Source of the DNA: Chlamydiota bacterium
Lineage (GTDB): Bacteria; Auribacterota; Tritonobacteria; UBA1439
Length of the DNA: 64,000 nucleotides
Direction of reading: 5' to 3'
NCBI GenBank assembly: GCA_012729785.1
Contig: JAAYCL010000015.1
Span: 1 to 64,000, forward strand
Position 1 is the first letter of the stretch. The number at the start of each line of letters is the position of its first letter. The notes under the pieces were generated by a model. The model was not told the origin of the DNA and searched no databases. It worked only from the letters and a program-made list of their open reading frames with translations. The position numbers and the translations under genes are program-made. Of this stretch, positions 1 to 64,000 are shown one piece after another.

Positions 1-118
1 CCGTCGTGCCTATGGCTATCGGGACGAGGAGTACATGAAACTCAAGATCATACAAACCTGTACCCCATGGATGGGACGCTTCCAACCATGGGCCTGGGCT
101 CACAAAATTCCGTCATGA
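1..118 (+). mobile_element. 3' end of a transposase gene (IS remnant or IS cut by window edge)
   Basis: Frame 2 is open from the window edge to a TGA at 116-118 and encodes 38 residues beginning RRAYGYRDEEYMKLKI. This Arg-Ala-Tyr-Gly-Tyr-Arg-Asp pattern is the kind seen at the C-terminus of ISL3-like transposases. The DNA here is visibly less GC-rich than the rest of the window. A GGCTCA/TGAGCC inverted pair (about 96-120) overlaps the stop and may belong to the element's right end. The rest of the gene lies outside the window, so neither the family nor intactness can be settled. Confidence 0.6.
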
Positions 119-229
119 GCCGAAAAATTGTTTGGTTGCGGTAGCGGTCTTTGGTAGCATATGCGTCGCCCGGCGGCAGGGCCGTCTTCCGGTCCGCCGC
201 GGGCGCGGTCGATGTGCCCTGGAGGCGTG

Positions 230-2788
230 ATGACACGCGTGTTCGCTGCGGCGGCCTGCTTCTTCGCGATCGCGGGAACCGCGTGCGCAGCCACCCCCGA
301 TCCGATCGCCCAGCAGGAATCCCGCGCCGCGGAGATCGCCCGCGTCGAGGCGGCGGCCCGCGACGAGGCCGCGCGGATCGCCGCCGGCGCGGCCTCCGCG
401 CCGGCGACCGACGGCGGGGAGCGGGACGAACCCGCGGCGGAGGCCGGGGGGGGATTCAGCCTGTTCGGCGAGGCGTACGCGGAGGAAGACGACTCCGCGG
501 CGACGGAAGGCGAAGGGATCGAGCGGGAGGCGGCGTCCGACACGACCGTCCTCGATGACGCGGGCCCGGGGTTTCCGGCCGCCGGCGAGGCGGAGGCGGA
601 GGAGAAGCTCCCGATCGTCGCCGACGCCGACAGCGTCGAGTTCGACCGCGAGGAGAACGTCGTCACCGGCTCCGGCAACGCCGTGGTCCGCTACAAGGAC
701 GCCAAGCTCACCGCGGACAAGATCACCGTCTACATGGAGACCGGCGACGCCTACGCCGAGGGCGATGTCAGCCTGTTCCAGGACGGGCAGTTCCTCACCG
801 GCAAGACCATCCACTACAACTTCCGTTCCGGGAAGGGCAGCATCGGGGAGTGCCACGCCTATGCCCAGCCATGGTACGGCTACGGCAAGACGGTGCGGAG
901 GATCTCGGAGGACGAGTACCAGATAGAGAACGGCTACGTCACCACCTGCGACTACGCGAAGCCGCACACGAGCATCCGCGCCAAGCAGATCTACCTCTAT
1001 CCCGGGGACAGCATCGTCGCCCACAATCCGGTCTTCTATCTGTACGAGACCCCGGTGTTCTGGGCGCCGTACGCGAAGTTCTCCCTCACCGAGGACGAGT
1101 CGCCGCTCAACCTCTCCCCGGGCTACTCGAGCGATTGGGGCGTGTTCGTCCTCAGCGCCTTCGACATCTACAAGACCAAGAGCATCCGCGTGACGCCGCA
1201 CCTCGACTTCCGCAGCAAGAACGGGCTCGGCGCCGGCGTGACCGTCGCCCACGACCTGCCGAGCGCCCGCGCCCGCGGCCAGACGGTCTTCTACTACGCG
1301 CACGACAACGACCCGGACTGGGTCCTGAACACCGACGACGACATCAAGAACCGGTACCGGGTCACCCTCGAACACCAGCAGGACCTCTCCGACGACACGA
1401 CGTTCACGGTGAAGTTCAACAAGCAGAGCGACGAGGACATCATCGACAACTTCTTCCGCGACGAGTACGAGGATTACATCCAGCGGGAGAACTACGCCGA
1501 CATCACCAAGGCCGAGGAGAAGTACCAGATAAGCCTTCGCGCCGAGCCGCGCTTCGACAAGTTCTACACCGTCGTCCAGCGCCTGCCCGAGTTCAGCGTG
1601 GAGGCGGTCGACCAGCGCATCAATGACACGCCGCTCTTCTACAACAGCCGCTCCGCGCTCACCAACTTCGACTACCGTTTCTCCGAGGACCCGCTCGACC
1701 AGGACGATATCGACGAGGGGATCCCCGAGCCGCCGATCCCCGACCCGATCAAGAGCCTGCGTCTGGACACCTTCCACGAGCTCTCCTACCCGAAGAAGTA
1801 TTTCAAGTTCCTGAACCTCAAGCCGTGGGCGGGGTTCCGCGAGACGTTCTACTCGAAGGCCCCCGACGGCGAGTCGGGCTTCTCGGGGACCGGGGTCCTC
1901 GTGGACACCGACGGCGACGGGATACTCGACCAGGTTCTCAGCGCCCAGGATCTGGGGGCCGAGGAGAAGAACGTCTTCCGCGGCCTCTTCACGCTCGGCG
2001 CCGAGACCGGCACGAAGTTCTGGAAGGTGTGGGACTACTACAACAATACCTTCAGGATCAACAAGCTCCGCCACGTCTTTGAACCGACGCTGACCTACCA
2101 GTGGTACAGCAAGCCGACGCGGACCTACTCCGACGAGGTCTACGCCTTCGACCAGTACGACTTCTTCAACGAGACGAGCATGTTCACCCTGATGCTGCGG
2201 AACGCCCTCCAGACGAAGCGCGGCGAGGGGGAGGACGTCAACCTGTTCGACATCAAGGTCTACTTCGACATGATGACGAGCAGCTCGCGCTACGACGGCT
2301 ACAAGTTCCGCGCCTTCGCCGACGACCATTACTCCTCCGCGGAGGTCACGGACGGGTTCGACAAGACCTTGAACGATGTCTTTGTCGACGCCGAGTTCCG
2401 CCCGCTGGACTGGCAGAAGCTCGACTTCGAGGGGTACCTCAGGCCCGACCCGGCGCGCCTCGACGAGTGGAACACCGACTACTACGTCTACTGCGACGAT
2501 CTGGTGAGCCTGGCCCTCGGCCAGCGCTACCTCGTCGACTCCAGCAACCTGTGGACGACGGAGTTCAACGTACAGCTCAACGACGACTGGGCCGCGCGCC
2601 AGTACCTCAGGTTCGAGGCCTCGGACGGCACCTTCGAAGAGGGGGAGTGGTCCCTCTTCAGGGACCTCCACGAGTGGGAGGTGGCATTCAGCGTTCGCTA
2701 CAAGGGGAGGCGGAAGGACAGCTACGGCTTCTACGTTCTCTTCTACCTTGACGCCTACCCGGATATCCCGCTCGCGACCCGCTTCTAA
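230..2788 (+). CDS. lptD: LPS-assembly protein LptD (OstA/Imp family)
   Basis: An 852-residue outer-membrane protein expected to insert lipopolysaccharide into the outer leaflet. The ATG at 230 is chosen because GGAGG lies at 221-225 and the product then starts with a good signal peptide (about residues 1-20, ending ACA-ATP). An in-frame ATG at 161 would add 23 Arg/Pro-rich residues in front of it. Residues about 25-125 are an acidic low-complexity linker. Residues about 127-205 are an OstA/LptA-like beta-jellyroll (ADADSVEFDREENVVTGSGN, then the AEGDVSLFQDGQFLTG stretch). The remainder is the aromatic-rich beta-barrel, ending in Phe as outer-membrane barrels usually do. No lptE is visible. 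The upstream transposase end means its native promoter may have been altered. Confidence 0.88.
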   Translation: MTRVFAAAACFFAIAGTACAATPDPIAQQESRAAEIARVEAAARDEAARIAAGAASAPATDGGERDEPAAEAGGGFSLFGEAYAEEDDSAATEGEGIEREAASDTTVLDDAGPGFPAAGEAEAEEKLPIVADADSVEFDREENVVTGSGNAVVRYKDAKLTADKITVYMETGDAYAEGDVSLFQDGQFLTGKTIHYNFRSGKGSIGECHAYAQPWYGYGKTVRRISEDEYQIENGYVTTCDYAKPHTSIRAKQIYLYPGDSIVAHNPVFYLYETPVFWAPYAKFSLTEDESPLNLSPGYSSDWGVFVLSAFDIYKTKSIRVTPHLDFRSKNGLGAGVTVAHDLPSARARGQTVFYYAHDNDPDWVLNTDDDIKNRYRVTLEHQQDLSDDTTFTVKFNKQSDEDIIDNFFRDEYEDYIQRENYADITKAEEKYQISLRAEPRFDKFYTVVQRLPEFSVEAVDQRINDTPLFYNSRSALTNFDYRFSEDPLDQDDIDEGIPEPPIPDPIKSLRLDTFHELSYPKKYFKFLNLKPWAGFRETFYSKAPDGESGFSGTGVLVDTDGDGILDQVLSAQDLGAEEKNVFRGLFTLGAETGTKFWKVWDYYNNTFRINKLRHVFEPTLTYQWYSKPTRTYSDEVYAFDQYDFFNETSMFTLMLRNALQTKRGEGEDVNLFDIKVYFDMMTSSSRYDGYKFRAFADDHYSSAEVTDGFDKTLNDVFVDAEFRPLDWQKLDFEGYLRPDPARLDEWNTDYYVYCDDLVSLALGQRYLVDSSNLWTTEFNVQLNDDWAARQYLRFEASDGTFEEGEWSLFRDLHEWEVAFSVRYKGRRKDSYGFYVLFYLDAYPDIPLATRF

Positions 2789-2885
2789 CCCCGCCCGCAC
2801 TCCTCGATCCCGCGAGACGCCGCACGGTGCGCGTCCCGGAGCGGCGGCGGGCGGCTATCGGCGCATACCGCAACCGGAGGGAAGG

Positions 2886-4178
2886 ATGAAAAAGGTCTGC
2901 ATCATCGGCACCGGCTACGTGGGGCTCGTCACCGGCGCCTGTCTCGCGGATATGAAGAACCGCGTCATCTGCGTGGACAGCGACGTCGAGAAGATCAAGA
3001 TGCTCAAGCGCGGCAAGGTCCCGATCTTCGAGCCCGGGCTGGAAGAGATCATACGCCGCAACACCGCCTCCAAGCGGCTTTCCTTCACGACGAGCGTCGC
3101 GGAAGGGGTGCGCAACTCCGAGATCGTCTTCATCGCGGTCTCCACGCCCCCGAAGGCCGACGGCACGGCCGATCTGACCTCGGTTGCGATGGTCGCCCGC
3201 GAGGTCGCCGAGGCGATGGACGGCTACCGGCTCATCGTCGACAAGAGCACGGTCCCCGTGCGGACGGGCGAAAAGGTGGCCGAGACGATCAAGCGGTACA
3301 ACCGCAAGAACGTCGATTTCGACGTGGCGTCGAACCCCGAGTTCCTCCGGGAGGGGTCCGCGATCTCCGACACGATGGTCCCCGACCGGATCGTCATCGG
3401 CGTCTCCTCGGCCCGCGCCGCCAAGATCCTCAAGGAGCTGTACGCGCCGTTGAAGGCCCCCGTGATCGTCACCGACATCAAGTCGGCGGAGATCATCAAG
3501 CACGCGTCCAACTCCTTCCTCGCGATGAAGATCTCGTTCGCCAACGCCCTCGCCCAGATATGCGAGCTCGCCGGCGCCAACGTGCTGCAGGTCGTGGAGG
3601 GGATGGGGCTCGACAAGCGGATCGGGAAGGCGTTCCTCAACGCGGGGATCGGCTACGGCGGTTCCTGCTTTCCCAAGGACGTGGCCGCCTTCATCAAGAT
3701 CTCCGAGGAGCTCGGCTACGACTTCCATCTCCTCCGGCTCGTCGAGGAGATCAACCGCGAGCAGCGCGCGCGGTTCGTCAAGAAGATCGAGGAGACCCTC
3801 TGGATCATCAAGGACAAGACGATCGGCGTCCTCGGTCTCGCCTTCAAGCCCAACACCGACGATATGCGCAGCGCCCCCTCGATCGACATCATCGCCGCGC
3901 TCCAGCGGGAGGGGGCGTTCGTCAAGGCCTACGACCCGGAGGCGACGGCGGTGGCGCGCAGATTGATGAAGGGGGTGAAATTCTGCAAGAGCGCCTACGA
4001 GGTCGCGCGCGGAAGCGACGCGCTCCTCGTCGTCACCGAGTGGGACGAGTTCTCGAAGCTGAACATCGACCGCATCCGGTCGCTGATGGCGCACCCGATC
4101 ATCATCGACGGGCGCAATATATTCGACCCGGCGGTGATGGAGGAGAAGGGGTTTATCTACAAGAGCATCGGCCGCTGA
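2886..4178 (+). CDS. ugd: UDP-glucose 6-dehydrogenase (UDP-glucose/GDP-mannose dehydrogenase family)
   Basis: A 430-residue cytoplasmic enzyme predicted to oxidise UDP-glucose to UDP-glucuronate with NAD. The N-terminal Rossmann motif is GTGYVGL (residues about 8-14). The catalytic cysteine is C261 in GYGGSCFPKD. The C-terminal nucleotide-sugar domain carries LGLAFKPNTDDMR. The start at 2886 has GGAGG at 2876-2880; the longer upstream reading has no such site. The neighbouring epimerase and DegT aminotransferase fit a pathway making an activated uronic or amino sugar for surface glycans. Relatives such as WbpA oxidise UDP-GlcNAc instead, and the substrate cannot be told from sequence alone. 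Confidence 0.92.
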   Translation: MKKVCIIGTGYVGLVTGACLADMKNRVICVDSDVEKIKMLKRGKVPIFEPGLEEIIRRNTASKRLSFTTSVAEGVRNSEIVFIAVSTPPKADGTADLTSVAMVAREVAEAMDGYRLIVDKSTVPVRTGEKVAETIKRYNRKNVDFDVASNPEFLREGSAISDTMVPDRIVIGVSSARAAKILKELYAPLKAPVIVTDIKSAEIIKHASNSFLAMKISFANALAQICELAGANVLQVVEGMGLDKRIGKAFLNAGIGYGGSCFPKDVAAFIKISEELGYDFHLLRLVEEINREQRARFVKKIEETLWIIKDKTIGVLGLAFKPNTDDMRSAPSIDIIAALQREGAFVKAYDPEATAVARRLMKGVKFCKSAYEVARGSDALLVVTEWDEFSKLNIDRIRSLMAHPIIIDGRNIFDPAVMEEKGFIYKSIGR

Positions 4179-4185
4179 CCCCGCC

Positions 4186-4255
4186 GGAACCGGGGAGGGG
4201 GGCCGCGGGGACGCCGGACGCGCGCCGGTCCCGCCCCCCGGCATCCCCGGGTTCC
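4186..4255. repeat. Long intercistronic inverted repeat (hairpin)
   Basis: The 5' arm begins GGAACCGGGGA at 4186 and the 3' arm ends TCCCCGGGTTCC at 4244-4255. Further complementary blocks lie inside, so most of the 70 bases can fold into one stem. There is no T tract after it, so it is not a classical intrinsic terminator. It lies between ugd and the epimerase and may separate or stabilise the two messages. Confidence 0.5.
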
Positions 4256-4296
4256 CGCCGCGGGGGAGGCGAGGCCGACCAAGAGGCGGACGTGCG

Positions 4297-5247
4297 ATGT
4301 CCCAGGGGATCCATCTTGTCACCGGCGGGGCCGGATTCATCGGCTCCAACATCGTCGAGCTCCTGCTGCAGCGGGGGAAACGGGTGCGGGTGTTCGACAA
4401 CTTCTCCACCGGACGGCGCGAGAACCTCGCGGCGTTCTCCGGGGAGATCGAGCTCGTCGAGGGGGATCTGCGCGACCCGGCGGCCGTCGAAAAAGCCGTC
4501 GCCGGCGTCGCCTTCGTCTCCCACCAGGCCGCGTTGCCGTCGGTGGTGAGGTCGGTGGAGGATCCGCTCCTCTCCAACCAGGTGAACCTCGACGGGACGC
4601 TCGCGCTCCTCGTCGCGGCCCGCGACGCGGGCGTCCGGCGCCTCGTCTTCGCCTCCTCGTCGTCGGTCTACGGCGACAGCCCGTCGCTGCCCAAGCGCGA
4701 GGAGATGACGCCGGCCCCGCTCTCCCCGTACGCGGTCGGCAAGCTCGCCGGGGAGCACTACTGCAAGATCTTCAGTTGCCTCTTCAATCTCCCCTGCGTG
4801 GCGCTCCGCTACTTCAACGTCTTCGGGGCGCGCCAGGACCCGCGGTCGCAGTACGCCGCGGTCATCCCGAACTTCTTCAAGGCGCTCTGCGCGGGAACCG
4901 CGCCGGTGATCGACGGGGACGGGGAGCAGTCCAGGGACTTCACCTACGTCCGCAACGTCGCCGAGGCGAACCTCCGGGCGCTCGAAGCCCCGCTGCGGGG
5001 AGGGGAGGTGATGAACATCGCCTGCGGCACGGCCGTCTCCGTCAACGCCCTCTACCGGATGGTCGGCGAAACGCTCGGCGTCTCCATCCCCCCGCGCCGC
5101 GGCGCACCGCGTCCCGGCGACGTGCGCCACTCGCTCGCCGATATCTCCCGGGCGAAAGAGCTGCTCGGGCTGGCGCCTGCGATCGGCATCGAGGAGGGGC
5201 TGCGCCTCGCCGCCCCGTACTACCGGGAGATGTACCGCGCCGGGTGA
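4297..5247 (+). CDS. NAD-dependent nucleotide-sugar epimerase (SDR family, UDP-glucose/GlcNAc 4-epimerase type)
   Basis: A 316-residue extended short-chain dehydrogenase/reductase. The Rossmann motif GGAGFIGSN is at residues 10-18, the SSSSVYGD serine stretch at about 120-127, and the catalytic pair Y145-x3-K149 lies in SPYAVGK. Other family landmarks are RYFNVFGARQDP and the NIACGT segment. Members interconvert the C4 configuration of UDP-hexoses or UDP-N-acetylhexosamines, or act on UDP-glucuronate. Its place 118 bases after ugd and upstream of a sugar aminotransferase points to nucleotide-sugar synthesis for surface polysaccharide. Length and motifs resemble WbpP/GalE-like enzymes; the exact substrate is undetermined. 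Confidence 0.85.
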   Translation: MSQGIHLVTGGAGFIGSNIVELLLQRGKRVRVFDNFSTGRRENLAAFSGEIELVEGDLRDPAAVEKAVAGVAFVSHQAALPSVVRSVEDPLLSNQVNLDGTLALLVAARDAGVRRLVFASSSSVYGDSPSLPKREEMTPAPLSPYAVGKLAGEHYCKIFSCLFNLPCVALRYFNVFGARQDPRSQYAAVIPNFFKALCAGTAPVIDGDGEQSRDFTYVRNVAEANLRALEAPLRGGEVMNIACGTAVSVNALYRMVGETLGVSIPPRRGAPRPGDVRHSLADISRAKELLGLAPAIGIEEGLRLAAPYYREMYRAG

Positions 5248-5263
5248 ATCGCCGCCGCGGAGC

Positions 5264-5303
5264 GGCACGGATAGAAGAAGGTTTGTTTGCCCGGATCCGT
5301 GGC
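5264..5303. repeat. Short imperfect palindrome of the ATCCGTGGC type
   Basis: GGCACGGAT at 5264-5272 faces ATCCGTGGC at 5295-5303, matching 8 of 9 paired bases around a 22-base loop. The same word pair builds the larger palindrome at 31073-31149, so both may be copies of one dispersed intergenic repeat. The surrounding 175-bp gap otherwise shows only a small hairpin (CACCGA...TCGGTG, about 5358-5377). Confidence 0.4.
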
Positions 5304-5422
5304 ACGAAGCAGCATCGTCGCAGCCGTGAAGATTCGAGGCTGCCCGCGGCGAAGACACCGATGCATCCGTCGGTGCCCTCCGGTCTCTCCGCGGCGGCGT
5401 CGATCGAGAAAGGGGTTCAGCC

Positions 5423-6529
5423 ATGGCCGTTCCGTTTCTTGACGTGACCGCGCAGTACCGCACGCTCCAGGCGGAGATCGAGCAGGCCCTCATCGAGGTG
5501 GCGCGGAGCGGGCACTACATCCTCGGGGAGCGGGGGGCCTCCCTCGAGAAGGAGCTCGCCGCGTACGCGGGGGTGCGCCACGCCGTCGGCTGCGCCTCCG
5601 GGACGGACGCGCTCATCCTGGCCCTGCGGGCGTCGGGGGTGGGGCCGGGGCACGAGGTCATCACCACGACCTACAGCTTCTTCGCCACCGCGAGCTGCAT
5701 CTCGCTCGTCGGCGCGACCCCGGTCTTTGTGGATATCGACCCCCGCACCTACAACCTCGACTGGCGGCAGGTCGAGCGGAAGGTCACCGTCCGCACGAAG
5801 GCGGTCATCCCGGTCCACCTCTACGGGCAGCCGGCCGAGATGGAGCCGCTCCTGGCCCTCGCGAAGGAGTGGGGGATCCGCGTCATCGAGGACGCCTGCC
5901 AGAGCATCGGCGCCGAATACAAGGGGAAACGGGCCTGCTCCCTCGGCGACATCGGCTGCGTGAGCTTCTACCCGACGAAGAACCTGAGCGGGATGGGGGA
6001 CGGCGGGATGGCGTTCACGAACGATCCCGAACTCGCGGAGAACCTCCGGATCCTCCGGGAACACGGGGCGAAGCCGCGCTACGTCCACAAGACCGTCGGC
6101 TACAACAGCCGCCTCGACGAGCTCCAGGCGGCGGTGCTTTTGGTGAAGGCGCCGCACCTCGAGGAATGGACCGCGGCGCGCCGGGCGCACGCGGCGCTCT
6201 ACCGCGAGCAGTTCGCCGGGAGCGCCGTGACAGCGCCGGTCGAGCTCCCCTACGTCCGGCACGTCTACAACCAGTACGTCGTGCGCGTGAAGGACCGCGC
6301 GAAGCTCATGGAGCGCCTCAGGGCGCACGGCATCGGCTGCGCGATCTACTACCCGGTGCCGCTCCACCTCCAGGAGTGCTTCTCCTCCCTCGGCTATCGG
6401 AAGGGGGACCTCCCCGAGGCCGAGAAGGCCGCCGAGGAGACGCTCGCGCTCCCCATCTACCCGGACCTCAAGCCCGAGCAGATCGTCGAGGTTGCCGGGG
6501 CGGTGCGGGGGTTCTACGCGAAAGGGTAG
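5423..6529 (+). CDS. DegT/DnrJ/EryC1/StrS family PLP-dependent sugar aminotransferase
   Basis: A 368-residue aminotransferase expected to transfer an amino group to a keto-sugar nucleotide in the cytoplasm. The PLP-binding lysine is K186 in SFYPTKNLSGMGDGG. The cofactor aspartate lies in VIEDACQ (D157). CASGTDAL at about 57-64 contacts the cofactor phosphate, and YNSRLDELQAA is also typical. It follows the dehydrogenase and epimerase genes, which suggests an amino-sugar (or aminuronic acid) branch as in WbpE-type pathways. The 3-oxidation and N-acetylation enzymes of that pathway are not in the window. Start ATG 5423 has a weak GAAAGGGG upstream. Confidence 0.88.
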   Translation: MAVPFLDVTAQYRTLQAEIEQALIEVARSGHYILGERGASLEKELAAYAGVRHAVGCASGTDALILALRASGVGPGHEVITTTYSFFATASCISLVGATPVFVDIDPRTYNLDWRQVERKVTVRTKAVIPVHLYGQPAEMEPLLALAKEWGIRVIEDACQSIGAEYKGKRACSLGDIGCVSFYPTKNLSGMGDGGMAFTNDPELAENLRILREHGAKPRYVHKTVGYNSRLDELQAAVLLVKAPHLEEWTAARRAHAALYREQFAGSAVTAPVELPYVRHVYNQYVVRVKDRAKLMERLRAHGIGCAIYYPVPLHLQECFSSLGYRKGDLPEAEKAAEETLALPIYPDLKPEQIVEVAGAVRGFYAKG

Positions 6530-6649
6530 CGTTTCGACGGATGGCGGGGAAAGACCGGGTGGCGTCGCGGGCTTTCGCGGATCGAACGCGCGATCTCCTT
6601 CCGCGATGAGGCGCCGTGCCGTCGTTTCGCCCGTTTCCGTGCGGCACGG

Positions 6650-7453
6650 ATGGATATGAATGACGCCCGCGAGGAGTTGAGGGGGATCGCACGCCTCGCC
6701 GGTGACCTCCTCGAACGGCTCGCGGCCCAGGGGGTCGACCGGATTCCTCTCGGCGCGCATGCGGCCCCCGGTATGCGGGCGGCGCCGGATTCCTGCGGGC
6801 GCGGTGCGACAGGCGCTCCCCCCCCCGCCGCCCCGGCCCCGGCTCCCCCGGGGAAACGCGCGGCGCGAACCCCCGTCTCCCTCGACGCGAACGTCGCCGC
6901 CGCGCTCGCGACGATCGAGAAGACCGTCTCGAAATGCCGGAGATGCCTCCTGGCGAAGACGCGGACCCGCACCGTCTTCGGGGCCGGTTCGACGCGCCCG
7001 CCTGTGATCTTCATCGGCGAGGCGCCGGGAGCCGAGGAGGACCGGCAGGGGCTCCCGTTCGTCGGACGCGCGGGGCAGCTCCTGACGAAGATGCTCGCCT
7101 GTGTCGGGTTCGGGCGCGGGGACGTCTACATCACCAACGTCCTCAAATGCCGCCCCCCCGGCAACCGCGACCCGCAGCCCCAGGAGGTGGCCTGCTGCGA
7201 GCCGTACCTCCTCGAACAGCTCGCCCTCCTGAAGCCGCGCCTCATCTGCGCACTCGGCCGCCACGCGGCCCAGACGCTCCTCAAGACCGACACCGGGATC
7301 AACAAGCTGCGCGGCCGCCTCCACGACTACCACGGCATCAGCCTCCTCCCCACATTCCACCCCGCCTATCTCCTCCGCAACCCCGCCGACAAAAACAAGG
7401 CGTGGGAGGATCTGAAGCGGATCCGCCTTCTGGTGGACGAGAAGACGGGGTGA
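6650..7453 (+). CDS. Type-4 uracil-DNA glycosylase with iron-sulfur cluster
   Basis: A 267-residue DNA-repair enzyme that removes uracil from DNA. Motif A is GEAPGAEED (about 123-131) and the second motif is HPAYLLRN near the C-terminus. The four cluster cysteines appear as C96 and C99 (CRRC), C167 (KCRPPGNRDP) and C182/C183. Residues 1-80 are a Pro/Ala-rich extension that family members often carry in variable form. The start at 6650 is the first ATG; another in-frame ATG at 6656 is equally possible and neither has a strong ribosome site. The family is annotated both as UDG and as SPO1 DNA polymerase-related protein. Confidence 0.9.
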   Translation: MDMNDAREELRGIARLAGDLLERLAAQGVDRIPLGAHAAPGMRAAPDSCGRGATGAPPPAAPAPAPPGKRAARTPVSLDANVAAALATIEKTVSKCRRCLLAKTRTRTVFGAGSTRPPVIFIGEAPGAEEDRQGLPFVGRAGQLLTKMLACVGFGRGDVYITNVLKCRPPGNRDPQPQEVACCEPYLLEQLALLKPRLICALGRHAAQTLLKTDTGINKLRGRLHDYHGISLLPTFHPAYLLRNPADKNKAWEDLKRIRLLVDEKTG

Positions 7454-8066
7454 TCCGGCGCGCGCGCCATGCCCGCGCGGATCCGGCGTTGTCAGCCCGT
7501 CAGGTCCGTCTCGCGCATGCCCCCCTCGGGCCGGGTCCGCCTCGAGACGGGGATAGGCGCACGCAACGGCTCGGGCGCGGGGTTCCGGCCGTCGCCGGAT
7601 TGCTCTGGCGCCCCGCCGGGACGGATGCTAAGGTATCGTCGGGCGCCGGCGGGACAACCGCGAGAGGGGAGGATGCGGCGAAGGGAGCCCCTTTCGTCGA
7701 GGCCGTGACGAGGAGTGCCCCGGAGCCGACGACGCACACCGGGACCGTTCAGGGGCCGGCGAACGGGTCCGATTCCCGACGACGGAACGGATGCCTTCGC
7801 CATACGGCGGGATCCGGACACGGCGGTCCTGCGAGGGCTGAATCCGGAGCGGCCCTGTGTGGTAAGGCAGTCGACAAGGTCGCGGGCGAGGTCGGGCGGC
7901 TGCGCAAGGAGATCGACCGGCGGGATGCCGAGGTCGGCCGGATAGAAGAGAGGGTGCGCCTCCGATAGCCTCGCCGCGACCTTCCGTCGCATCGCATGCA
8001 TGCATCCGCGCGCGTCGCATGTCCCCGCGGGATACTCCTCCTCCGCCGCGCGGGAGGCGGTGAGAG
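7454..8066. other. 613-bp gap without a confident gene; possible decayed short ORF
   Basis: No convincing gene spans this gap. At the left end, GATCCG and CGCG blocks form a GC hairpin (about 7452-7488) that could mark the end of the glycosylase transcript. Between about 7780 and 7968 one frame reads a protein-like PDDGTDAFAIRRDPDTAV. A second frame then ends in the coiled-coil-like VGRLRKEIDRRDAEVGR stretch before TAG at 7966-7968. This is compatible with a small gene broken by one frameshift, but chance open frames are common at this GC content. No tRNA or clear promoter is seen. Confidence 0.3.
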
Positions 8067-10283
8067 ATGCCCAGATTCGCATCCGTGGTGCTCGAGATCC
8101 CCGTCGATAAGCAGTTCGACTTCCTGGTGCCGCCCGAATTCGAGGGCGCGGTGGCGCCGGGGGTCCGGGTCCGCGTCCCGTTCCGCTCCCGCGGGCTGAG
8201 CGCCTACGTCGTCTCGGTCGCGGAGGGGAGACCGCACCCCGGCGCGAAGCCGATCCTGTCGGTCCGCGACAGGCGGCCGGTCATCGGCGAGCCGGTGATG
8301 CGGCTCGCGGAGTGGATGGCGTCGTACTACTACTGCCCCCTCCCCGCGGCCATCCGCTGCATCCTCCCCTCGGGCGTGCGGGCGGGGCTCGCCGGGAAGA
8401 CGCCGCTCTTCGCCGCGGCGGACCCGGCGCGCGTCATGGCGGAGGGCGGCGCCGCGGCGTTGCGCCCCCGCGCGCCGAAGCAGGCGCGGATCCTGGAGGA
8501 GCTCCTCGCGGGCGGAGGACCGCAGCCGGTGCAGACGCTCCTCCGGCGCGCCGGGGCGTCGCTCGCGGCGGCGCGCGCCCTCGAACGGAAAGGGCTCGTG
8601 ACCCTCGCGCGCCGCCGCGTCTTCCGCGACCCGTGGGCGGGCGGGGAGATCGTCGCCTCCGCGCCCCTCGCCCCCACGCCCGACCAGGCCCGCGCGCTCG
8701 TTTATACGGCCAAGGCGCTCGCCCAGCGGCGCTTCTCGGTGCTGCTCCTGCACGGGGTCACCGGGAGCGGCAAGACCGAGGTCTACCTCCAGGCGATCGA
8801 CGAGACGCTGAAGTTGGGCCGCGGGGCGATCATGCTCGTCCCGGAGATCGCCCTCACGCCGCAGACGGTGGAGGGGTTCAAGGCCCGCTTCGGCGCCAAC
8901 GTCGCGGTGCTCCACAGCCGTCTCTCCGCCGGCGAGCGGCTCGACGAATGGGAGAAGGTGCGGGACGGGAGGGCGCGGGTGGCGGTGGGGGCGCGCTCGG
9001 CGATCTTCGCCCCCGTGCCCGACCTCGGCCTGATCGTCGTGGACGAGGAGCACGAGCGCACCTACAAGCAGGAGGAGACCCCGCGTTACCACGCGCGCGA
9101 CGTGGCGGTGATGCGGGGGAAGATCGAGGGGGCCGTCGTCATCCTCGGTTCCGCCACCCCCTCCGTCGAGTCGTACCGGAACGCCCTCGCCGGCAAGTAC
9201 CGCCTCTTCCGGCTCCCGCGCAGGATCGAAAACCGCCCGCTCGCCCCGGTCACCATCGTGGATATGCGCCAGGAGATCAGGCGGGCGGGCAGGATGACCT
9301 TCTTCTCCCGCCGTCTCCTCTCGGCGATGGAGGACCGGCTGGAGAAGGGAGAGCAGATCATCCTCTTCCTGAACCGGCGGGGGTTCTCCCCGATCCTCTC
9401 CTGCCGCCGCTGCGGCTTCGTGCAGCGGTGCCCCGACTGCAGCATCTCGCTCACCGCGCACCGGGAGGGGGAGACGATGTGCTGCCATCTCTGCGGCTTC
9501 TCCGGGCGGACCCCCGCCCGCTGTCCGCAGTGCGGCTCCCCCGGCATCCGCTTCCCCGGCCTGGGGACGCAGAAGCTCGAGCTGATGGTGAAGAAACTCT
9601 TCCCCGGCCGGACGGTGGGCAGGATGGACGCGGACTCGATGGCGGGCAAGGACGCCCACGCGGAGACGCTCGGGGCGTTCAAGCGCGGGGAGATCCAGAT
9701 CCTGCTCGGCACGCAGATGATCGCCAAGGGGCTGCACTTCCCGAACGTGACGCTCGTCGGCGTCGTCTGCGCCGACACGGCGCTCAACCTTCCCGACTTC
9801 AGGGCGTCGGAGACCACCTTCCAGCACCTCACGCAGGTCGCCGGCAGGGCGGGGCGGGGCGCGGTGCCGGGCGAGGTGATCATCCAGACCTACGCCCCGG
9901 CGCACCCCGCCGTCACGGCCGCCGGCGGGCAGGATTTCGAGCTCTTCTACGCCAGGGAGATCGCCTTCCGGGAGGAGCTCGGCTACCCGCCGTTCAACCG
10001 TTTCGTCGCCGTGACGCTGCGGGGGAGGGGGGGGGAGGCGGTCCGCTGGTACAGCCGCCAGTTCGCCAAGGCGCTCGCGGCGGCGGCGACGCCGGGGATC
10101 AGGGTGCTCGGGCCGGCCCCCGCGCCCATCGCGCGCCTCAAGGGGCACTACCGCTGGCAGGTCGTCGTGCGCGGGAAGAGCGTCCCCGATATGAACGCCG
10201 TGCTGCGCGAGGTCACGGGGGGCCTGAAGCCGCCCAAGGGCATCCAGATTGTGGTGGATGCCGATCCGCTGGCGATGCTATAA
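8067..10283 (+). CDS. priA: Primosomal protein N' (replication restart helicase PriA)
   Basis: A 738-residue superfamily-2 helicase that reloads the replisome at stalled forks. The N-terminal 3'-DNA-binding domain begins MPRFASVVLEIPVDKQFDF. Walker A is GVTGSGKTEVY, Walker B is VVDEEHERTYKQ, and the SAT motif is ILGSATPSVESY. The zinc-binding insert has four paired cysteine motifs (CRRCGF, CPDC, CHLCGF, CPQCGS). Motif VI lies in QVAGRAGRG. Length is normal for the family. A purine-rich GGGAGGCGGTGAGAG precedes the ATG. It ends 45 bases before sdhC. Confidence 0.96.
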   Translation: MPRFASVVLEIPVDKQFDFLVPPEFEGAVAPGVRVRVPFRSRGLSAYVVSVAEGRPHPGAKPILSVRDRRPVIGEPVMRLAEWMASYYYCPLPAAIRCILPSGVRAGLAGKTPLFAAADPARVMAEGGAAALRPRAPKQARILEELLAGGGPQPVQTLLRRAGASLAAARALERKGLVTLARRRVFRDPWAGGEIVASAPLAPTPDQARALVYTAKALAQRRFSVLLLHGVTGSGKTEVYLQAIDETLKLGRGAIMLVPEIALTPQTVEGFKARFGANVAVLHSRLSAGERLDEWEKVRDGRARVAVGARSAIFAPVPDLGLIVVDEEHERTYKQEETPRYHARDVAVMRGKIEGAVVILGSATPSVESYRNALAGKYRLFRLPRRIENRPLAPVTIVDMRQEIRRAGRMTFFSRRLLSAMEDRLEKGEQIILFLNRRGFSPILSCRRCGFVQRCPDCSISLTAHREGETMCCHLCGFSGRTPARCPQCGSPGIRFPGLGTQKLELMVKKLFPGRTVGRMDADSMAGKDAHAETLGAFKRGEIQILLGTQMIAKGLHFPNVTLVGVVCADTALNLPDFRASETTFQHLTQVAGRAGRGAVPGEVIIQTYAPAHPAVTAAGGQDFELFYAREIAFREELGYPPFNRFVAVTLRGRGGEAVRWYSRQFAKALAAAATPGIRVLGPAPAPIARLKGHYRWQVVVRGKSVPDMNAVLREVTGGLKPPKGIQIVVDADPLAML

Positions 10284-10328
10284 TAAACCTCCGCGTTTCC
10301 GTGCGCCCCCGGCGGGGCGGCGGGGCGG

Positions 10329-10691
10329 ATGAGGCCGATGAGACGATACCGTTACCGCTGGGGCGAAGGGCTCTGGGCGCATTTCTTTCACCGCGTCTCG
10401 GGGATCGCCCTCGTGGCGTACCTCTCCATGCACATCTGGGTGATCCACCATCTCCAGAAGGGACCGGCGGCCTACGACCGCCTGATGGAGACGCTCTCGG
10501 GGCCCCTCTTCAGGGTGGGCGAGGCGTTTCTGCTCGCGGCGGTGCTCTACCACGGCCTCAACGGCCTGCGCATCGCCGCGATGGACGCCGGCATCGGGAT
10601 GCGGGCGCACCGGGCGACCTACCGGGTCGTCTTCGCCGTCTGCGCCGTCGTCGGCATCGCGGGCGGGATCGCGCTGGTGTTCTTCCCATGA
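10329..10691 (+). CDS. sdhC: Succinate dehydrogenase/fumarate reductase cytochrome b subunit (SdhC)
   Basis: A 120-residue inner-membrane anchor with three predicted membrane helices. [21 protein letters not shown] is the signature helix for quinone and haem contact, and [11 protein letters not shown] carries the second conserved histidine region. An alternative start is the ATG at 10338. The stop overlaps the sdhD start (ATGA at 10688-10691), so the two are translationally coupled. Together with sdhD it anchors the SdhAB catalytic dimer and passes electrons to or from quinone. Confidence 0.88.
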
Positions 10692-11029
10692 GCAGAACCG
10701 GATCGACCGGGTGGCTTCTGCAGCGGGCGAGCGGACTGCTCCTGTTCGCGCTCGTCATCGCGCACTTCGTGTTGACGCATTTCATGGGGCCGGAGAAGCG
10801 GTTGTACGCCGACGTGGCCCGCAGGTTCGCCGACCCGCTCTGGAAGGCGTTCGATCTCGGCCTGCTCACGCTCGCCCTCGCGCACGGCTGGTACGGGATC
10901 TGGGGGATCGCGCAGGATTATCTCAAAAGCGGCGCCGCGCGCGTGCTGGCCCTCGTCTGCTGCCTGACGGCGGCGCTGGCTCTCTTCTCCCTCGGCGCCG
11001 TGACGATCCTGACGTTCAGGGCGGTCTGA
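10688..11029 (+). CDS. sdhD: Succinate dehydrogenase membrane anchor subunit (SdhD)
   Basis: A 113-residue protein with three membrane helices. [20 protein letters not shown] matches the first anchor helix, and [15 protein letters not shown] matches the SdhD pattern His-x2-Gly-x-Trp...Asp-Tyr that supplies the haem histidine and a quinone-site tyrosine. Its ATG lies inside the sdhC stop region. The presence of two separate short anchors groups this enzyme with the E. coli-like SdhCD layout rather than with single-anchor fumarate reductases. Confidence 0.88.
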
Positions 11030-11043
11030 GGACCGGGTGCCCA

Positions 11044-12750
11044 ATGCACCACCATCGCTACGAAACGGTGATCATCGGCGCGGGGCTGGCCGGGATGCGC
11101 GCGGCGCTCGAGGCGCAGGCGGCGGGGAGCTGCTGCGTGCTGACGAAGGTGTTCCCCACGCGGTCGCACTCCGGGGCCGCCCAGGGCGGCATCGCCGCCT
11201 CGCTCGGCAACGCGGCCGTCGACGGGTGGGAGGCGCACCTGTTCGACACCGTCAAGGGGAGCGACTACCTCGCCGATCAGGACGCCGCGGAGATCTTGGT
11301 GAAGGAGGCGCCCCGCGCGATTGTCGAACTCGAGCATATGGGGGTCCCGTTCAGCCGCACCGACGACGGGCGCATCGCCCAGCGCGCCTTCGGGGGGCAC
11401 TCCAGCCCGCGCGCCTGCTACGCGGCAGACCTCACCGGCCACGTCATCCTCCACACCCTCTACGAGCGGTGTCTCCGGCGCGCGGTGGCGTTCCATTCCG
11501 AGTACCTGGTGCTCTCCCTCCTCGTGGAGGGGGACCGGTGCGCGGGGGTCGTCGCGATGGACCTCCTCACCGGCGGTCTCCACCTCTTCGAGGCGCGGGC
11601 GGTCGTCTTCGCCACCGGGGGGTACGGGCGGGCGTTCAAGATCACCTCGAACGCGCACGCGAACACCGGGGACGGCCTGAGCATGGTCTACCGGGCGGGG
11701 CTGCCGATCGAGGATATGGAGTTCGTGCAGTTCCACCCGACCGGGTTCTACCCGAGCGGCATCCTTGTCACCGAGGGGGCGCGGGGCGAGGGGGCCTACA
11801 TCCTCAACGCCGCGGGCGAGCGCCTGATGAAGCGCTACGCCCCGGACCGGATGGAGCTCGCTCCGCGCGACGTGACCTCCCGGGCCATCCAGACCGAGAT
11901 CGACGCGGGGCGCGGCATCGGCGGGGGCGCCTATGTGCACCTCGATCTCAGGCACCTGGGCGCGGAGAAGATACGGAAGCGGCTCCCGCAGATCCTCGAC
12001 CTCGCGATGCGTTTCTCGGCGGTCGACGCGCTGAAGAGCCCGATACCGATCCAGCCGACCGCGCACTACTCGATGGGCGGCATCCCGACGGACAACGACG
12101 GGCGCGTGCGTGTCGACGCCGGGGGGGGGACGATGAAGGGGCTCTACGCGTGCGGCGAGTGCGCCTGCGTCTCGGTGCACGGGGCGAACCGCCTCGGCTG
12201 CAACTCGCTCCTCGAGGCGGTCGTCTTCGGGCGGCGCGCCGGCCTGGCGGTCTGCGCGGATCTCCCCTCCCTCGGGCGCGCGGAGGCCCCTCCCCGCGGC
12301 GCGGAGGCGGTGGAGAAGGAGCTCGCGGCTTTCCTCGACCGGCGGGGGACGGAGTCGCTCTCGGCGATCCGGGACGAGCTCCAGGAGGGGATGCAGAGGA
12401 ACTGCGGGATATTCAGGTCCGAGAAGCCGCTCGGCGCGCAGCTCGACGCCGTGCGCGGGCTTCAGGAGCGCTTCACGCGCGTCCCGCTCTCCGACCGCGG
12501 CAGGAGGTTCAACACCGAGCTCGTCGAGCTCCTCGAGCTGCGCTCCCTGCTCGACTTCGCCGAGGTGATCGTCGCCGGCGCGCTCGCCCGGAGGGAGAGC
12601 CGGGGGGCCCACTCGCGCACGGACTTCCCCGCGCGCGACGACGCCGGCTGGCTGGCGCACTCGTTCGCGCGGCGCGGACCGGACGGGCCCGCGTTCGACT
12701 ACGCGCCGGTGCGCATCACGAGGCACCGGCCCAAGGAGAGAACGTACTGA
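11044..12750 (+). CDS. sdhA: Succinate dehydrogenase/fumarate reductase flavoprotein subunit (SdhA)
   Basis: A 568-residue FAD-containing catalytic subunit. The dinucleotide motif is [10 protein letters not shown] (about 12-21). The FAD-linking histidine is H42 in [10 protein letters not shown]. The substrate site is spread over [31 protein letters not shown] and the [10 protein letters not shown] segment. [13 protein letters not shown] is near the C-terminal third. The ATG at 11044 is chosen because it starts directly at the Rossmann strand; the upstream open frame overlaps sdhD. Sequence alone does not decide whether the complex mainly oxidises succinate or reduces fumarate. Confidence 0.95.
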
Positions 12751-12772
12751 TGGGGCTTCCCCGGAGGGGCAG

Positions 12773-13489
12773 GTGACCGAATCGCTGGGCGGCTACTCGT
12801 TCAAGGTGTTCCGGTACGACCCCGACAAGGGGCCGCGGCACCGCTACGACACCTTCGAGCTCGAAGTGGAGCGGGGGATGACGGTGCTCGACTGCCTCCA
12901 GAGGATCAAGGCGACCCTGGACGGGACGCTCACCTTCCGCCGCTCCTGCCGCAGCGCCATCTGCGGGTCGTGCGCGATGAACATCAACGGCAAAAACGAC
13001 CTCGCATGCCACCTGCAGGTGGCGGGGCTCACGGGGCGGCGGGTGACGGTCGACCCGCTGCCGGGCTACCCGGTGATCAAAGACCTGGTCGTGGATATGG
13101 AGGAGTTCTACCGGTCGATCGAAAAGGTGATGCCGTGGCTGGTGCGCACCTCGCCGTTCCCGGACCGGGAACTGCCCCAGTCCCCGGAGGAGCGCGACCG
13201 CATCGACCTGGCCGTCAACTGCATCCTCTGCGGGAGCTGCACCTCCTCCTGTCCCTCGTTCTGGTTCAATCCCGACTACCTGGCGCCGGGGGCGCTCCTG
13301 AAGGCGTTCCGGTTCGTCTTCGACAGCCGGGACGAGGCCGGCGCCGAGCGCCTCGCCCTCGTCGACGGCCCCCGCGGCGTCTGGCGCTGCCGGACGATCT
13401 TCAACTGCGAGGAGGCGTGCCCGAAACTCCTCAGACCGAACGAGGCGATCGCCGCGCTCAAGCGGGAGATACTGAAGAGGTCGGTCTGA
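12773..13489 (+). CDS. sdhB: Succinate dehydrogenase/fumarate reductase iron-sulfur subunit (SdhB)
   Basis: A 238-residue electron-transfer subunit starting with GTG at 12773, with GGAGG at 12763-12767. The N-terminal ferredoxin-like domain binds a [2Fe-2S] cluster through CRSAICGSC. The C-terminal domain carries CILCGSCTSSCPSF and CRTIFNCEEACPK for the [4Fe-4S] and [3Fe-4S] clusters. It is separated by 22 bases from sdhA and completes the order sdhCDAB. It links FADH2 in SdhA to quinone at the SdhCD anchor. Confidence 0.95.
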   Translation: MTESLGGYSFKVFRYDPDKGPRHRYDTFELEVERGMTVLDCLQRIKATLDGTLTFRRSCRSAICGSCAMNINGKNDLACHLQVAGLTGRRVTVDPLPGYPVIKDLVVDMEEFYRSIEKVMPWLVRTSPFPDRELPQSPEERDRIDLAVNCILCGSCTSSCPSFWFNPDYLAPGALLKAFRFVFDSRDEAGAERLALVDGPRGVWRCRTIFNCEEACPKLLRPNEAIAALKREILKRSV

Positions 13490-13517
13490 CGGCGGGCGCG
13501 GGGGCGAGGGGGGTACA

Positions 13518-15299
13518 GTGAACAGAGGCGGCGCCACTGAGGCGGGGGGGGTGCGGGACGTCGAGGAACCGGAGCTGTTCCGCGACCTGTTCCCCTACGA
13601 CGAGGTCCCGCGCGTGGGGTTCGAGGGGGAGGCGGTCCCGCTCGACATCCCGCGGGAGTTCTGGATCACCGACACGACGTTCAGGGACGGGCAGCAGTCG
13701 CGCCCGCCGTACACGGCCGCGCAGATCGCCCGGATCTACGGGATGCTGCACGAGCTGGACGGGGGGAGCGGGCTCATCCGGCAGTGCGAGTTCTTCCTCT
13801 ACAGCCCGCAGGACCAGGAGGCGGTGCGCCGCTGCCTCGCCCTCGGCCACCGGTTCCCCGAGGTGACCGGCTGGATCAGGGCGAAGAAGGAGGATTTCCG
13901 GCTCGTCCGCGAGATGGGGCTGAAGGAGACGGGCATCCTCACCTCCTGTTCCGACTACCATATCTTCCTCAAGCTCAACTGGACGAGGAGGCAGGCGGCC
14001 GAGAACTACCTCGGCATCGTCCGGGCGGCGCTCGAGGCGGGCGTCATCCCGCGCTGCCACCTGGAGGATATCACCCGCGCCGATTTCCACGGGTTCGTCG
14101 TGCCGTTCGTGCAGGCGCTGATGCGCCTCTCCGAGGAGAGCGGCATCCCGGTCAAGGTGCGCGCCTGCGATACGCTCGGGTACGGGGTGCCGTTCGCCCA
14201 TGCGGCGCTCCCGAGGAGCGTCCCGCGCCTCATCCACGGCCTGCGCCGCGAGGCCGGCGTGCCGCCCGCGCGACTCGAATGGCACGGGCACAACGACTTC
14301 CACAAGGTGCTGGCGAACGCCGTCGCGGCCTGGCTGCACGGTTGCGCCGCCGCGAACGGGGCCCTGCTGGGCTTCGGCGAGCGGACCGGAAACCCCCCGC
14401 TCGAGGGGCTCGTGATGGACTACCTCTCCCTTCGCGGCCGCCCCGCGGGGGTCGACACCTCGGTGATCACGAAGATCGCCCGCTACTTCCAGGACGAGCT
14501 CGGCGTGCAGGTGCCCCCGAACTACCCGTTCGTCGGCCTGGACTTCAACACCACCCGCGCCGGGATCCACGCCGACGGCGCGCTCAAGCACGAGGAGATC
14601 TACAACGCCTTCGACACGGTGAAGCTTCTCAAGAGGCCGGTCAGGGTGAGCATCGCCGACAAGTCGGGCGTGGCGGGGATCGCCTACTGGGTCGACTCCT
14701 ACCTCGGGCTCGAGGGCGACCGGCGCATCGACAAGCGCGAGCCGGGCCTGATGAAGATGAAGAAGTGGGTCGACGAGCAGTACGCGGCGCGGCGGACCAC
14801 CTGCATCTCCGACGAGGAGATGCTCCACCTCGCCCGCCTGCACCTTCCGCACCTGTTCGCGTCGGACTTCGACCGTCTGAAGACCCGCGTACGGGCGATC
14901 GCGCAGCGGCTGGTGGAGAAGGTGACGGAGTGCGACGAGGTCTGCTCCATGGACGGGGCGAGGATGCAGCCGGTGCTTTCGCGGATGCTCGAGGACCACC
15001 CGTTCATCAAGTACCTCTACGTGACCGACACCGCGGGCAGGAAGATCACCCCGAACATCGTCAGGGCGTTCGACCAGGAGAAGTACGACGCCTACTTCAC
15101 CCCCGGCTTCGACTTCTCGAACCGGGACTGGTTCAAGGGGCCGATGCGGACGGGGAAGACGCACGTGAGCGATTTCTACACCTCGCTGCTGGACGGGGCG
15201 CTGGGCATCACCGTGTCGGCGCCGATACGCGGGGCGCACGGGGCAGTCGTCGGGGTCTTCGGCATCGACATCCTCTTCGAGGATATCGCCAAGATATAG
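13518..15299 (+). CDS. DRE-TIM (HMGL-like) acyl-CoA condensing enzyme fused to a C-terminal Cache-like domain; candidate Re-citrate synthase
   Basis: A 593-residue protein beginning with GTG (GA/G-rich ribosome site at 13505-13513). Residues about 48-400 form a TIM barrel of the isopropylmalate/homocitrate synthase family: DTTFRDGQQ at 52-60, the HGHNDFHK metal ligands at about 255-262, GFGERTGNPP, and the conserved NTTRAGIHADG. Residues about 455-593 are not the LeuA regulatory domain. They look like a PDC/Cache sensor fold (FIKYLYVTDTAGR, then FSNRDWFKGP and the VFGIDILFEDI strand). No signal peptide or membrane helix is seen, so this would be a cytosolic Cache. Position 28 bases after sdhB suggests a TCA-cycle role, and Re-citrate synthases come from this superfamily. 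Homocitrate or isopropylmalate synthase remains possible. Confidence 0.65.
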   Translation: MNRGGATEAGGVRDVEEPELFRDLFPYDEVPRVGFEGEAVPLDIPREFWITDTTFRDGQQSRPPYTAAQIARIYGMLHELDGGSGLIRQCEFFLYSPQDQEAVRRCLALGHRFPEVTGWIRAKKEDFRLVREMGLKETGILTSCSDYHIFLKLNWTRRQAAENYLGIVRAALEAGVIPRCHLEDITRADFHGFVVPFVQALMRLSEESGIPVKVRACDTLGYGVPFAHAALPRSVPRLIHGLRREAGVPPARLEWHGHNDFHKVLANAVAAWLHGCAAANGALLGFGERTGNPPLEGLVMDYLSLRGRPAGVDTSVITKIARYFQDELGVQVPPNYPFVGLDFNTTRAGIHADGALKHEEIYNAFDTVKLLKRPVRVSIADKSGVAGIAYWVDSYLGLEGDRRIDKREPGLMKMKKWVDEQYAARRTTCISDEEMLHLARLHLPHLFASDFDRLKTRVRAIAQRLVEKVTECDEVCSMDGARMQPVLSRMLEDHPFIKYLYVTDTAGRKITPNIVRAFDQEKYDAYFTPGFDFSNRDWFKGPMRTGKTHVSDFYTSLLDGALGITVSAPIRGAHGAVVGVFGIDILFEDIAKI

Positions 15300-15308
15300 G
15301 ACATCGCC

Positions 15309-15956
15309 ATGGAAAAGACGACCGGGGGGAGACTGCTGCTCCAGCGCATGCTGAGGCCGTTCTTCAGGGCGTTCTTCCGTCTCTGCGCGCGCGTGGAGTT
15401 GCAGGATTTCGAGAACCTGCCCGATCCGCCGTACATCCTTTTCTCGAACCATCTCTCCTGGTTCGATCCCCCGTTCGTGGTATGCTTCATGTCGGTCCCG
15501 GTGCATATCATGGCGATGGAGGGGCTGTTCAAATTCCCCCCGCTCGGTTTCCTGTTCCGGCGGGTGGGGGCGATCCCCGTGAGCCGCGGCAGCCTCGACC
15601 GGAGGGCGGTCGAGGAGGCGGTCGAGACGCTGGCGGCCGGCGGCGTGCTGCTCATCTTCCCCGAGGGCGGCATCCGGCGCCTCGAGAAGGGGGATCAGCT
15701 CAGGCCGGGGTTGAGCCTCATCGCCCAGCGGACGAACGTGCCGCTCGTGCCGGTCGGGATCTCCGGGTGCAGGGACCTGTATCGGCCGCTGACGGTGCTG
15801 CGCAGGGGCGTGCGGCTCACGATCAGGATAGGCAGGCCGTTCATGCTCGACGCGGTGTCCCCCCTCCGGGGGAAGAAGATGCGGCAGGCGGTGATGGGGC
15901 GCGTCAGGGCGGAGCTGTGCGCCTTGACGCGCGACGCGGCAGACCGCGCGCAGTGA
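15309..15956 (+). CDS. plsC: 1-acyl-sn-glycerol-3-phosphate acyltransferase (PlsC family)
   Basis: A 215-residue membrane-associated acyltransferase predicted to make phosphatidic acid. The catalytic His-x4-Asp motif is SNHLSWFDPP. The acceptor-binding motif is FPEGGIRRLEKG, with VPLVPVGISG after it. Its length is that of a short PlsC. It starts 9 bases after the Cache-fusion gene, whose stop is immediately upstream, so the two are probably co-transcribed. Ornithine-lipid or other lyso-lipid acyltransferases share the same motifs. Confidence 0.85.
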   Translation: MEKTTGGRLLLQRMLRPFFRAFFRLCARVELQDFENLPDPPYILFSNHLSWFDPPFVVCFMSVPVHIMAMEGLFKFPPLGFLFRRVGAIPVSRGSLDRRAVEEAVETLAAGGVLLIFPEGGIRRLEKGDQLRPGLSLIAQRTNVPLVPVGISGCRDLYRPLTVLRRGVRLTIRIGRPFMLDAVSPLRGKKMRQAVMGRVRAELCALTRDAADRAQ

Positions 15957-15966
15957 GGAAACGTCG

Positions 15967-17754
15967 ATGGCAATCTCCTTCACCAAGAAGGTCATCATCG
16001 TCACCGCCGCACTCATGCTCGTGCTGCTGCTGCTGACCTTCAAGGCAATCATGATCCGCCAGCAGCGGCTGGACTGGCTGCAGACCCTGAACCGGGAGCT
16101 CGCGCCGGATTCGCCCGAGGCGCAGGCGCCGGTGTCGGCGGCGCCGGCCTCCCCGGACCCGCTCGTCCCGCTGTTCGACGCCGCCGAGCCGACCCCCGCT
16201 TCGCCGCCGGGCACGGAGGAGAACGAGATCGACCGCGGGATCTCGGCGGTCCTCTTCGCCCTCGCCGGCTTCAGCAACTACGCCCCTGCGCGCCGCGCCG
16301 CCGCCGAGGAGGAGTTCGGGGCGCAGTTCGAGTCCCTGATCGGGAAGGCCGCGGCCGCCGAGCGGGCCGGCAATTCGAGCGAGGTGCTGAGGAAGCTTGA
16401 AACGCTCTTCCAGAAGATGGACTGCCTCGGCTACCCGTTCCAATTCCAGGCCACCCCCGCGCGCGACCGGTTCGTCGCCCGTATCTCCGCGGGCTGGCCG
16501 AAGCTCCCCTACGTGTGCCGGTGGGCCTGCATCAGGATGCTGGGCATCGTGGGAGGAGACGGGGCGCGCGGCACCCTCCGGACGGCGATGGCCGGCGGGG
16601 TGTTCGAGGACGAGGCCGCGGCGGCGCTCCTGCGGACCGGGGACCCCGAAGCCCTCCCGGTGTTGATCGACTACATCGCCCGCGGCCGGATAAAGGGCGA
16701 CCGCTACCGGGAGATCCGCGAGGCGGTGCAGCGCTCGGAGGACCCGAGGGTGATGGAGGGGCTGATCGGCCTGCTCGACAGCGCCGACCCGTCCATCCGC
16801 TCGGCGGCCCTGCTGCTCGTCGAGGAGTACGCCCGCCAGTCGCGGACGGCGCCGAAGGAGACCAGTCCCTCCGACCGCCAGCTCCAGGAGAAGTGGGCGC
16901 ACTGGTGGCGGGAGGCTTCGGGATCGTACCGCCCCCTGCCAGAGGACGGGAGGGGGATCGTCGCCTTGACCCTCATCACCGGGTGGGATTTCCTTCCGAA
17001 AAGCGGCCCGTTCGCCAAGGCGAGCTTCTTCGAGCTCAGCAAGGAGATCGACGCCTGTTTCCGCGACCTGCGGTCTTTGGATCTGTCCGTCCACCGCCGG
17101 GGGGAGCTCTCCCTCTACCGCATCGTCCGCCTGATGGTGGAGCACTACGAGGCGGGGGGCACGCCCGTCCGGCAGATGCTCGACCAGTATCTCGCCGTCT
17201 GCACCGGCGAGGCGCAGAAGGTCTGTCTGCGGCAGGGATTCCCCGACTCCGCGGAGCGGACCGCCTTTCTCCGGTGGGTGGAGGGCTGGATGGAGAAGGG
17301 GAAGCTGCCGGTGACCGTGTTCCTGGTCCGCCTGGCGGGGATATGCGGGGACAAGGGGAGCTCCGCCGCGCTGCTGCGCTACGCGCAGTCGTGGGTCCCC
17401 GAGGTGCGGCGCGCCGCGGCGATGTCCCTGGGGCTGCTCGGCGAACCGTGGGCCGTCGATGAGATCGCGAAGATGCTCTCCCTGAAGGATATCCCGTGGG
17501 ACGAGGGGGAGAGGATGGTGGTCGGCCTCGAACGCATCGGCAACGACAAGGCGATCGAAACGCTGCTCCTCGTCCTCGCCAGGGCGAAATCGATCCTCGC
17601 GTACCAGGCGTACCTCTCGCTGCGGCGGATCCGGCGGGAGCCGTCGAAGGAGATCTCCCTCGAGGAGTTCGAGCAGCGGCGGGAGGGAGTCGCCGAGGAA
17701 TACGAGCGGTGGTTGAGATCAAAGCGGGAGAGGAAGCGGCAGAAGCAGGGCTGA
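15967..17754 (+). CDS. Single-pass membrane protein with HEAT-like repeats, function unknown
   Basis: A 595-residue protein. Residues about 8-27 form one N-terminal membrane helix (VIIVTAALMLVLLLLTF). A Pro/Ala-rich linker follows (about 50-85), then a helical repeat region. Repeats resembling HEAT units include VMEGLIGLLDSADPSIRSAA (about 256-275) and SSAALLRYAQSWVPEVRRAA (about 463-482). The C-terminal end is strongly basic (RWLRSKRERKRQKQG). No catalytic motif was recognised. HEAT arrays usually bind other proteins, so a scaffold at the inner membrane is plausible. It follows plsC by 10 bases. Confidence 0.7.
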   Translation: MAISFTKKVIIVTAALMLVLLLLTFKAIMIRQQRLDWLQTLNRELAPDSPEAQAPVSAAPASPDPLVPLFDAAEPTPASPPGTEENEIDRGISAVLFALAGFSNYAPARRAAAEEEFGAQFESLIGKAAAAERAGNSSEVLRKLETLFQKMDCLGYPFQFQATPARDRFVARISAGWPKLPYVCRWACIRMLGIVGGDGARGTLRTAMAGGVFEDEAAAALLRTGDPEALPVLIDYIARGRIKGDRYREIREAVQRSEDPRVMEGLIGLLDSADPSIRSAALLLVEEYARQSRTAPKETSPSDRQLQEKWAHWWREASGSYRPLPEDGRGIVALTLITGWDFLPKSGPFAKASFFELSKEIDACFRDLRSLDLSVHRRGELSLYRIVRLMVEHYEAGGTPVRQMLDQYLAVCTGEAQKVCLRQGFPDSAERTAFLRWVEGWMEKGKLPVTVFLVRLAGICGDKGSSAALLRYAQSWVPEVRRAAAMSLGLLGEPWAVDEIAKMLSLKDIPWDEGERMVVGLERIGNDKAIETLLLVLARAKSILAYQAYLSLRRIRREPSKEISLEEFEQRREGVAEEYERWLRSKRERKRQKQG

Positions 17755-17804
17755 CGCCGATCGCGTCCGACGGCGGTGGCGCCCCATACACGCGGAGGGA
17801 CCGA

Positions 17805-18542
17805 ATGGCCACGCGAATGCAGGCGGTGATCTTCGACAACGACAACACCATCGCGAAGATCTACCCGAACCCGAAGATCTACTGGAAGGACGTCTTCGTC
17901 AAGACCGTCGAGGAGTGCGGCGGGTCCGTTCCGAAGGGGAGGGAGGAGGAGTACATGCTCTCCTACTTCACGAACAAGGGGTTCCTGGAGAAGCTCGAGA
18001 CGATCGGCCTGAAGACGACCTGGGCCCATTTCCAGAAGGCCAAGGGCGTCGTGGATGAGCGGGAGCGCGTGCGCTACATACGGGCGGGGAGTTCGAAGCT
18101 GTTCCCCGACGCGGTGGCGCTGTTGCGCGCGCTCGGCGAGAAACGGGTCAAGTACGGCGTGGCGACGTTCACGACGAAGACCGTGGTTCTGGAGGCGTTC
18201 AAGCAGGTCCCCGGCCTCCTGCCGCCGGACGCGTTCTTCGACTGGAACGATTCGCTCAGGGACAGGCTCGAGAAGCCAGACCCCCGCATCGCGAAGATCG
18301 TCCTCGAGAAGCTGCGGGTTTCGCCGAAGCGGGCGCTGATGGTCGGCGACCGGCTCACCGACGTGCAGATGGGCAACATGGCCGGGATGTGGACGGTGCT
18401 CGTGAAACGGCGCGCTGAGGACGGGGACCTCGTGGGCCAGATGGAGCGCGAGATAGAGACGGCGCGACGGGACCCGGAGATGTCGCACCGCGTGCCGGAT
18501 TACCAGGTGACGGATCTGAGGCAGGTGCTCGATCTCCTCTGA
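17805..18542 (+). CDS. HAD-superfamily hydrolase (phosphatase-like)
   Basis: A 245-residue cytoplasmic protein. HAD motif I is FDNDNTI (about 10-16), with an Asn between the two aspartates (DNDNT). A Thr-rich ATFTTKT fits motif II. Motif III/IV is KPDPRIAKIVLEKL followed by MVGDRLTDVQMGNMAGM. The insert between motifs I and II is all-helical, as in phosphoglycolate-phosphatase-like subfamily I members. The ATG at 17805 is chosen for GGAGGG at 17794-17799; the frame runs further upstream but overlaps the previous gene. The substrate is unknown. Confidence 0.85.
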   Translation: MATRMQAVIFDNDNTIAKIYPNPKIYWKDVFVKTVEECGGSVPKGREEEYMLSYFTNKGFLEKLETIGLKTTWAHFQKAKGVVDERERVRYIRAGSSKLFPDAVALLRALGEKRVKYGVATFTTKTVVLEAFKQVPGLLPPDAFFDWNDSLRDRLEKPDPRIAKIVLEKLRVSPKRALMVGDRLTDVQMGNMAGMWTVLVKRRAEDGDLVGQMEREIETARRDPEMSHRVPDYQVTDLRQVLDLL

Positions 18543-18572
18543 CGCGAAAAGGCGGGGGCGCCGGGAGAACGT

Positions 18573-19148
18573 ATGATGAATCTGAAAGAGCAGGAGGATC
18601 TCCTCGCCAAGGTGGAGAAGGCGAAGGAGCAGATCGCGCGGCTTCGCAAGCAGCAGGAGGATCTCGAGCGCGAGAAGGCCGCGCTCGAAGACCTCGGACA
18701 GCGCCAGGAGGAGTGGCACCGGGGCAGGAAGGAGCTCTCCGACCGCCTCCTGAAGTCCCTCGCCGTGCTCGAGAGCGAGGAGGCGGCGCTCGCCCGCCGC
18801 GCGGCGCTTGTCCGGGACACGCGCGAGGGCTTCGCCAGGACGGTCGAGGAGCTCGCCTCGATCCGGGAGGATCGCTGGACGCAGGCGACGCTCAAGGAGG
18901 AGCTCACCCGCGCGCTCGTCCTCCTCCATCGCGGCCGCACGGAGCTGAGCGAGGCGCGGGCGCGCATCCGCGCCCTCGAGGGAAGGCCCGCGCACGACGG
19001 CGCGGAGGACGAGGCGGTGGCGGTCGCGGGGCCGCCGCCGTCGCTGCGCCCGCTCGGGGCGGGGGAGCTGCTGAGGATCGGCTTCTGGCTCCTTCTCCCC
19101 GCGGCGGTGATGGCCGCCGCGATCGCCCTCCTGGTGATCTTTCTGTAG
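18573..19148 (+). CDS. Coiled-coil protein with C-terminal membrane anchor, function unknown
   Basis: A 191-residue protein of unusual layout. Residues about 3-140 are almost entirely charged heptad-type coiled coil (KEQEDLLAKVEKAKEQIARL and onward). A short Pro/Gly linker follows, then one C-terminal hydrophobic helix (about 168-190, ending LLVIFL). It therefore resembles a tail-anchored protein facing the cytoplasm. No known domain was recognised. It is 30 bases downstream of the HAD gene and 52 bases upstream of another small one-helix protein, and the two may work together. Confidence 0.65.
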   Translation: MMNLKEQEDLLAKVEKAKEQIARLRKQQEDLEREKAALEDLGQRQEEWHRGRKELSDRLLKSLAVLESEEAALARRAALVRDTREGFARTVEELASIREDRWTQATLKEELTRALVLLHRGRTELSEARARIRALEGRPAHDGAEDEAVAVAGPPPSLRPLGAGELLRIGFWLLLPAAVMAAAIALLVIFL

Positions 19149-19200
19149 CGCGTCGCCGGTTCGATCCGTTCGATTGCCGGTGGAAAGGGAGCGCCGAGCC

Positions 19201-19554
19201 ATGCGTTGGCCGCATCTGTTTCGCCGCCGTCCCGCCTCCCGGGAGCTCAGGGAGCTGGACCACCGCATCGCCGAGATCAGCCGGGAGATACGCCGGCTGG
19301 ACCGCTTCATCCTGAACCCGAAACCGAGGCGTAAACTCAAGGAGACCGCGGGCCCCCGCTTTTTGGGGCCCGCCGTCATCCCTGACTCCAAGAGGCGTTT
19401 CGTGAGCTACCTCAGCGCCGGGAGCTTCGGCACGATCGGCCTGCGCAAGCACGAGCAGCGCGCCGCGAAGGTCAAGGCGGCGATCGCGATGGCCGTCATC
19501 ATCCTCGGGACGTTCATCCTTGCATACGCGTTCCTCATCCCCCTTTTCCGCTAA
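19201..19554 (+). CDS. Small basic protein with one C-terminal membrane helix, unknown
   Basis: A 117-residue protein. Residues about 15-38 form an amphipathic coiled-coil-like helix (LRELDHRIAEISREIRRLDR), followed by a basic middle. A hydrophobic helix lies at about 93-114 (AIAMAVIILGTFILAYAFL). The ATG at 19201 has GGGAG at 19187-19191; a TTG at 19174 is in frame but less likely. The short helix plus C-terminal anchor repeats the plan of the preceding gene at smaller scale. The stop at 19554 is followed at once by a strong promoter that serves the next unit. Confidence 0.6.
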   Translation: MRWPHLFRRRPASRELRELDHRIAEISREIRRLDRFILNPKPRRKLKETAGPRFLGPAVIPDSKRRFVSYLSAGSFGTIGLRKHEQRAAKVKAAIAMAVIILGTFILAYAFLIPLFR

Positions 19555-19559
19555 AACGT

Positions 19560-19588
19560 TTGCGGAGCGGCCCGTTCCGTCGTATACT
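19560..19588 (+). promoter_or_regulatory. Sigma-70-type promoter TTGCGG-N17-TATACT
   Basis: The -35 box is TTGCGG at 19560-19565 and the -10 box is TATACT at 19583-19588, with exactly 17 bases between. Transcription would start near 19595, about 250 bases ahead of tRNA-Val. It begins only 6 bases after the stop of the preceding gene. Confidence 0.65.
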
Positions 19589-19594
19589 GTACAC

Positions 19595-19846
19595 CGGGCC
19601 CGCGGGAGGTCCCCGGTCGCGACGGGGTTCGGTCCCCGGGCCGGATTTCTCCGTGGGTGGCGGGGTTTCGCGGCGCATCGAACGGAAGATCGCGGGATGC
19701 GTCGTCGGCTCGTCTGCGGGGCGTAGGGATGTTTTGCGCCGGCGGAGCGGCGGGGGCGGGCGTGGGCCGCCCCAAAACAAAGGCGCCGGGACGCGGCGCG
19801 GAACAAGGTTTCCACGGGGCGGGGGTCGGGCCGCCCCGTAAGGTCG
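19595..19846 (+). ncRNA. Untranslated structured stretch between a strong promoter and tRNA-Val (possible leader or small RNA)
   Basis: About 250 bases with no credible gene lie downstream of the 19560-19588 promoter. They contain clear inverted repeats: CCCC/GGGG arms around 19609-19626, and TGTTTTG at 19730-19736 facing CAAAACA at 19773-19779, with GC pairs inside. I looked for the signatures of RNase P RNA, tmRNA and SRP RNA and did not find them. It could be a long pre-tRNA leader, or a separate small RNA whose 3' end is made by tRNA 5' processing. Confidence 0.3.
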
Positions 19847-19923
19847 GGGCGATTAGCTCAGTTGGCTAGAGCGCTTGCTCGACACGCAAGAGGTCACAGG
19901 TTCGAATCCTGTATCGCCCACCA
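19847..19923 (+). tRNA. tRNA-Val, anticodon GAC
   Basis: A full cloverleaf can be drawn by hand. The acceptor stem is GGGCGAT/ATCGCCC, the D arm GCTC/GAGC, the anticodon stem CTTGC/GCAAG, and the T arm ACAGG-TTCGAAT-CCTGT. Discriminator A and an encoded CCA end at 19923. The seven-base anticodon loop reads TCGACAC, giving anticodon GAC (valine). Position 33, almost always U, is C here. A terminator follows at 20066. Confidence 0.88.
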
Positions 19924-20065
19924 GTACCACGGGTTCAGGTCGCTCGTGTGCGGCATCCGGGGACGCGGCGGAGTCGGAACCCCGCGACGGATCGACGGAA
20001 GAGGGGCAGGGCGCTGCCGGGTGGCCGGCGGAGCGGCGCAACAGGGTGGCGGGGGGGCGCGATGA

Positions 20066-20107
20066 CCCTGCTTCTGACGGGGCACCTGTCGGGAGCGGGG
20101 CTTTTTT
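20066..20107 (+). terminator. Intrinsic terminator between tRNA-Val and thiM
   Basis: A 13-bp stem (CCCTGCTTCTGAC at 20066-20078 pairing with GTCGGGAGCGGGG at 20088-20100, with several G-U pairs) is followed by C and six T (20102-20107). It ends the tRNA-Val transcript. It is only 50 bases before the thiM start and could also act as an attenuator. Confidence 0.75.
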
Positions 20108-20157
20108 CTGGCGCGGGGCGTCCCGAGGAGGCGGCCCGCGGGGCGGAGGGAGACGCC

Positions 20158-21090
20158 ATGGGTTCGGGGAACAGATCGAAACAAAGCCCTACGCGGAAAC
20201 GGCGGGGGACGCCCGTGCGCCTTCTCGACGATTTCACCGCGTCTGCCGCCGCGCTGCTCGACAGGGTGCGCAGGCGCGCCCCGCTCATCCATAACATCAC
20301 CAACCTCGTGGCGATGGAGTCCTCCGCCAACATCCTGCTGGCACTGGGCGCCTCGCCGGTGATGGCCCACGCCGGGAGCGAGGTGGAGGAGATGGCGTCG
20401 CGCGCCGATGCCCTCGTGCTCAATATCGGCACGCTCGACGAACGGTGGGTCGAGTCGATGGTTTTGGCGGCAGCGGCGGCCGACGCCAAGGGGATCCCGG
20501 TGGTCCTCGACCCGGTCGGCGCCGGGGCGACCGCGATGCGGACGAGGGCGGCGCGAAGGATCCTGCGCGACGCCCGCGTCTCCGTCGTCCGGTGCAACGC
20601 CTCCGAGCTGCTCGCCGTCGTTTCGGGGCACGCGAAGACGCGGGGGGTCGATTCCGCGGACCGGGTTACCGCCCGGGTGCGCCGCGCGGCCGACGCCCTG
20701 GCGCGCGAACGGGGGTGCGTCGTCGCGGTTTCCGGGGAGCGGGATCTCGTCACCGACGGGAGGCGGGCGTTTTGCATCGGCAACGGCCACCCGGCGATGA
20801 CCCGCGTCACCGGGATCGGGTGCGGCCTGTCGGCGGCCACGGCGGCGTTCTGCGCGGTCGCGGACGGGGATTTCACGATCGCCGCTGCCGCGGCCTTCGG
20901 CGTCTACGGGATATGCGGCCAGACGGCGGCGAAAACCAGCGCGGGGCCCGGCAGCTTTCCGGCCGCGTTCATCGACGCCCTCCATGCAGTCGGGGAGGCA
21001 GAGATTCGCCGCCATCTCGCCGTGGAGCCCGCGCGGCGGCAAGAGTTGCGCGGCGGAGAGACGGCGGGGACAGGCATGCCGGTTTCGTAG
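20158..21090 (+). CDS. thiM: Hydroxyethylthiazole kinase
   Basis: A 310-residue cytoplasmic kinase that phosphorylates 4-methyl-5-(2-hydroxyethyl)thiazole for thiamine salvage. The family motif is PLIHNITNLVAMESSANILL, with GASPVMAHA, LVLNIGTLD and VLDPVGAGAT after it. The active-site cysteine lies in VTGIGCGLSAA. The ATG at 20158 is chosen for GGAGGG at 20145-20150; it gives about 40 extra N-terminal residues compared with typical ThiM. No thiD or thiE is in the window. A THI-box (TPP riboswitch) was looked for upstream and not recognised, although a terminator hairpin is present. Confidence 0.9.
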   Translation: MGSGNRSKQSPTRKRRGTPVRLLDDFTASAAALLDRVRRRAPLIHNITNLVAMESSANILLALGASPVMAHAGSEVEEMASRADALVLNIGTLDERWVESMVLAAAAADAKGIPVVLDPVGAGATAMRTRAARRILRDARVSVVRCNASELLAVVSGHAKTRGVDSADRVTARVRRAADALARERGCVVAVSGERDLVTDGRRAFCIGNGHPAMTRVTGIGCGLSAATAAFCAVADGDFTIAAAAAFGVYGICGQTAAKTSAGPGSFPAAFIDALHAVGEAEIRRHLAVEPARRQELRGGETAGTGMPVS

Positions 21091-21096
21091 TACAAT
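21067..21096 (+). promoter_or_regulatory. Possible promoter GGGACA-N18-TACAAT
   Basis: TACAAT at 21091-21096 is a good -10 box. GGGACA at 21067-21072 is a weaker -35 with 18-base spacing, lying in the end of thiM. It would serve the small basic protein at 21132. Confidence 0.4.
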
Positions 21097-21131
21097 GGCC
21101 CACGCAACGGTCAACGGGAGGGGGTGATCAG

Positions 21132-21329
21132 ATGGGAAGACGCGGTCCCGAAAGCTACATGAAGCGGCAGAAGGAGCTCAAGCGCAAGCAGAAGGCGATG
21201 GAGAAGATGGCCCGGCGGCAGGCCAGGAAGCAGCAGAAAGCCGAGGGGGCACCGGCGGCGACGGAGGAGGCGGGGATCCCCGCGGAGGAGCAGGCGGCGC
21301 AGGAGCACGAGTTCCAGCCTCTCGAATAA
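21132..21329 (+). CDS. Small highly charged protein, function unknown
   Basis: A 65-residue protein. Its first half is very basic (GPESYMKRQKELKRKQKAM, then MARRQARKQQK) and its second half is acidic (residues about 42-65). The start is supported by GGGAGGGGGTGA just upstream and a TACAAT box at 21091-21096. Short proteins beginning with a similar Gly-Pro-x2-(Tyr/Phe)-x-Lys-Arg-Gln pattern occur in other bacteria, but I know of no assigned function. The basic helix could bind nucleic acid; that is inference only. Confidence 0.6.
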   Translation: MGRRGPESYMKRQKELKRKQKAMEKMARRQARKQQKAEGAPAATEEAGIPAEEQAAQEHEFQPLE

Positions 21330-21427
21330 CCGGCCTCGCGGGATCCGGCGGGGGATGCGCCGGTTCCCGGAAACGGCGCGCGCGGCCGAGGGCGGGGATT
21401 CCGCGGGTCTGCGTCGAGGCGGCTGCC

Positions 21428-21793
21428 GTGTGCCTGGCGGGCGCGGCGGGCTGCGGCGCGGCCGGGATGCGTCTCTACCGCGCACAGGCTCACAAGGCGC
21501 AGCTCGGCGGCGTCCCTCTCGCGCGGGTGCGGTGCGCGTTCTGCAAGGGCCGGTGCTTCATGATGCTCGCCGAGTTCCGGGGGCGGAACGCCTTCGATTG
21601 GATCGGCCCCCTGCCCGACGGGCGTCACGGGACCGGTCCCGGGACCCCCGAGCCGGGGGTGAGGAGCTGGATCGGGGGGCGAGTCGACATCCTGCCCTTG
21701 GAGTGCGGCAGGCCGGCGTACGTCTGCAAGCCGATCGACGCCGGGAAGTCCAAGGACGAGAGGGAGAAACGCGCGCGGGTGACGGGGGCGTAG
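21428..21793 (+). CDS. Hypothetical cysteine-containing protein
   Basis: A possible 121-residue protein starting with GTG at 21428 (GAGG at 21415-21418); an ATG at 21467 would shorten it by 13 residues. It has CAFCKGRC in the middle and two further cysteines (LECGRPAYVCKP), together a plausible metal-binding set. No family was recognised. It sits between the small basic protein and a GT2 glycosyltransferase on the same strand. Because long open frames arise by chance at this GC level, its reality is uncertain. Confidence 0.4.
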   Translation: MCLAGAAGCGAAGMRLYRAQAHKAQLGGVPLARVRCAFCKGRCFMMLAEFRGRNAFDWIGPLPDGRHGTGPGTPEPGVRSWIGGRVDILPLECGRPAYVCKPIDAGKSKDEREKRARVTGA

Positions 21794-21818
21794 CACCCGC
21801 CGCGCGAAGGGGGAGACG

Positions 21819-22631
21819 ATGGGAGCGCCGGCGCCGCGGGTCGTGGTCGTGATGCCCGCCTACAACGCGGCCAAAACCCTCGAACAGACCTACCGGGACA
21901 TTCCGAGGGACGCCGTCCATCGGATCATCCTCGTGGACGACGTGAGCCGGGACGAGACGGTCGAGATCGCCCGCCGTCTCGGCGTGAAGGTCGTCGTGCA
22001 CATGCAGAACATGGGGTACGGCGGCAACCAGAAGACCTGCTACCTCGAGGCGCTCAGGGACGGCGCCGACATCGTCGTGATGCTGCACCCGGACTACCAG
22101 TACGACTCGCGTCTGATCCCGCGGATGATCGCGCCGATCGCCGAGGGGCGCTGCGACATGGTGCTCGGCTTGCGGATGCTCGACGGCGGGGCGCGCGCCG
22201 GGGGGATGCCGGTCTACAAGATCGTCTTCAACCGGGCGCTCACCGCCTTCCAGAGCCTCGTCTACCGTCAGAGGTTCACCGACCTCCACACCGGCTTCAG
22301 GGCGTATCGCCGGGCGCTCCTCGAGACCGTTCCGTTCCTCCTCAACTCCGACGACTTCGTCTTCGACTCTGAGATGATCGCGCAGGCGTTCGCCTACGGC
22401 TTCAGGATCGGGGAGGTTCCGGTGCCGGCCCGCTATTTTCCGGAGGCCTCGTCCGTGAATTTTTCGGTGAGTTTGCGCTACGGGATCAAGACGCTCGGGG
22501 TGATGGCGAACTACGCGGCGCACGCCGCCGGCCTCGCCCGCCCGCGGCGGTTCCGGCTGCGTCTGAGTCAGATCGTGAGTCAGCACCACCACGAGGGGCT
22601 CTTCAGGGACACGCCCCCCACGGAGGCATAG
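21819..22631 (+). CDS. GT2 family glycosyltransferase (polyprenyl-phosphate sugar transferase-like)
   Basis: A 270-residue GT-A enzyme without membrane helices. VVVMPAYNAAKTLEQTY opens the nucleotide-binding fold. The nucleotide aspartates are in IILVDDVSRDET, and the metal motif is near MLHPDYQYD. DLHTGFRAYRR and NSDDFVFDSEM are also characteristic of dolichol/undecaprenyl-phosphate sugar synthases. Such enzymes make the lipid-linked sugar donors that GT-C membrane glycosyltransferases consume, and GT-C-like genes follow directly (next start 2 bases after the stop). It is probably the donor-making enzyme of the locus. Confidence 0.85.
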   Translation: MGAPAPRVVVVMPAYNAAKTLEQTYRDIPRDAVHRIILVDDVSRDETVEIARRLGVKVVVHMQNMGYGGNQKTCYLEALRDGADIVVMLHPDYQYDSRLIPRMIAPIAEGRCDMVLGLRMLDGGARAGGMPVYKIVFNRALTAFQSLVYRQRFTDLHTGFRAYRRALLETVPFLLNSDDFVFDSEMIAQAFAYGFRIGEVPVPARYFPEASSVNFSVSLRYGIKTLGVMANYAAHAAGLARPRRFRLRLSQIVSQHHHEGLFRDTPPTEA

Positions 22632-22633
22632 CG

Positions 22634-25057
22634 ATGCACGCGCCGAGTCCGGTCGTCTGGAAGGTACCCGTGAACCGGCTGCTCGTTCTCCTCTTCGCCG
22701 CGGCAATCTTCCTCTCGGCGATGACCGACCTCCTCGGTCTCGACATCTGGTGGCACCTCGCCGTGGGGCGCCACCTGGTCCAGACGCGCTCGTTCCCCGC
22801 CCGCGACATCTTCTCCACCACCGGCGCCGCCTGGGACAACAAGGAGTGGCTCTTCGGGATTTTCGTCTATCTCCTGCACCAGGCGGGCGGGGTCGGCCTG
22901 ATGACGCTGGCGAAGGCGGCCCTGTTCACCGCCGTCTTCCTCGTCCTGTACCTCGTGGCCGCGAAACGCTCGAAGAACCGGTACCTCTCCCTCGCGGTGG
23001 TCTTCCTCGCCGCGCTCGCCTGCCGGGTGCGCCTCGCATTCAGGCCGGAGCTCTTCAGCTGGCTCTTCATCGCGCTGCTCCTCCTCTTCATCGAGCAGTT
23101 CCGCGAGGGACGGAGGCGGCCGCTCTGTTTCTTCCCCCTCCTGATGCTCTGCTGGGTCAACGTGCATCCGCTCGCCTTCGTCGGCCTCGGCATCCTGGCG
23201 GTGTGCCTCGCCGGAGGGATCGCCGTGTGCCTCCTCCCGGGCCACGCGGAGAGAAACGGGTGGCAGCGCCTGCGGCCGGGCGACCTCGCCGGTCTCGCCC
23301 TGATTTTTGCCGCATCCTGCCTCGCGTTCACCTGCAACCCCATATCGTGGCGGAGGTTCCTGTCCCCGCTCGAACTGCTCACGAAGCACTCCGACTACCT
23401 CGGCGCGCTCACCGAGGCGGCGCCGCTCCCGCTCTTCCAGTTCCCCGCCTTCGCCTCCTTCGTGCTCCTGGCGGTCTTCACGCTTGTGATGTTCGTCACG
23501 AGCATGGACCCCGCGGACACCCTGCTCGTCGTCCTCTCCGGCGCCGCGTCGGTGGCCATGGCCCGCAACGCCCCGCTCCTCCCCGTGGTCGCGGCGCCGG
23601 CCATCGCCTGCCAGTTCGCCCGTTTCATCGGGCCGCTGGCGCCGGAGATCGCCGCATACCTCTCTCGCCGGCGCACGGCGGCGGACGCCGTCGTCGCGGC
23701 GCTGCTCGTCGCGGCGATGGCGTGGGCGGTCCGCCGGCCCGGGTTCGGGCTCGGGTACGGCGGCATCGTCTATCCCGAGGGGGCCGTGCGCTACGTCGAG
23801 ACGGCGAAACCCCTGGGGCCGATCTTCAACAGCTACGACTGGGGCGGGTTCCTGATATGGAGGATCTACCCAGGGTACCGGGTCTTCATCGACGGACGGG
23901 GGCCCGATGTCTACTCGCCCGAGGTCTGGGCCGAATACGAGACGATCGAGTCGGCGAGGGAGGGATGGGAGGAGGCGCTCGACCGCCGCGGGGTGAACCT
24001 CGTCCTCGTCTCCACCGCGGAGAAACTCCATCCGCTCATCCGCGCCCTGAGCGCGTCGGGCGGATGGCGGCTCGGCTACTGGGATCTTCATTCGATGGTC
24101 TTTTTGCGCGACGTGCCGGGGAACCGGCCGCGCATCGCGGCGGTCCGGTACGCCGTCCTTGACACGGAGAGGATGCGGTTCAGGGGGTGGGACCCGTCGA
24201 TCGAGCTGCAGATACTGGGCGAACTGGACGACTATTTGAAGGAGCACCCGGAGTCGGTCGAGGCGCGCGGGCTCCTCGCCCTTACGTACCTGAACCGGGG
24301 GATGGAGGACCGGGCGATCGAGGAGTTCGAGCGGCTGGCCGCCGCGAACCCCGCCCTCCCGAGAATCCACTACAACCTCGGGATGCTCCGCTCCCGCACG
24401 GGCGACGACGCGCGGGCGGCCGCCGACTACGAGAAGGAGATCGCGCTGGACGACTCGTTCGCCCCCGCCCACAACAACCTCGGGCGCATCCGGTTCGAGC
24501 GGGGAGACCTCCGCCTCGCCGAGAGATCGTTCAGGAAGGCGCTGAAGGCCGACCCGAACTACATCCACGCGATCAACAACCTCGGCCTCGTCTACCTCGA
24601 GCAGGAGGATGCCACGAGGGCCCTCGCCGAGTTCTCCAGGGCCCTCGAGATCGACCCCGCCTACGAACCCGCCGCGCGGAACATCGCTCTCGCGCGGGAG
24701 ATCTCGTCGAACCCCGCCCGCACGCTCACCCGCATGGGGCAGTTCTACTACGCCCAGGACAACCTCGACAAGGCGGAACGGCTCTTCATCCGGGCGCTCT
24801 CGCACGATCCGCGGCACGCGGCCGCCATCGGCAATCTCGGCGTCGTGGCGCTCAGGAGAGGGATGCGCGAGGAGGCGATCCGGCGGTTCAGGGAGGTCCT
24901 CGAGATCGCGCCCGACGACGAGGGGGCGCGCCGGCATCTCGCGCTGGCGGAGGCGATGGCGGCCGGGGGCGGACCGTCCGCCGCTCCGCCCCTCTCGAAC
25001 GCCGGATCGAACGCGGAGGCGCCCGCCCCGCCGGCGCCTCCCGGGGGGGGGCGGTGA
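22634..25057 (+). CDS. Polytopic GT-C-like membrane protein with C-terminal TPR domain
   Basis: An 807-residue protein. Residues about 15-380 carry about ten membrane helices. An early periplasmic loop has LDIWWHLAVGRHLV, an acidic/aromatic motif where GT-C enzymes keep their catalytic carboxylate. A soluble segment (about 390-500) has GPIFNSYDWGGFLIWR followed by RVFIDGR. Residues about 540-780 are tetratricopeptide repeats (for example AHNNLGRIRFERGDLRLAE). The same plan and motifs recur at 29199-31007, so the two are paralogues. It overlaps the next gene by 4 bases (GTGA). The acceptor is unknown. Confidence 0.7.
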   Translation: MHAPSPVVWKVPVNRLLVLLFAAAIFLSAMTDLLGLDIWWHLAVGRHLVQTRSFPARDIFSTTGAAWDNKEWLFGIFVYLLHQAGGVGLMTLAKAALFTAVFLVLYLVAAKRSKNRYLSLAVVFLAALACRVRLAFRPELFSWLFIALLLLFIEQFREGRRRPLCFFPLLMLCWVNVHPLAFVGLGILAVCLAGGIAVCLLPGHAERNGWQRLRPGDLAGLALIFAASCLAFTCNPISWRRFLSPLELLTKHSDYLGALTEAAPLPLFQFPAFASFVLLAVFTLVMFVTSMDPADTLLVVLSGAASVAMARNAPLLPVVAAPAIACQFARFIGPLAPEIAAYLSRRRTAADAVVAALLVAAMAWAVRRPGFGLGYGGIVYPEGAVRYVETAKPLGPIFNSYDWGGFLIWRIYPGYRVFIDGRGPDVYSPEVWAEYETIESAREGWEEALDRRGVNLVLVSTAEKLHPLIRALSASGGWRLGYWDLHSMVFLRDVPGNRPRIAAVRYAVLDTERMRFRGWDPSIELQILGELDDYLKEHPESVEARGLLALTYLNRGMEDRAIEEFERLAAANPALPRIHYNLGMLRSRTGDDARAAADYEKEIALDDSFAPAHNNLGRIRFERGDLRLAERSFRKALKADPNYIHAINNLGLVYLEQEDATRALAEFSRALEIDPAYEPAARNIALAREISSNPARTLTRMGQFYYAQDNLDKAERLFIRALSHDPRHAAAIGNLGVVALRRGMREEAIRRFREVLEIAPDDEGARRHLALAEAMAAGGGPSAAPPLSNAGSNAEAPAPPAPPGGGR

Positions 25058-27255
25058 AGAGGGGGGCCCTCATCGCCGCGGCGCTTTTCGCGGGGCTCTT
25101 CATCGTCTATCTCGCCTGCCTCGCCCCGAACTGGGGAGCGATGTCGCTCTTCAACACCTGGGACGGCCTCGAGTACGTCGTCTGCGCGAACCTCCTCGGC
25201 ATCGACCACCCCCCGGGGCACCCGGCGTACATGCTCCTCGGAAAGCTCTTCACGATGCTGCCGTTCGGCGGCCCGTCATGGAGTATCAACCTCCTCTCGG
25301 CGGTCTTCGGGGCGGGGACGGTCGCCGTGCTGTTCCTTGCGCTGGTCGAGATGCACGCCCCCTCCCGCCGTGCGGGGGAGCGCGGCGCGCCGTCGTGCGG
25401 ACCGTTGCGCGAGGAGTGGTCGGGCCTCCTCGTCGCCCTCGCCGCCGCGCTGACCTTCGCCTTCTCATACGTCTTCTGGTCGCACTGCGAGATCCCCGAG
25501 GTCCACACGCTCTTCCTGTTCCTGACGGGGGCCTCCGTGCTCGGCGTTTTGAAGTGGCACGGCGGCGGCCGGGAGGGGTGGCTCGCCGTCTCCGCCGGAG
25601 CGCTCGGCCTCGCCCTCGGCGTGAACCTCCTCGGCGTCCTCCCCGTCCTCATCCCCGTCGCGGCGTTCGCGCTCGCCTCGGCCCGCGTGCGCGGCGTCCG
25701 CCCGCGGTGGGCGGTCCCCGCGGCGCTCCTCCTCGCGGGGGCGCTGTCGTACCTCTACTACCCGATCCGCCTCGCCGCCCGGCCCGGCATCTACAGCCAC
25801 CCGATGAACTATCTCTGCCCGTTCGAGATGGGGAGCGCCGCGTGGTACCGGTGGTTCCTCTCGGGGAAGGCGTGGACGGGGGGGACGATGTTCTTCCTGA
25901 ACCGCCTGCTCCCCAACGTCCCGCTCTATCTCACGTACGCCGTCCCCGACGTCGGGTATCCGCTCTTCGCGCTCGCCCTCGCGGGAATCGCCCTCGCCGC
26001 GGCTGATCTCCACGCGTGCGTCGCGGCGCTCAGGCGCGGCGACCGTGCCGGGGCGGCCGCGCGCCTGCCGCTCCCGTTCCTCGTCGCGCTCTTCGCCCTC
26101 TCCTTCGTCCCCGAGATCTCCATCCACGACCCGAGCAATCCGCGCGCGACGGACTACCTGGCCAACTTCTTCCTCCCCTCGATCTTCCTCCTCGTCTTCC
26201 CGGGCGCCGCCGTGGCGCTGCGCGTTAACGAATTCATGTTCAACCGCTCGCTTCAGGCTGCAGGACTGGTGTGCATCGCGCTTCTCATCGCGCTGCTCGC
26301 GATGCCCGCCGTGCAGGTCGCGCGGAATTATTCGCGCTGCGATCTCAAGGGCGAGGAGTGCGCCTACGTGCTGGGGAGGCGGACGCTGGCGCAGCTCCCC
26401 CAGGAGGCGGTGATCGTCTCGAAGCTCGTATACGGCCTCCTCGACGCGTACTTCAGCGAGGTGGAGCGCGCCGTCCCCCCCGACAAGATATCGCTCCTCG
26501 ACCCCGAGGTGGTGGGCCGGGAGCTCGCGCGCGGGGGCGCCGGCAAGGACCTGTTCGCGCGGAAAAACCGCCTGATGCTCGACGAGATCTCCCGCCGGCT
26601 CGCCGCCGGGAAGGCCGTCTTCATCGCGGGCGACGTCGTGGACGAGGACAAGTCGCCCGAGAAGCTCCTCCTCTCCGATCTCGACCTCGCCCCCTGGCGG
26701 CCAAACCTCCCGCCCGAGGAGGCGTGCCTGGTCTTCCCGCGCGAGCTGTTCCTCTGCCGCGTCGCCGGCCTGCGCGGGGCGCAACACGTCGACGGCGTCC
26801 CCGCGGAGGCGCCGCGAGGGATCGCCAACGACGGGGCCTTCTCCAACGGCATGGAGCTCCTCGGCTTCCACCCGGAGCCGCCCGACAGGGGTATCCGCGG
26901 CGACCTGCTCTCCCTCGCCGTCTACTGGAAGACGTCGGCGCCGGTGGCGGGGGAGATCTACGCCGGGATCTTCTTCCTGGACCCGATGCTGCGGAGGATC
27001 GGCGAGCCGTGCTGGCACACGGTGGGAGGTTCGTTCGGTCCGGAAAAGTGGGAGACGGGCGCCGTGGTGCGGGAGCGGGTGGATATCTATCCGCCTCCGC
27101 TCCCCCCGGGGCGCTACCTCATGGCGATCGGGCTGGTCGGGGCCGACGGCGAGCGGATCGGCTACCTGCCGAGGCGCGCGGAGACGCCGGGGAGGGCGTA
27201 TGATTACATGGTGCTGGTCCCGTACGATCAAGGAGCGCCGCCGCGCGCGGGGTAG
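25054..27255 (+). CDS. DUF2723-type GT-C membrane protein
   Basis: A 733-residue protein starting with GTG inside the previous stop (25054-25057). NTWDGLEYVVCANLLGIDHPPGHPAY is split here as NTWDGLEYV and GIDHPPGHPAY, typical of DUF2723 proteins, which resemble protein O-mannosyltransferases. About ten membrane helices cover residues 1-430. A C-terminal soluble part (about 590-725) has the layout of a beta-sandwich (LLSLAVYWKTSAPVAGEIY and a later PPPLPPGRYLMAIGL). It probably transfers a sugar from a polyprenyl phosphate on the outer face of the inner membrane. Confidence 0.75.
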   Translation: MKRGALIAAALFAGLFIVYLACLAPNWGAMSLFNTWDGLEYVVCANLLGIDHPPGHPAYMLLGKLFTMLPFGGPSWSINLLSAVFGAGTVAVLFLALVEMHAPSRRAGERGAPSCGPLREEWSGLLVALAAALTFAFSYVFWSHCEIPEVHTLFLFLTGASVLGVLKWHGGGREGWLAVSAGALGLALGVNLLGVLPVLIPVAAFALASARVRGVRPRWAVPAALLLAGALSYLYYPIRLAARPGIYSHPMNYLCPFEMGSAAWYRWFLSGKAWTGGTMFFLNRLLPNVPLYLTYAVPDVGYPLFALALAGIALAAADLHACVAALRRGDRAGAAARLPLPFLVALFALSFVPEISIHDPSNPRATDYLANFFLPSIFLLVFPGAAVALRVNEFMFNRSLQAAGLVCIALLIALLAMPAVQVARNYSRCDLKGEECAYVLGRRTLAQLPQEAVIVSKLVYGLLDAYFSEVERAVPPDKISLLDPEVVGRELARGGAGKDLFARKNRLMLDEISRRLAAGKAVFIAGDVVDEDKSPEKLLLSDLDLAPWRPNLPPEEACLVFPRELFLCRVAGLRGAQHVDGVPAEAPRGIANDGAFSNGMELLGFHPEPPDRGIRGDLLSLAVYWKTSAPVAGEIYAGIFFLDPMLRRIGEPCWHTVGGSFGPEKWETGAVVRERVDIYPPPLPPGRYLMAIGLVGADGERIGYLPRRAETPGRAYDYMVLVPYDQGAPPRAG

Positions 27256-27351
27256 CGCCCCGGCGCGAGAAGGGCGGGGATCCGGCGATGCGCGCACCCC
27301 CCCTGTCCCCGGCGCGCCGCCTCTCCCCGGCCCCCCGGGGGTCGAGAGACG

Positions 27352-29202
27352 ATGAACCGCATCTGCGCCGGAATTAAACGGATCGATTTCCACGCGGCGG
27401 CGTCCCGGGCCGCCGTGGCGGGCGTGGCAACCCTGTTCGTGCTCGTGCCGCTGGCGTGGTGGCCGAAGGACCCGTACGGGCTCGTCAAGTGGACGCTGGT
27501 CGGGATGGTCGCCACCCTCGCCGCCTCGCTGCGTCTGGCGTCGTTTCTCGCGGCGGGGGAAACCCCGTTCCGCCGTAACGCGATGAATCTCCCGCTTTTC
27601 CTCCTCCTCGCCTGGTCGTGCCTCTCGCTGTGGAGCGGTCCGCCGGCGTACTACGTCCGCTGGCGGCTCTGCGAGCTCCTGTTCTTCGCGCTCCTCTACG
27701 TCGCGCTCGTCGCCGGCGCCGACACCCCCGGGCGGAGGACCCTGGCCGCCGCGGGGGCGCTCGCGGGCCTTGCGGCGATCTCCCTCCTCGGCATCGGCCA
27801 CTTCGCGGGGCTCTTCGGCGTGGAGAGCCCGTGGGGGACCGGGCTCGGCCGGCGCGTCTACGCCACGATGCTCAACCCCAACTACCTGGCGGATTTCATC
27901 GTGGGCCTCTTCCCCCTCTCCCTCGCCTTCTTCGTCTTCCACGCGCCGCGGCTCCGGCACCGGGCGGTTTTCGCCGCCGTCGCGTTCGTTTCGTGTGCCT
28001 GCCTCCTCTTTACCGTGTCGTGGGGCGGCTGGCTCGGCTGGCTTGTCTCGATCGGCGTTCTGGCGGGGTTCGCGAGGGGGAGGTGCCGCCGGGGCGCCGC
28101 GCTGCCGCGTTTCGCGGCGCTCGTCGCGCTCCTGTTCGCCTGTTTCGGCGCGTTCCTCTTCGCGAACCGGCACACCGTCGCCGCCGACTACACGGGCATG
28201 CGGACGCGCCTGCTCTACTGGCGGGCGTCGTGGGCGATGATCCGCGAGAGGCCGGTCGTCGGGCACGGCCTGAACAGTTTCCAGCCGTATATCTCCAGGT
28301 ACCTCACGGAGATCGTCGCCGCCGATTTTCCCGGCGGCGTCCCCGAGGGCGGGGTGACCGTCTACGAGGGGAACTTCGCGCACAACGAACTACTGGCCAC
28401 CTGGCTCGAAACGGGCCTGGTCGGCGTCGCCCTCCTGGCCTGGCTCCTGGGCGCCTTCTTCTCCCAGGCGGCGCGGAACCTCTCCCGGGACGCGGGGCCG
28501 CTCGAGGCCGCGCTGAACGTCGGGGCGGCGGGCGGCGTCGCCGCGATGCTCGCGCAGGGGATGGTCAGCTACCCGTTCCGCGTCCCGGCGTCGATGACGG
28601 CGCTCGCGTTCCTCTTCGCCGTCGTCGGGAGCGGGGCGGCGACCGTTCCGCTCCGGCTCTCGTGCGTCCGCCTCCCCGCCGCCGGGCGCGCGGTGCTCGC
28701 CCTCCTCGCCGCGGCGGCGGGGCCGGCGCTCCTGCCGGCGATCGCCTCCCCGCTTCGGGGGGAGCGGCGGTACGTCGAGGCGCGCTACGCGTCATTCGCC
28801 GGCGCGTGGGAACGGGCGCGCAGCCGCTGCCGCGAGGCGCTCAGGCGCTCGGTCACCGAGCCGGAGGCGTACGACCTGCTCGGCGAGGCGGAGGAGCGGT
28901 GCGGGTCGCCGGGTGAGGCGATCGAGGCGTACCGGCGGAAGCTCGAACTCATGCCGTTCGACGTGCGCGCCCACACGAGGCTCGGCGTCCTGTATTCCCT
29001 CCTCGAAATGGAGGCGGAGGCGGAGCGGCACCTGCGGGAGGCGGTATCGCTCGAGCGCCACGACTCCGCGGAGGCGCGGCTGCGGCTGGCCCGGATGCTC
29101 TCGCGCCGGGGCGGGGAGGCCGAGGCCCGACATCTCCTCGAGGAGGGGAGGCGCCGATTCGGCGCGAACCTGCGGGCGGGGAACGCGGGGGGGAACCGAT
29201 GA
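27352..29202 (+). CDS. O-antigen ligase/polymerase-like membrane protein with C-terminal TPRs
   Basis: A 616-residue polytopic protein of the Wzy/WaaL (Wzy_C) type. MLNPNYLADFIVGLFPLSLA matches the ligase helix with its Asn-Pro-Asn. RLLYWRASWAMIRERPVVGHGLNSF is the large periplasmic loop (given here from Arg to the GHG motif, RPVVGHG). HNELLATWLETGLVGVALL is the conserved helix that follows. Residues about 490-610 are TPR-like. The family joins or polymerises lipid-linked glycans. The 96-bp gap before it holds nothing recognisable. Its stop overlaps the next start (29199-29202). Confidence 0.75.
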   Translation: MNRICAGIKRIDFHAAASRAAVAGVATLFVLVPLAWWPKDPYGLVKWTLVGMVATLAASLRLASFLAAGETPFRRNAMNLPLFLLLAWSCLSLWSGPPAYYVRWRLCELLFFALLYVALVAGADTPGRRTLAAAGALAGLAAISLLGIGHFAGLFGVESPWGTGLGRRVYATMLNPNYLADFIVGLFPLSLAFFVFHAPRLRHRAVFAAVAFVSCACLLFTVSWGGWLGWLVSIGVLAGFARGRCRRGAALPRFAALVALLFACFGAFLFANRHTVAADYTGMRTRLLYWRASWAMIRERPVVGHGLNSFQPYISRYLTEIVAADFPGGVPEGGVTVYEGNFAHNELLATWLETGLVGVALLAWLLGAFFSQAARNLSRDAGPLEAALNVGAAGGVAAMLAQGMVSYPFRVPASMTALAFLFAVVGSGAATVPLRLSCVRLPAAGRAVLALLAAAAGPALLPAIASPLRGERRYVEARYASFAGAWERARSRCREALRRSVTEPEAYDLLGEAEERCGSPGEAIEAYRRKLELMPFDVRAHTRLGVLYSLLEMEAEAERHLREAVSLERHDSAEARLRLARMLSRRGGEAEARHLLEEGRRRFGANLRAGNAGGNR

Positions 29203-31007
29203 GCGCCGACGCACGGAAACCGCTCGTCGCACCGCTCGTCGCCGCCCTGTCCCTCGCGACGTTCTGCCTCGCCGTCTTCGAGATCACCGAGCACGACTAC
29301 TGGTGGCACCTCGCCACCGGCAACTATATACTCGAACATCGCCTCGTCCCGCGCATGGATGTCTTTTCGTATACCGCCACGCTCCCGTGGGTCGCCCACT
29401 ACTGGCTCTCCGACCTCCTCGGCTGCGCCCTCTTCCGCATCGTCGGCACGCCGGGGCTGATCCTTCTGAACGCCGCCGCCATCGCCGTCTCGTTCCGGCT
29501 CGTCTACCTGGCTGCGCACACGGCGGGCGGAGGCGGGACCGTCGCGGCCGCCGTGACGCTCGCGGCGGTCTTCGCGAGCCGCCCGAGATTCTACGTGCGG
29601 CCCGAGACCTTCTCGTTCGTTCTGCTGGCGCTCTACCTGTACCTCCTCTCGCGCTGGAAGGTCGGTCGGTGCGGGAACCGGATCCTTCTCCTCCTCCCTC
29701 CGCTCCAGATGCTCTGGGCCAACCTGTACGGCGGCGGCTCCATACTCGGCCTGCTGCTCCTCGGCTGCGTCGCCGCCGGCGAGGCGCTGAACGCCGTCTT
29801 TTGGCGCCGGGGGGCGCGGGGCGCGGTCGTGCTTGCCGCCGCGGCGCTGGCCGCATTCCTCCTCTCGTTCGTCAACCCGAACACGCACCGCGTCGTCTTC
29901 TACTTCTTGATGAGCCGCGATCCGATCTTCCGGCACATCGTCGAGTGGCGGCGTTTCGGCCTCACCGATCTCCTCTCCCTGCACGGCCTCTTCCTCGCCG
30001 CAGGCGTTCTGCTCCTCGCCCGGTCCTGGAGGAGGCCGGACTTCTCCGACCTGGCCCTGTTCCTCGCCTTCGGCGCGATCTCCATCGACGCCCCGCGTAG
30101 CCTCCCCTTCTTCGCGATGGTCTCCGTCCCGATCGTCGCCCCGCATCTCCGCCTTCTCCTCTCCCGGCCGCTGTCGTCCGGCCGGATCTCCGGGGCCTGG
30201 CGGCGGCACGGAACGGCGGCGCAGGGCCTCGCGGCCCTGGCCGTCGCCGGCTTCACCGTCTGGTACCTGTTCAGCGACGCGGGGCGGTTTGCGCAACAGT
30301 ACCCGTTCGGCCTCGGGGTGAACTGGAAGCTCGTCCCCAAACAGGCGGTCGACTTCGTCGAGAAGAACCGGGTCGAGGGGCCGATCTTCAACTCGTACGG
30401 GATCGGCGGCTACCTGATCTGGCGGCTCCACCCGCGGGAGAAGGTCTTCGTGGACGGGCGGGTCGAGATGTACGGGACGGAGTTTCTGGAGACCTACATG
30501 CGCTACTGGATGCCCGAGGTCTGGGACGGGTACGTCGAGCGCTACGGCATCTCCTGCGCGATCATCGACCGGGAGCCCGACTACACGACCCGCCACCTCG
30601 ACGACAGCCCGGACTGGGCGCTCGTCTTCTTCGACGACCGGGCGATGGTCTACCTGCGAACTGTCCCGAAAAACAGGCCCCTGATCGAGCGGCACCGCTA
30701 CCGCTACATCAGGCCCGCCGAGCCCAGATTCGCCTACCTCGATCCGCTCCTCGCGGACCCGGCGATCGCCTCGGCGGTGACGGCCGAGCTGCGGCGGAGC
30801 CTCGGCGACGAGCGGTGGAACCTCAACACCCGCCTGATGCTCGGCTACTGCTACGCGCGTCTCGGCGGGGGGTTCCTCCCGCGCGCCCTGGAGGAGTACC
30901 GCCGCGCCGCGGCCCTGATGCCGGAGGGGAGGGACATCCGGGCGAAGATCGCGTGGATCGAGAACGAGATGGCCGCGGCGGCGGCGCGGCGGGGGCCGGC
31001 ACAATAA
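29199..31007 (+). CDS. Polytopic GT-C-like membrane protein, paralogue of the 22634 gene
   Basis: A 602-residue protein with about ten membrane helices. The N-terminal motif EHDYWWHLATGNYILEHRL and the soluble GPIFNSYGIGGYLIWR...VFVDGR segment match the gene at 22634 at the same relative positions. Here the C-terminal helical region is short (one or two TPR-like units, about residues 545-595) rather than a full TPR array. No catalytic role has been established for this family to my knowledge. The Asp in HDYWW would be the GT-C-like catalytic candidate. Confidence 0.68.
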   Translation: MSADARKPLVAPLVAALSLATFCLAVFEITEHDYWWHLATGNYILEHRLVPRMDVFSYTATLPWVAHYWLSDLLGCALFRIVGTPGLILLNAAAIAVSFRLVYLAAHTAGGGGTVAAAVTLAAVFASRPRFYVRPETFSFVLLALYLYLLSRWKVGRCGNRILLLLPPLQMLWANLYGGGSILGLLLLGCVAAGEALNAVFWRRGARGAVVLAAAALAAFLLSFVNPNTHRVVFYFLMSRDPIFRHIVEWRRFGLTDLLSLHGLFLAAGVLLLARSWRRPDFSDLALFLAFGAISIDAPRSLPFFAMVSVPIVAPHLRLLLSRPLSSGRISGAWRRHGTAAQGLAALAVAGFTVWYLFSDAGRFAQQYPFGLGVNWKLVPKQAVDFVEKNRVEGPIFNSYGIGGYLIWRLHPREKVFVDGRVEMYGTEFLETYMRYWMPEVWDGYVERYGISCAIIDREPDYTTRHLDDSPDWALVFFDDRAMVYLRTVPKNRPLIERHRYRYIRPAEPRFAYLDPLLADPAIASAVTAELRRSLGDERWNLNTRLMLGYCYARLGGGFLPRALEEYRRAAALMPEGRDIRAKIAWIENEMAAAAARRGPAQ

Positions 31008-31072
31008 CGGTATCCGTCGAACGGCATTTGCCGCGGAGATCACGGAGGATGCGGAGGCAGGAAGAGTCGTCA

Positions 31073-31149
31073 GCCACGGATCGGCACGGATGGGACGGAT
31101 CTTCACGGATATGGAAGATGTATCCGTGTCGATCCGTGAAATCCGTGGC
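31073..31149. repeat. 77-bp imperfect palindrome built from CACGGAT/ATCCGTG words
   Basis: GCCACGGAT at 31073-31081 pairs with ATCCGTGGC at 31141-31149. Inside, further CACGGAT copies on the left face ATCCGTG copies on the right, giving a long hairpin with internal repetition. It lies in the 181-bp gap between two membrane-protein genes. A shorter relative is at 5264-5303. The remaining gap sequence shows nothing else. Confidence 0.6.
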
Positions 31150-31188
31150 AGATCGGATCTAGATGCGCTTCGGGGACCTGATTTGAAG

Positions 31189-32799
31189 ATGAAACACGCC
31201 AGGGTGCTCGTTTTTCTGATGGCGGCCGCGTTTCTCGCGCGGCTCCCGCTCTGCCTCGAGCCGCCGGAGGTCCTGATCCCGAAGGCCGTCTCGGACGACA
31301 TGTTCTACTACCTCTGCCTCGCGCGGAGCGTCGCGGAGGGGCGGGGGGCGGCTGTGGACGGCGAGAACCCGACGAACGGCTTCCACCCGCTCTGGCTCCT
31401 CGTCCTCGTCCCGCTCCACGCGGCGACCGGCGGCGGGACGCCGTTCATCCACGGCGCGCTCGTGCTCCTGACGCTCTTCTCCGTCCTCTCCGCCTGGTTC
31501 CTCTACGCACTTCTCCGGCGCGCGTGCGGGGAGTGGCCGTCGCTTCTCGCCGCGGTCGTCTGGCTCTGCTGCCCGTACGCGGTCATCGTCGGCCTCTCGG
31601 GCGTGGAGGCGCCGCTCTACGTGCTCCTGCTCGGGGCGGTCTCGTGCGCCTACCTGCGCGCGAGGGGCCGGGGCGTGGGCTCCTATTTCGCCCTCGGCCT
31701 CCTGGCGGGCGCCGCCGTGCTCGCGCGGCTGGACGGGGCGGTCTTCGCGGCGGTCATCGCGCTGGATATGGCTGCCGGGGCCGGGGCGCGGGGGGCGCCT
31801 GTCGGTACGCGGCTGCGCCGCATCGCGGCGTTCGCCGCCGGCTGCGCCCTCCCGCTGCTCCCGTGGCTCTGCTGGTCGTACGCGCGCACCGGCTCTCTTC
31901 TCCAGATGAGCGGGAGCGCCATCTACCACCAGCAGCACGTCCTCTTCCGGGCGGCAAACGCCCGTGCGCCGTGGGGCGCCTGGGCGCTCTCGTGGCTCTC
32001 GAATGTCGCGGCCAACATCCGCGGCTCCTTCGCGACGGTCGCGGTCATCTCGGGCCTTTGCCCCGCCGCGGGGCTCGCGGCCGGCGCCCTGTGCGCCGCG
32101 CTTGTCGCCGCGGCCGCCGCGAAGGACCGCGTGCTCTTCCTGGATTGGCTGCGGCGGTGCGCCGTCCTCGCGTTCCTCTTCATCTACGGCCTCGTCGTCT
32201 TCCTCCTCTACTGCGCGTACCTCTGGTACAGCCAGGACTGGTACTTCTACTCCGTCGTCTTCACGGCGTGCGCGGCCTTCGGCTGCGTCCTCGACCTCGC
32301 CGGCGGCGTCTTACTGCGTTCCCTGCCGCGCGCCGCGCGGACGGCCGCGTGGGCCGCGCTCGCGGTCTGCCTCGCGGGCTTCTTCACGGAGAGGAGCGTC
32401 TCCTGGTGGGGCCGCGGCACGCGCGGCTGGCAGCTCGACATGTACCGGGCGGCGCGCTGGGCGGCGGAGAACCTCCCGCCGGAGGCGCGGATCGGCTCGT
32501 TCAACTCCGGGATCGCGGCGTGGTATTGCCCGCAGACGGTGATCAACCTCGACGGGGTCGCGAACGGGGCTGCCTACCGGGCGATCACGGCGGGCAGGAT
32601 CTTCGACTACGTCCGGGAGGAGCGGATCACGCACCTGATCGAGTCTTCGATCTCCCTCCGGTTCCGCGCCGCCCAGTCGCCGTCGAGCCCCCCGCCGCCG
32701 CTGCGGATCCTGCACGCGGAGGCGTCGTACCCGGAGGCGCGGAGGCGGGGGAACCCGGTGGTCGTGTACGAGGTGCGCGGAGGGGGGAGGGGGCGATGA
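31189..32799 (+). CDS. GT-C-like polytopic membrane glycosyltransferase
   Basis: A 536-residue protein with about eleven membrane helices. SDDMFYYLCLARSVAEGRG and then NPTNGFHPLW form a motif found in a family of ArnT/PMT-like membrane proteins; the acidic SDD is the likely catalytic site. The start is set at ATG 31189, directly after the palindromic repeat. An upstream in-frame reading would run through the repeat and is rejected. The C-terminal soluble segment (about 450-530) has a Trp/Tyr-rich pattern. The stop overlaps the next start by 4 bases (32796-32799). Confidence 0.7.
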   Translation: MKHARVLVFLMAAAFLARLPLCLEPPEVLIPKAVSDDMFYYLCLARSVAEGRGAAVDGENPTNGFHPLWLLVLVPLHAATGGGTPFIHGALVLLTLFSVLSAWFLYALLRRACGEWPSLLAAVVWLCCPYAVIVGLSGVEAPLYVLLLGAVSCAYLRARGRGVGSYFALGLLAGAAVLARLDGAVFAAVIALDMAAGAGARGAPVGTRLRRIAAFAAGCALPLLPWLCWSYARTGSLLQMSGSAIYHQQHVLFRAANARAPWGAWALSWLSNVAANIRGSFATVAVISGLCPAAGLAAGALCAALVAAAAAKDRVLFLDWLRRCAVLAFLFIYGLVVFLLYCAYLWYSQDWYFYSVVFTACAAFGCVLDLAGGVLLRSLPRAARTAAWAALAVCLAGFFTERSVSWWGRGTRGWQLDMYRAARWAAENLPPEARIGSFNSGIAAWYCPQTVINLDGVANGAAYRAITAGRIFDYVREERITHLIESSISLRFRAAQSPSSPPPPLRILHAEASYPEARRRGNPVVVYEVRGGGRGR

Positions 32800-33767
32800 A
32801 GAGAGCGGCGGTCGGGGCGGCGTACCTCCTCCTCGTCTTTATCGCGTCGTACTACTTCACGAACCTCTGGTTCGAGCTGAACTGGGAGTTCCGAGGCGCC
32901 CCGTGGGCCGACCTCGTGCGGGGCACCGCCCCGACGCCGTTCCAGTACCGCGCGCTCATCCCGTATCTCGTGCGCGCCGTCTCGGGGATGCACGCGGGGG
33001 GGCGCGCGCTCGTCACCGCGGGATCCCTCTTCTTCTGGATCCAGTGCGCCTCGACCTTCTTCCTCGTCCTCGCGACCGGGTGGTGGCTCGCGTGTGTCTT
33101 CCCGCGGCGGGGCGCCCGCGTCCTCGCCCTGTCGATCTTCCTGGTGCTGCCGTTCAACTATCTCCTCGACCGCTTTCTCGCCCTTCGCTACCCGTCGGAT
33201 TTCCCGTCCCTGCTCTTCTTCACGCTGGGACTCATCTTCATCCGCCGGCGGCGATGGGGCTGTTTCTATCCGCTCTTCGTCATCGCCACGTTCAACCGCG
33301 AGACGACGCTGTTGTTGACCGTCATCTACCTGCTGACCGCGTGGGGGACGGAGCCGCGGCGCGCCGTCGGCATGCACCTGCGGCTCCAGCTGTCCCTCTG
33401 GACCGCCGCGAAGGCGCTCCTCTTCGCGGCCTACCGCGGCAACCCGGGGAGCGAGTTCGTCCAGGCGCACGTTTGGCAGAACCTCGAGTTCCTCTCGAAC
33501 CCGTCTGCATGGCCTCTCTTCTTCAGCAACCTCGGCTACCTGTGGCTGCCGGTGCTCCTGTTCCGGCGCCGCATCCCTGACCGGTTCCTCCGCCGGGCGG
33601 CGCTGGCGGTCTACCCGTACGCGATCGGCATGTTCCTCGTCGGCAACATGTACGAGCTGCGGATCTACGGCGAACTGATCCCCCTGGTGCTCCCCGCATT
33701 CCTCCTCCTCGTCCGCGAGTTCGCGAAGGAGGATGCCCCGCGCCCGAGGGAGGGGCGGACCGTATGA
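32796..33767 (+). CDS. Polytopic membrane protein, function unknown
   Basis: A 323-residue protein with about eight membrane helices. Motifs that may be functional are FQYRALIPYLVRAVSG (about residues 49-64), LDRFLALRYPSDFPSL and FNRETTLLLTVIYLL. I cannot name the family with confidence; uncharacterised membrane proteins in polysaccharide loci share the FQYR and NRET words. It is coupled by 4-base overlaps to both neighbours, so it belongs to the same operon as the GT-C and YfhO-like genes. Confidence 0.65.
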   Translation: MKRAAVGAAYLLLVFIASYYFTNLWFELNWEFRGAPWADLVRGTAPTPFQYRALIPYLVRAVSGMHAGGRALVTAGSLFFWIQCASTFFLVLATGWWLACVFPRRGARVLALSIFLVLPFNYLLDRFLALRYPSDFPSLLFFTLGLIFIRRRRWGCFYPLFVIATFNRETTLLLTVIYLLTAWGTEPRRAVGMHLRLQLSLWTAAKALLFAAYRGNPGSEFVQAHVWQNLEFLSNPSAWPLFFSNLGYLWLPVLLFRRRIPDRFLRRAALAVYPYAIGMFLVGNMYELRIYGELIPLVLPAFLLLVREFAKEDAPRPREGRTV

Positions 33768-36145
33768 AGGGGGGGGGCTTTCCCGCGGCGCGCGGCTTCC
33801 ATTGGGACGCCGCCTGCATCGTCCTCCTCTGCCTGCTCGCGGCGTGCGTCTTCAGGGCGGGGCTCGACCCGCGCGCGCCGGTCCTCCTCGGCCACCCCAC
33901 GCAGGCGGACGTCACGCATCAGTTCTACCCCTGGCGCGCGTTCGCCGCAGACGAACTCCGCCGCGGTTCCGTTCCGCTCTGGAACCCGTACGTCTGCTGC
34001 GGCCAGCCGTTCGCCGCGGGCTGGCAGTCGGCGGTCTTCTACCCGCCGAACCTCGCGTTTCTCATCCTCCCCGTCCACGTCGTCATCAACTGGGGTTTCG
34101 CCGGCCACCTGATGCTCGCGGGGGCGTTCACCTTCCTCTATCTCCGCCTCCTCGGGGCGGGGCGCTTCGCCGGCCTCGTCGCGGCGATCTCGTTCACCCT
34201 CTCCTCGACGATGGTCTTGCGGGTCTTCGCCGGCCATCTCTCCCTCGTCTGCGCGGCGGCGTGGTTCCCCGCGCTGCTCCTCGCCGCGGAGGGGTGGCGT
34301 CGCGGGCGCCGGCTCTCCTGGGCGCTCTTCGGGGGAATCGTCTTCGGCCTGCAGATTCTGGCGGGCCATCCGCAGGTGGCCTACTTCAGCGCCGCGGGAT
34401 GCGCCTTCTACCTCGCCGCAGCGGTTCTCTTCTCCCCCCGCGGCGCGCGGGGGAGGGAAGCGGCCGGGGCGGGCGTCTTCCTCGCCGTCGTTGCGCCCCT
34501 CGGCGCCTCGCTCGCGGCGGTGCAGCTCATCCCGGGGATCGAGTTCGTCGCGAACTCGATCCGGGGGGCGGAGGCCGGATCGGGGGCGCGGATGCTCTCG
34601 TTCCCGCCGGAGAACCTCGTCACCTTCCTGGTCCCCGATGCGCTCGGGGATTTCGTCGGAATCTTCTGCTGGGGGCGGCGCTTCCTCTGGGGCGAAGCGG
34701 TCTACCTCGGCGTGCTCCCGCTTGTGATGGCGCTCGTCGTCCTGTTATTTCGCAGAAACCGGACGACGGCGGTTCTCGCCTGCCTCGCCCTCGCCCCGCT
34801 CGTCCTTGCCCTCGCCGCGGGCGTCCCGTCCGCCTCGCCGTTGCTGGAGGCGATCCCCGGTCTCGGTGTCGTCCAGGGCCCCACCAAGGCGCTCTTCATC
34901 GCCGTCTTCGCCCTCTGCTGCCTCGCGGGGCTCGGGGCGCAGCGCGTGCTCGGCGAACGCGCGGCGCGGCTCGGAGCCGCGGCAGCCGTTCTGCTCGGAC
35001 TCGCCGCCTTCTGCGGCGTCGAGGCGTTCCGAACGGACGACGGGCCCTCGGCGTGGCGGGCGCTGGTGGGCTACCGGAAGGAGGCGGACCCGCGCTACTG
35101 GCGCGTCCTGGACGACCCGGCGTTTCTCCTGGAGGCGCGCGGCGTCTTCCGGGAGGGGATGCGCCGGCTCTCGATGCTTTTGACGGCGTCGGCGGGGGCG
35201 CTCCTGCTCGCCTCCCGCGGGAAGTCGAACCCCCGCCTCGCGCAGGCGGCCATCGCGGGACTGGTCGTTGCGGATCTGTGGAGCTGGAACGCCCGCTTCA
35301 TCGCCACGGTGCCCGTCTCGGCGTGCCGATGGCCCTCGGGCGTCGTGCGCCTCCTCGCCCGCGGGGGAGGGGAGTGGCGCGTCACGCGGGATCCCCGTAG
35401 CGCCGTTGCGGGGATCAACCAGAACATCGTCGACCGGATCCACGCCTTCGAGGGGTATGAGACGGACGAGGTGCGCCTCTTCGGCGAGTTCAGGGGCTTG
35501 TTCGATCCGGTCGCGGACGGCGCGGCGGGGATGTTCCGTTCGCCCGCTTCGCTGAAGGCGGCATCGCTTGCCTCCGTCCGGTACCTGATCGCCCCCGCGG
35601 CGGCTCCCGATCCCGCGCCCGGCGCGCCGGTGCGCCGCGACGGCGCCGGGGTGCGGATCCACGAGAACCCCGTTGCCTTCCCGCGTGCGCGGGTGGTGCA
35701 CCGGGCGATGGTCGTACCCGTCGAGACGCAGGCCCTCGCTCTGATCCGATGGCCCGGCTTCGACCCGCGCGGGGAGGCGGTCCTGGACGCGGCCCCCGGG
35801 ATCGTTCTGCCGGGCGGCCCGCCGTCGGCGGCCGTGATCGCGCGCGACGAGCCCCGCGAGGTCGTTGTGCGCTGCCGACTCGACGCGCCGGGGGTTCTCG
35901 TGCTCGCCGACACCTGGTATCCCGGGTGGCGGGCCACCGTCGACGGCGCGGATGCGCCGATCCTCAGGGCCAACCACGCCTTTCGCGGCGTGGCGCTGGG
36001 CAAGGGCGCACACGAGGTCAGGTTCATCTTCCGTCCGGCCTCGTTCATGTTCGGCGCGTGGCTGAGCGTCCTCGCCGCGGCGGGGACCGCGTGCGTGTTG
36101 CCGCGGGCGTTGAGGCGACGGGCGGCCCCGCGCGCGGGCGGCTGA
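33764..36145 (+). CDS. YfhO-like membrane protein (first of three)
   Basis: A 793-residue protein with about twelve membrane helices and large external loops. VPLWNPYVCCGQPFAAGWQS is the hallmark of the YfhO family, with AVFYPPNLAFLILP after it. The C-terminal part holds a compact beta domain (DTWYPGWRATVDG, then LRANHAFRGVALG and HEVRFIF). YfhO-type proteins in Firmicutes are linked to glycosylation of teichoic or lipoteichoic acid, so a GT-C-like sugar transfer role is inferred. It is closely related to the next gene, pointing to duplication. Confidence 0.75.
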   Translation: MKGGGFPAARGFHWDAACIVLLCLLAACVFRAGLDPRAPVLLGHPTQADVTHQFYPWRAFAADELRRGSVPLWNPYVCCGQPFAAGWQSAVFYPPNLAFLILPVHVVINWGFAGHLMLAGAFTFLYLRLLGAGRFAGLVAAISFTLSSTMVLRVFAGHLSLVCAAAWFPALLLAAEGWRRGRRLSWALFGGIVFGLQILAGHPQVAYFSAAGCAFYLAAAVLFSPRGARGREAAGAGVFLAVVAPLGASLAAVQLIPGIEFVANSIRGAEAGSGARMLSFPPENLVTFLVPDALGDFVGIFCWGRRFLWGEAVYLGVLPLVMALVVLLFRRNRTTAVLACLALAPLVLALAAGVPSASPLLEAIPGLGVVQGPTKALFIAVFALCCLAGLGAQRVLGERAARLGAAAAVLLGLAAFCGVEAFRTDDGPSAWRALVGYRKEADPRYWRVLDDPAFLLEARGVFREGMRRLSMLLTASAGALLLASRGKSNPRLAQAAIAGLVVADLWSWNARFIATVPVSACRWPSGVVRLLARGGGEWRVTRDPRSAVAGINQNIVDRIHAFEGYETDEVRLFGEFRGLFDPVADGAAGMFRSPASLKAASLASVRYLIAPAAAPDPAPGAPVRRDGAGVRIHENPVAFPRARVVHRAMVVPVETQALALIRWPGFDPRGEAVLDAAPGIVLPGGPPSAAVIARDEPREVVVRCRLDAPGVLVLADTWYPGWRATVDGADAPILRANHAFRGVALGKGAHEVRFIFRPASFMFGAWLSVLAAAGTACVLPRALRRRAAPRAGG

Positions 36146-36184
36146 GGGGCGGTTCCTGCGCCTGAGGGGCGCTTCTGGTATACT
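36142..36184 (+). promoter_or_regulatory. Two direct repeats ahead of an extended -10 promoter
   Basis: CTGAGGGGCGGTTC (36142-36155) is repeated as CTGAGGGGCGCTTC (36162-36175), 13 of 14 bases identical and exactly 20 bases apart. Directly after it comes the extended -10 TGG-TATACT (36176-36184), which would start transcription near 36191. No good -35 is present, as is usual for extended -10 promoters. The repeats occupy the -35 region and look like a tandem operator. Confidence 0.5.
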
Positions 36185-36216
36185 CGCGGGGCCGCCGCGC
36201 GCGGCGGGAGGAAACG

Positions 36217-38616
36217 ATGCGGGACACGATTCGACTGCGGGACCGCCACTGCATCCTCCTCCTTGCCGCCCTCGCCGCCGCGCTCTTCCGGAAGGCGCTC
36301 TTCGGGGGGGCGGTGATCCTCAGCCACCCGGTGTTCCTGGATCTCACGCACCAGGTCTTCGCCTACCGGCGGTACGGATTCGGCCTTCTCCGTGAGGGGA
36401 TCGTCCCCCTCTGGAACCCGTACAACTTCTGCGGCGCGCCGTTCCTCGCCAACTGGCACTCGGCGATCTTCTACCCGCTGAACGCGATCTTCCTCCTCCT
36501 CCCCGTCCACACCGCGCTCAACTGGTCGATCGCGTTCCACTTCTTCCTCGCCGGCGCGCTCACCTACGCGTTCGTGCGCCTCGTGGGTGGAGGGCGCGCG
36601 GGCGCGCTCCTGTCGGCGGTCGTCTTCGTCCTCTCCGGCCCGTACATCCTTCAGCTCTTCCCCGGCCACATCTTCAACCCGCTCCCGTGGCTCCCGCTCG
36701 CGCTCATCTGCGGGGAGATGGCCGTGCGCCGGCGGCGGGCGGTCTGGTGCCTCCTCGCGGGCGTCGTCCTCGGCGTCCAGATCCTCGCGGGGCACCCCCA
36801 GTACATGGCGTACTGCGCCGGGGCGCAGGCGCTCTATATCCTCTTCCGCGCCGCCTCGGAATGCCGGGGGGAGGGGGCCGCGCGGCCGCTCATCGGCGCC
36901 GCCGCGGGGATCGCCCTGATGGTCGCGACCGGCGCGGCCCTCTCGGCGGTGCAGCTCCTCCCGGGGCTGGAGTTCGCCGCGGAGTCGGGGAGGGCGGGCC
37001 TCGCCGGCCCCGCCGCGGTGCGCGACAACTCGCTCCCCCCCGAGAACCTAGCCCTGCTGGCCGTGCCGGGGCTCTTCGGCGACATGCAGGGGGTCCGGTA
37101 CTGGGGCCGGTGGCTCTACTGGGAGACGTGCATCTACGTCGGCGTTCTGCCGATCCTGCTCGCGATCCTCGGCGCCGTGCGCGGGCGGTCGCCTGTCTCG
37201 CGGTTCTTCGCCGGCCTCGCCCTGCTCACCCTCGTCCTCGCCTTCGGCGCCTACTCGCCGCTCTTCGGCTTTCTCTACGCGCGCGTCCCCGGTTTCTCCA
37301 TCTTCAGGGCGCAGGCGAAGTTCGCCGTCCTCGCCGCGTTCTCGATCGCCGTGCTGGCGGGTTTCGGCCTGCGCCGTCTCCTCGACGGTGCGCACCCGGC
37401 GCGCGGCTCGAGGCGCGCCTGGGCGACGGCCGCGTGCCTCCTCGGCGCGGGGCTGGCCTTTCTCTGCGCGGCCGCGGCGGCTACGGGGGGGGCGGAGTCC
37501 CCGCTCTGGGGACGTCTGGTGGAGTACCGCAACGCGAGGGGGTTCGAGGGGACGCCGCCGATCCACCCCTCGGACACGGCACTGCGGGCGGTGGCATACC
37601 GCACGGCGCTGCGCGGGGGGCTCGCCGCCGCAGGGCTCCTCCTCGTCTCCGGCGGGATCTTCTTCGCCGCGGGCCGGGCGAGACCCGCCCTGCTGGCGGC
37701 CGCCGTGCTGTGCGTCTCGCTCGGAGACCTTTGGCGTTTCGGCGCGCCGTATATCGTCGCGAGTCCGCTCGAGGTCTGCTTCTGGCCCCGAGGGCTCGCC
37801 GAGTTTCTCCGTCTCGACCGCTCGGCGTTCCGCGTGGCCGCGCCGAACATCGGCGTGCCCGGAGCGATGCAGAACATCCACGAGCGGATCTCCGCGATCG
37901 ACGGCTACGAGACGCTGAACATCCGCAGATACAAGGAGTACGTGGACGCGTCGCAGGGGAGGGCGCCCGGGGGCCGGCTCGACTTCGCGATCGAAAGGAT
38001 CGCGCCGATGCTCCGGGCGCTCAACCTCAAGTACGTGCTCCTCCCCGCGGGCGATCCGCCCCCGGGCCCGCCGTTTGGCCCGGTCTTCGCCGACGGGCGC
38101 ACCGTCGTCCACGGCACGAACGACCCCCTGCCGCGTGCGTTCGTCGCGCACCGCGCGCGCCTGATCCCCGATCGCGACGCTTCGCTCGCGGCGCTGAAGG
38201 AGCGCGGCGCGGCGGTCCTGGACGAGGTGATCCTCCACGCCGACCCGGGCGTTCGCCTCGACGATCCCGCGCCCGGCGCACCCCCGGGCCGCGCCGGGGT
38301 GGTCGCGGAGGGGCCCAACGAGGTGCGGATCGAGGCGGCGCTGGACCGCCCGGGGTTCCTCGTCGTGCACGACGTCTACTATCCCGGCTGGAGGGCGTAC
38401 CTGAACGGCCTGGAGGTGCCGATCCTGAGGGCGAACCACGCCTTCCGTGCGGTGCACCTCGGGAAGGGGCGCCACGAGGTGCGCTTCGTCTACGCCCCCC
38501 GCTCCTTCGCCGTCGGCTGGCGTGTGAGCGCCGTTTCCGCGCTCCTCGTGACGGCGGCGCTCCTCCAGGCGGCACTCGACGCGCGCCGGCGGACCGTTTC
38601 GGCGGTGCGGCGGTGA
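36217..38616 (+). CDS. YfhO-like membrane protein (second of three)
   Basis: A 799-residue protein of the same family as its upstream neighbour. VPLWNPYNFCGAPFLANWHS and AIFYPLNAIFLLLPVHT align motif for motif with that gene, as does the C-terminal YPGWRAYLNG and LRANHAFRAVHLG domain. About twelve membrane helices are expected. It has its own promoter region (36142-36184) and a GGAGG ribosome site (36208-36212). The pair probably arose by tandem duplication and may act on different sugars or acceptors. Confidence 0.75.
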   Translation: MRDTIRLRDRHCILLLAALAAALFRKALFGGAVILSHPVFLDLTHQVFAYRRYGFGLLREGIVPLWNPYNFCGAPFLANWHSAIFYPLNAIFLLLPVHTALNWSIAFHFFLAGALTYAFVRLVGGGRAGALLSAVVFVLSGPYILQLFPGHIFNPLPWLPLALICGEMAVRRRRAVWCLLAGVVLGVQILAGHPQYMAYCAGAQALYILFRAASECRGEGAARPLIGAAAGIALMVATGAALSAVQLLPGLEFAAESGRAGLAGPAAVRDNSLPPENLALLAVPGLFGDMQGVRYWGRWLYWETCIYVGVLPILLAILGAVRGRSPVSRFFAGLALLTLVLAFGAYSPLFGFLYARVPGFSIFRAQAKFAVLAAFSIAVLAGFGLRRLLDGAHPARGSRRAWATAACLLGAGLAFLCAAAAATGGAESPLWGRLVEYRNARGFEGTPPIHPSDTALRAVAYRTALRGGLAAAGLLLVSGGIFFAAGRARPALLAAAVLCVSLGDLWRFGAPYIVASPLEVCFWPRGLAEFLRLDRSAFRVAAPNIGVPGAMQNIHERISAIDGYETLNIRRYKEYVDASQGRAPGGRLDFAIERIAPMLRALNLKYVLLPAGDPPPGPPFGPVFADGRTVVHGTNDPLPRAFVAHRARLIPDRDASLAALKERGAAVLDEVILHADPGVRLDDPAPGAPPGRAGVVAEGPNEVRIEAALDRPGFLVVHDVYYPGWRAYLNGLEVPILRANHAFRAVHLGKGRHEVRFVYAPRSFAVGWRVSAVSALLVTAALLQAALDARRRTVSAVRR

Positions 38617-38624
38617 GGCCGCTC

Positions 38625-38633
38625 TGGTATCAT
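38625..38633 (+). promoter_or_regulatory. Extended -10 promoter TGG-TATCAT
   Basis: TGG at 38625-38627 and TATCAT at 38628-38633 form an extended -10 box just after the upstream stop. No convincing -35 is present. The start site would be near 38640, ahead of the gene at 38672. The CTCTGG context resembles the 36176 promoter. Confidence 0.4.
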
Positions 38634-38671
38634 TGAGCCCGCATCTGACGCGACACCCGGATGACGCCCCC

Positions 38672-40273
38672 ATGGAACACCGGACACGACATTCGCTTCT
38701 CGTCCCGGCCCTCCTCTTCGGCCTCTCGTGCCTCGTCCTCGCCCCGACGGTCATCTACCCGTTCGGGAGGGACCAGGGGATCTTCGGCTATGCCGGGCAC
38801 CTGGCGCGTGCGGGGGGGGTTCCGTTCAAGGATTTCTGGGACCCCAAGCCCCCCGCCCTCTACTACGTCTACGCCCTGGCGGAACTGCTCTTCGGCCGCT
38901 CGATGGCGTCGATCAGGATCCTCGACCTCCTCTGGCAGGCAGCGACCGCCGTGCTCATCTTTTGGATCAGGCGGCGCGCAAACCCCCGTCGCATCGACGC
39001 GGCGTTCGCCGCGGGGCTTGTCTACATTCTCGCGTATGCGTCGATGGGGTGGTGGAACACCGCCCAGCCGGACTATTTCCTCAACCTGCCGCTCGCGGGA
39101 GCGGTCCTGCTCACGCTGCGCGCCTGCGCAGGCGATCGTGCGCGGGGCTGTTCGTTCAGCGTCGGCGCCCTCGCGGCGTGCGCGTTCTATTTGAAGTATC
39201 CGATGGGCGCGATGCTTCTCGTGTGCGCGGGGTGCCTCGTCTGGCGGAGGGGCGCGCGGGGCGCCGCCGTCGATATAGCCGCGATGGCGGCCGGGTTCGC
39301 AGTCGTCGCCGGGGGGTACGCGCTCTACCTCGCCTGCGTCGGGGCGTGGCGTGAGTTCTGGTATGCGGAGTTCGTGTGGGTGCGGCAGTACGCCCGGCTG
39401 GGGGGGATGGCGGGCGGCGCGGCGGGGTTTCTGCGCCTCCGGGACCTGCTGAACTCCCACGTCAGCGTCGTAGCCCTCGGCGTCCTCGCCCTCGCCGGGG
39501 GCATCCGGGCGACGACGGGCGGCCGGTCCGGCCTCCCCGCCGCGCTGGTCTCCCTCTGGGCCGTTGTCGCCGCGATCAACCTGTATATCCAGAACAAGTT
39601 CTACCTCTACCACTTCGGCCCGCTTCTCGCGCCTTTTGCGATCGGGGCTTCTACCGCGCTGGCGGCTCCGTTCGACCGCAGGATGCGGCCGGCATTTCGT
39701 TTCGCCGCCGCGGCCTTCGCCGCGGGCGTGGTGGGGACTTCGTTCGCCTTCGCGAACCCGCGGTACAACGCCTACTGCGTCCGGGTCTACGTCGACACGG
39801 TGCGCGTTCTCGCGGGGCGGGAGTCCCCCGCCGGCTATTACCGGAATGTGCGGTTCACCTCGGACGATTTCTCCCTGCCCGCGAACCTCGCGGTGGCGGA
39901 GCATTTCGCGCGATGCACCGCCCCCGGCGACACCGTCTTCATCTGGGGGTACGAAACAGTGGTCTATTTCCTCGCGGGGCGGGACTGCCCCACGCGCTTC
40001 ATCCACAACTTTCCACTGCGCTGCCCGTGGGGGTCGGCGCGCTTCGGCGATGAACTCCTCGCGTCGCTCGACAGGGCGCGTCCGAACTACATCGCGCTCC
40101 TCGAGAACGATCCCGTCTGGTGGGCGACGGGTACGCGCGAGGATTCGCTCGAAGCGCTCCGCAGGTACCCGGCCCTCGAGCAGTTCATCGCATCGCGGTA
40201 CATCCCCGAGGGACGGATCGAGGATTTTCTCCTGTTCAGGCGCCGGGAGGGGGAGGACGGGGATGCGCGCTAG
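38672..40273 (+). CDS. GT-C family membrane glycosyltransferase (ArnT/PMT-like)
   Basis: A 533-residue protein with about eleven membrane helices. YPFGRDQGIFGYAGHLARAGG carries the acidic catalytic-loop motif (GRDQG), and DFWDPKPPALYYVYAL is the second characteristic loop, as in PMT_2-type lipid-linked sugar transferases. A C-terminal soluble tail (about 430-533) includes TVFIWGYETVVYF and RFIHNFP. The ATG at 38672 is preferred; a TTG at 38633 is in frame. Its stop lies 11 bases inside the next gene. Confidence 0.75.
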   Translation: MEHRTRHSLLVPALLFGLSCLVLAPTVIYPFGRDQGIFGYAGHLARAGGVPFKDFWDPKPPALYYVYALAELLFGRSMASIRILDLLWQAATAVLIFWIRRRANPRRIDAAFAAGLVYILAYASMGWWNTAQPDYFLNLPLAGAVLLTLRACAGDRARGCSFSVGALAACAFYLKYPMGAMLLVCAGCLVWRRGARGAAVDIAAMAAGFAVVAGGYALYLACVGAWREFWYAEFVWVRQYARLGGMAGGAAGFLRLRDLLNSHVSVVALGVLALAGGIRATTGGRSGLPAALVSLWAVVAAINLYIQNKFYLYHFGPLLAPFAIGASTALAAPFDRRMRPAFRFAAAAFAAGVVGTSFAFANPRYNAYCVRVYVDTVRVLAGRESPAGYYRNVRFTSDDFSLPANLAVAEHFARCTAPGDTVFIWGYETVVYFLAGRDCPTRFIHNFPLRCPWGSARFGDELLASLDRARPNYIALLENDPVWWATGTREDSLEALRRYPALEQFIASRYIPEGRIEDFLLFRRREGEDGDAR

Positions 40274-42188
40274 GCGGCGGATCCACGCGGCGGCGCTCGC
40301 GGCGCTCTTCTTCTTTGCGTACGCCTGGTTTTTGCCGCCGGGGTCGCCGGAACTGTTCGGGACGAACAACGCCGTCCGGTTCTATCTCGCCAAGAGCCTC
40401 GCCTTCGACGGCGACGTCACGATCGAGCGTTACTACCGGGGGGGGATCGACGCCGCCTCCTTCGGCGGGCATCTGTATTCCGGCAAGGCGCCCGCGGCGT
40501 CGTGTTTCGCGGCCCCGGTGATCCGGCTGGTCTCCCTCGTCGCGAAGGCGCCGCGCGCCGTTCCCGACCGGGTCTACCTCTACCTGGCGCGGGTCGCGGT
40601 GATCTCCATCCCCTCGGTCGCGATGATCCTCGCCCTCCACGGTTTCCTCCTCCGCCTCGGCGTTTCCGACCGGCGCGCCGACCTCCTCTGCCTCGGCTAC
40701 GGCCTCGGCACGATGGCGTTCCCGTACAGCACGGAGTTCGTCGGGCACCAGCTCGCCGCCGCCTTCCTCTTCTTCGGTTTCCTGGCGCTGGCCTCCGCCC
40801 GGGGGATCCGCGGCCCCGGCCGCTTCGGCGCCTCGACGGTTCGGTGCGCCCCGTTCGCGGCGGCAGGCCTCTGCGCGGGCTTCGCCGTCGCCAGCGACTA
40901 TCAGACGGCGCTGATCGCGGCGCTGCTCTTCGCCGCGATGGTCCCCCTTCGCCGCCCGCGGTGCGTCGCCGCCTTCGCCTTCGGCTGCATCCCCGGCGCG
41001 GCGATGATCCTCGCCTACAACCACGCCTGCTTCGGGAACCCGTTGAGTTTTCCCTACGCGCACGAGGCGATGCCGATCGCCCGGCAGGTGCAGGGGCAGG
41101 GGCTCTTCGGCGTGCAGACGCCGCGGCTCGTCCCGCTCGCGAAACTCGCCTTCAGCCCCTGGCGGGGGCTCTTCTTCGGCTCGCCGTTCCTCCTCCTGGC
41201 CGCGCCCGGCCTGCGGGCCCTGTGGCGCGGGGAGGCGGGGGACGCGGCCGGCATCGGCGACAGACGGCTCGCCGCGATCTGCCTCTGCGCGTGCGGCGGC
41301 TACCTCCTCTTCAACTCCTCCTACGGGGCCTGGTCGGGGGGCGCCGGGTACGGCCCGCGGTTCCTCGTCCCCGCGATCCCGTTCCTGTGCATCCCCGTCG
41401 CCGCGTTCGCCGTTCGTGCCTCGAGGGGCGCCTGGATCCTGGCGGCGGCGCTCATCGCCTGCTCGGTCGCGTATCATCTCGTCGGGACCGCGGCGGGGCC
41501 GCTCGCGCACGAGTACCTGCGGAACCCGGTGCGGGAGTTTCTGCTGCCGTCCCTCCTCCGGGGCAACGTCAGGCCGAACTGGGGGGCGGAGGCGGGATGG
41601 CCGCCCGCGGCGGGGCTGGCGGCGCTCGTCGCGATCCTCTCCCTCTGCGGCGTCGTCGCCCGGTCGACCGCGAAAGGCGGAACGGGGGGGGAGGGGCGGA
41701 GGCGCCCCGATCCGGCCGGGCGGGCGCTGCTGTTCCTCTGCGCGGCCGCCGCGGGCGCGATGGCGCTGCTCTTCCTCCTGCACCGCACGGAGGAGACGGC
41801 CTACCGCTATGGGGTGCTCGGCCACGGCTACGAGGTCGCGGGGGACGCGGATGCGGCGATCGCCTGCTTCGAGAAGTCGCTGGAGATGGACCCGCGCGAC
41901 GGCAGGGTGATCGACGACCTCACCAGGCTGCTGATCGAACGGGGCGACCACCGGCGGGCGCTCGAGGCGAACATCCGCGCGTTCTCCGTGGCGCCTCGCC
42001 CCCAGGCGGGCGAGCGCTGCGCCCTCCTCGCGCGCCTCGCGTCCCTCTCGGAGCGCATCGCCACGTCGCCGGGAGACGCCGCGCTGCGCGCCGAACACGC
42101 CCGTCTCCTTGAGGGGCTTGGGGTCCAAACCGCGGCTACGCCGGACGGGCGAAACGCCGCCGGCGAGACGATGGGGCGGTCACGGTGA
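40263..42188 (+). CDS. Polytopic GT-C-like membrane protein with short TPR tail
   Basis: A 641-residue protein with about eleven membrane helices. The N-terminal loop TNNAVRFYLAKSLAFDGD and the YSGKAPAASCFAAP segment resemble other GT-C-like proteins of polysaccharide loci. SYGAWSGGAGYGPRFLVPAIP is a typical external-loop motif. Residues about 520-600 form a TPR-like pair (GYEVAGDADAAIACFEKSLE). The ATG at 40263 overlaps the previous gene by 11 bases. The substrate is unknown. Confidence 0.68.
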   Translation: MRARRRIHAAALAALFFFAYAWFLPPGSPELFGTNNAVRFYLAKSLAFDGDVTIERYYRGGIDAASFGGHLYSGKAPAASCFAAPVIRLVSLVAKAPRAVPDRVYLYLARVAVISIPSVAMILALHGFLLRLGVSDRRADLLCLGYGLGTMAFPYSTEFVGHQLAAAFLFFGFLALASARGIRGPGRFGASTVRCAPFAAAGLCAGFAVASDYQTALIAALLFAAMVPLRRPRCVAAFAFGCIPGAAMILAYNHACFGNPLSFPYAHEAMPIARQVQGQGLFGVQTPRLVPLAKLAFSPWRGLFFGSPFLLLAAPGLRALWRGEAGDAAGIGDRRLAAICLCACGGYLLFNSSYGAWSGGAGYGPRFLVPAIPFLCIPVAAFAVRASRGAWILAAALIACSVAYHLVGTAAGPLAHEYLRNPVREFLLPSLLRGNVRPNWGAEAGWPPAAGLAALVAILSLCGVVARSTAKGGTGGEGRRRPDPAGRALLFLCAAAAGAMALLFLLHRTEETAYRYGVLGHGYEVAGDADAAIACFEKSLEMDPRDGRVIDDLTRLLIERGDHRRALEANIRAFSVAPRPQAGERCALLARLASLSERIATSPGDAALRAEHARLLEGLGVQTAATPDGRNAAGETMGRSR

Positions 42189-44083
42189 AGGCGAGACCAT
42201 CGGGAGAGGCGCGCGGCGGCGTCGCGGGGAGCGGCACCTGGTGGCCGGTTCCGTGGATCCTCCTCGCCGTGGCGGTTGTCTTCTGGGGGCCGGTCGCCTC
42301 CCAGATGGGGAACTGGGGCGAGGATATGTGGCACCGGGCGTTTACGCTCGCCGGCGCCGCGCGGAAGACGATCCTGGAGTACCGCCAATTCCCCTTCTGG
42401 AACCCGTACCTTTCGGGCGGGGCTCCGCTCCTCGCCAACCCCGCCTCCTCGTTCCTCTCGCCGTCGTTCGTCCTCGTGCTCGCGGCGGGTACGATCCCGG
42501 GCCTCAAGCTCAGGATCCTGCTGGCCCTCTGGATCGGCCTCTGCGGGGGCTGGTTCCTCGGGCGGCGGATCGCCCCGGGGCGGGTGTCGCCGTTGGCGTG
42601 CGCGTTCCTCTTCATGCTCGGGAGCTGGTACCCGCTCTACATGTCACGATGGCACGACGAGTTCATCCCGTTCGTATACGTCCCGTGGCTGCTCGCCTTC
42701 TTCATCCTCGCCGAGGAGGAGAGGAGATGGGCCGCGCCCGCGGGGGGCACGCTCGCACTGATGTTCATGGAGGGTGGGGTATACCCGGTCCCCTACGCGG
42801 TGCTGTTCGTCGCGGTGTTCGCCGCGTGCGAATCCCTCAGGCTCCGGCGGCCCGCGCCGCTCGCCGCCCTCGGCCTGCTCCTCCTCGTCGGCGCTCTCCT
42901 GGCCGGTTTGAAGCTCCTCCCCTCGATCGATCTCCACCTGCGCCATCCGAGGCCCACCTTCTGGAGGGAGCCGGCGCTGCCGTGGCGGGCGGTGCCCAGG
43001 ATGCTGTGGGGGAGGGACCAGCTCTCCCCGAGCGGCTTCAGGGGGGCGTGGCTGGGGTGGTGGGAGTACGGGATGTACGTGGGGGTCGTCCCGCTGGCGC
43101 TGGCGCTCGTCGGCCTGCGCGTGCAGATGCGCCGCATCTGGCCGATCGCGGCGACGGGCCTTCTCTTCGGTGCGCTCGCGTTCGGGGACTACGGGCCCCT
43201 CTCCCCCTGGCGATGGGTCCACCGCCTCCCCGTCTTCTCCTCGATGCACGACCCGGTGCGTTTTCGTGTTCTTGTCGTGCTCTGCGTCGCGATGCTCGCC
43301 GCCAGGGGCCTCTGCTGCATCGAGACGGTTTGGACGGAGAGGAGGCGCGGATTCGGGCGCGCCTGCGCCGCCGCCGCCGCCGCGTGGATGCTCGTCGATC
43401 TCTGGAGCGTCTGCGGCGGCATCTACGGGACGGTCGCGCGCGTCCGGCCGGGTGCCCCCTCGCGGCGGGGGCCGTTCCGCCAGGCGAAGCTTCCGAAAGC
43501 GGAACAACAGGGGCCCCGCGCCTACCGCTGCTTCATCGAAAACGAAGGGCTTGTGAACAACTACGAGCCGCTCGATCTGCCCGACGCCGGGGTGCTGGCC
43601 TATGACGAGCCGGGCTATCGGGGGGAGGCGTGGCTCGATGGAGTGGGGGGACGGGTCGTTACGGAGCTCTGGACGCCCAACCTCCTTCGCTTCCGGATCG
43701 AGACCGCGCGGGAGGCGACGCTGGTGGTCAACCAGCGCTACGATTCCGGGTGGCGCGCGGGGGACGGCCCCGCGGCGCGCAGAGGCGGACTCCTCGCGGC
43801 GAGGCTCTCCCTCGGCGTGCAGGTCGTCACCCTGCGGTATGTCCCCCCGCTCTTCGGAGCCGGCTGCGCCCTCTCCGTGCTCGGGGCCGCCCTCGCGGTC
43901 GCCGTCTGGCGCGGGAAACGGGAGACCGCCGCCCCGCCACGTCAGCCGCTTCGGCCGGCCGGGGGGGCGGACGGCGCGACTCTGACGAACAACGCCTCCA
44001 TCAAAACCGCTTGCGGGTCCGTGAATAGCGGCCTCGACGTCGACGGATCGAACAGGACCGCGGGCCGCGCGTCGGCCACGTAG
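42185..44083 (+). CDS. YfhO-like membrane protein (third, divergent)
   Basis: A 632-residue protein with about eleven membrane helices. FPFWNPYLSGGAPLLANPAS corresponds to the Trp-Asn-Pro-Tyr motif of the two YfhO-like genes upstream, and WHRAFTLAG precedes it. The last membrane helix ends near 43920. The final 48 residues lie over the 3' end of the convergent gene (overlap 43942-44083) and have no recognisable fold, so they may be a late extension caused by loss of an earlier stop. It starts inside the previous stop (42185-42188). Confidence 0.65.
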   Translation: MKARPSGEARGGVAGSGTWWPVPWILLAVAVVFWGPVASQMGNWGEDMWHRAFTLAGAARKTILEYRQFPFWNPYLSGGAPLLANPASSFLSPSFVLVLAAGTIPGLKLRILLALWIGLCGGWFLGRRIAPGRVSPLACAFLFMLGSWYPLYMSRWHDEFIPFVYVPWLLAFFILAEEERRWAAPAGGTLALMFMEGGVYPVPYAVLFVAVFAACESLRLRRPAPLAALGLLLLVGALLAGLKLLPSIDLHLRHPRPTFWREPALPWRAVPRMLWGRDQLSPSGFRGAWLGWWEYGMYVGVVPLALALVGLRVQMRRIWPIAATGLLFGALAFGDYGPLSPWRWVHRLPVFSSMHDPVRFRVLVVLCVAMLAARGLCCIETVWTERRRGFGRACAAAAAAWMLVDLWSVCGGIYGTVARVRPGAPSRRGPFRQAKLPKAEQQGPRAYRCFIENEGLVNNYEPLDLPDAGVLAYDEPGYRGEAWLDGVGGRVVTELWTPNLLRFRIETAREATLVVNQRYDSGWRAGDGPAARRGGLLAARLSLGVQVVTLRYVPPLFGAGCALSVLGAALAVAVWRGKRETAAPPRQPLRPAGGADGATLTNNASIKTACGSVNSGLDVDGSNRTAGRASAT

Positions 44084-45648
44084 CAGGGGACCGACAGCCG
44101 GCCAACGTACAGGAGCCGCGACAGCGCGCCCCCGGCCACGAGCGGGTCGATCAGGTTCGGGTCGTCGATGCGGCGCTCCCGGTAGCAGCGGGCGTAGAGC
44201 GCGAGGTACCGCCTGAGCACGAGCTGCGGCGTGGAGTCCGGCGGCCGCATCAGGCGCGGCGACAGGAACCATGCGGCATCGTCGGCCCGCCGGTCCGTCT
44301 CGCGCGCGAGCCGGTACAGCGCGCGGTGGTCGAAGTAGAAATAGTACTTGAGCTTCTCTGCCCACCACCGTTTCTCCTCGATGCGGCAGTCGATCCGATT
44401 GGCCGTGATGCCGAGGAGGAGGCGCGTGCTCGAGACGTTGGCCCACACGAGCGCTCCGTAGAGCGCGAGGACGGGGGCGGAGACGGCGAATCTCCGCACC
44501 CATGACCGCTTTTCCGCGAGCAGGCCGTCCCAGGCGATCCCGATCGTCAGGAATACCGGCAGCGTGCACGAATCCCACCGCTCGACCACCCACGAGTCGT
44601 ACAGGAACGAATGCCCCGCGTCGAGGAGGAACCATGCCCAGAGGATCCGCACCGCCCGTCTCCGCCGCTCCCGGAACGCCGCGTACAGGTAGACGGCGAA
44701 GAAGATGACGATCAGGGCCGGCCCGAGACGGTCGCGGTCGTACAGGTTTGTGTGGATGTAGAGCTCCTGAAACCCGTACAGGCTGGAGCGTATCCCGGCC
44801 CAGACGAAGACGAGATGGTCGCGAAGCGGCGGGCGGGGCGGGGTGAGGGCGAAGCGCCCCGGAACGCGGTGGAAGACCCAGAAGTCCAGTTTCGACGCGG
44901 CGGGCTCGGCGTCGCTCTGCACCCAGTAGAGGAGGTAGAGGGAGCCGAAGACGGCGACGAACCCCAGCAGCGCCGCGCCGGCGATCCGGGCGCGCCCCGC
45001 GCGCGGCGGCGGCCGGACAACCGCCGGGGCGAGCAGGAGGGGCAGGGCGACGACGTTCTTCATGTGCGCCGCCAAGCTCAGGGCCGCGGCGGCCCCCGCG
45101 GCGAACGCCCAGGCGAGCGGATGCCGCTCCCTCCGTCCGGGATGAACCGCCCCGCTCGCGGCGAGGACGACCCAGACGAAGACGAGGGTGAACAGGTTGG
45201 CGAGCGGATTGTCGTCGGCGGTGGTGATGAGCCACGAGTAGCCGAGCGTGAAGAGGGGGGCGATGCTCGTCGCCAGCATGACCGGGAAGCGCCGCATCGT
45301 CCCCCTGCAGATCAGGAAGAGGGCGGGGACGGTGAGGACGGCGCAGACGAAGGTGCAGATCTTGAACCCCGCGAGGAAGTCCCAGCCGCCCCACGGCTCG
45401 TACGCCTTCGCGAACGCGTAGACCAGGGAGAACATCAGGAGATGGAACTTCGTGAACCAGCCCTTGACGGCGAGGCCTGAGAGGAGGGTCATCCGCCCCT
45501 CCATCGGCGCGAGGGAGACGGCCCAGTTGAGGGTGTCCCCGTCCACGCAGAGATTGGCGGAGAGGGTCCACCCGTAGATCCCCGCGACGAGCGCCATCGC
45601 CGCGAGGAGCGCAACAAGGCGTGCCGCGCTCGATCGACCGGGCATCAT
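43942..45648 (-). CDS. Polytopic membrane protein, function unknown (GT-C-like)
   Basis: A 568-residue protein with about ten membrane helices. VDGDTLNWAVSLAPMEGR near residue 34 is an acidic first-loop motif such as GT-C proteins have, and FTKFHLLMFSLVYAFAKAYE follows. Another feature is TADDNPLANLFTLVFVW. I do not recognise a named family. The ATG at 45648 is fixed by an in-frame TAG four codons upstream, and a -10 box (TATAGT) lies only 8 bases before it, so translation probably begins at or near the first base of the mRNA. It converges on, and overlaps, the gene ending at 44083. Confidence 0.7.
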   Translation of the reverse strand: MMPGRSSAARLVALLAAMALVAGIYGWTLSANLCVDGDTLNWAVSLAPMEGRMTLLSGLAVKGWFTKFHLLMFSLVYAFAKAYEPWGGWDFLAGFKICTFVCAVLTVPALFLICRGTMRRFPVMLATSIAPLFTLGYSWLITTADDNPLANLFTLVFVWVVLAASGAVHPGRRERHPLAWAFAAGAAAALSLAAHMKNVVALPLLLAPAVVRPPPRAGRARIAGAALLGFVAVFGSLYLLYWVQSDAEPAASKLDFWVFHRVPGRFALTPPRPPLRDHLVFVWAGIRSSLYGFQELYIHTNLYDRDRLGPALIVIFFAVYLYAAFRERRRRAVRILWAWFLLDAGHSFLYDSWVVERWDSCTLPVFLTIGIAWDGLLAEKRSWVRRFAVSAPVLALYGALVWANVSSTRLLLGITANRIDCRIEEKRWWAEKLKYYFYFDHRALYRLARETDRRADDAAWFLSPRLMRPPDSTPQLVLRRYLALYARCYRERRIDDPNLIDPLVAGGALSRLLYVGRLSVPCYVADARPAVLFDPSTSRPLFTDPQAVLMEALFVRVAPSAPPAGRSG

Positions 45649-45656
45649 AGGGACAC

Positions 45657-45685
45657 ACTATACCGCCCCGCCGCGCCGTTGTGAA
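45657..45685 (-). promoter_or_regulatory. Sigma-70-type promoter TTCACA-N17-TATAGT (leaderless start)
   Basis: On the minus strand the -35 box TTCACA (45680-45685) and the -10 box TATAGT (45657-45662) are exactly 17 bases apart. The ATG at 45648 follows after only 8 bases, with no Shine-Dalgarno sequence possible. Confidence 0.65.
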
Positions 45686-45741
45686 GCGAGAGGCGGGTCC
45701 GCCCCCGTGGCGCGCAACGGACGCGCCGCCGGGCGCGGCGG

Positions 45742-47202
45742 CTAGAGCCGGCGGCGCATCGATGAGGAGGGGATCTTCAGCTCCTTGCGGTACTTCGTGA
45801 TGGTCCGCCGGGCGAGGGGGATGCCGTTTTCCTTCAGCTTCTCGATGATCTGCTGGTCGCTGAGCGGGTGCCGCGGATCCTCCTGAGAGCAGATCCGGTG
45901 GAGCATCGCCTTGATGTTCCTGACCGAGACGCTGTCGCCGTCCGATGAGCGCACGCCCGCGCTGAAGAAGTATTTGAGATCGTAGAGGCCGTGCGGCGTC
46001 TGGAGGTATTTGTTCGCGATCGCCCGGCTCACCGTGGACTCATGGATCCCGAGCGCGTCCGCCACCTCCTGCATCGTGAGCGGCTTCAGCGAGGGGACGC
46101 CGTCCTCGAAGAAGTCGCGCTGTTTCCGCACGATCTCCTCGGCGATGCTGGCAATCGTCTTCTGCCGCTGCTCGATGTTCCTGAGGAGCCACTGCCCCCC
46201 CTTGATCTTGTCCCTGATGTAGGATCTGGTGGCCTTCTCGGTGCCGGGGTCGCCGATCATCCGCCGGTAGAGGGACGAGATGCGGAGGTGCGGGACGCGG
46301 TCGTCGTTGAGGATGACCTTGAAGCCGTCCCCGTCCTTCTCCACGAACGCATCGGGGACGATGTACTGCTCGGGCTCGATCGAGAAGGCGCGCCCCGGCT
46401 TCGGGTCGAGCGTCGCCACGAGCTCCGCGGCCTTCTGCACCTGGAGCGGGGAGACCTTCATCAGGCGCGCGATCCGGCGGTAGCTCCGCGCGCCCAGGGC
46501 GTCCAGATGCCGCTCGACGATCCGGTAGGCGAGGCTCTCCTTCTTGCCGAGGCGCGCGAGCTGGATGAGAAGGCACTCCCGGAGGTTCCGCGCGCCCACC
46601 CCGACCGGGCTCAGGGACTGGACGAGCGCGAGCATCTCCTCGACGAGCCCCTCCGCGATCCCGAGTTTGCGGGCGATCTCGTCGACGCCGACCTGGAGGT
46701 AGCCGTTGTCGTCGATGTTGCCGATGATCGTCTCGCAGATCCGCTTCCTCTCCTCGTCGAGGAGGGCGATGCCGATCTGGTCGAGAAGGTTCTCCTGGAG
46801 CGTCTCGGGCTTCACCACCGACGCCTCGAGGAAACGCCGCTTCTCCTCGTCCTCCTCCGAGTAGGCGCGGTAGGAGCCGCTCTGCCGGAAGTACTCCTTC
46901 CACTCGTCGTCGATCCTGGCGAGCCGGTTGAACTCCTCCTCGAACGAGAGCTCGCCGCGGTCCTCATCCGGCTTCGTCTCGTCCTCCTCCCGCTCGCGTT
47001 CCTCCGCCGTCTCCTGGGACGCCTCCTGGACCTCCTCCTCGAGAAGCTCCTCCTCGAGCACCGGGTTCTGTATCATCTCCTGGCGGATGACCTGCTGGAG
47101 CTGCTGGAGGGGGAGCTGCAGCAGCTTGATGGCCTGCTGCATCTGCGGTGAGAGGATGAGCTTCTGCGTCTGACGCTGGACCTGCTCGAACCTGAGTGCC
47201 AT
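45742..47202 (-). CDS. rpoN: RNA polymerase sigma-54 factor
   Basis: A 486-residue alternative sigma factor. The Gln/Leu-rich activator-interacting region I starts MALRFEQVQRQTQKLILSPQ. Region II is acidic (ELLEEEVQEASQETAEERE). The core-binding region and helix-turn-helix (IHESTVSRAIANKYLQTPHG) follow. The RpoN box ARRTITKYRK, which reads the -24 element, is near the C-terminus. Length is normal. GGAGG lies upstream of the ATG. A GC hairpin without a T tract overlaps the stop (45725-45742). It would serve enhancer-dependent promoters; none with a canonical TGGCAC-N5-TTGC layout was found in this window. Confidence 0.96.
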   Translation of the reverse strand: MALRFEQVQRQTQKLILSPQMQQAIKLLQLPLQQLQQVIRQEMIQNPVLEEELLEEEVQEASQETAEEREREEDETKPDEDRGELSFEEEFNRLARIDDEWKEYFRQSGSYRAYSEEDEEKRRFLEASVVKPETLQENLLDQIGIALLDEERKRICETIIGNIDDNGYLQVGVDEIARKLGIAEGLVEEMLALVQSLSPVGVGARNLRECLLIQLARLGKKESLAYRIVERHLDALGARSYRRIARLMKVSPLQVQKAAELVATLDPKPGRAFSIEPEQYIVPDAFVEKDGDGFKVILNDDRVPHLRISSLYRRMIGDPGTEKATRSYIRDKIKGGQWLLRNIEQRQKTIASIAEEIVRKQRDFFEDGVPSLKPLTMQEVADALGIHESTVSRAIANKYLQTPHGLYDLKYFFSAGVRSSDGDSVSVRNIKAMLHRICSQEDPRHPLSDQQIIEKLKENGIPLARRTITKYRKELKIPSSSMRRRL

Positions 47203-47229
47203 GCCCCGATGCCTCCGCCGTGCGCGGTG

Positions 47230-47259
47230 AAGATACTACATGCGGCGTGGGGACGTCAA
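47230..47259 (-). promoter_or_regulatory. rpoN promoter TTGACG-N18-TATCTT
   Basis: Read on the minus strand, TTGACG (47254-47259) and TATCTT (47230-47235) are 18 bases apart, giving a start near 47223, about 20 bases before the rpoN ATG. Confidence 0.55.
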
Positions 47260-47333
47260 GATCCGATAGCCGCACGCCTCCGTCCCCCGCCCCAACGACA
47301 CACGGCCCCGCCGAGATCGGGCGATAAACGCGC

Positions 47334-47362
47334 TTGCCGGGGGGGGCGGGGTGTGGTACGCT
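47334..47362 (+). promoter_or_regulatory. Promoter TTGCCG-N17-TACGCT with extended -10
   Basis: TTGCCG (47334-47339) and TACGCT (47357-47362) are 17 bases apart, and TGG at 47354-47356 gives an extended -10. It reads toward the amidase at 47421 and lies back-to-back with the rpoN promoter. Confidence 0.5.
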
Positions 47363-47420
47363 CCTCCGCGATACCGCAACGGGGTTGGAGGAGGCGGATC
47401 GACGGGCGGAATTGGAGCTG

Positions 47421-49257
<1,837 letters not shown>

Positions 49258-49270
49258 GAGCGTACAGGCG

Positions 49271-50464
<1,194 letters not shown>

Positions 50465-50478
50465 CCAGGGGAGACACA

Positions 50479-51237
50479 ATGCGCAGGCCGATGATCGCCG
50501 GCAACTGGAAGATGCACAAGAATCTGAGGGAGTCGATCGAGTTGGTGACCGCCCTGAAGCGGGAGCTGCACTCCGAGAACGACCGGGACGTGGCGGTCTG
50601 CCCGCCGTTCACCGCCCTCGCCACCGTCGGGGAGATCCTGCAGGGGAGCGGCATCCTGCTCGGCGCGCAGGACATCTCGTACGAGCCCGAGGGCGCCTTC
50701 ACCGGGGAGGTGAGCGGCGTGATGCTCAAAGACGTCGGCTGCCGGCTCGTCATCATCGGGCACTCGGAGCGGCGGCGGCTCTTCGGCGACACGAACGAGG
50801 TCGTGAGGAGGAAGATCGGCGCCGCCCTGCTCGTGGGGCTCACCCCGATCGTCTGCGTGGGGGAGACGCTCGACAAGAGGGAGCAGGGCGTCACCGACGA
50901 GGTCCTCAGGAAGCAGTGCGACGGCTCGTTCGAGAAGCTCGGCGAACAGGAGTTCAGGCGGTGCATCATCGCCTACGAACCGGTCTGGGCCATCGGGACC
51001 GGACGGACCGCCACCCCCGCGCAGGCCTCGGCGGCGCACGCCACCATCCGTCTCTGGGCGCGGGAGCGCTACTCCGCGGCGACCGCGGAGGCGCAGCGGA
51101 TACTCTACGGCGGCAGCGTCACGCCGGACAACATCGAGGCCCTGATGGCGACGGAGGAGATCGACGGCGCGCTCGTCGGCAACGCGAGCCTCAAGCCGGA
51201 GTCGTTCAGCCGCATCGCGCGGTTCCGCGTACAGTAG
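50479..51237 (+). CDS. tpiA: Triosephosphate isomerase
   Basis: A 252-residue TIM barrel that interconverts dihydroxyacetone phosphate and glyceraldehyde 3-phosphate. The catalytic lysine is in AGNWKMHKN, the histidine in IGHSERRR, and the glutamate in AYEPVWAIGTG. The phosphate-binding loop GGSVTPDNI is also present. The ATG at 50479 follows GGGGAGAC; a TTG at 50461 overlapping the pgk stop is in frame but would lengthen the N-terminus beyond the family norm. Confidence 0.96.
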   Translation: MRRPMIAGNWKMHKNLRESIELVTALKRELHSENDRDVAVCPPFTALATVGEILQGSGILLGAQDISYEPEGAFTGEVSGVMLKDVGCRLVIIGHSERRRLFGDTNEVVRRKIGAALLVGLTPIVCVGETLDKREQGVTDEVLRKQCDGSFEKLGEQEFRRCIIAYEPVWAIGTGRTATPAQASAAHATIRLWARERYSAATAEAQRILYGGSVTPDNIEALMATEEIDGALVGNASLKPESFSRIARFRVQ

Positions 51238-51282
51238 CCTCGCCGCGGATTCCGCGGCAAGGCGCGACACAAGGAGAGGGGT

Positions 51283-51630
51283 ATGCTGTTCATCATCGTG
51301 GCGATCGTGCACGTGACGGCCTGCATCCTTTTGATCGTCGCCGTCCTGCTCCAGTCGGGGAAGGACGCGGGGCTCTCGGGGGCGTTCGGCCTCGGGGGCG
51401 GCGGGCAGACGATATTCGGCGCCCGGGCGGGGGACGTGCTCACGCGCGCGACCACCGTGCTCGCGGTGACGTTCGTGATCACCTGCCTCGCCTTCACTCG
51501 AATCCGCCCCCCCGGGGCGGGGTCGGTGGCGAGCAGCTCCGTCACCGCGAAGGTCCCGGCGCCGGCCGCGGAGCCCGTCTCCGCCCCCGTGCCGGCGGAG
51601 GCGGAAGGCGCGCCGGGGGAGGCGAGGTAG
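51283..51630 (+). CDS. secG: Protein-export membrane protein SecG
   Basis: A 115-residue subunit of the SecYEG translocon. Two membrane helices (about 2-20 and 52-70) flank the conserved loop LLQSGKDAGLSGAFGLGGGG. A Pro/Ala-rich cytoplasmic or periplasmic tail closes the protein. secG directly after tpiA is a common bacterial arrangement. GGAGAGGGGT lies before the ATG. An intrinsic terminator follows 27 bases after the stop. Confidence 0.92.
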   Translation: MLFIIVAIVHVTACILLIVAVLLQSGKDAGLSGAFGLGGGGQTIFGARAGDVLTRATTVLAVTFVITCLAFTRIRPPGAGSVASSSVTAKVPAPAAEPVSAPVPAEAEGAPGEAR

Positions 51631-51657
51631 TTTCGCCCGCTGCGCGGCTGCACGGAA

Positions 51658-51689
51658 CCGCCGGCCCTCGCGGCCGGCGGATTTTTCTT
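51658..51689 (+). terminator. Intrinsic terminator of the gap-pgk-tpiA-secG unit
   Basis: A perfect 9-bp stem (CCGCCGGCC at 51658-51666, GGCCGGCGG at 51672-51680) with a 5-base loop is followed by ATTTTTCTT (51681-51689). Confidence 0.9.
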
Positions 51690-51724
51690 CCCGGGCCGCC
51701 GCCCCGGGCGCGCGGGTGCAACCG

Positions 51725-52723
51725 ATGGGCGAGCTTCTCCTCGACCTCAGGGATCTCAGGACCCAGTACCGGACCGACGGCGGGGTCGTCAGGGCCGTGG
51801 ACGGGGTTTCGCTCTCAATCTGCGCGGGCGAAACCGTCGGCCTCGTCGGCGAGAGCGCGTGCGGGAAAAGCGCCATGGCCCTCTCGATACTGGGACTCAT
51901 CGAGCCCGGCGAGGGGTGCGTCGCGGGCGGGGAGGTGCGCTGGCGCGGAACCGATCTGCGCCGGCTCGGCCCCCGGGGGATGCGGCGCATCCGCGGCCGG
52001 GAGATCGCGATGATCTTCCAGGACCCGTTCGCCTCCCTGAACCCGGTCTTCACGGTCGGCGCGCAGATCGGCGAGGCCGTGCGGCTGCACCGCGGCGCCG
52101 GACGGCGCCGGGCGCGGGAGATCGCGCTCGAGGCCCTCGCGCGGGTCGGCATCCCCGACCCCGGCGCGCGCCTCGAAGAGTACCCGCACCGGCTCTCGGG
52201 GGGGATGCAGCAGCGGGTGATGATCGCGATGGCGCTCGCCTGCTCCCCGAGGATGCTGATCGCCGACGAGCCCACCACCGCCCTCGATGTCACCGTGCAG
52301 GCGCAGATCCTCGATCTCCTCTCCGAGGTGCAGAAATCGACCGGGATGGCGCTCCTGCTCATCACGCACGACCTCGGCGTGGTCTCGGAGATGGCGGACC
52401 GGGTCGCGGTGATGTACGCGGGAAGGATCGTCGAGGAGGGGCCCGCGGCGGCGCTGCTCTCCTCGCCGCGGCACCCGTACACCCGGGCGCTTCTGGATTC
52501 CATCCCGCGCCTCGGTGCGCGCCGTCGCCGTCTCAAGGTCATCGGCGGGAACGTGCCCGACCCGCTCGATTTCCCCCCCGGGTGCCGGTTCCATCCGCGC
52601 TGCGGGATGGCGGAGCGGATCTGCCGCGAGCGGGATCCGGCGCTGCGGGCGGTGGGGGAGGGACGGAGATCCGCCTGCCATTTCGCCGAGCGTATGGGTG
52701 GACGAGGCGGGCATTCCCCTTGA
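51725..52723 (+). CDS. Oligopeptide/dipeptide ABC transporter ATP-binding protein (OppD/DppD-like)
   Basis: A 332-residue ATPase. Walker A is GESACGKS (42-49), the Q-loop is IFQDPFASLNPVF, the signature is LSGGMQQR, and Walker B is MLIADEPTTALD. The C-terminal oligo_HPY extension contains HPYTRALLDSIPRLG and the four-cysteine CRFHPRCGMAERIC region, which binds an iron-sulfur cluster in some relatives. No permease, substrate-binding protein or OppF partner is nearby, so this is an orphan ATPase here. ATG 51725 is preferred over the in-frame GTG at 51716; neither has a strong ribosome site. Confidence 0.9.
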   Translation: MGELLLDLRDLRTQYRTDGGVVRAVDGVSLSICAGETVGLVGESACGKSAMALSILGLIEPGEGCVAGGEVRWRGTDLRRLGPRGMRRIRGREIAMIFQDPFASLNPVFTVGAQIGEAVRLHRGAGRRRAREIALEALARVGIPDPGARLEEYPHRLSGGMQQRVMIAMALACSPRMLIADEPTTALDVTVQAQILDLLSEVQKSTGMALLLITHDLGVVSEMADRVAVMYAGRIVEEGPAAALLSSPRHPYTRALLDSIPRLGARRRRLKVIGGNVPDPLDFPPGCRFHPRCGMAERICRERDPALRAVGEGRRSACHFAERMGGRGGHSP

Positions 52724-52748
52724 CGAGGCGCACGGCGTGGTGCAAAAT
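52720..52748 (+). promoter_or_regulatory. Promoter TTGACG-N17-CAAAAT
   Basis: TTGACG (52720-52725) overlaps the stop of the ATPase gene. CAAAAT (52743-52748) follows after exactly 17 bases. The start would be near 52755, ahead of the small basic protein at 52837. Confidence 0.6.
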
Positions 52749-52836
52749 GACCGATTGTTCGATCGCGCCCGGGGCGTCGAGGCGCGGGACCGTGCGCGGG
52801 GAACGGAGTAAACGACGGCAAGAGAAGGAGCGGGGG

Positions 52837-52992
52837 ATGAGCAGGCACTCGAGCTTCGGCGGCAGCGGCAAGATCAAGGTCAAGAGGAACGTCCTCAAAC
52901 GATACGAGCGGATCGACCTCCTCAAGGCCAAGGGGAAATGGAAGGAGGGCGACAAGGCCCTCGGCCTCGCCAAGACAAAGGTCACGGGGTGA
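52837..52992 (+). CDS. Small basic protein of the Chlamydiae/Verrucomicrobia (PVC) type
   Basis: A 51-residue, strongly basic protein: MSRHSSFGGSGKIKVKRNVL, then KRYERIDLLKAKGKWKEGD and KALGLAKTKV. This agrees with my memory of the short family conserved across Chlamydiae, Verrucomicrobia, Lentisphaerae and related phyla (TIGR04137); its role is not established, though a ribosome or RNA association has been suspected. GGAGCGGGGG precedes the ATG, and a good promoter lies at 52720-52748. It is followed after 9 bases by an rRNA pseudouridine synthase, which fits a translation-related role. Confidence 0.75.
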   Translation: MSRHSSFGGSGKIKVKRNVLKRYERIDLLKAKGKWKEGDKALGLAKTKVTG

Positions 52993-53001
52993 TCTGAGGG
53001 G

Positions 53002-53739
53002 ATGAAGCAGCGCCTGCAGAAACTGCTCGCCGACGCCGGTCTCGGGTCGCGCAGGGGGTGCGAGGCGCTCATCGTCGAGGGAAGGGTGAGCGTCAACCGC
53101 CGCGTGATCACGGAGCTCGGCGCCGCCGCGGACCCGGACCGGGACGTCGTCGCCCTGGACGGGGAGCGGATCCGTCCGGCGCCCAAGATGTACCTGATGC
53201 TCAACAAGCCGCCCGGCTTCCTCTGCACCAGCAGGGACGAGAAGGGGCGGCCCACGGTCCACCGGCTCCTGAAGGGGGTGCGCGGCAGGGTCTACACGGT
53301 GGGGCGCTTGGACGCGGACGCCGAGGGGCTCCTTCTCCTGACCAACGACGGAGACTTCGCGCAGCGGGTCGCGCACCCCGGCGGCACGGTCGGGAAGACC
53401 TACCAGGCGGAGATCCGGGGCGCGTTGGATTCGAAGGGGCGCACGGGCATCGAGCGGGGTATCGTGCTCGACGGCCGCAGGACGCTCCCCGCCGAGATTC
53501 TCCGGGAGGACCCGGTGGACGGAGGGACGAGGGTTTTGCTGCGCATCCGCGAGGGGAGAAACCGGCAGGTCAAGCGGATGTTCCTCTCGGTCGGGTGTCC
53601 GGTGCGCCGCCTGCGGAGGGTCGCGATCGGCGGGCTGGTGCTCGGCGACCTCCCGCGGGGGGCGTATCGGCGCCTCGAGCGGAAGGATATCCAGAAGCTG
53701 TTCGCCGGGGCCAAACCGCCGCGGGGAGGGGGGAGATGA
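53002..53739 (+). CDS. rluB: rRNA pseudouridine synthase (RsuA/RluB/RluE/RluF family)
   Basis: A 245-residue enzyme that isomerises a uridine of rRNA to pseudouridine. An S4 RNA-binding domain opens the protein (RLQKLLADAGLGSRRGCEAL). The catalytic aspartate is in GRLDADAEGLLLLTNDG. The C-terminal motif KRMFLSVGCPVRRLRR is typical of the RluB branch. The choice between RluB and RsuA targets is uncertain from sequence. Its stop overlaps the start of the next gene (53736-53739). Confidence 0.88.
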   Translation: MKQRLQKLLADAGLGSRRGCEALIVEGRVSVNRRVITELGAAADPDRDVVALDGERIRPAPKMYLMLNKPPGFLCTSRDEKGRPTVHRLLKGVRGRVYTVGRLDADAEGLLLLTNDGDFAQRVAHPGGTVGKTYQAEIRGALDSKGRTGIERGIVLDGRRTLPAEILREDPVDGGTRVLLRIREGRNRQVKRMFLSVGCPVRRLRRVAIGGLVLGDLPRGAYRRLERKDIQKLFAGAKPPRGGGR

Positions 53740-55040
53740 ACAACGCATTCTTGCGGCGCGGGGCGTGCGCCGGCCTTCTCGTCGCGGCCGTCTGGGGCGG
53801 GCCGTCGTCCGGCGCGCTGGGCCCTTTCCCCTGCGACGGCGAGATCAACACCGACAGCGCCAATCTGCGCGCGGGCCCGAGCCTCAACTACGAGGTGGCG
53901 CACCGTCTCGACCGCGGGGCGCCGGTGCTGGTCACCGGGCACAGGAGGGGGTGGTATCGCGTCGAGTCGCCGGAGGAGGCGATCTTCTACGTCTCCGCGC
54001 GCTACCTCTCCGACGGTGCGGTGGTCTGCGGCAGACTCAATGTCCGCGTCGAGCCGTCTCCCTCCGCGACCGTCGTCTGCCAGCTCGTGCGGGGAGAACA
54101 GGTCGAGGAGATCGAGCGGGACGGCGAGTGGGCGGCGATCAAGGCGCCCGACTGCGCGGAACTGTGGGTCAGCGCCGAACTGATCACCGTGTGCTCCGAA
54201 GAGGACGAGGAGGGGGAGGCGTCCGCCGCGCCGGCCGCGTCGCCGTCCGCACCCGCGGCCGCCCAGACGCCCGCGCCGGCCCCGTCGCCGGCCGCACCCG
54301 TGGCCGCCCAGACGCCCGCCCCGGCCCCGTCGCCGTCCGCACCCGCGGCCGCCCAGACGCCCGCGCCGCTCGCGTCGCCGCCCGCACCCGCGGCCGCCCA
54401 GACGCCCGCGCCGGCCGCACCCGCGGCCGCCCAGACACCCGCGCCGGCCGCATCGCCGTCCGAACTCGCGGTCGCCCGGACGCCCGCGCCGGCCGCGTCG
54501 CCGCCCGAACCCGCGGTCGCCCGGACGCCCGCGCCGGCCGCACCGCCGTCCGAACCCGCGGCCGTCCAGACGCCTGCGCCGGCCGCACCGCCGCCCGCAC
54601 CCGTAGTCGCCCAGACACCCGCGCCGGCCGCGTCGCCGTCCGCACCCGTAGTCGCCCAGACACCCGCGCCGGCCGCACCGCCGCCCGAACCCGCGGCCGC
54701 CCGGACACCCGCGCCGGCCGCACCGCCGCCCGCACCCGCGAGCGAGGAGACGCCCGAGCCGGCCGCCGGGACGGCGAGCACTCGCGTCGCGGCCCGGCCC
54801 GAAAATGTTCCGTGCAGGAAGAGGGGAAAGCTTGTCCGGGCGGACGCGCGCGGGATGCGCGGTGCGCCGTACTGCCTTGTCGACGGTTTTTTCGTGCGGC
54901 GAGTCGTTGCGCTCGTCGATTCAAACACGGTCAATCTCGGACACTACGAAGGTGACCGGGTGAAGGTGTGGGGGTACGAGCGTTTCCGGGATCCGGCCGG
55001 CGTCCCTGTCGTGGATGTGCGCCGCCTCGAGGTGGAGTAA
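53736..55040 (+). CDS. Exported SH3b-domain protein with long Pro/Ala/Thr repeat stalk
   Basis: A 434-residue protein. Residues about 1-27 are a signal peptide (GACAGLLVAAVWGGPSSGA). Two bacterial SH3 (SH3b) units follow: TDSANLRAGPSLNYEVAHRL at about 39-58, and GRLNVRVEPSPSATVVCQL about 70 residues later. Residues about 165-345 are low-complexity repeats with eleven TPAP units. The last 80 residues (CRKRGKLVRADARGM onward) form a further small beta domain, with CLVDGF and a VKVWGYERF strand. SH3b domains usually bind cell-wall peptides, so a periplasmic or surface wall-binding role with a flexible spacer is inferred. Confidence 0.72.
   Translation: MNNAFLRRGACAGLLVAAVWGGPSSGALGPFPCDGEINTDSANLRAGPSLNYEVAHRLDRGAPVLVTGHRRGWYRVESPEEAIFYVSARYLSDGAVVCGRLNVRVEPSPSATVVCQLVRGEQVEEIERDGEWAAIKAPDCAELWVSAELITVCSEEDEEGEASAAPAASPSAPAAAQTPAPAPSPAAPVAAQTPAPAPSPSAPAAAQTPAPLASPPAPAAAQTPAPAAPAAAQTPAPAASPSELAVARTPAPAASPPEPAVARTPAPAAPPSEPAAVQTPAPAAPPPAPVVAQTPAPAASPSAPVVAQTPAPAAPPPEPAAARTPAPAAPPPAPASEETPEPAAGTASTRVAARPENVPCRKRGKLVRADARGMRGAPYCLVDGFFVRRVVALVDSNTVNLGHYEGDRVKVWGYERFRDPAGVPVVDVRRLEVE
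54236..54755. repeat. Tandem repeat of about 45 bp inside the SH3b gene
   Basis: About eleven imperfect copies of a 15-residue unit such as QTPAPAASPSAPAAA. Copies differ mainly by Ser/Pro, Ala/Glu and Gln/Arg changes, and one is shortened (QTPAPAAPAAA). The array is likely to vary in copy number between strains by slippage. Confidence 0.8.
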
Positions 55041-55193
55041 GCGCGGAGGCGGGGTTAAGGCGCACGGGGAACACGATTCGCCGCTCTCCATCACCGCGCC
55101 GCGAGCGGATCGCGTGAGCCGCTCGATCCCTCCATCGGCAATCAGGGCGGTTCCGGCGGGTTCCGGCAACGCGGGGAAAGGGGCGTCGGGGAG

Positions 55194-56516
55194 ATGAAGG
55201 CGCGCACCTTTCGGGGGGGCGTGCACCCCTCGGGGCGCAAGGAGCTGACGGCGGGGCGCCCGATCAGGGTCGCCGCTGTTCCCGCATCAGTGAGGATCCC
55301 GCTCCACCAGAACGCCGGGCAGCCGCCGCGTCCGGTCGTGGAAGCCGGGCAGCGCGTCCGCACCGGCGAGCTGATCGCCGAGGCGTCGGGCCGCGTCTCC
55401 GCGTGCCTCCACGCGAGCATCTCGGGAACGGTCAAGTCGATCGGACCGGTCCCCGTCCCGTACGGGGGGACGGACACCGCGATCGAGATCCAGGGGGACG
55501 GGAACGACGAGCGGGGGTGGGGGCCGGGCGCGCCGGACCCGTTCGCCCTGACGGGGGAGGAGATCTCGGAGCGGATCCGCCTCGCCGGGATCGTCGGGCT
55601 CGGCGGCGCCGAGTTCCCGACGCATGTCAAGCTCCGGCCGCCGCCGGGGAAGAAGTTCGACTGCCTGATCATCAACGGGGCGGAGTGCGAGCCGTATCTG
55701 ACCGCCGATCACCGCCTGATGGCGGAGCGTCCGGCCGACGTAATCGCGGGGACGCGCCTGCTGATGAAGGCCGCCGGCGTAGCCCGGGCCCGCATAGGCG
55801 TCGAGTCGAACAAGCCCGACGCCTTCTCGGCGATCGCCGCGGCGGCGGCGAGGGACAAAGGCATCGAGGTGATTTCGCTGAAGGTGAAGTACCCGCAGGG
55901 CGCGGAGAAGCAGCTGATCGCGGCGCTGCTCGGCCGGGAGGTCCCGCCCGGCGCCTTGCCCGCCGACGTCGGCACCGTGGTCCAGAACGCGGGGACCGCC
56001 GCGGCGGTCGCCGAGGCGGTGCGCGACGGCAAGCCGCTCTACGAGCGCGTGGTGACCGTCTCGGGGAGCGGGGTGCGGGAGCCGGGGAACTGGCTCGCGC
56101 GCGTCGGGACGCCGTTCTCGGATCTCGTCGCGCAGAGCGGAGGCCTCGTCCCCGGCGCCGCGATGGTCATCATGGGGGGGCCGATGATGGGGACGGCGCA
56201 GTGGACGCTCGATGTCCCCGTGGTCAAGGGGACCTCCGGGATCGTCGTCTTGACGGAGGACGAGACCGCCGCGGGGCACGACGCCCCCTGCATCCGCTGC
56301 GGCCGCTGCCTCGCGATATGCCCGATGGGGCTCTCGCCCGCCCTGCTGCGGCAGGCGGTGGAAAAGGAGCGCTGGGATCTGGCGGGGGAGCTCGGCGCGA
56401 CGGAGTGCATCGAGTGCGGCGCCTGCGCGTTCGTCTGCGCCTCGGGACGCGACCAGGTGCAGGGGATCCGGAGGTCCAAGCTCGAGCTTTCGAAGAAGGG
56501 GGGGAAGGGTGGCTGA
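55194..56516 (+). CDS. rnfC: Electron transport complex subunit RnfC
   Basis: A 440-residue membrane-peripheral subunit that binds NADH/FMN and iron-sulfur clusters. FRGGVHPSGRKELTAG starts the family's N-terminal region. A barrel-sandwich SLBB-type segment and GLGGAEFPTHVKL follow. Two [4Fe-4S] motifs are CIRCGRCLAICP and CIECGACAFVCA near the C-terminus. First gene of rnfCDGEAB. The 153-bp gap before it holds a GAGCGG/CCGCTC hairpin but no clear promoter. Confidence 0.95.
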   Translation: MKARTFRGGVHPSGRKELTAGRPIRVAAVPASVRIPLHQNAGQPPRPVVEAGQRVRTGELIAEASGRVSACLHASISGTVKSIGPVPVPYGGTDTAIEIQGDGNDERGWGPGAPDPFALTGEEISERIRLAGIVGLGGAEFPTHVKLRPPPGKKFDCLIINGAECEPYLTADHRLMAERPADVIAGTRLLMKAAGVARARIGVESNKPDAFSAIAAAAARDKGIEVISLKVKYPQGAEKQLIAALLGREVPPGALPADVGTVVQNAGTAAAVAEAVRDGKPLYERVVTVSGSGVREPGNWLARVGTPFSDLVAQSGGLVPGAAMVIMGGPMMGTAQWTLDVPVVKGTSGIVVLTEDETAAGHDAPCIRCGRCLAICPMGLSPALLRQAVEKERWDLAGELGATECIECGACAFVCASGRDQVQGIRRSKLELSKKGGKGG

Positions 56517-57456
56517 CGCGTCCCGGCTTCTGATCCTCTCCTCCCCGCCGTTCGTGCGCGAGGGGGATTCGGTCGCGAGGGTGATGTGGCGCGTGAATCT
56601 GGCCCTGCTCCCCGCCCTGGCGTGGGGGGTCTGGTCGTTCGGGCCCGACGCCCTGCGCGTCACCGCGGCCTGCGCGGCGGCCTGCGTGCTCACCGAGGCG
56701 GCGATCCAGAGGCTGCGCGGGAAGCCGGTGACGGTGGCCGACGGAAGCGCTGTCGTGACCGGCATCCTGCTCGCCCTCAACCTCCCGCCCGGCATCCCGA
56801 CCTGGATGACCGTCGTCGGGAGCGTCGTCGCCATCGCCGTCGCGAAGCAGGCGTTCGGGGGGCTCGGCTTCAATATCTTCAACCCGGCCCTGATCGGGCG
56901 GGCGTTTCTGATGGCCTCGTATCCGGCCCCGATGACCTCCTGGCGCCCCTACGGCGCGTGGGACGCCGTCACGACGGCGACCCCGCTCGGGATCGTCAAG
57001 GAGAAGCTCTCGGCCGCGCTCCCCTCGTACGCGGAGATGTTGTTCGGGAAAACCGGCGGCTGCATCGGCGAGACCTCGACGCTGCTGCTCCTCGCCGGGG
57101 CGCTGTACCTGCTCTGGAGAGGCGACATCACCTGGCATGTCCCGGCATCCTTCCTCGCGTCGCTCGCCCTCGTCAGCCGCCTGAGCGGCCGCGATCCGCT
57201 TTTCTCGCTGCTGGCGGGGGGGGCCGTGCTGGGCGCCTGCTTCATGGCCACCGACATGGTGACCGTGCCGCTCTCGGGGAAGGGGAGGCTGATCTTCGGC
57301 GCGGGGTGCGGCTGCATCGCCGGCATGATACGCGCCTGGGGCGGCTATCCGGAGGGGGTCTGCTACGCCATCCTCCTCATGAACGCGTTCACGCCGGTGA
57401 TCGACCGGTACACGCAGCCCCGCCGTTTCGGCGGGAGGCGGAGGAGCGCGGGATGA
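56509..57456 (+). CDS. rnfD: Electron transport complex subunit RnfD
   Basis: A 315-residue integral membrane subunit with about nine helices. It begins with GTG at 56509, overlapping rnfC by 8 bases. The covalent FMN site is TTATPLG (T158 expected), and GFNIFNPALIGRAFLM is a conserved helix. Also typical are FMATDMVTVPLSGKG and GYPEGVCYAILLMNAFTPVI. It moves electrons through the membrane part of the ion pump. Confidence 0.95.
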   Translation: MADASRLLILSSPPFVREGDSVARVMWRVNLALLPALAWGVWSFGPDALRVTAACAAACVLTEAAIQRLRGKPVTVADGSAVVTGILLALNLPPGIPTWMTVVGSVVAIAVAKQAFGGLGFNIFNPALIGRAFLMASYPAPMTSWRPYGAWDAVTTATPLGIVKEKLSAALPSYAEMLFGKTGGCIGETSTLLLLAGALYLLWRGDITWHVPASFLASLALVSRLSGRDPLFSLLAGGAVLGACFMATDMVTVPLSGKGRLIFGAGCGCIAGMIRAWGGYPEGVCYAILLMNAFTPVIDRYTQPRRFGGRRRSAG

Positions 57457-57524
57457 GGGAGGCGGGTCGGCGCGGCTGTCGGGGAGTTGTCAGCCCCGCG
57501 CCAAGGACGCATCGGTGAACTGAC

Positions 57525-58178
57525 ATGGGCGACATCGCGAAGCTCTGCCTCATCCTGACCGTTGTCTGCGTCCTGAACGGACTGGCGCTCGGCTACGTCT
57601 ACGACGCGACGAGGGCGGCGATCGATCGGAGCGCGGCCGGGCGGCTGGCCTCCTCCCTCGCGCTGGTCGTGCCCGGCGCAAAGAGTTTTTCGGAGAAGAA
57701 GCAGGCCTCCCTCGCGGGCGGTCGTTCGCTCGACTACTATGAGGGGTTCGACGCCGAGGGGAAGGCCGTCGGCTACGCCCTCTCCGCGGAGCGGCAGGGG
57801 TATCAGAGTCTTCTCAGAATGCTCGTGGGGATCGACGGGGCGGGGGTCATCCTGGGGATGCGGGTTCTCGAGCAGGCCGAGACCCCCGGGCTGGGGGCGC
57901 GCGTGGACGAGGTGGAAACGCGCGAGACGCTCTGGGGCCGTCTTGCGGCCCTCCTCGGCGCCGGGCGTGCGGCGGGGGGGGAGGCGCCCGGGGAGCCGTG
58001 GTTCCAGGCGCAGTACCGGGGGCTCGCGCCGAGCGAACTGAAGCTCCTCGCCTCCGCGGAGACGGGCGGCGGGATCCACGCCGTCACCGGCGCCACGGTC
58101 ACGAGCCGCGCGATCACGGATGCGGTCCGGGAGTCGATCGAGCTCTTCCTCGCGGCGAAGAAGGACGGCGGCCGATGA
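57525..58178 (+). CDS. rnfG: Electron transport complex subunit RnfG
   Basis: A 217-residue single-anchor protein facing the periplasm, with an N-terminal membrane helix at about 7-25. The covalent FMN attachment motif is TGATVTS, where T191 is the expected flavinylated residue. LETPGLG-like QAETPGLGARV is the other family motif. No ApbE flavin transferase is in the window, although one is required for this modification. The stop overlaps the rnfE start by 4 bases. Confidence 0.93.
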   Translation: MGDIAKLCLILTVVCVLNGLALGYVYDATRAAIDRSAAGRLASSLALVVPGAKSFSEKKQASLAGGRSLDYYEGFDAEGKAVGYALSAERQGYQSLLRMLVGIDGAGVILGMRVLEQAETPGLGARVDEVETRETLWGRLAALLGAGRAAGGEAPGEPWFQAQYRGLAPSELKLLASAETGGGIHAVTGATVTSRAITDAVRESIELFLAAKKDGGR

Positions 58179-58840
58179 ACGCCACGAAAAGGAAACAGGA
58201 CGGCTTGTGGAACGAGTTTGCGAAGGGGCTCTTCGCCCAGAACCCGATCTTCGTGATCGTCCTCGGCCTCTGCCCGACGCTCGCCGTATCGGTGAGCATC
58301 GAGAACGCGATCGGGATGGGGGCGGCCGCCAGCTTCGTGCTCCTGGCGTCGAACATCGTCATCGCGGCCCTGATGGCGCTTTTCGGCAAGATCCTCTCGC
58401 CGGGGATGCTCGCCCAGGTGAAGAAGATCAGGATACCGATCTACATCGTGATCATCGCCTCGTTCGTCACCATCGTGGATTTGCTGATGAACGGCTTCGC
58501 CCCGGCGCTCTACGCGAAGCTCGGCCTCTACGTCCCGCTGATCGTGGTCAACTGCATCATCCTGGGCCGGGCGGAGGCGTTCGCGGCGTCGAACGGCGTC
58601 GTCGCCTCGGCGCTCGACGCCCTCGGAATGGGGCTCGGCTTCACGCTGGCGATGCTCCTCCTCTCCACCGTGCGCGAGGTGATCGGGGCCGGGAAATTCT
58701 ACGGGTACCCGGTCTTCGGCCCCGGCTACTCTCCGATGCTCATCCTCACGCTCGCCCCCGGGGCGCTCCTCACCTTCGGGCTGTTCATGGGGCTCTTCAG
58801 GCATCTGAAGAACATGCGAGGCGGCAATGGATCTCTTTGA
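58175..58840 (+). CDS. rnfE: Electron transport complex subunit RnfE
   Basis: A 221-residue integral membrane subunit with six helices. GLFAQNPIFVIVLGLCPTLAVS is the signature first helix (conserved NP and GLCPTLA), followed by IPIYIVIIASFVTIVDLL and PLIVVNCIILGRAEAFA. It is paralogous to RnfA with inverted topology; the two conserved cysteines (one in each) form the intramembrane iron site in this family. It overlaps rnfA by 14 bases. Confidence 0.94.
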   Translation: MNATKRKQDGLWNEFAKGLFAQNPIFVIVLGLCPTLAVSVSIENAIGMGAAASFVLLASNIVIAALMALFGKILSPGMLAQVKKIRIPIYIVIIASFVTIVDLLMNGFAPALYAKLGLYVPLIVVNCIILGRAEAFAASNGVVASALDALGMGLGFTLAMLLLSTVREVIGAGKFYGYPVFGPGYSPMLILTLAPGALLTFGLFMGLFRHLKNMRGGNGSL

Positions 58841-59420
58841 ACTCTTCTCCATATTCATCGGCGTCGCCCTGGTGCACAACTTCATCTTCTGCCAGTTCCT
58901 CGGCCTCTGTCCGTACATCGGCGTGACCGAGCGGACCTCCTCCGCGATGGGGATGGGGATGGCGGTCATCTTCGTGATGGTGATCTCCTCCGCGATCACC
59001 TGGGCGGTCTACCAGTGGCTGCTCGTGCCGCTCAAGATCACCTACCTGTACATCATCGCCTTCATCCTGGTGATCGCCGCGTTCGTCCAGCTCGTGGAGA
59101 TGTTCCTCCAGAAATCGGTCCCCGCCTTGTACCGGGCGCTCGGCATCTACCTGCCGCTCATCACCACCAACTGCGCGGTGCTCGGCGTGGTGGTGCTCAA
59201 CATGCGGCTCTTCGACTCGCCGAACAGCCTCGTGAAATGCGTCATCCAGGGGTTCGGGGGAGGGGCGGGTTTCATGCTCGCGATGCTCATCATGGCCGGG
59301 ATACGGGAGCGGCTCGAGCTCGCGGACGTCCCCGCGGCGCTCAGGGGGATGCCGATCGCCCTCATCACCGCGGGGCTCACCGCGATCGCGTTCCTCGGTT
59401 TTGCGGGGTTGTCGATATAG
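58827..59420 (+). CDS. rnfA: Electron transport complex subunit RnfA
   Basis: A 197-residue membrane subunit with six helices. HNFIFCQFLGLCPYIGV is the family start. ITTNCAVLGVVVLNM is the second conserved cysteine helix, mirroring RnfE. IRERLELADVPAALRG lies near the end. With RnfE it forms the channel core that couples ferredoxin:NAD electron transfer to Na+ or H+ movement; which ion cannot be judged here. Confidence 0.95.
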   Translation: MDLFELFSIFIGVALVHNFIFCQFLGLCPYIGVTERTSSAMGMGMAVIFVMVISSAITWAVYQWLLVPLKITYLYIIAFILVIAAFVQLVEMFLQKSVPALYRALGIYLPLITTNCAVLGVVVLNMRLFDSPNSLVKCVIQGFGGGAGFMLAMLIMAGIRERLELADVPAALRGMPIALITAGLTAIAFLGFAGLSI

Positions 59421-59483
59421 CGGGAGAGGGGATGCCGTTTCGCCGTGCCGGTCGCGGTCGTTGAACGTCGAGGGGCGCTCGAT

Positions 59484-60284
59484 ATGTCTTCGGTGGTGCT
59501 CTACTCCACGGTCGTCCTCGGGGCGATGGGCCTCGCCCTCGGCTTCCTGCTCGCGGTCTTCAGCCGCATCTTCGCGGTGCGGCTCGACCCGAGGATCGAG
59601 GCGGTCTCCGACGCGTTGGCCGGGCTCAACTGCGGCGTCTGCGGCTACCCCGGCTGCGCCTCGTTCGCCGAGGCGATCGTGGCGGGGAAGGCGGCCGCGA
59701 ACGGGTGCGCCCCGGGCGGGCGCCAGACGGTGCACAAGATCGCCGCGATCCTCGGCGGGGAGGCCGTCTTCGCCGAACCGATGGTCGCCGCGGTCCGGTG
59801 CAGGGGGGGGAGGAGCGCGGCGAAGGAACGGGCGGTCTACCGGGGCATCCGCGACTGCGTGTCGGCCGAACTGATCGGGGCGGGTCCCAAGGCGTGCGTC
59901 TACGGCTGCCTCGGGATGGGCTCCTGCGTCGACGCCTGCCCGTTCGGGGCGCTCCGGATGGGCGCCGAGAACCTTCCTGAACTGGTCGAGGAGAAGTGCA
60001 CGGCGTGCGGGAAATGCGTCGCGGCCTGCCCGCGGCGGATCATCGCCCTGGTCCCCCGCCGGCAGAAGGTTTATCTGGGGTGCGTGTCGCGGGACAGGGG
60101 GAAACGGGTGAAGGAGGTCTGCGCCGCGGGGTGCACGGCGTGCGGTCTCTGCGCGAGCCCGAAGGTGACGCCGTCGGGGAAGGTGGTCTTGCGCGGCAAC
60201 CTCCCCGATTTCCCGCCGGACTGGGAGGATTTCAAGGCCGCCGCGGAGAAGTGCCCGTCGCACTGCTTCGTCCTCCGCCCCTGA
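59484..60284 (+). CDS. rnfB: Electron transport complex subunit RnfB
   Basis: A 266-residue iron-sulfur subunit that accepts electrons from ferredoxin. One N-terminal membrane helix is followed by a four-cysteine [4Fe-4S] motif (C50, C53, C58, C75, in LNCGVCGYPGC...NGC). Two ferredoxin-type clusters are CVYGCLGMGSCVDACPF and CTACGKCVAACPR. More cysteines follow in CTACGLC. The ATG at 59484 is chosen for GAGGGG at 59470-59475 and an immediate membrane helix; a GTG at 59445 would add 13 residues. It closes the order rnfCDGEAB. Confidence 0.95.
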   Translation: MSSVVLYSTVVLGAMGLALGFLLAVFSRIFAVRLDPRIEAVSDALAGLNCGVCGYPGCASFAEAIVAGKAAANGCAPGGRQTVHKIAAILGGEAVFAEPMVAAVRCRGGRSAAKERAVYRGIRDCVSAELIGAGPKACVYGCLGMGSCVDACPFGALRMGAENLPELVEEKCTACGKCVAACPRRIIALVPRRQKVYLGCVSRDRGKRVKEVCAAGCTACGLCASPKVTPSGKVVLRGNLPDFPPDWEDFKAAAEKCPSHCFVLRP

Positions 60285-60318
60285 CCTCCCGCGCGACGGT
60301 TCGACCGAGGGCGCGATC

Positions 60319-61194
60319 ATGCTTTTGGACGGCACAAGGATAGGCGCGGAGATCCGGCGCGAGGTCGCCGGCGGCGTGGCGGCGCTCCGCCGGGAGCGGG
60401 GCGTCGTTCCCGGCATCGCCTTCGTCTCCGTCGGCGACGACCCCGCCTCCCGTTCCTACGTGGCGATGAAGGAGAAGGGCTGCGCCGAGGTCGGGATACG
60501 CTCCCGGCAATGCACCTTCCCCGCCGCCGTCGGGAAGGGCCCGCTCCTCGAGACGATCCGCCTCCTCAACCTCGATCCGGCGATCCACGGCATCCTCGTC
60601 CAGCTCCCCCTGCCGCCCGGCATCGACGCCCTCGAAATCCTCTCGGCGGTCTCGCCGGAGAAGGACGTGGACGGGTTCCACCCGCTCAACGCCGGGAGGA
60701 CGCTGCTCGGCGCCGGGGGATTCCGCGCGTGCACGCCGGCGGGCATCGTCGAGCTCCTCCTGCGCTCGGGCGGTTCGTGGGAGGGGAAGGACGTGGTGGT
60801 GGTCGGGCGCAGCGCGATCGTGGGGAAGCCGCTCGCCGCGATGCTGATGCAGCGGGACAGGCGGGCGAACGCGACCGTGACGGTCTGCCACACCGGGACG
60901 CGCGATCTCGCCGCGCACACCCGGCGCGCCGACATCGTGGTCGCGGCGCTCGGGCAGCCGCGCTTCCTCAAGGCGGCGATGGTCCGCGAGGGCGTCACGG
61001 TCATCGACGTCGGCATCAACAGGATCGAGGACCCCGCCTCCCCGCGCGGCTACCGGATCGCGGGCGACGTGGATTTCGACGAGGTCGCCCCGAAGGCGGA
61101 GGCGATCTCCCCCGTCCCGGGAGGCGTCGGGCCGATGACCATCGCGATGCTCCTGTCCAACACGCTCCTGGCCGCGCGCCGGCTGGCCCGCTGA
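60319..61194 (+). CDS. folD: Bifunctional methylenetetrahydrofolate dehydrogenase/cyclohydrolase
   Basis: A 291-residue one-carbon enzyme. SYVAMKEKGCAEVGI contains the catalytic lysine. VQLPLPPGID, KDVDGFHPLN and VVVGRSAIVGKPLA (NADP site) follow, with PVPGGVGPMTIAML at the C-terminus. It interconverts methylene-, methenyl- and formyl-tetrahydrofolate. It lies 34 bases after rnfB, a pairing that fits acetogen-like one-carbon metabolism but is not proof of it, since folD is nearly universal. Confidence 0.96.
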   Translation: MLLDGTRIGAEIRREVAGGVAALRRERGVVPGIAFVSVGDDPASRSYVAMKEKGCAEVGIRSRQCTFPAAVGKGPLLETIRLLNLDPAIHGILVQLPLPPGIDALEILSAVSPEKDVDGFHPLNAGRTLLGAGGFRACTPAGIVELLLRSGGSWEGKDVVVVGRSAIVGKPLAAMLMQRDRRANATVTVCHTGTRDLAAHTRRADIVVAALGQPRFLKAAMVREGVTVIDVGINRIEDPASPRGYRIAGDVDFDEVAPKAEAISPVPGGVGPMTIAMLLSNTLLAARRLAR

Positions 61195-61248
61195 GGCGTC
61201 CCCGCGGCGTTCGCGCCCCCGTCCGTTCACGGCTCGCCGCTCCGGGCC

Positions 61249-61277
61249 TTGACTTTCCCTTGCGCGCGGGGTATCCG
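61249..61277 (+). promoter_or_regulatory. Promoter TTGACT-N17-TATCCG
   Basis: TTGACT (61249-61254) is a near-consensus -35 and TATCCG (61272-61277) follows after exactly 17 bases. The predicted start, near 61284, is just before the long hairpin at 61288. GGGTATCCG is repeated at 61310-61318. Confidence 0.5.
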
Positions 61278-61287
61278 TGAAGGTGGA

Positions 61288-61378
61288 GGGAACGGGGTGC
61301 CCGGGGCAGGGTATCCGAGGCCTTCCGCGCGCCTGGACGCCCCGGGGGTCCTCGGATCGGCCCGCGGGCACCCTTCCC
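61288..61378 (+). ncRNA. Candidate structured small RNA (long rod hairpin) between folD and mfd
   Basis: The left arm 61288-61320 (GGGAACGGGGTGCCCG onward to ATCCGAGG) is complementary, with few bulges, to the right arm 61350-61378 (CCTCGGATCGGCCCG onward to CTTCCC). This gives about 26 base pairs around a 29-base apical part. GGAGG at 61285-61289 and CCTCC at 61386-61390 could extend it. No ORF occupies it, and a good promoter starts just upstream. Features of SRP, 6S and RNase P RNA were not recognised. A terminator role without a T tract is the main alternative. Confidence 0.4.
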
Positions 61379-61399
61379 GTCTTCGCCTCCCGCGCCTCT

Positions 61400-61428
61400 T
61401 TGTAACCCCGCGGGGAATGTGCTATTTT
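61400..61428 (+). promoter_or_regulatory. mfd promoter TTGTAA-N17-TATTTT (leaderless start)
   Basis: TTGTAA (61400-61405) and TATTTT (61423-61428) are 17 bases apart, with TGC before the -10 giving an extended box. The mfd ATG at 61436 is 7 bases later, where transcription itself should begin. Confidence 0.7.
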
Positions 61429-61435
61429 CAACCGT

Positions 61436-64000
61436 ATGCGTTCCGATCTCCGCGCACCCCCCGCCGACCTGGAGGCGGCGCGCCGCCTCCTCGCGGACTG
61501 CTGCCTGCGCGCCCCCTCCGCGGCGCGTCTGCTCGACCGCCTCGCCTCCGGCGAATCGCCCGGCGTCTCCGGCGTCTTCGGTTCCGCCTCCGCCGTGCTG
61601 CTCGCGGCGGCGCGGGAGCGGCTCCGGAAGCCGATCCTCCTCGTGACGCCGGGGCCGCGCGAGGCCGAGGAGGCCGCCGGGGACCTCGCCACGGTCGCGG
61701 GCGGATCGATCCTGCTCTTCCCGGCGTGGGAGACGCTGCCCGGGGAGGGGATCGAACCGCACCCGGATCTGGTAGGCGACCGGTTCCGCGCCCTCGCCGC
61801 CCTCGCCGCTGCGCGGCCCGCCGGCGCCCCCCCGATCGTCGTCGCCCCCGCGCGGGCGATCGCCCAGCGCGTCCCGCTCCCCGCGGCGTTCGCCGCGGAG
61901 ATCCTCTGCATCCGCCGCGGGGGGAGCGTTTCGATCGAGGAGCTCGTCAGGCGGCTCGAGGGGGGCGGCTACCGCAGGGTGGAGATGGTCGAGTGGAAGG
62001 GGGAGTACTGTGTCCGGGGCGGCATCGTCGACGTCTTCCCCCCCGACGCGGAGGAGCCGGTGCGGCTGGAGCTCTGGGGCGACGAGGCGGCGACGATCAG
62101 GTCGTTCCACGCGGGGACGCAGCGCGCCTCCGGGGAACTGGACGCCGTCGCGCTCACCCCGGCGTCCGAGAAGGCCCTCCTCGAACGCCGGGCGGCGGCG
62201 CGGGGGACCATCCTCGACTACCTCCCGGCGAGCGCCCTCGTGGCGCTGCAGGAGCCCGCGGCGGTGGACAAGGCGTTCGACGGCCTCCAGGGGACCGCCG
62301 GGGCGTTCCTCTCCCCGGAAGAGACGAGAGCGGCCCTGGATGCGCGGCAGGCGCTGCGCCTCGCCCTGCTGCCGGCCGACGGCCTCGAGATGACGCTCTC
62401 TCCGGATTTCCGATCGCTCGAGCCGTACCGCGCCCTCGCCCTGGGGCCGGAGACGGGCGGGGGGTGGGGGGGGCGCATCTTCACGCAGCTGGCGGAGTGG
62501 GCCGCCGCGGGGGCGCGGATCTGCCTCTTCTGCAACGCCGCGGGGGAGCGGCAGCGTTTGGAGGAGCTGCTCCGCGAGCGCGGCATCGTCTTGCCGCCCG
62601 AGAGCGTTGTCGCGCTGGGTTCGTTGCGCGCGGGGTTCTTCTCGCCCGCGGGACGCCTCGCCGTCGTCACCGACGGGGAGCTGTTCGCGCGCTACCGCGT
62701 GCGGCGCTTCCGGAGAAGATTCAAGGGCACCGCCCAGATCACGGGGTTCGCGGCATTCAGGGCCGGCGACCGCGTGGTGCACGCGGGGCACGGGATCGGG
62801 ATCTACCGCGGCGTGGCGAGGCTCCCGAAGGACGGCGTCGAGCGCGACTTCCTCGTCCTCGAGTACGCGGAGAAGGCCAAGCTCTACGTCCCGATTGACC
62901 AGGCGGGGCTCGTGGAGCGGTACGTGGGGGTCGGGAAGGGGGCGCCGCTCCTCGACCGGCTCGGCGGCTCCCGCTGGAAATCCGCGCGGGTGGCGGCGCA
63001 GCGGGCGATATTCGACTACGCGGCGGAGATCCTCCAGCTCCAGGCCGCGCGGCGGGCGCAGCCCGGCTTCGCCTTCCCGGCGGGCGGGGACTGGGAGCGG
63101 GAGTTCGAGGAGGCGTTCATCTACGAGGAGACGCCGGACCAGGCGGCGGCGATCGCGGAGATGAAACGCGACATGGAGAGCCCGCACCCGATGGACCGCC
63201 TCATCTGCGGGGACGTCGGCTACGGGAAGACCGAGGTGGCGATGCGGGCCGCATTCAAGGCGGTGACGGCGGGGAAGCAGGCTGCCGTGCTCGTCCCCAC
63301 GACGGTCCTGGCGCAGCAGCACCTGCGCACCTTCTCGGACCGTTTCGCCGACTACCCGGTGCGGATCGAGATGCTGAGCCGATTCCGCACCGGCCGGGAA
63401 CAGGCGGCGGTGCTCGAGGGGCTTGCAGACGGGACGGTCGACATCGTCATCGGGACGCACCGCCTCGTCCAGGGCGACGTGGCGTTCAAGGATCTCGGGC
63501 TCGTCATCATCGACGAGGAGCAGCGGTTCGGCGTCCGGCACAAGGAGCGGCTGAAGAAGCTCCGCCTCACGGTGGACGTGCTCACCCTCACGGCGACGCC
63601 GATCCCGCGCACCCTCTACCTGTCGCTGTCGGGGATACGGGACATGTCCACGATCGAAACCCCGCCGGAGGACCGGCTGTCGGTCGAGACGACGGTGCGG
63701 GGGTACGACAGGCGCCTCATCGCGGAGGCGATCCGGCGCGAGCTCGCCCGGGAGGGGCAGGTCTATCTCGTCCACAACCGCATCGAGACGATCGACCGGG
63801 CGAGGGAGGCGGTGGAGCGGCTCGTTTCCGAGGCGACGGTGGCCGTCGCGCACGGGCGGATGGGGGACGAGGAGCTCGAGGAGGTGATGCGCCGCTTCGT
63901 CGAGGGGGATGTCGACGTCCTCGTCTGCACGACCATCATCCAATCCGGCCTCGATATCCCCAACGCCAACACCATCCTCATCGACCGCGCGGACCGGTTC
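61436..64000 (+). CDS. mfd: Transcription-repair coupling factor Mfd (3' end outside the window)
   Basis: At least 855 residues are present, with the C-terminus cut off. Mfd pushes stalled RNA polymerase off damaged DNA and recruits UvrA. The UvrB-like region comes first ([33 protein letters not shown] split around PAWETLP). The RNA-polymerase-interacting domain is [16 protein letters not shown]. The translocase has Walker [12 protein letters not shown], Walker [11 protein letters not shown] and [13 protein letters not shown] 61436 is the only plausible start: an in-frame TAA lies at 61403-61405, and no Shine-Dalgarno sequence precedes it. Confidence 0.95.

Follow-up and report, generated by a model that had tools for sequence, protein, structure and literature searches.

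Does a 24-kb run of genes for polytopic membrane proteins in a genome of Candidatus Auribacterota encode one set of outer-face glycosyltransferases that serve a common product, or enzymes with separate tasks that happen to be neighbors? The run covers positions 21819-45648 of the window, by which we mean the whole stretch of 64,000 nucleotides that was analysed. The host assembly, on which the genome-wide profile counts were based, is a 2.58-Mb MAG of 45 contigs, and the named genomes nearest to it by sigma-54 are MAGs of Candidatus Auribacterota. The block consists of one GT2 gene (g1), eleven genes for polytopic proteins on the plus strand (g2-g12) and one convergent gene for a polytopic protein on the minus strand (g13), which gives twelve polytopic proteins in total. 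A previous reading of the same DNA, made from the letters and their translations (hereafter, the sequence-only reading), had given the limits of the block and the single convergent gene correctly, and had counted ten plus-strand membrane proteins since the 323-aa protein encoded by g7 (32796-33767) was overlooked. The GT2 gene lies at 21819-22631, the last plus-strand membrane gene ends at 44083 and the convergent gene covers 43942-45648.

The GC content at third codon positions was 0.87-0.95 across all genes of the block, as in real genes of this genome, and the open reading frames are thus taken to be real genes. Overlaps of 4 nt were found at the g2/g3, g4/g5, g6/g7, g7/g8 and g11/g12 junctions and an overlap of 11 nt at g10/g11, while g1 and g2 are spaced by 2 nt and the larger gaps measure 55-181 nt. 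With six of the eleven junctions overlapping and another of only 2 bp, most of the run from g1 to g12 is therefore probably co-transcribed, as judged from the spacing of the genes. Promoter and terminator scans of the block gave signals too weak to delimit transcription units. The gap between g5 and g6 (about 31008-31188) contains several CACGGAT and ATCCGTG repeats in both orientations, which resemble REP-like elements, and a protein judged by eye to be similar to REP-associated transposases is encoded on contig C1 (L127:3638-4603).

Nine of the proteins, those encoded by g2, g3, g5, g6 and g8-g12, belong to the GT-C superfamily, as assigned by family membership (g3, g6, g8, g9 and g10), by profile comparison (g12) or by AF2 models and Foldseek searches (g5 and g11, with g2 placed through its homology to g5). 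The g3 protein (25054-27255, +), recognized as a DUF2723 protein in the sequence-only reading, matched this family under its present name, TMEM260-like (PF11028, E 4.2e-27, 95.5 bits against a cut-off of 24.2), and contains the conserved W-D-x-x-E and GxxHPPGHP motifs. Its match to the solved structure of human TMEM260 (9rql, E 9.6e-14) includes an alignment of the D..E...HPPG stretch. The g6 (31189-32799, +) and g10 (38672-40273, +) proteins are of the PMT_2 type, with a match over the cut-off for g6 (E 2.9e-7) and with E 3.2e-11 for g10, which also gave a weak match to an ArnT model (E 0.0018). The start of g6 is probably at 31183-31189 rather than at 31090, and alignments of its orthologues, which begin at about residue 30, were counted in favor of the later start. 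The g11 protein (40263-42188, +) has C-terminal TPRs that are weak in Pfam, and its match to NF047440, a putative glycosyltransferase, was below the cut-off (E 2.3e-9). Its AF2 model, built from 21 sequences, is confident (pLDDT 89.8, pTM 0.90), and Foldseek returned EmbA, Pmt4, ArnT and ALG12 (prob 1.0, E 2e-4 to 6e-3, TM 0.35-0.40 by query length) along with TPR proteins that match the tail. Proteins similar to g11 were found in 18 of 44 genomes of the phylum. The several ArnT-like proteins noted earlier thus correspond to g6, g10 and, by structure, g11.

Three YfhO-like proteins had also been proposed, and two of them were recovered by Pfam. The g9 protein (36217-38616, +), a core member of the block, matched YfhO over the cut-off (E 8.1e-14, 51.4 bits) and has orthologues with 52-58% identity in the relatives G021, G022, G023 and G024. 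Its paralogue g8 (33764-36145, +; hhalign E 2e-288) reached 28.4 bits against a cut-off of 28.5 for YfhO (PF09586), and 31.7 bits in the genome search. The third, g12 (42185-44083, +), gave no direct Pfam match and was placed in the family by profile comparison to g8 and g9 (hhalign E 7e-83 and 1e-86, respectively). The g4 protein (27352-29202, +), which had been described as Wzy/WaaL-like, is of the O-antigen ligase/polymerase type, with a Wzy_C domain (PF04932, E 1.6e-13, 51.2 bits against a cut-off of 31.7) that does not distinguish ligases from polymerases, weak NCBIfam matches to TIGR00947 and RfaL, and C-terminal TPRs with weak Pfam support.

The two proteins that the sequence-only reading had paired by their DxWWH and GPIFNSY motifs are paralogues (hhalign E 1e-169). 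About 10 TM segments are predicted in g2 (22634-25057, +), followed by a C-terminal TPR array (residues ~543-764; Pfam E 5.7e-31), and its orthologues adjoin g3 in G020, G021 and G024. The g5 protein (29199-31007, +) has about 11 TM segments, a periplasmic alpha/beta domain and a short TPR-like tail. None of the 20 TPR-trimmed members of the family gave a meaningful Pfam match for the membrane domain even at E 10, the best being a stray match at E 0.04 for a single member, and the TPR-trimmed profile gave zero sequence matches to solved structures in PDB; the full-length alignments of g5 and g11 matched TPR proteins only. The GT-C assignment of this family therefore rests on the predicted structure. 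The AF2 model of g5, built from 24 sequences, is confident (pLDDT 89.4, pTM 0.89), and its top Foldseek matches were the oligosaccharyltransferase (OST) subunits STT3, PglB and AglB, AftA and ArnT (E 1e-6 to 2e-4, prob 1.0). All matches at E <0.001 were GT-C enzymes, namely archaeal, bacterial and eukaryotic OST catalytic subunits, AftA and ArnT. Both folds that were modelled, g5 and g11, thus match GT-C enzymes, and by homology to g5 the g2 protein is predicted to be one as well. In hhalign, g2 and g5 also resembled g4 and g11, probably through the TPRs that they have in common, and this likeness was not counted as GT-C kinship.

An identification of g5 and g2 as OSTs was rejected: g5 has FNSYG where OSTs have WWDYG, the STT3 family (PF02516) matched none of the 20 trimmed members at E 10, and the PDB search found no related sequence. 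Searching the genome for STT3 gave a borderline match on contig C44, a weaker one on C28 and none in the block. As modelled, the DxWWH/GPIFNSY family is GT-C-like, and its membrane domain is apparently not covered by any family model. Proteins similar to g5 occur in 18 of 44 genomes of the phylum. Since the family is widespread, has no membrane-domain model in Pfam and has a confident GT-C model, a family definition is immediately feasible. At locus L124 (G000:C31, ~2.1-14.9 kb), a further paralogue of the DxWWH type with GT-C and TPR regions has pseudopilin and type II secretion/pilus-like genes nearby, and pseudopilin-like genes are likewise found within ~12 kb of a relative in G020 (L129); a link of the L124 paralogue to the glycosylation of pilins or secreted proteins is possible.

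In g3, g5, g6 and g8-g13, the loop that joins the first and second predicted TM segments contains a conserved acid. The invariant residues in this loop are D37/E40 in g3 (with H52 and H56 also invariant among its orthologues), D69/D70 in g6, D49 in g8, D42 in g9, D47 in g10 (which has a DPKPP motif and in which D67, D70 and K72 are invariant, too), D63 in g11 (with K75 nearly invariant in the 21 sequences), D47 in g12 and D36/D38 in g13. In g5, D33 is invariant together with R300, D419 and R421 across the trimmed 20-member alignment, from which members without the Asp, including the g2 orthologue of G024, had been excluded. The first-loop acid is a putative catalytic residue of the GT-C-A members. 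Invariance is weak evidence for the genes with few homologues, namely g7 (two sequences) and g3, g6, g10 and g13 (five or six each), and for g9 and g12, whose alignments include overlapping copies of a single gene in some rows.

The two other polytopic proteins, g7 and g13, are at most candidates for the GT-C fold. The g7 protein (32796-33767, +), which overlaps its neighbors by 4 nt on each side, has no Pfam match and a weak NCBIfam match to AZOBR_p60025, "cell surface glycopolymer formation" (E 0.001); an orthologue with 61% identity occupies the same position in G001. The convergent g13 protein (43942-45648, -) matched no Pfam or NCBIfam family. Within the phylum it is confined to the same family as the host, with 39-58% identity, and the cassette ends with it in G022, G023 and G024.

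The g1 protein (21819-22631, +) is a GT2 enzyme of the polyprenyl-phosphate-sugar synthase type with no TM segment (PF00535, E 2.7e-22). The nearest NCBIfam models, AglJ, PpgS and dolichyl-phosphate hexose transferase, were all below their cut-offs, and the nearest solved sequence was dolichol monophosphate mannose synthase (5mlz), followed by ArnC. The sequence-only reading had described it as a donor-making enzyme at the head of the array. No g1 orthologue with more than ~35% identity was found in G024 or G022, where the collinear blocks are longest, and among the relatives compared g1 adjoins g2 solely here and in G021, so that g1 is not part of the core. Members of the g1 family with ~50% identity are found in a large part of the phylum. 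A role for g1 as the dedicated donor enzyme of the block was rejected, as the GT2 gene is not conserved with it.

We compared the gene order of the block to that in relatives. In G024, which represents another genus, g2-g3-g4-g5-g6-g9-g10-g11-g12 are collinear and followed by a convergent g13, and in G022 the same holds for g3-g4-g5-g6-g8-g9-g10-g11-g12 and g13. Genes g9-g13 are collinear in G023, with g13 on the same strand, and g2-g5 are collinear in G020, from another family of the class. Shorter segments were recovered from G021 (g1-g5 on one short contig, g9 and a g8-like gene on another) and from G001 (g4-g5-g6-g7-g9 on a short contig), and short contigs limit some of these comparisons. 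Identities of orthologues between genera are mostly 50-66%. None of the window flank genes tested (a HAD gene, thiM, rpoN, an amidase gene and gapA) lies beside the block in G022 or G020. The genes are thus collinear in other genera, in one of them with different flanks, rather than scattered, the outcome that the sequence-only reading had named as a refutation, and the co-conservation across genera was borne out. A chance run of genes was rejected, given the same order in other genera.

We regard the array as an operon-like, conserved set of presumed outer-face glycosyltransferases, and consider it fairly probable that they use polyprenyl-phosphate sugar donors and jointly assemble or decorate a single surface glycan or glycoprotein. 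This reading builds on the gene order, the families, the two predicted folds and the conserved acids. In systems described previously, a GT2 enzyme, a flippase and a GT-C enzyme of the YfhO or PMT_2 type together glycosylate extracytoplasmic polymers (PMC8035078; PMC11127046). With respect to donor type and location of activity, polyprenyl-phosphate donors and an outer-face reaction are supported since they are established for these families (PMC8035078; PMC11127046). From family knowledge and gene order, we infer that the products share a pathway, with a shared acceptor and a division of labor. The donors, polyprenyl-phosphate monosaccharides, would be made by g1 or by others of the many GT2 enzymes of this genome, and a transporter encoded outside the block would flip them. 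About ten GT-C-A enzymes of the TMEM260, YfhO, PMT_2, g11 and DxWWH types would then add single sugars to the common acceptor, using the acid in the first extracytoplasmic loop for the transfer, and g4 would join or transfer a preassembled chain. The TPR tails of g2, g4 and g11 may serve to bind the acceptor or to keep the enzymes in contact with each other, and the product would be one complex surface glycan or glycoprotein.

Some observations count against this reading. The block encodes neither an acceptor nor a sugar-specific enzyme, and its GT2 gene is not conserved with it. A GtrA-type flippase was not found anywhere in the genome (no match to PF04138); a Wzx-like flippase and a MurJ are present, and a flippase of another class may serve instead. 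The left flank in G024 is partly shared with the window (the HAD gene), and part of the synteny with this genome could therefore be background. The g2 orthologue in G024 (L033, G024:C11), still located in the cassette, has PSIWRHL in place of DIWWHL, and its DGR motif is lost as well; because of these losses this copy may be inactive, or else the motif Asp may not be catalytic. The sequence-only reading had spoken of a dedicated glycan-transfer system, which goes beyond the letters, from which donor, acceptor and product cannot be read.

Proteins may alternatively be the main acceptors, such that the cassette mainly serves protein O-glycosylation, with g3, g2 and g11 modifying secreted proteins and g4 transferring chains in the manner of PglL. 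This is a serious rival because g3, in the same Pfam family as the human protein O-mannosyltransferase TMEM260 and matching its solved structure, is TMEM260-like, and because the combination of a GT-C domain and TPRs in g2 and g11 is the layout of TMTC1-4, in which the TPRs are lumenal (PMC7801869). The fold of g5 is, moreover, closest to STT3, PglB and AglB among solved structures. Yet g5 lacks the WWDYG motif and any sequence match to solved STT3, no candidate acceptor protein is encoded beside the block, and the acceptor changes freely among GT-C families. The resemblance to OSTs is further limited by a TM-score of g5 of ~0.45-0.55 by query length, and that to TMEM260 and the TMTCs by a protein acceptor that is putative here and by a DxWWH membrane domain whose sequence is matched by no Pfam family. 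On balance we consider protein O-glycosylation as the main function unlikely. The proposal that the locus builds a complex glycan sugar by sugar on an exported acceptor outside the cytoplasm, with GT-C enzymes doing nearly all of the work, and that the DxWWH proteins are a new GT-C family of OST-like fold with an acceptor-binding TPR arm, in a layout like that of the TMTCs and TMEM260, is in our estimate rather doubtful.

A looser interpretation is that GT-C genes with separate products were collected by duplication and insertion, and that their order was kept by nothing more than shared transcription or slow rearrangement. Genes g7 and g8 come and go, with g8 gained or lost (absent from G024 and, between g7 and g9, from G001), and the array in G022 is longer still, with insertions of several extra GT-C-like genes and three soluble genes. 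The 24 PMT_2 matches at many places in the genome, next to several further YfhO proteins, fit this interpretation and show that the block is not the sole GT-C gene set of the genome, but it contains almost no soluble enzymes. In genera with different flanks, however, one gene order is maintained across ten orthologous families, most of which are not closely paralogous to each other. Random accumulation would not produce this, and we hold a loose collection to be improbable. One of the proteins inserted in the G022 block (L121:2668-4056, G022:C125) is a 463-aa polytopic protein without any Pfam match.

An ordinary O-antigen or capsule pathway with its soluble genes elsewhere, in which the block would provide no more than side-chain decoration and ligation, seems equally improbable. 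The Wzy_C domain of g4 is consistent with it, as are genes for a UDP-glucose dehydrogenase, an epimerase and a DegT aminotransferase ~15 kb upstream of the block, but between these and the block lie priA, succinate dehydrogenase/fumarate reductase and further unrelated genes. Within 21819-45648, no flippase, exporter or soluble glycosyltransferase other than g1 was found, in agreement with the sequence-only reading. Contig C44 has a conventional, separate glycan locus, which encodes an ABC-2 exporter and a Wzx-like flippase as well as GT2 enzymes and additional GT-C proteins. This exporter and flippase could serve such a pathway, but neither Wzx nor an exporter lies inside the core block in any relative examined, and the earlier view that the block is not a normal O-antigen cluster stands. 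Two other genes in the upstream part of the window encode unusual proteins: an 849-aa protein without a Pfam match (239-2785, +) that adjoins the UDP-glucose dehydrogenase, epimerase and aminotransferase genes, and a 593-aa protein (13518-15296, +) with an odd combination of an HMGL-like aldolase (residues 50-322) and a PDC/Cache-type sensor domain (residues 484-591).

Compared to known systems, the set of outer-face transferases that we favor resembles the three-component Gtr type (GtrA/GtrB/Gtr-type; CsbB/GtcA/YfhO) in having the GT2 gene g1 beside GT-C genes of the YfhO and PMT_2 types (PMC8035078; PMC11127046). It differs in the large number of GT-C genes beside no more than one GT2 gene, which is not conserved with the block, and in the lack of GtrA from the genome. 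The mycobacterial arabinan locus, embC-embA-embB with aftA, also contains several large adjacent GT-C genes, and AftA and EmbA are among the top folds for the g5 and g11 models, whereas the families in the block are different and more diverse and no arabinan donor pathway was seen. The g4 protein passes the curated Wzy_C cut-off, as expected of an O-antigen ligase or Wzy polymerase, but it ends in a TPR tail, and its neighbors are GT-C-A enzymes rather than those of an O-antigen locus. Each enzyme type is thus known or resembles a known one, and it is the conserved, nearly enzyme-only array that appears unusual; a literature search found no paper that describes such an array. What is new is the arrangement of known enzyme types, together with the DxWWH/GPIFNSY family, apparently without a membrane-domain model. 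Sugar transfer at the outer face is usually described for small three-gene systems. A conserved array of ten to twelve genes would show that a large share of the glycan assembly of a bacterium can take place outside the cytoplasm. It would also give biochemists a small collection of GT-C enzymes of several types.
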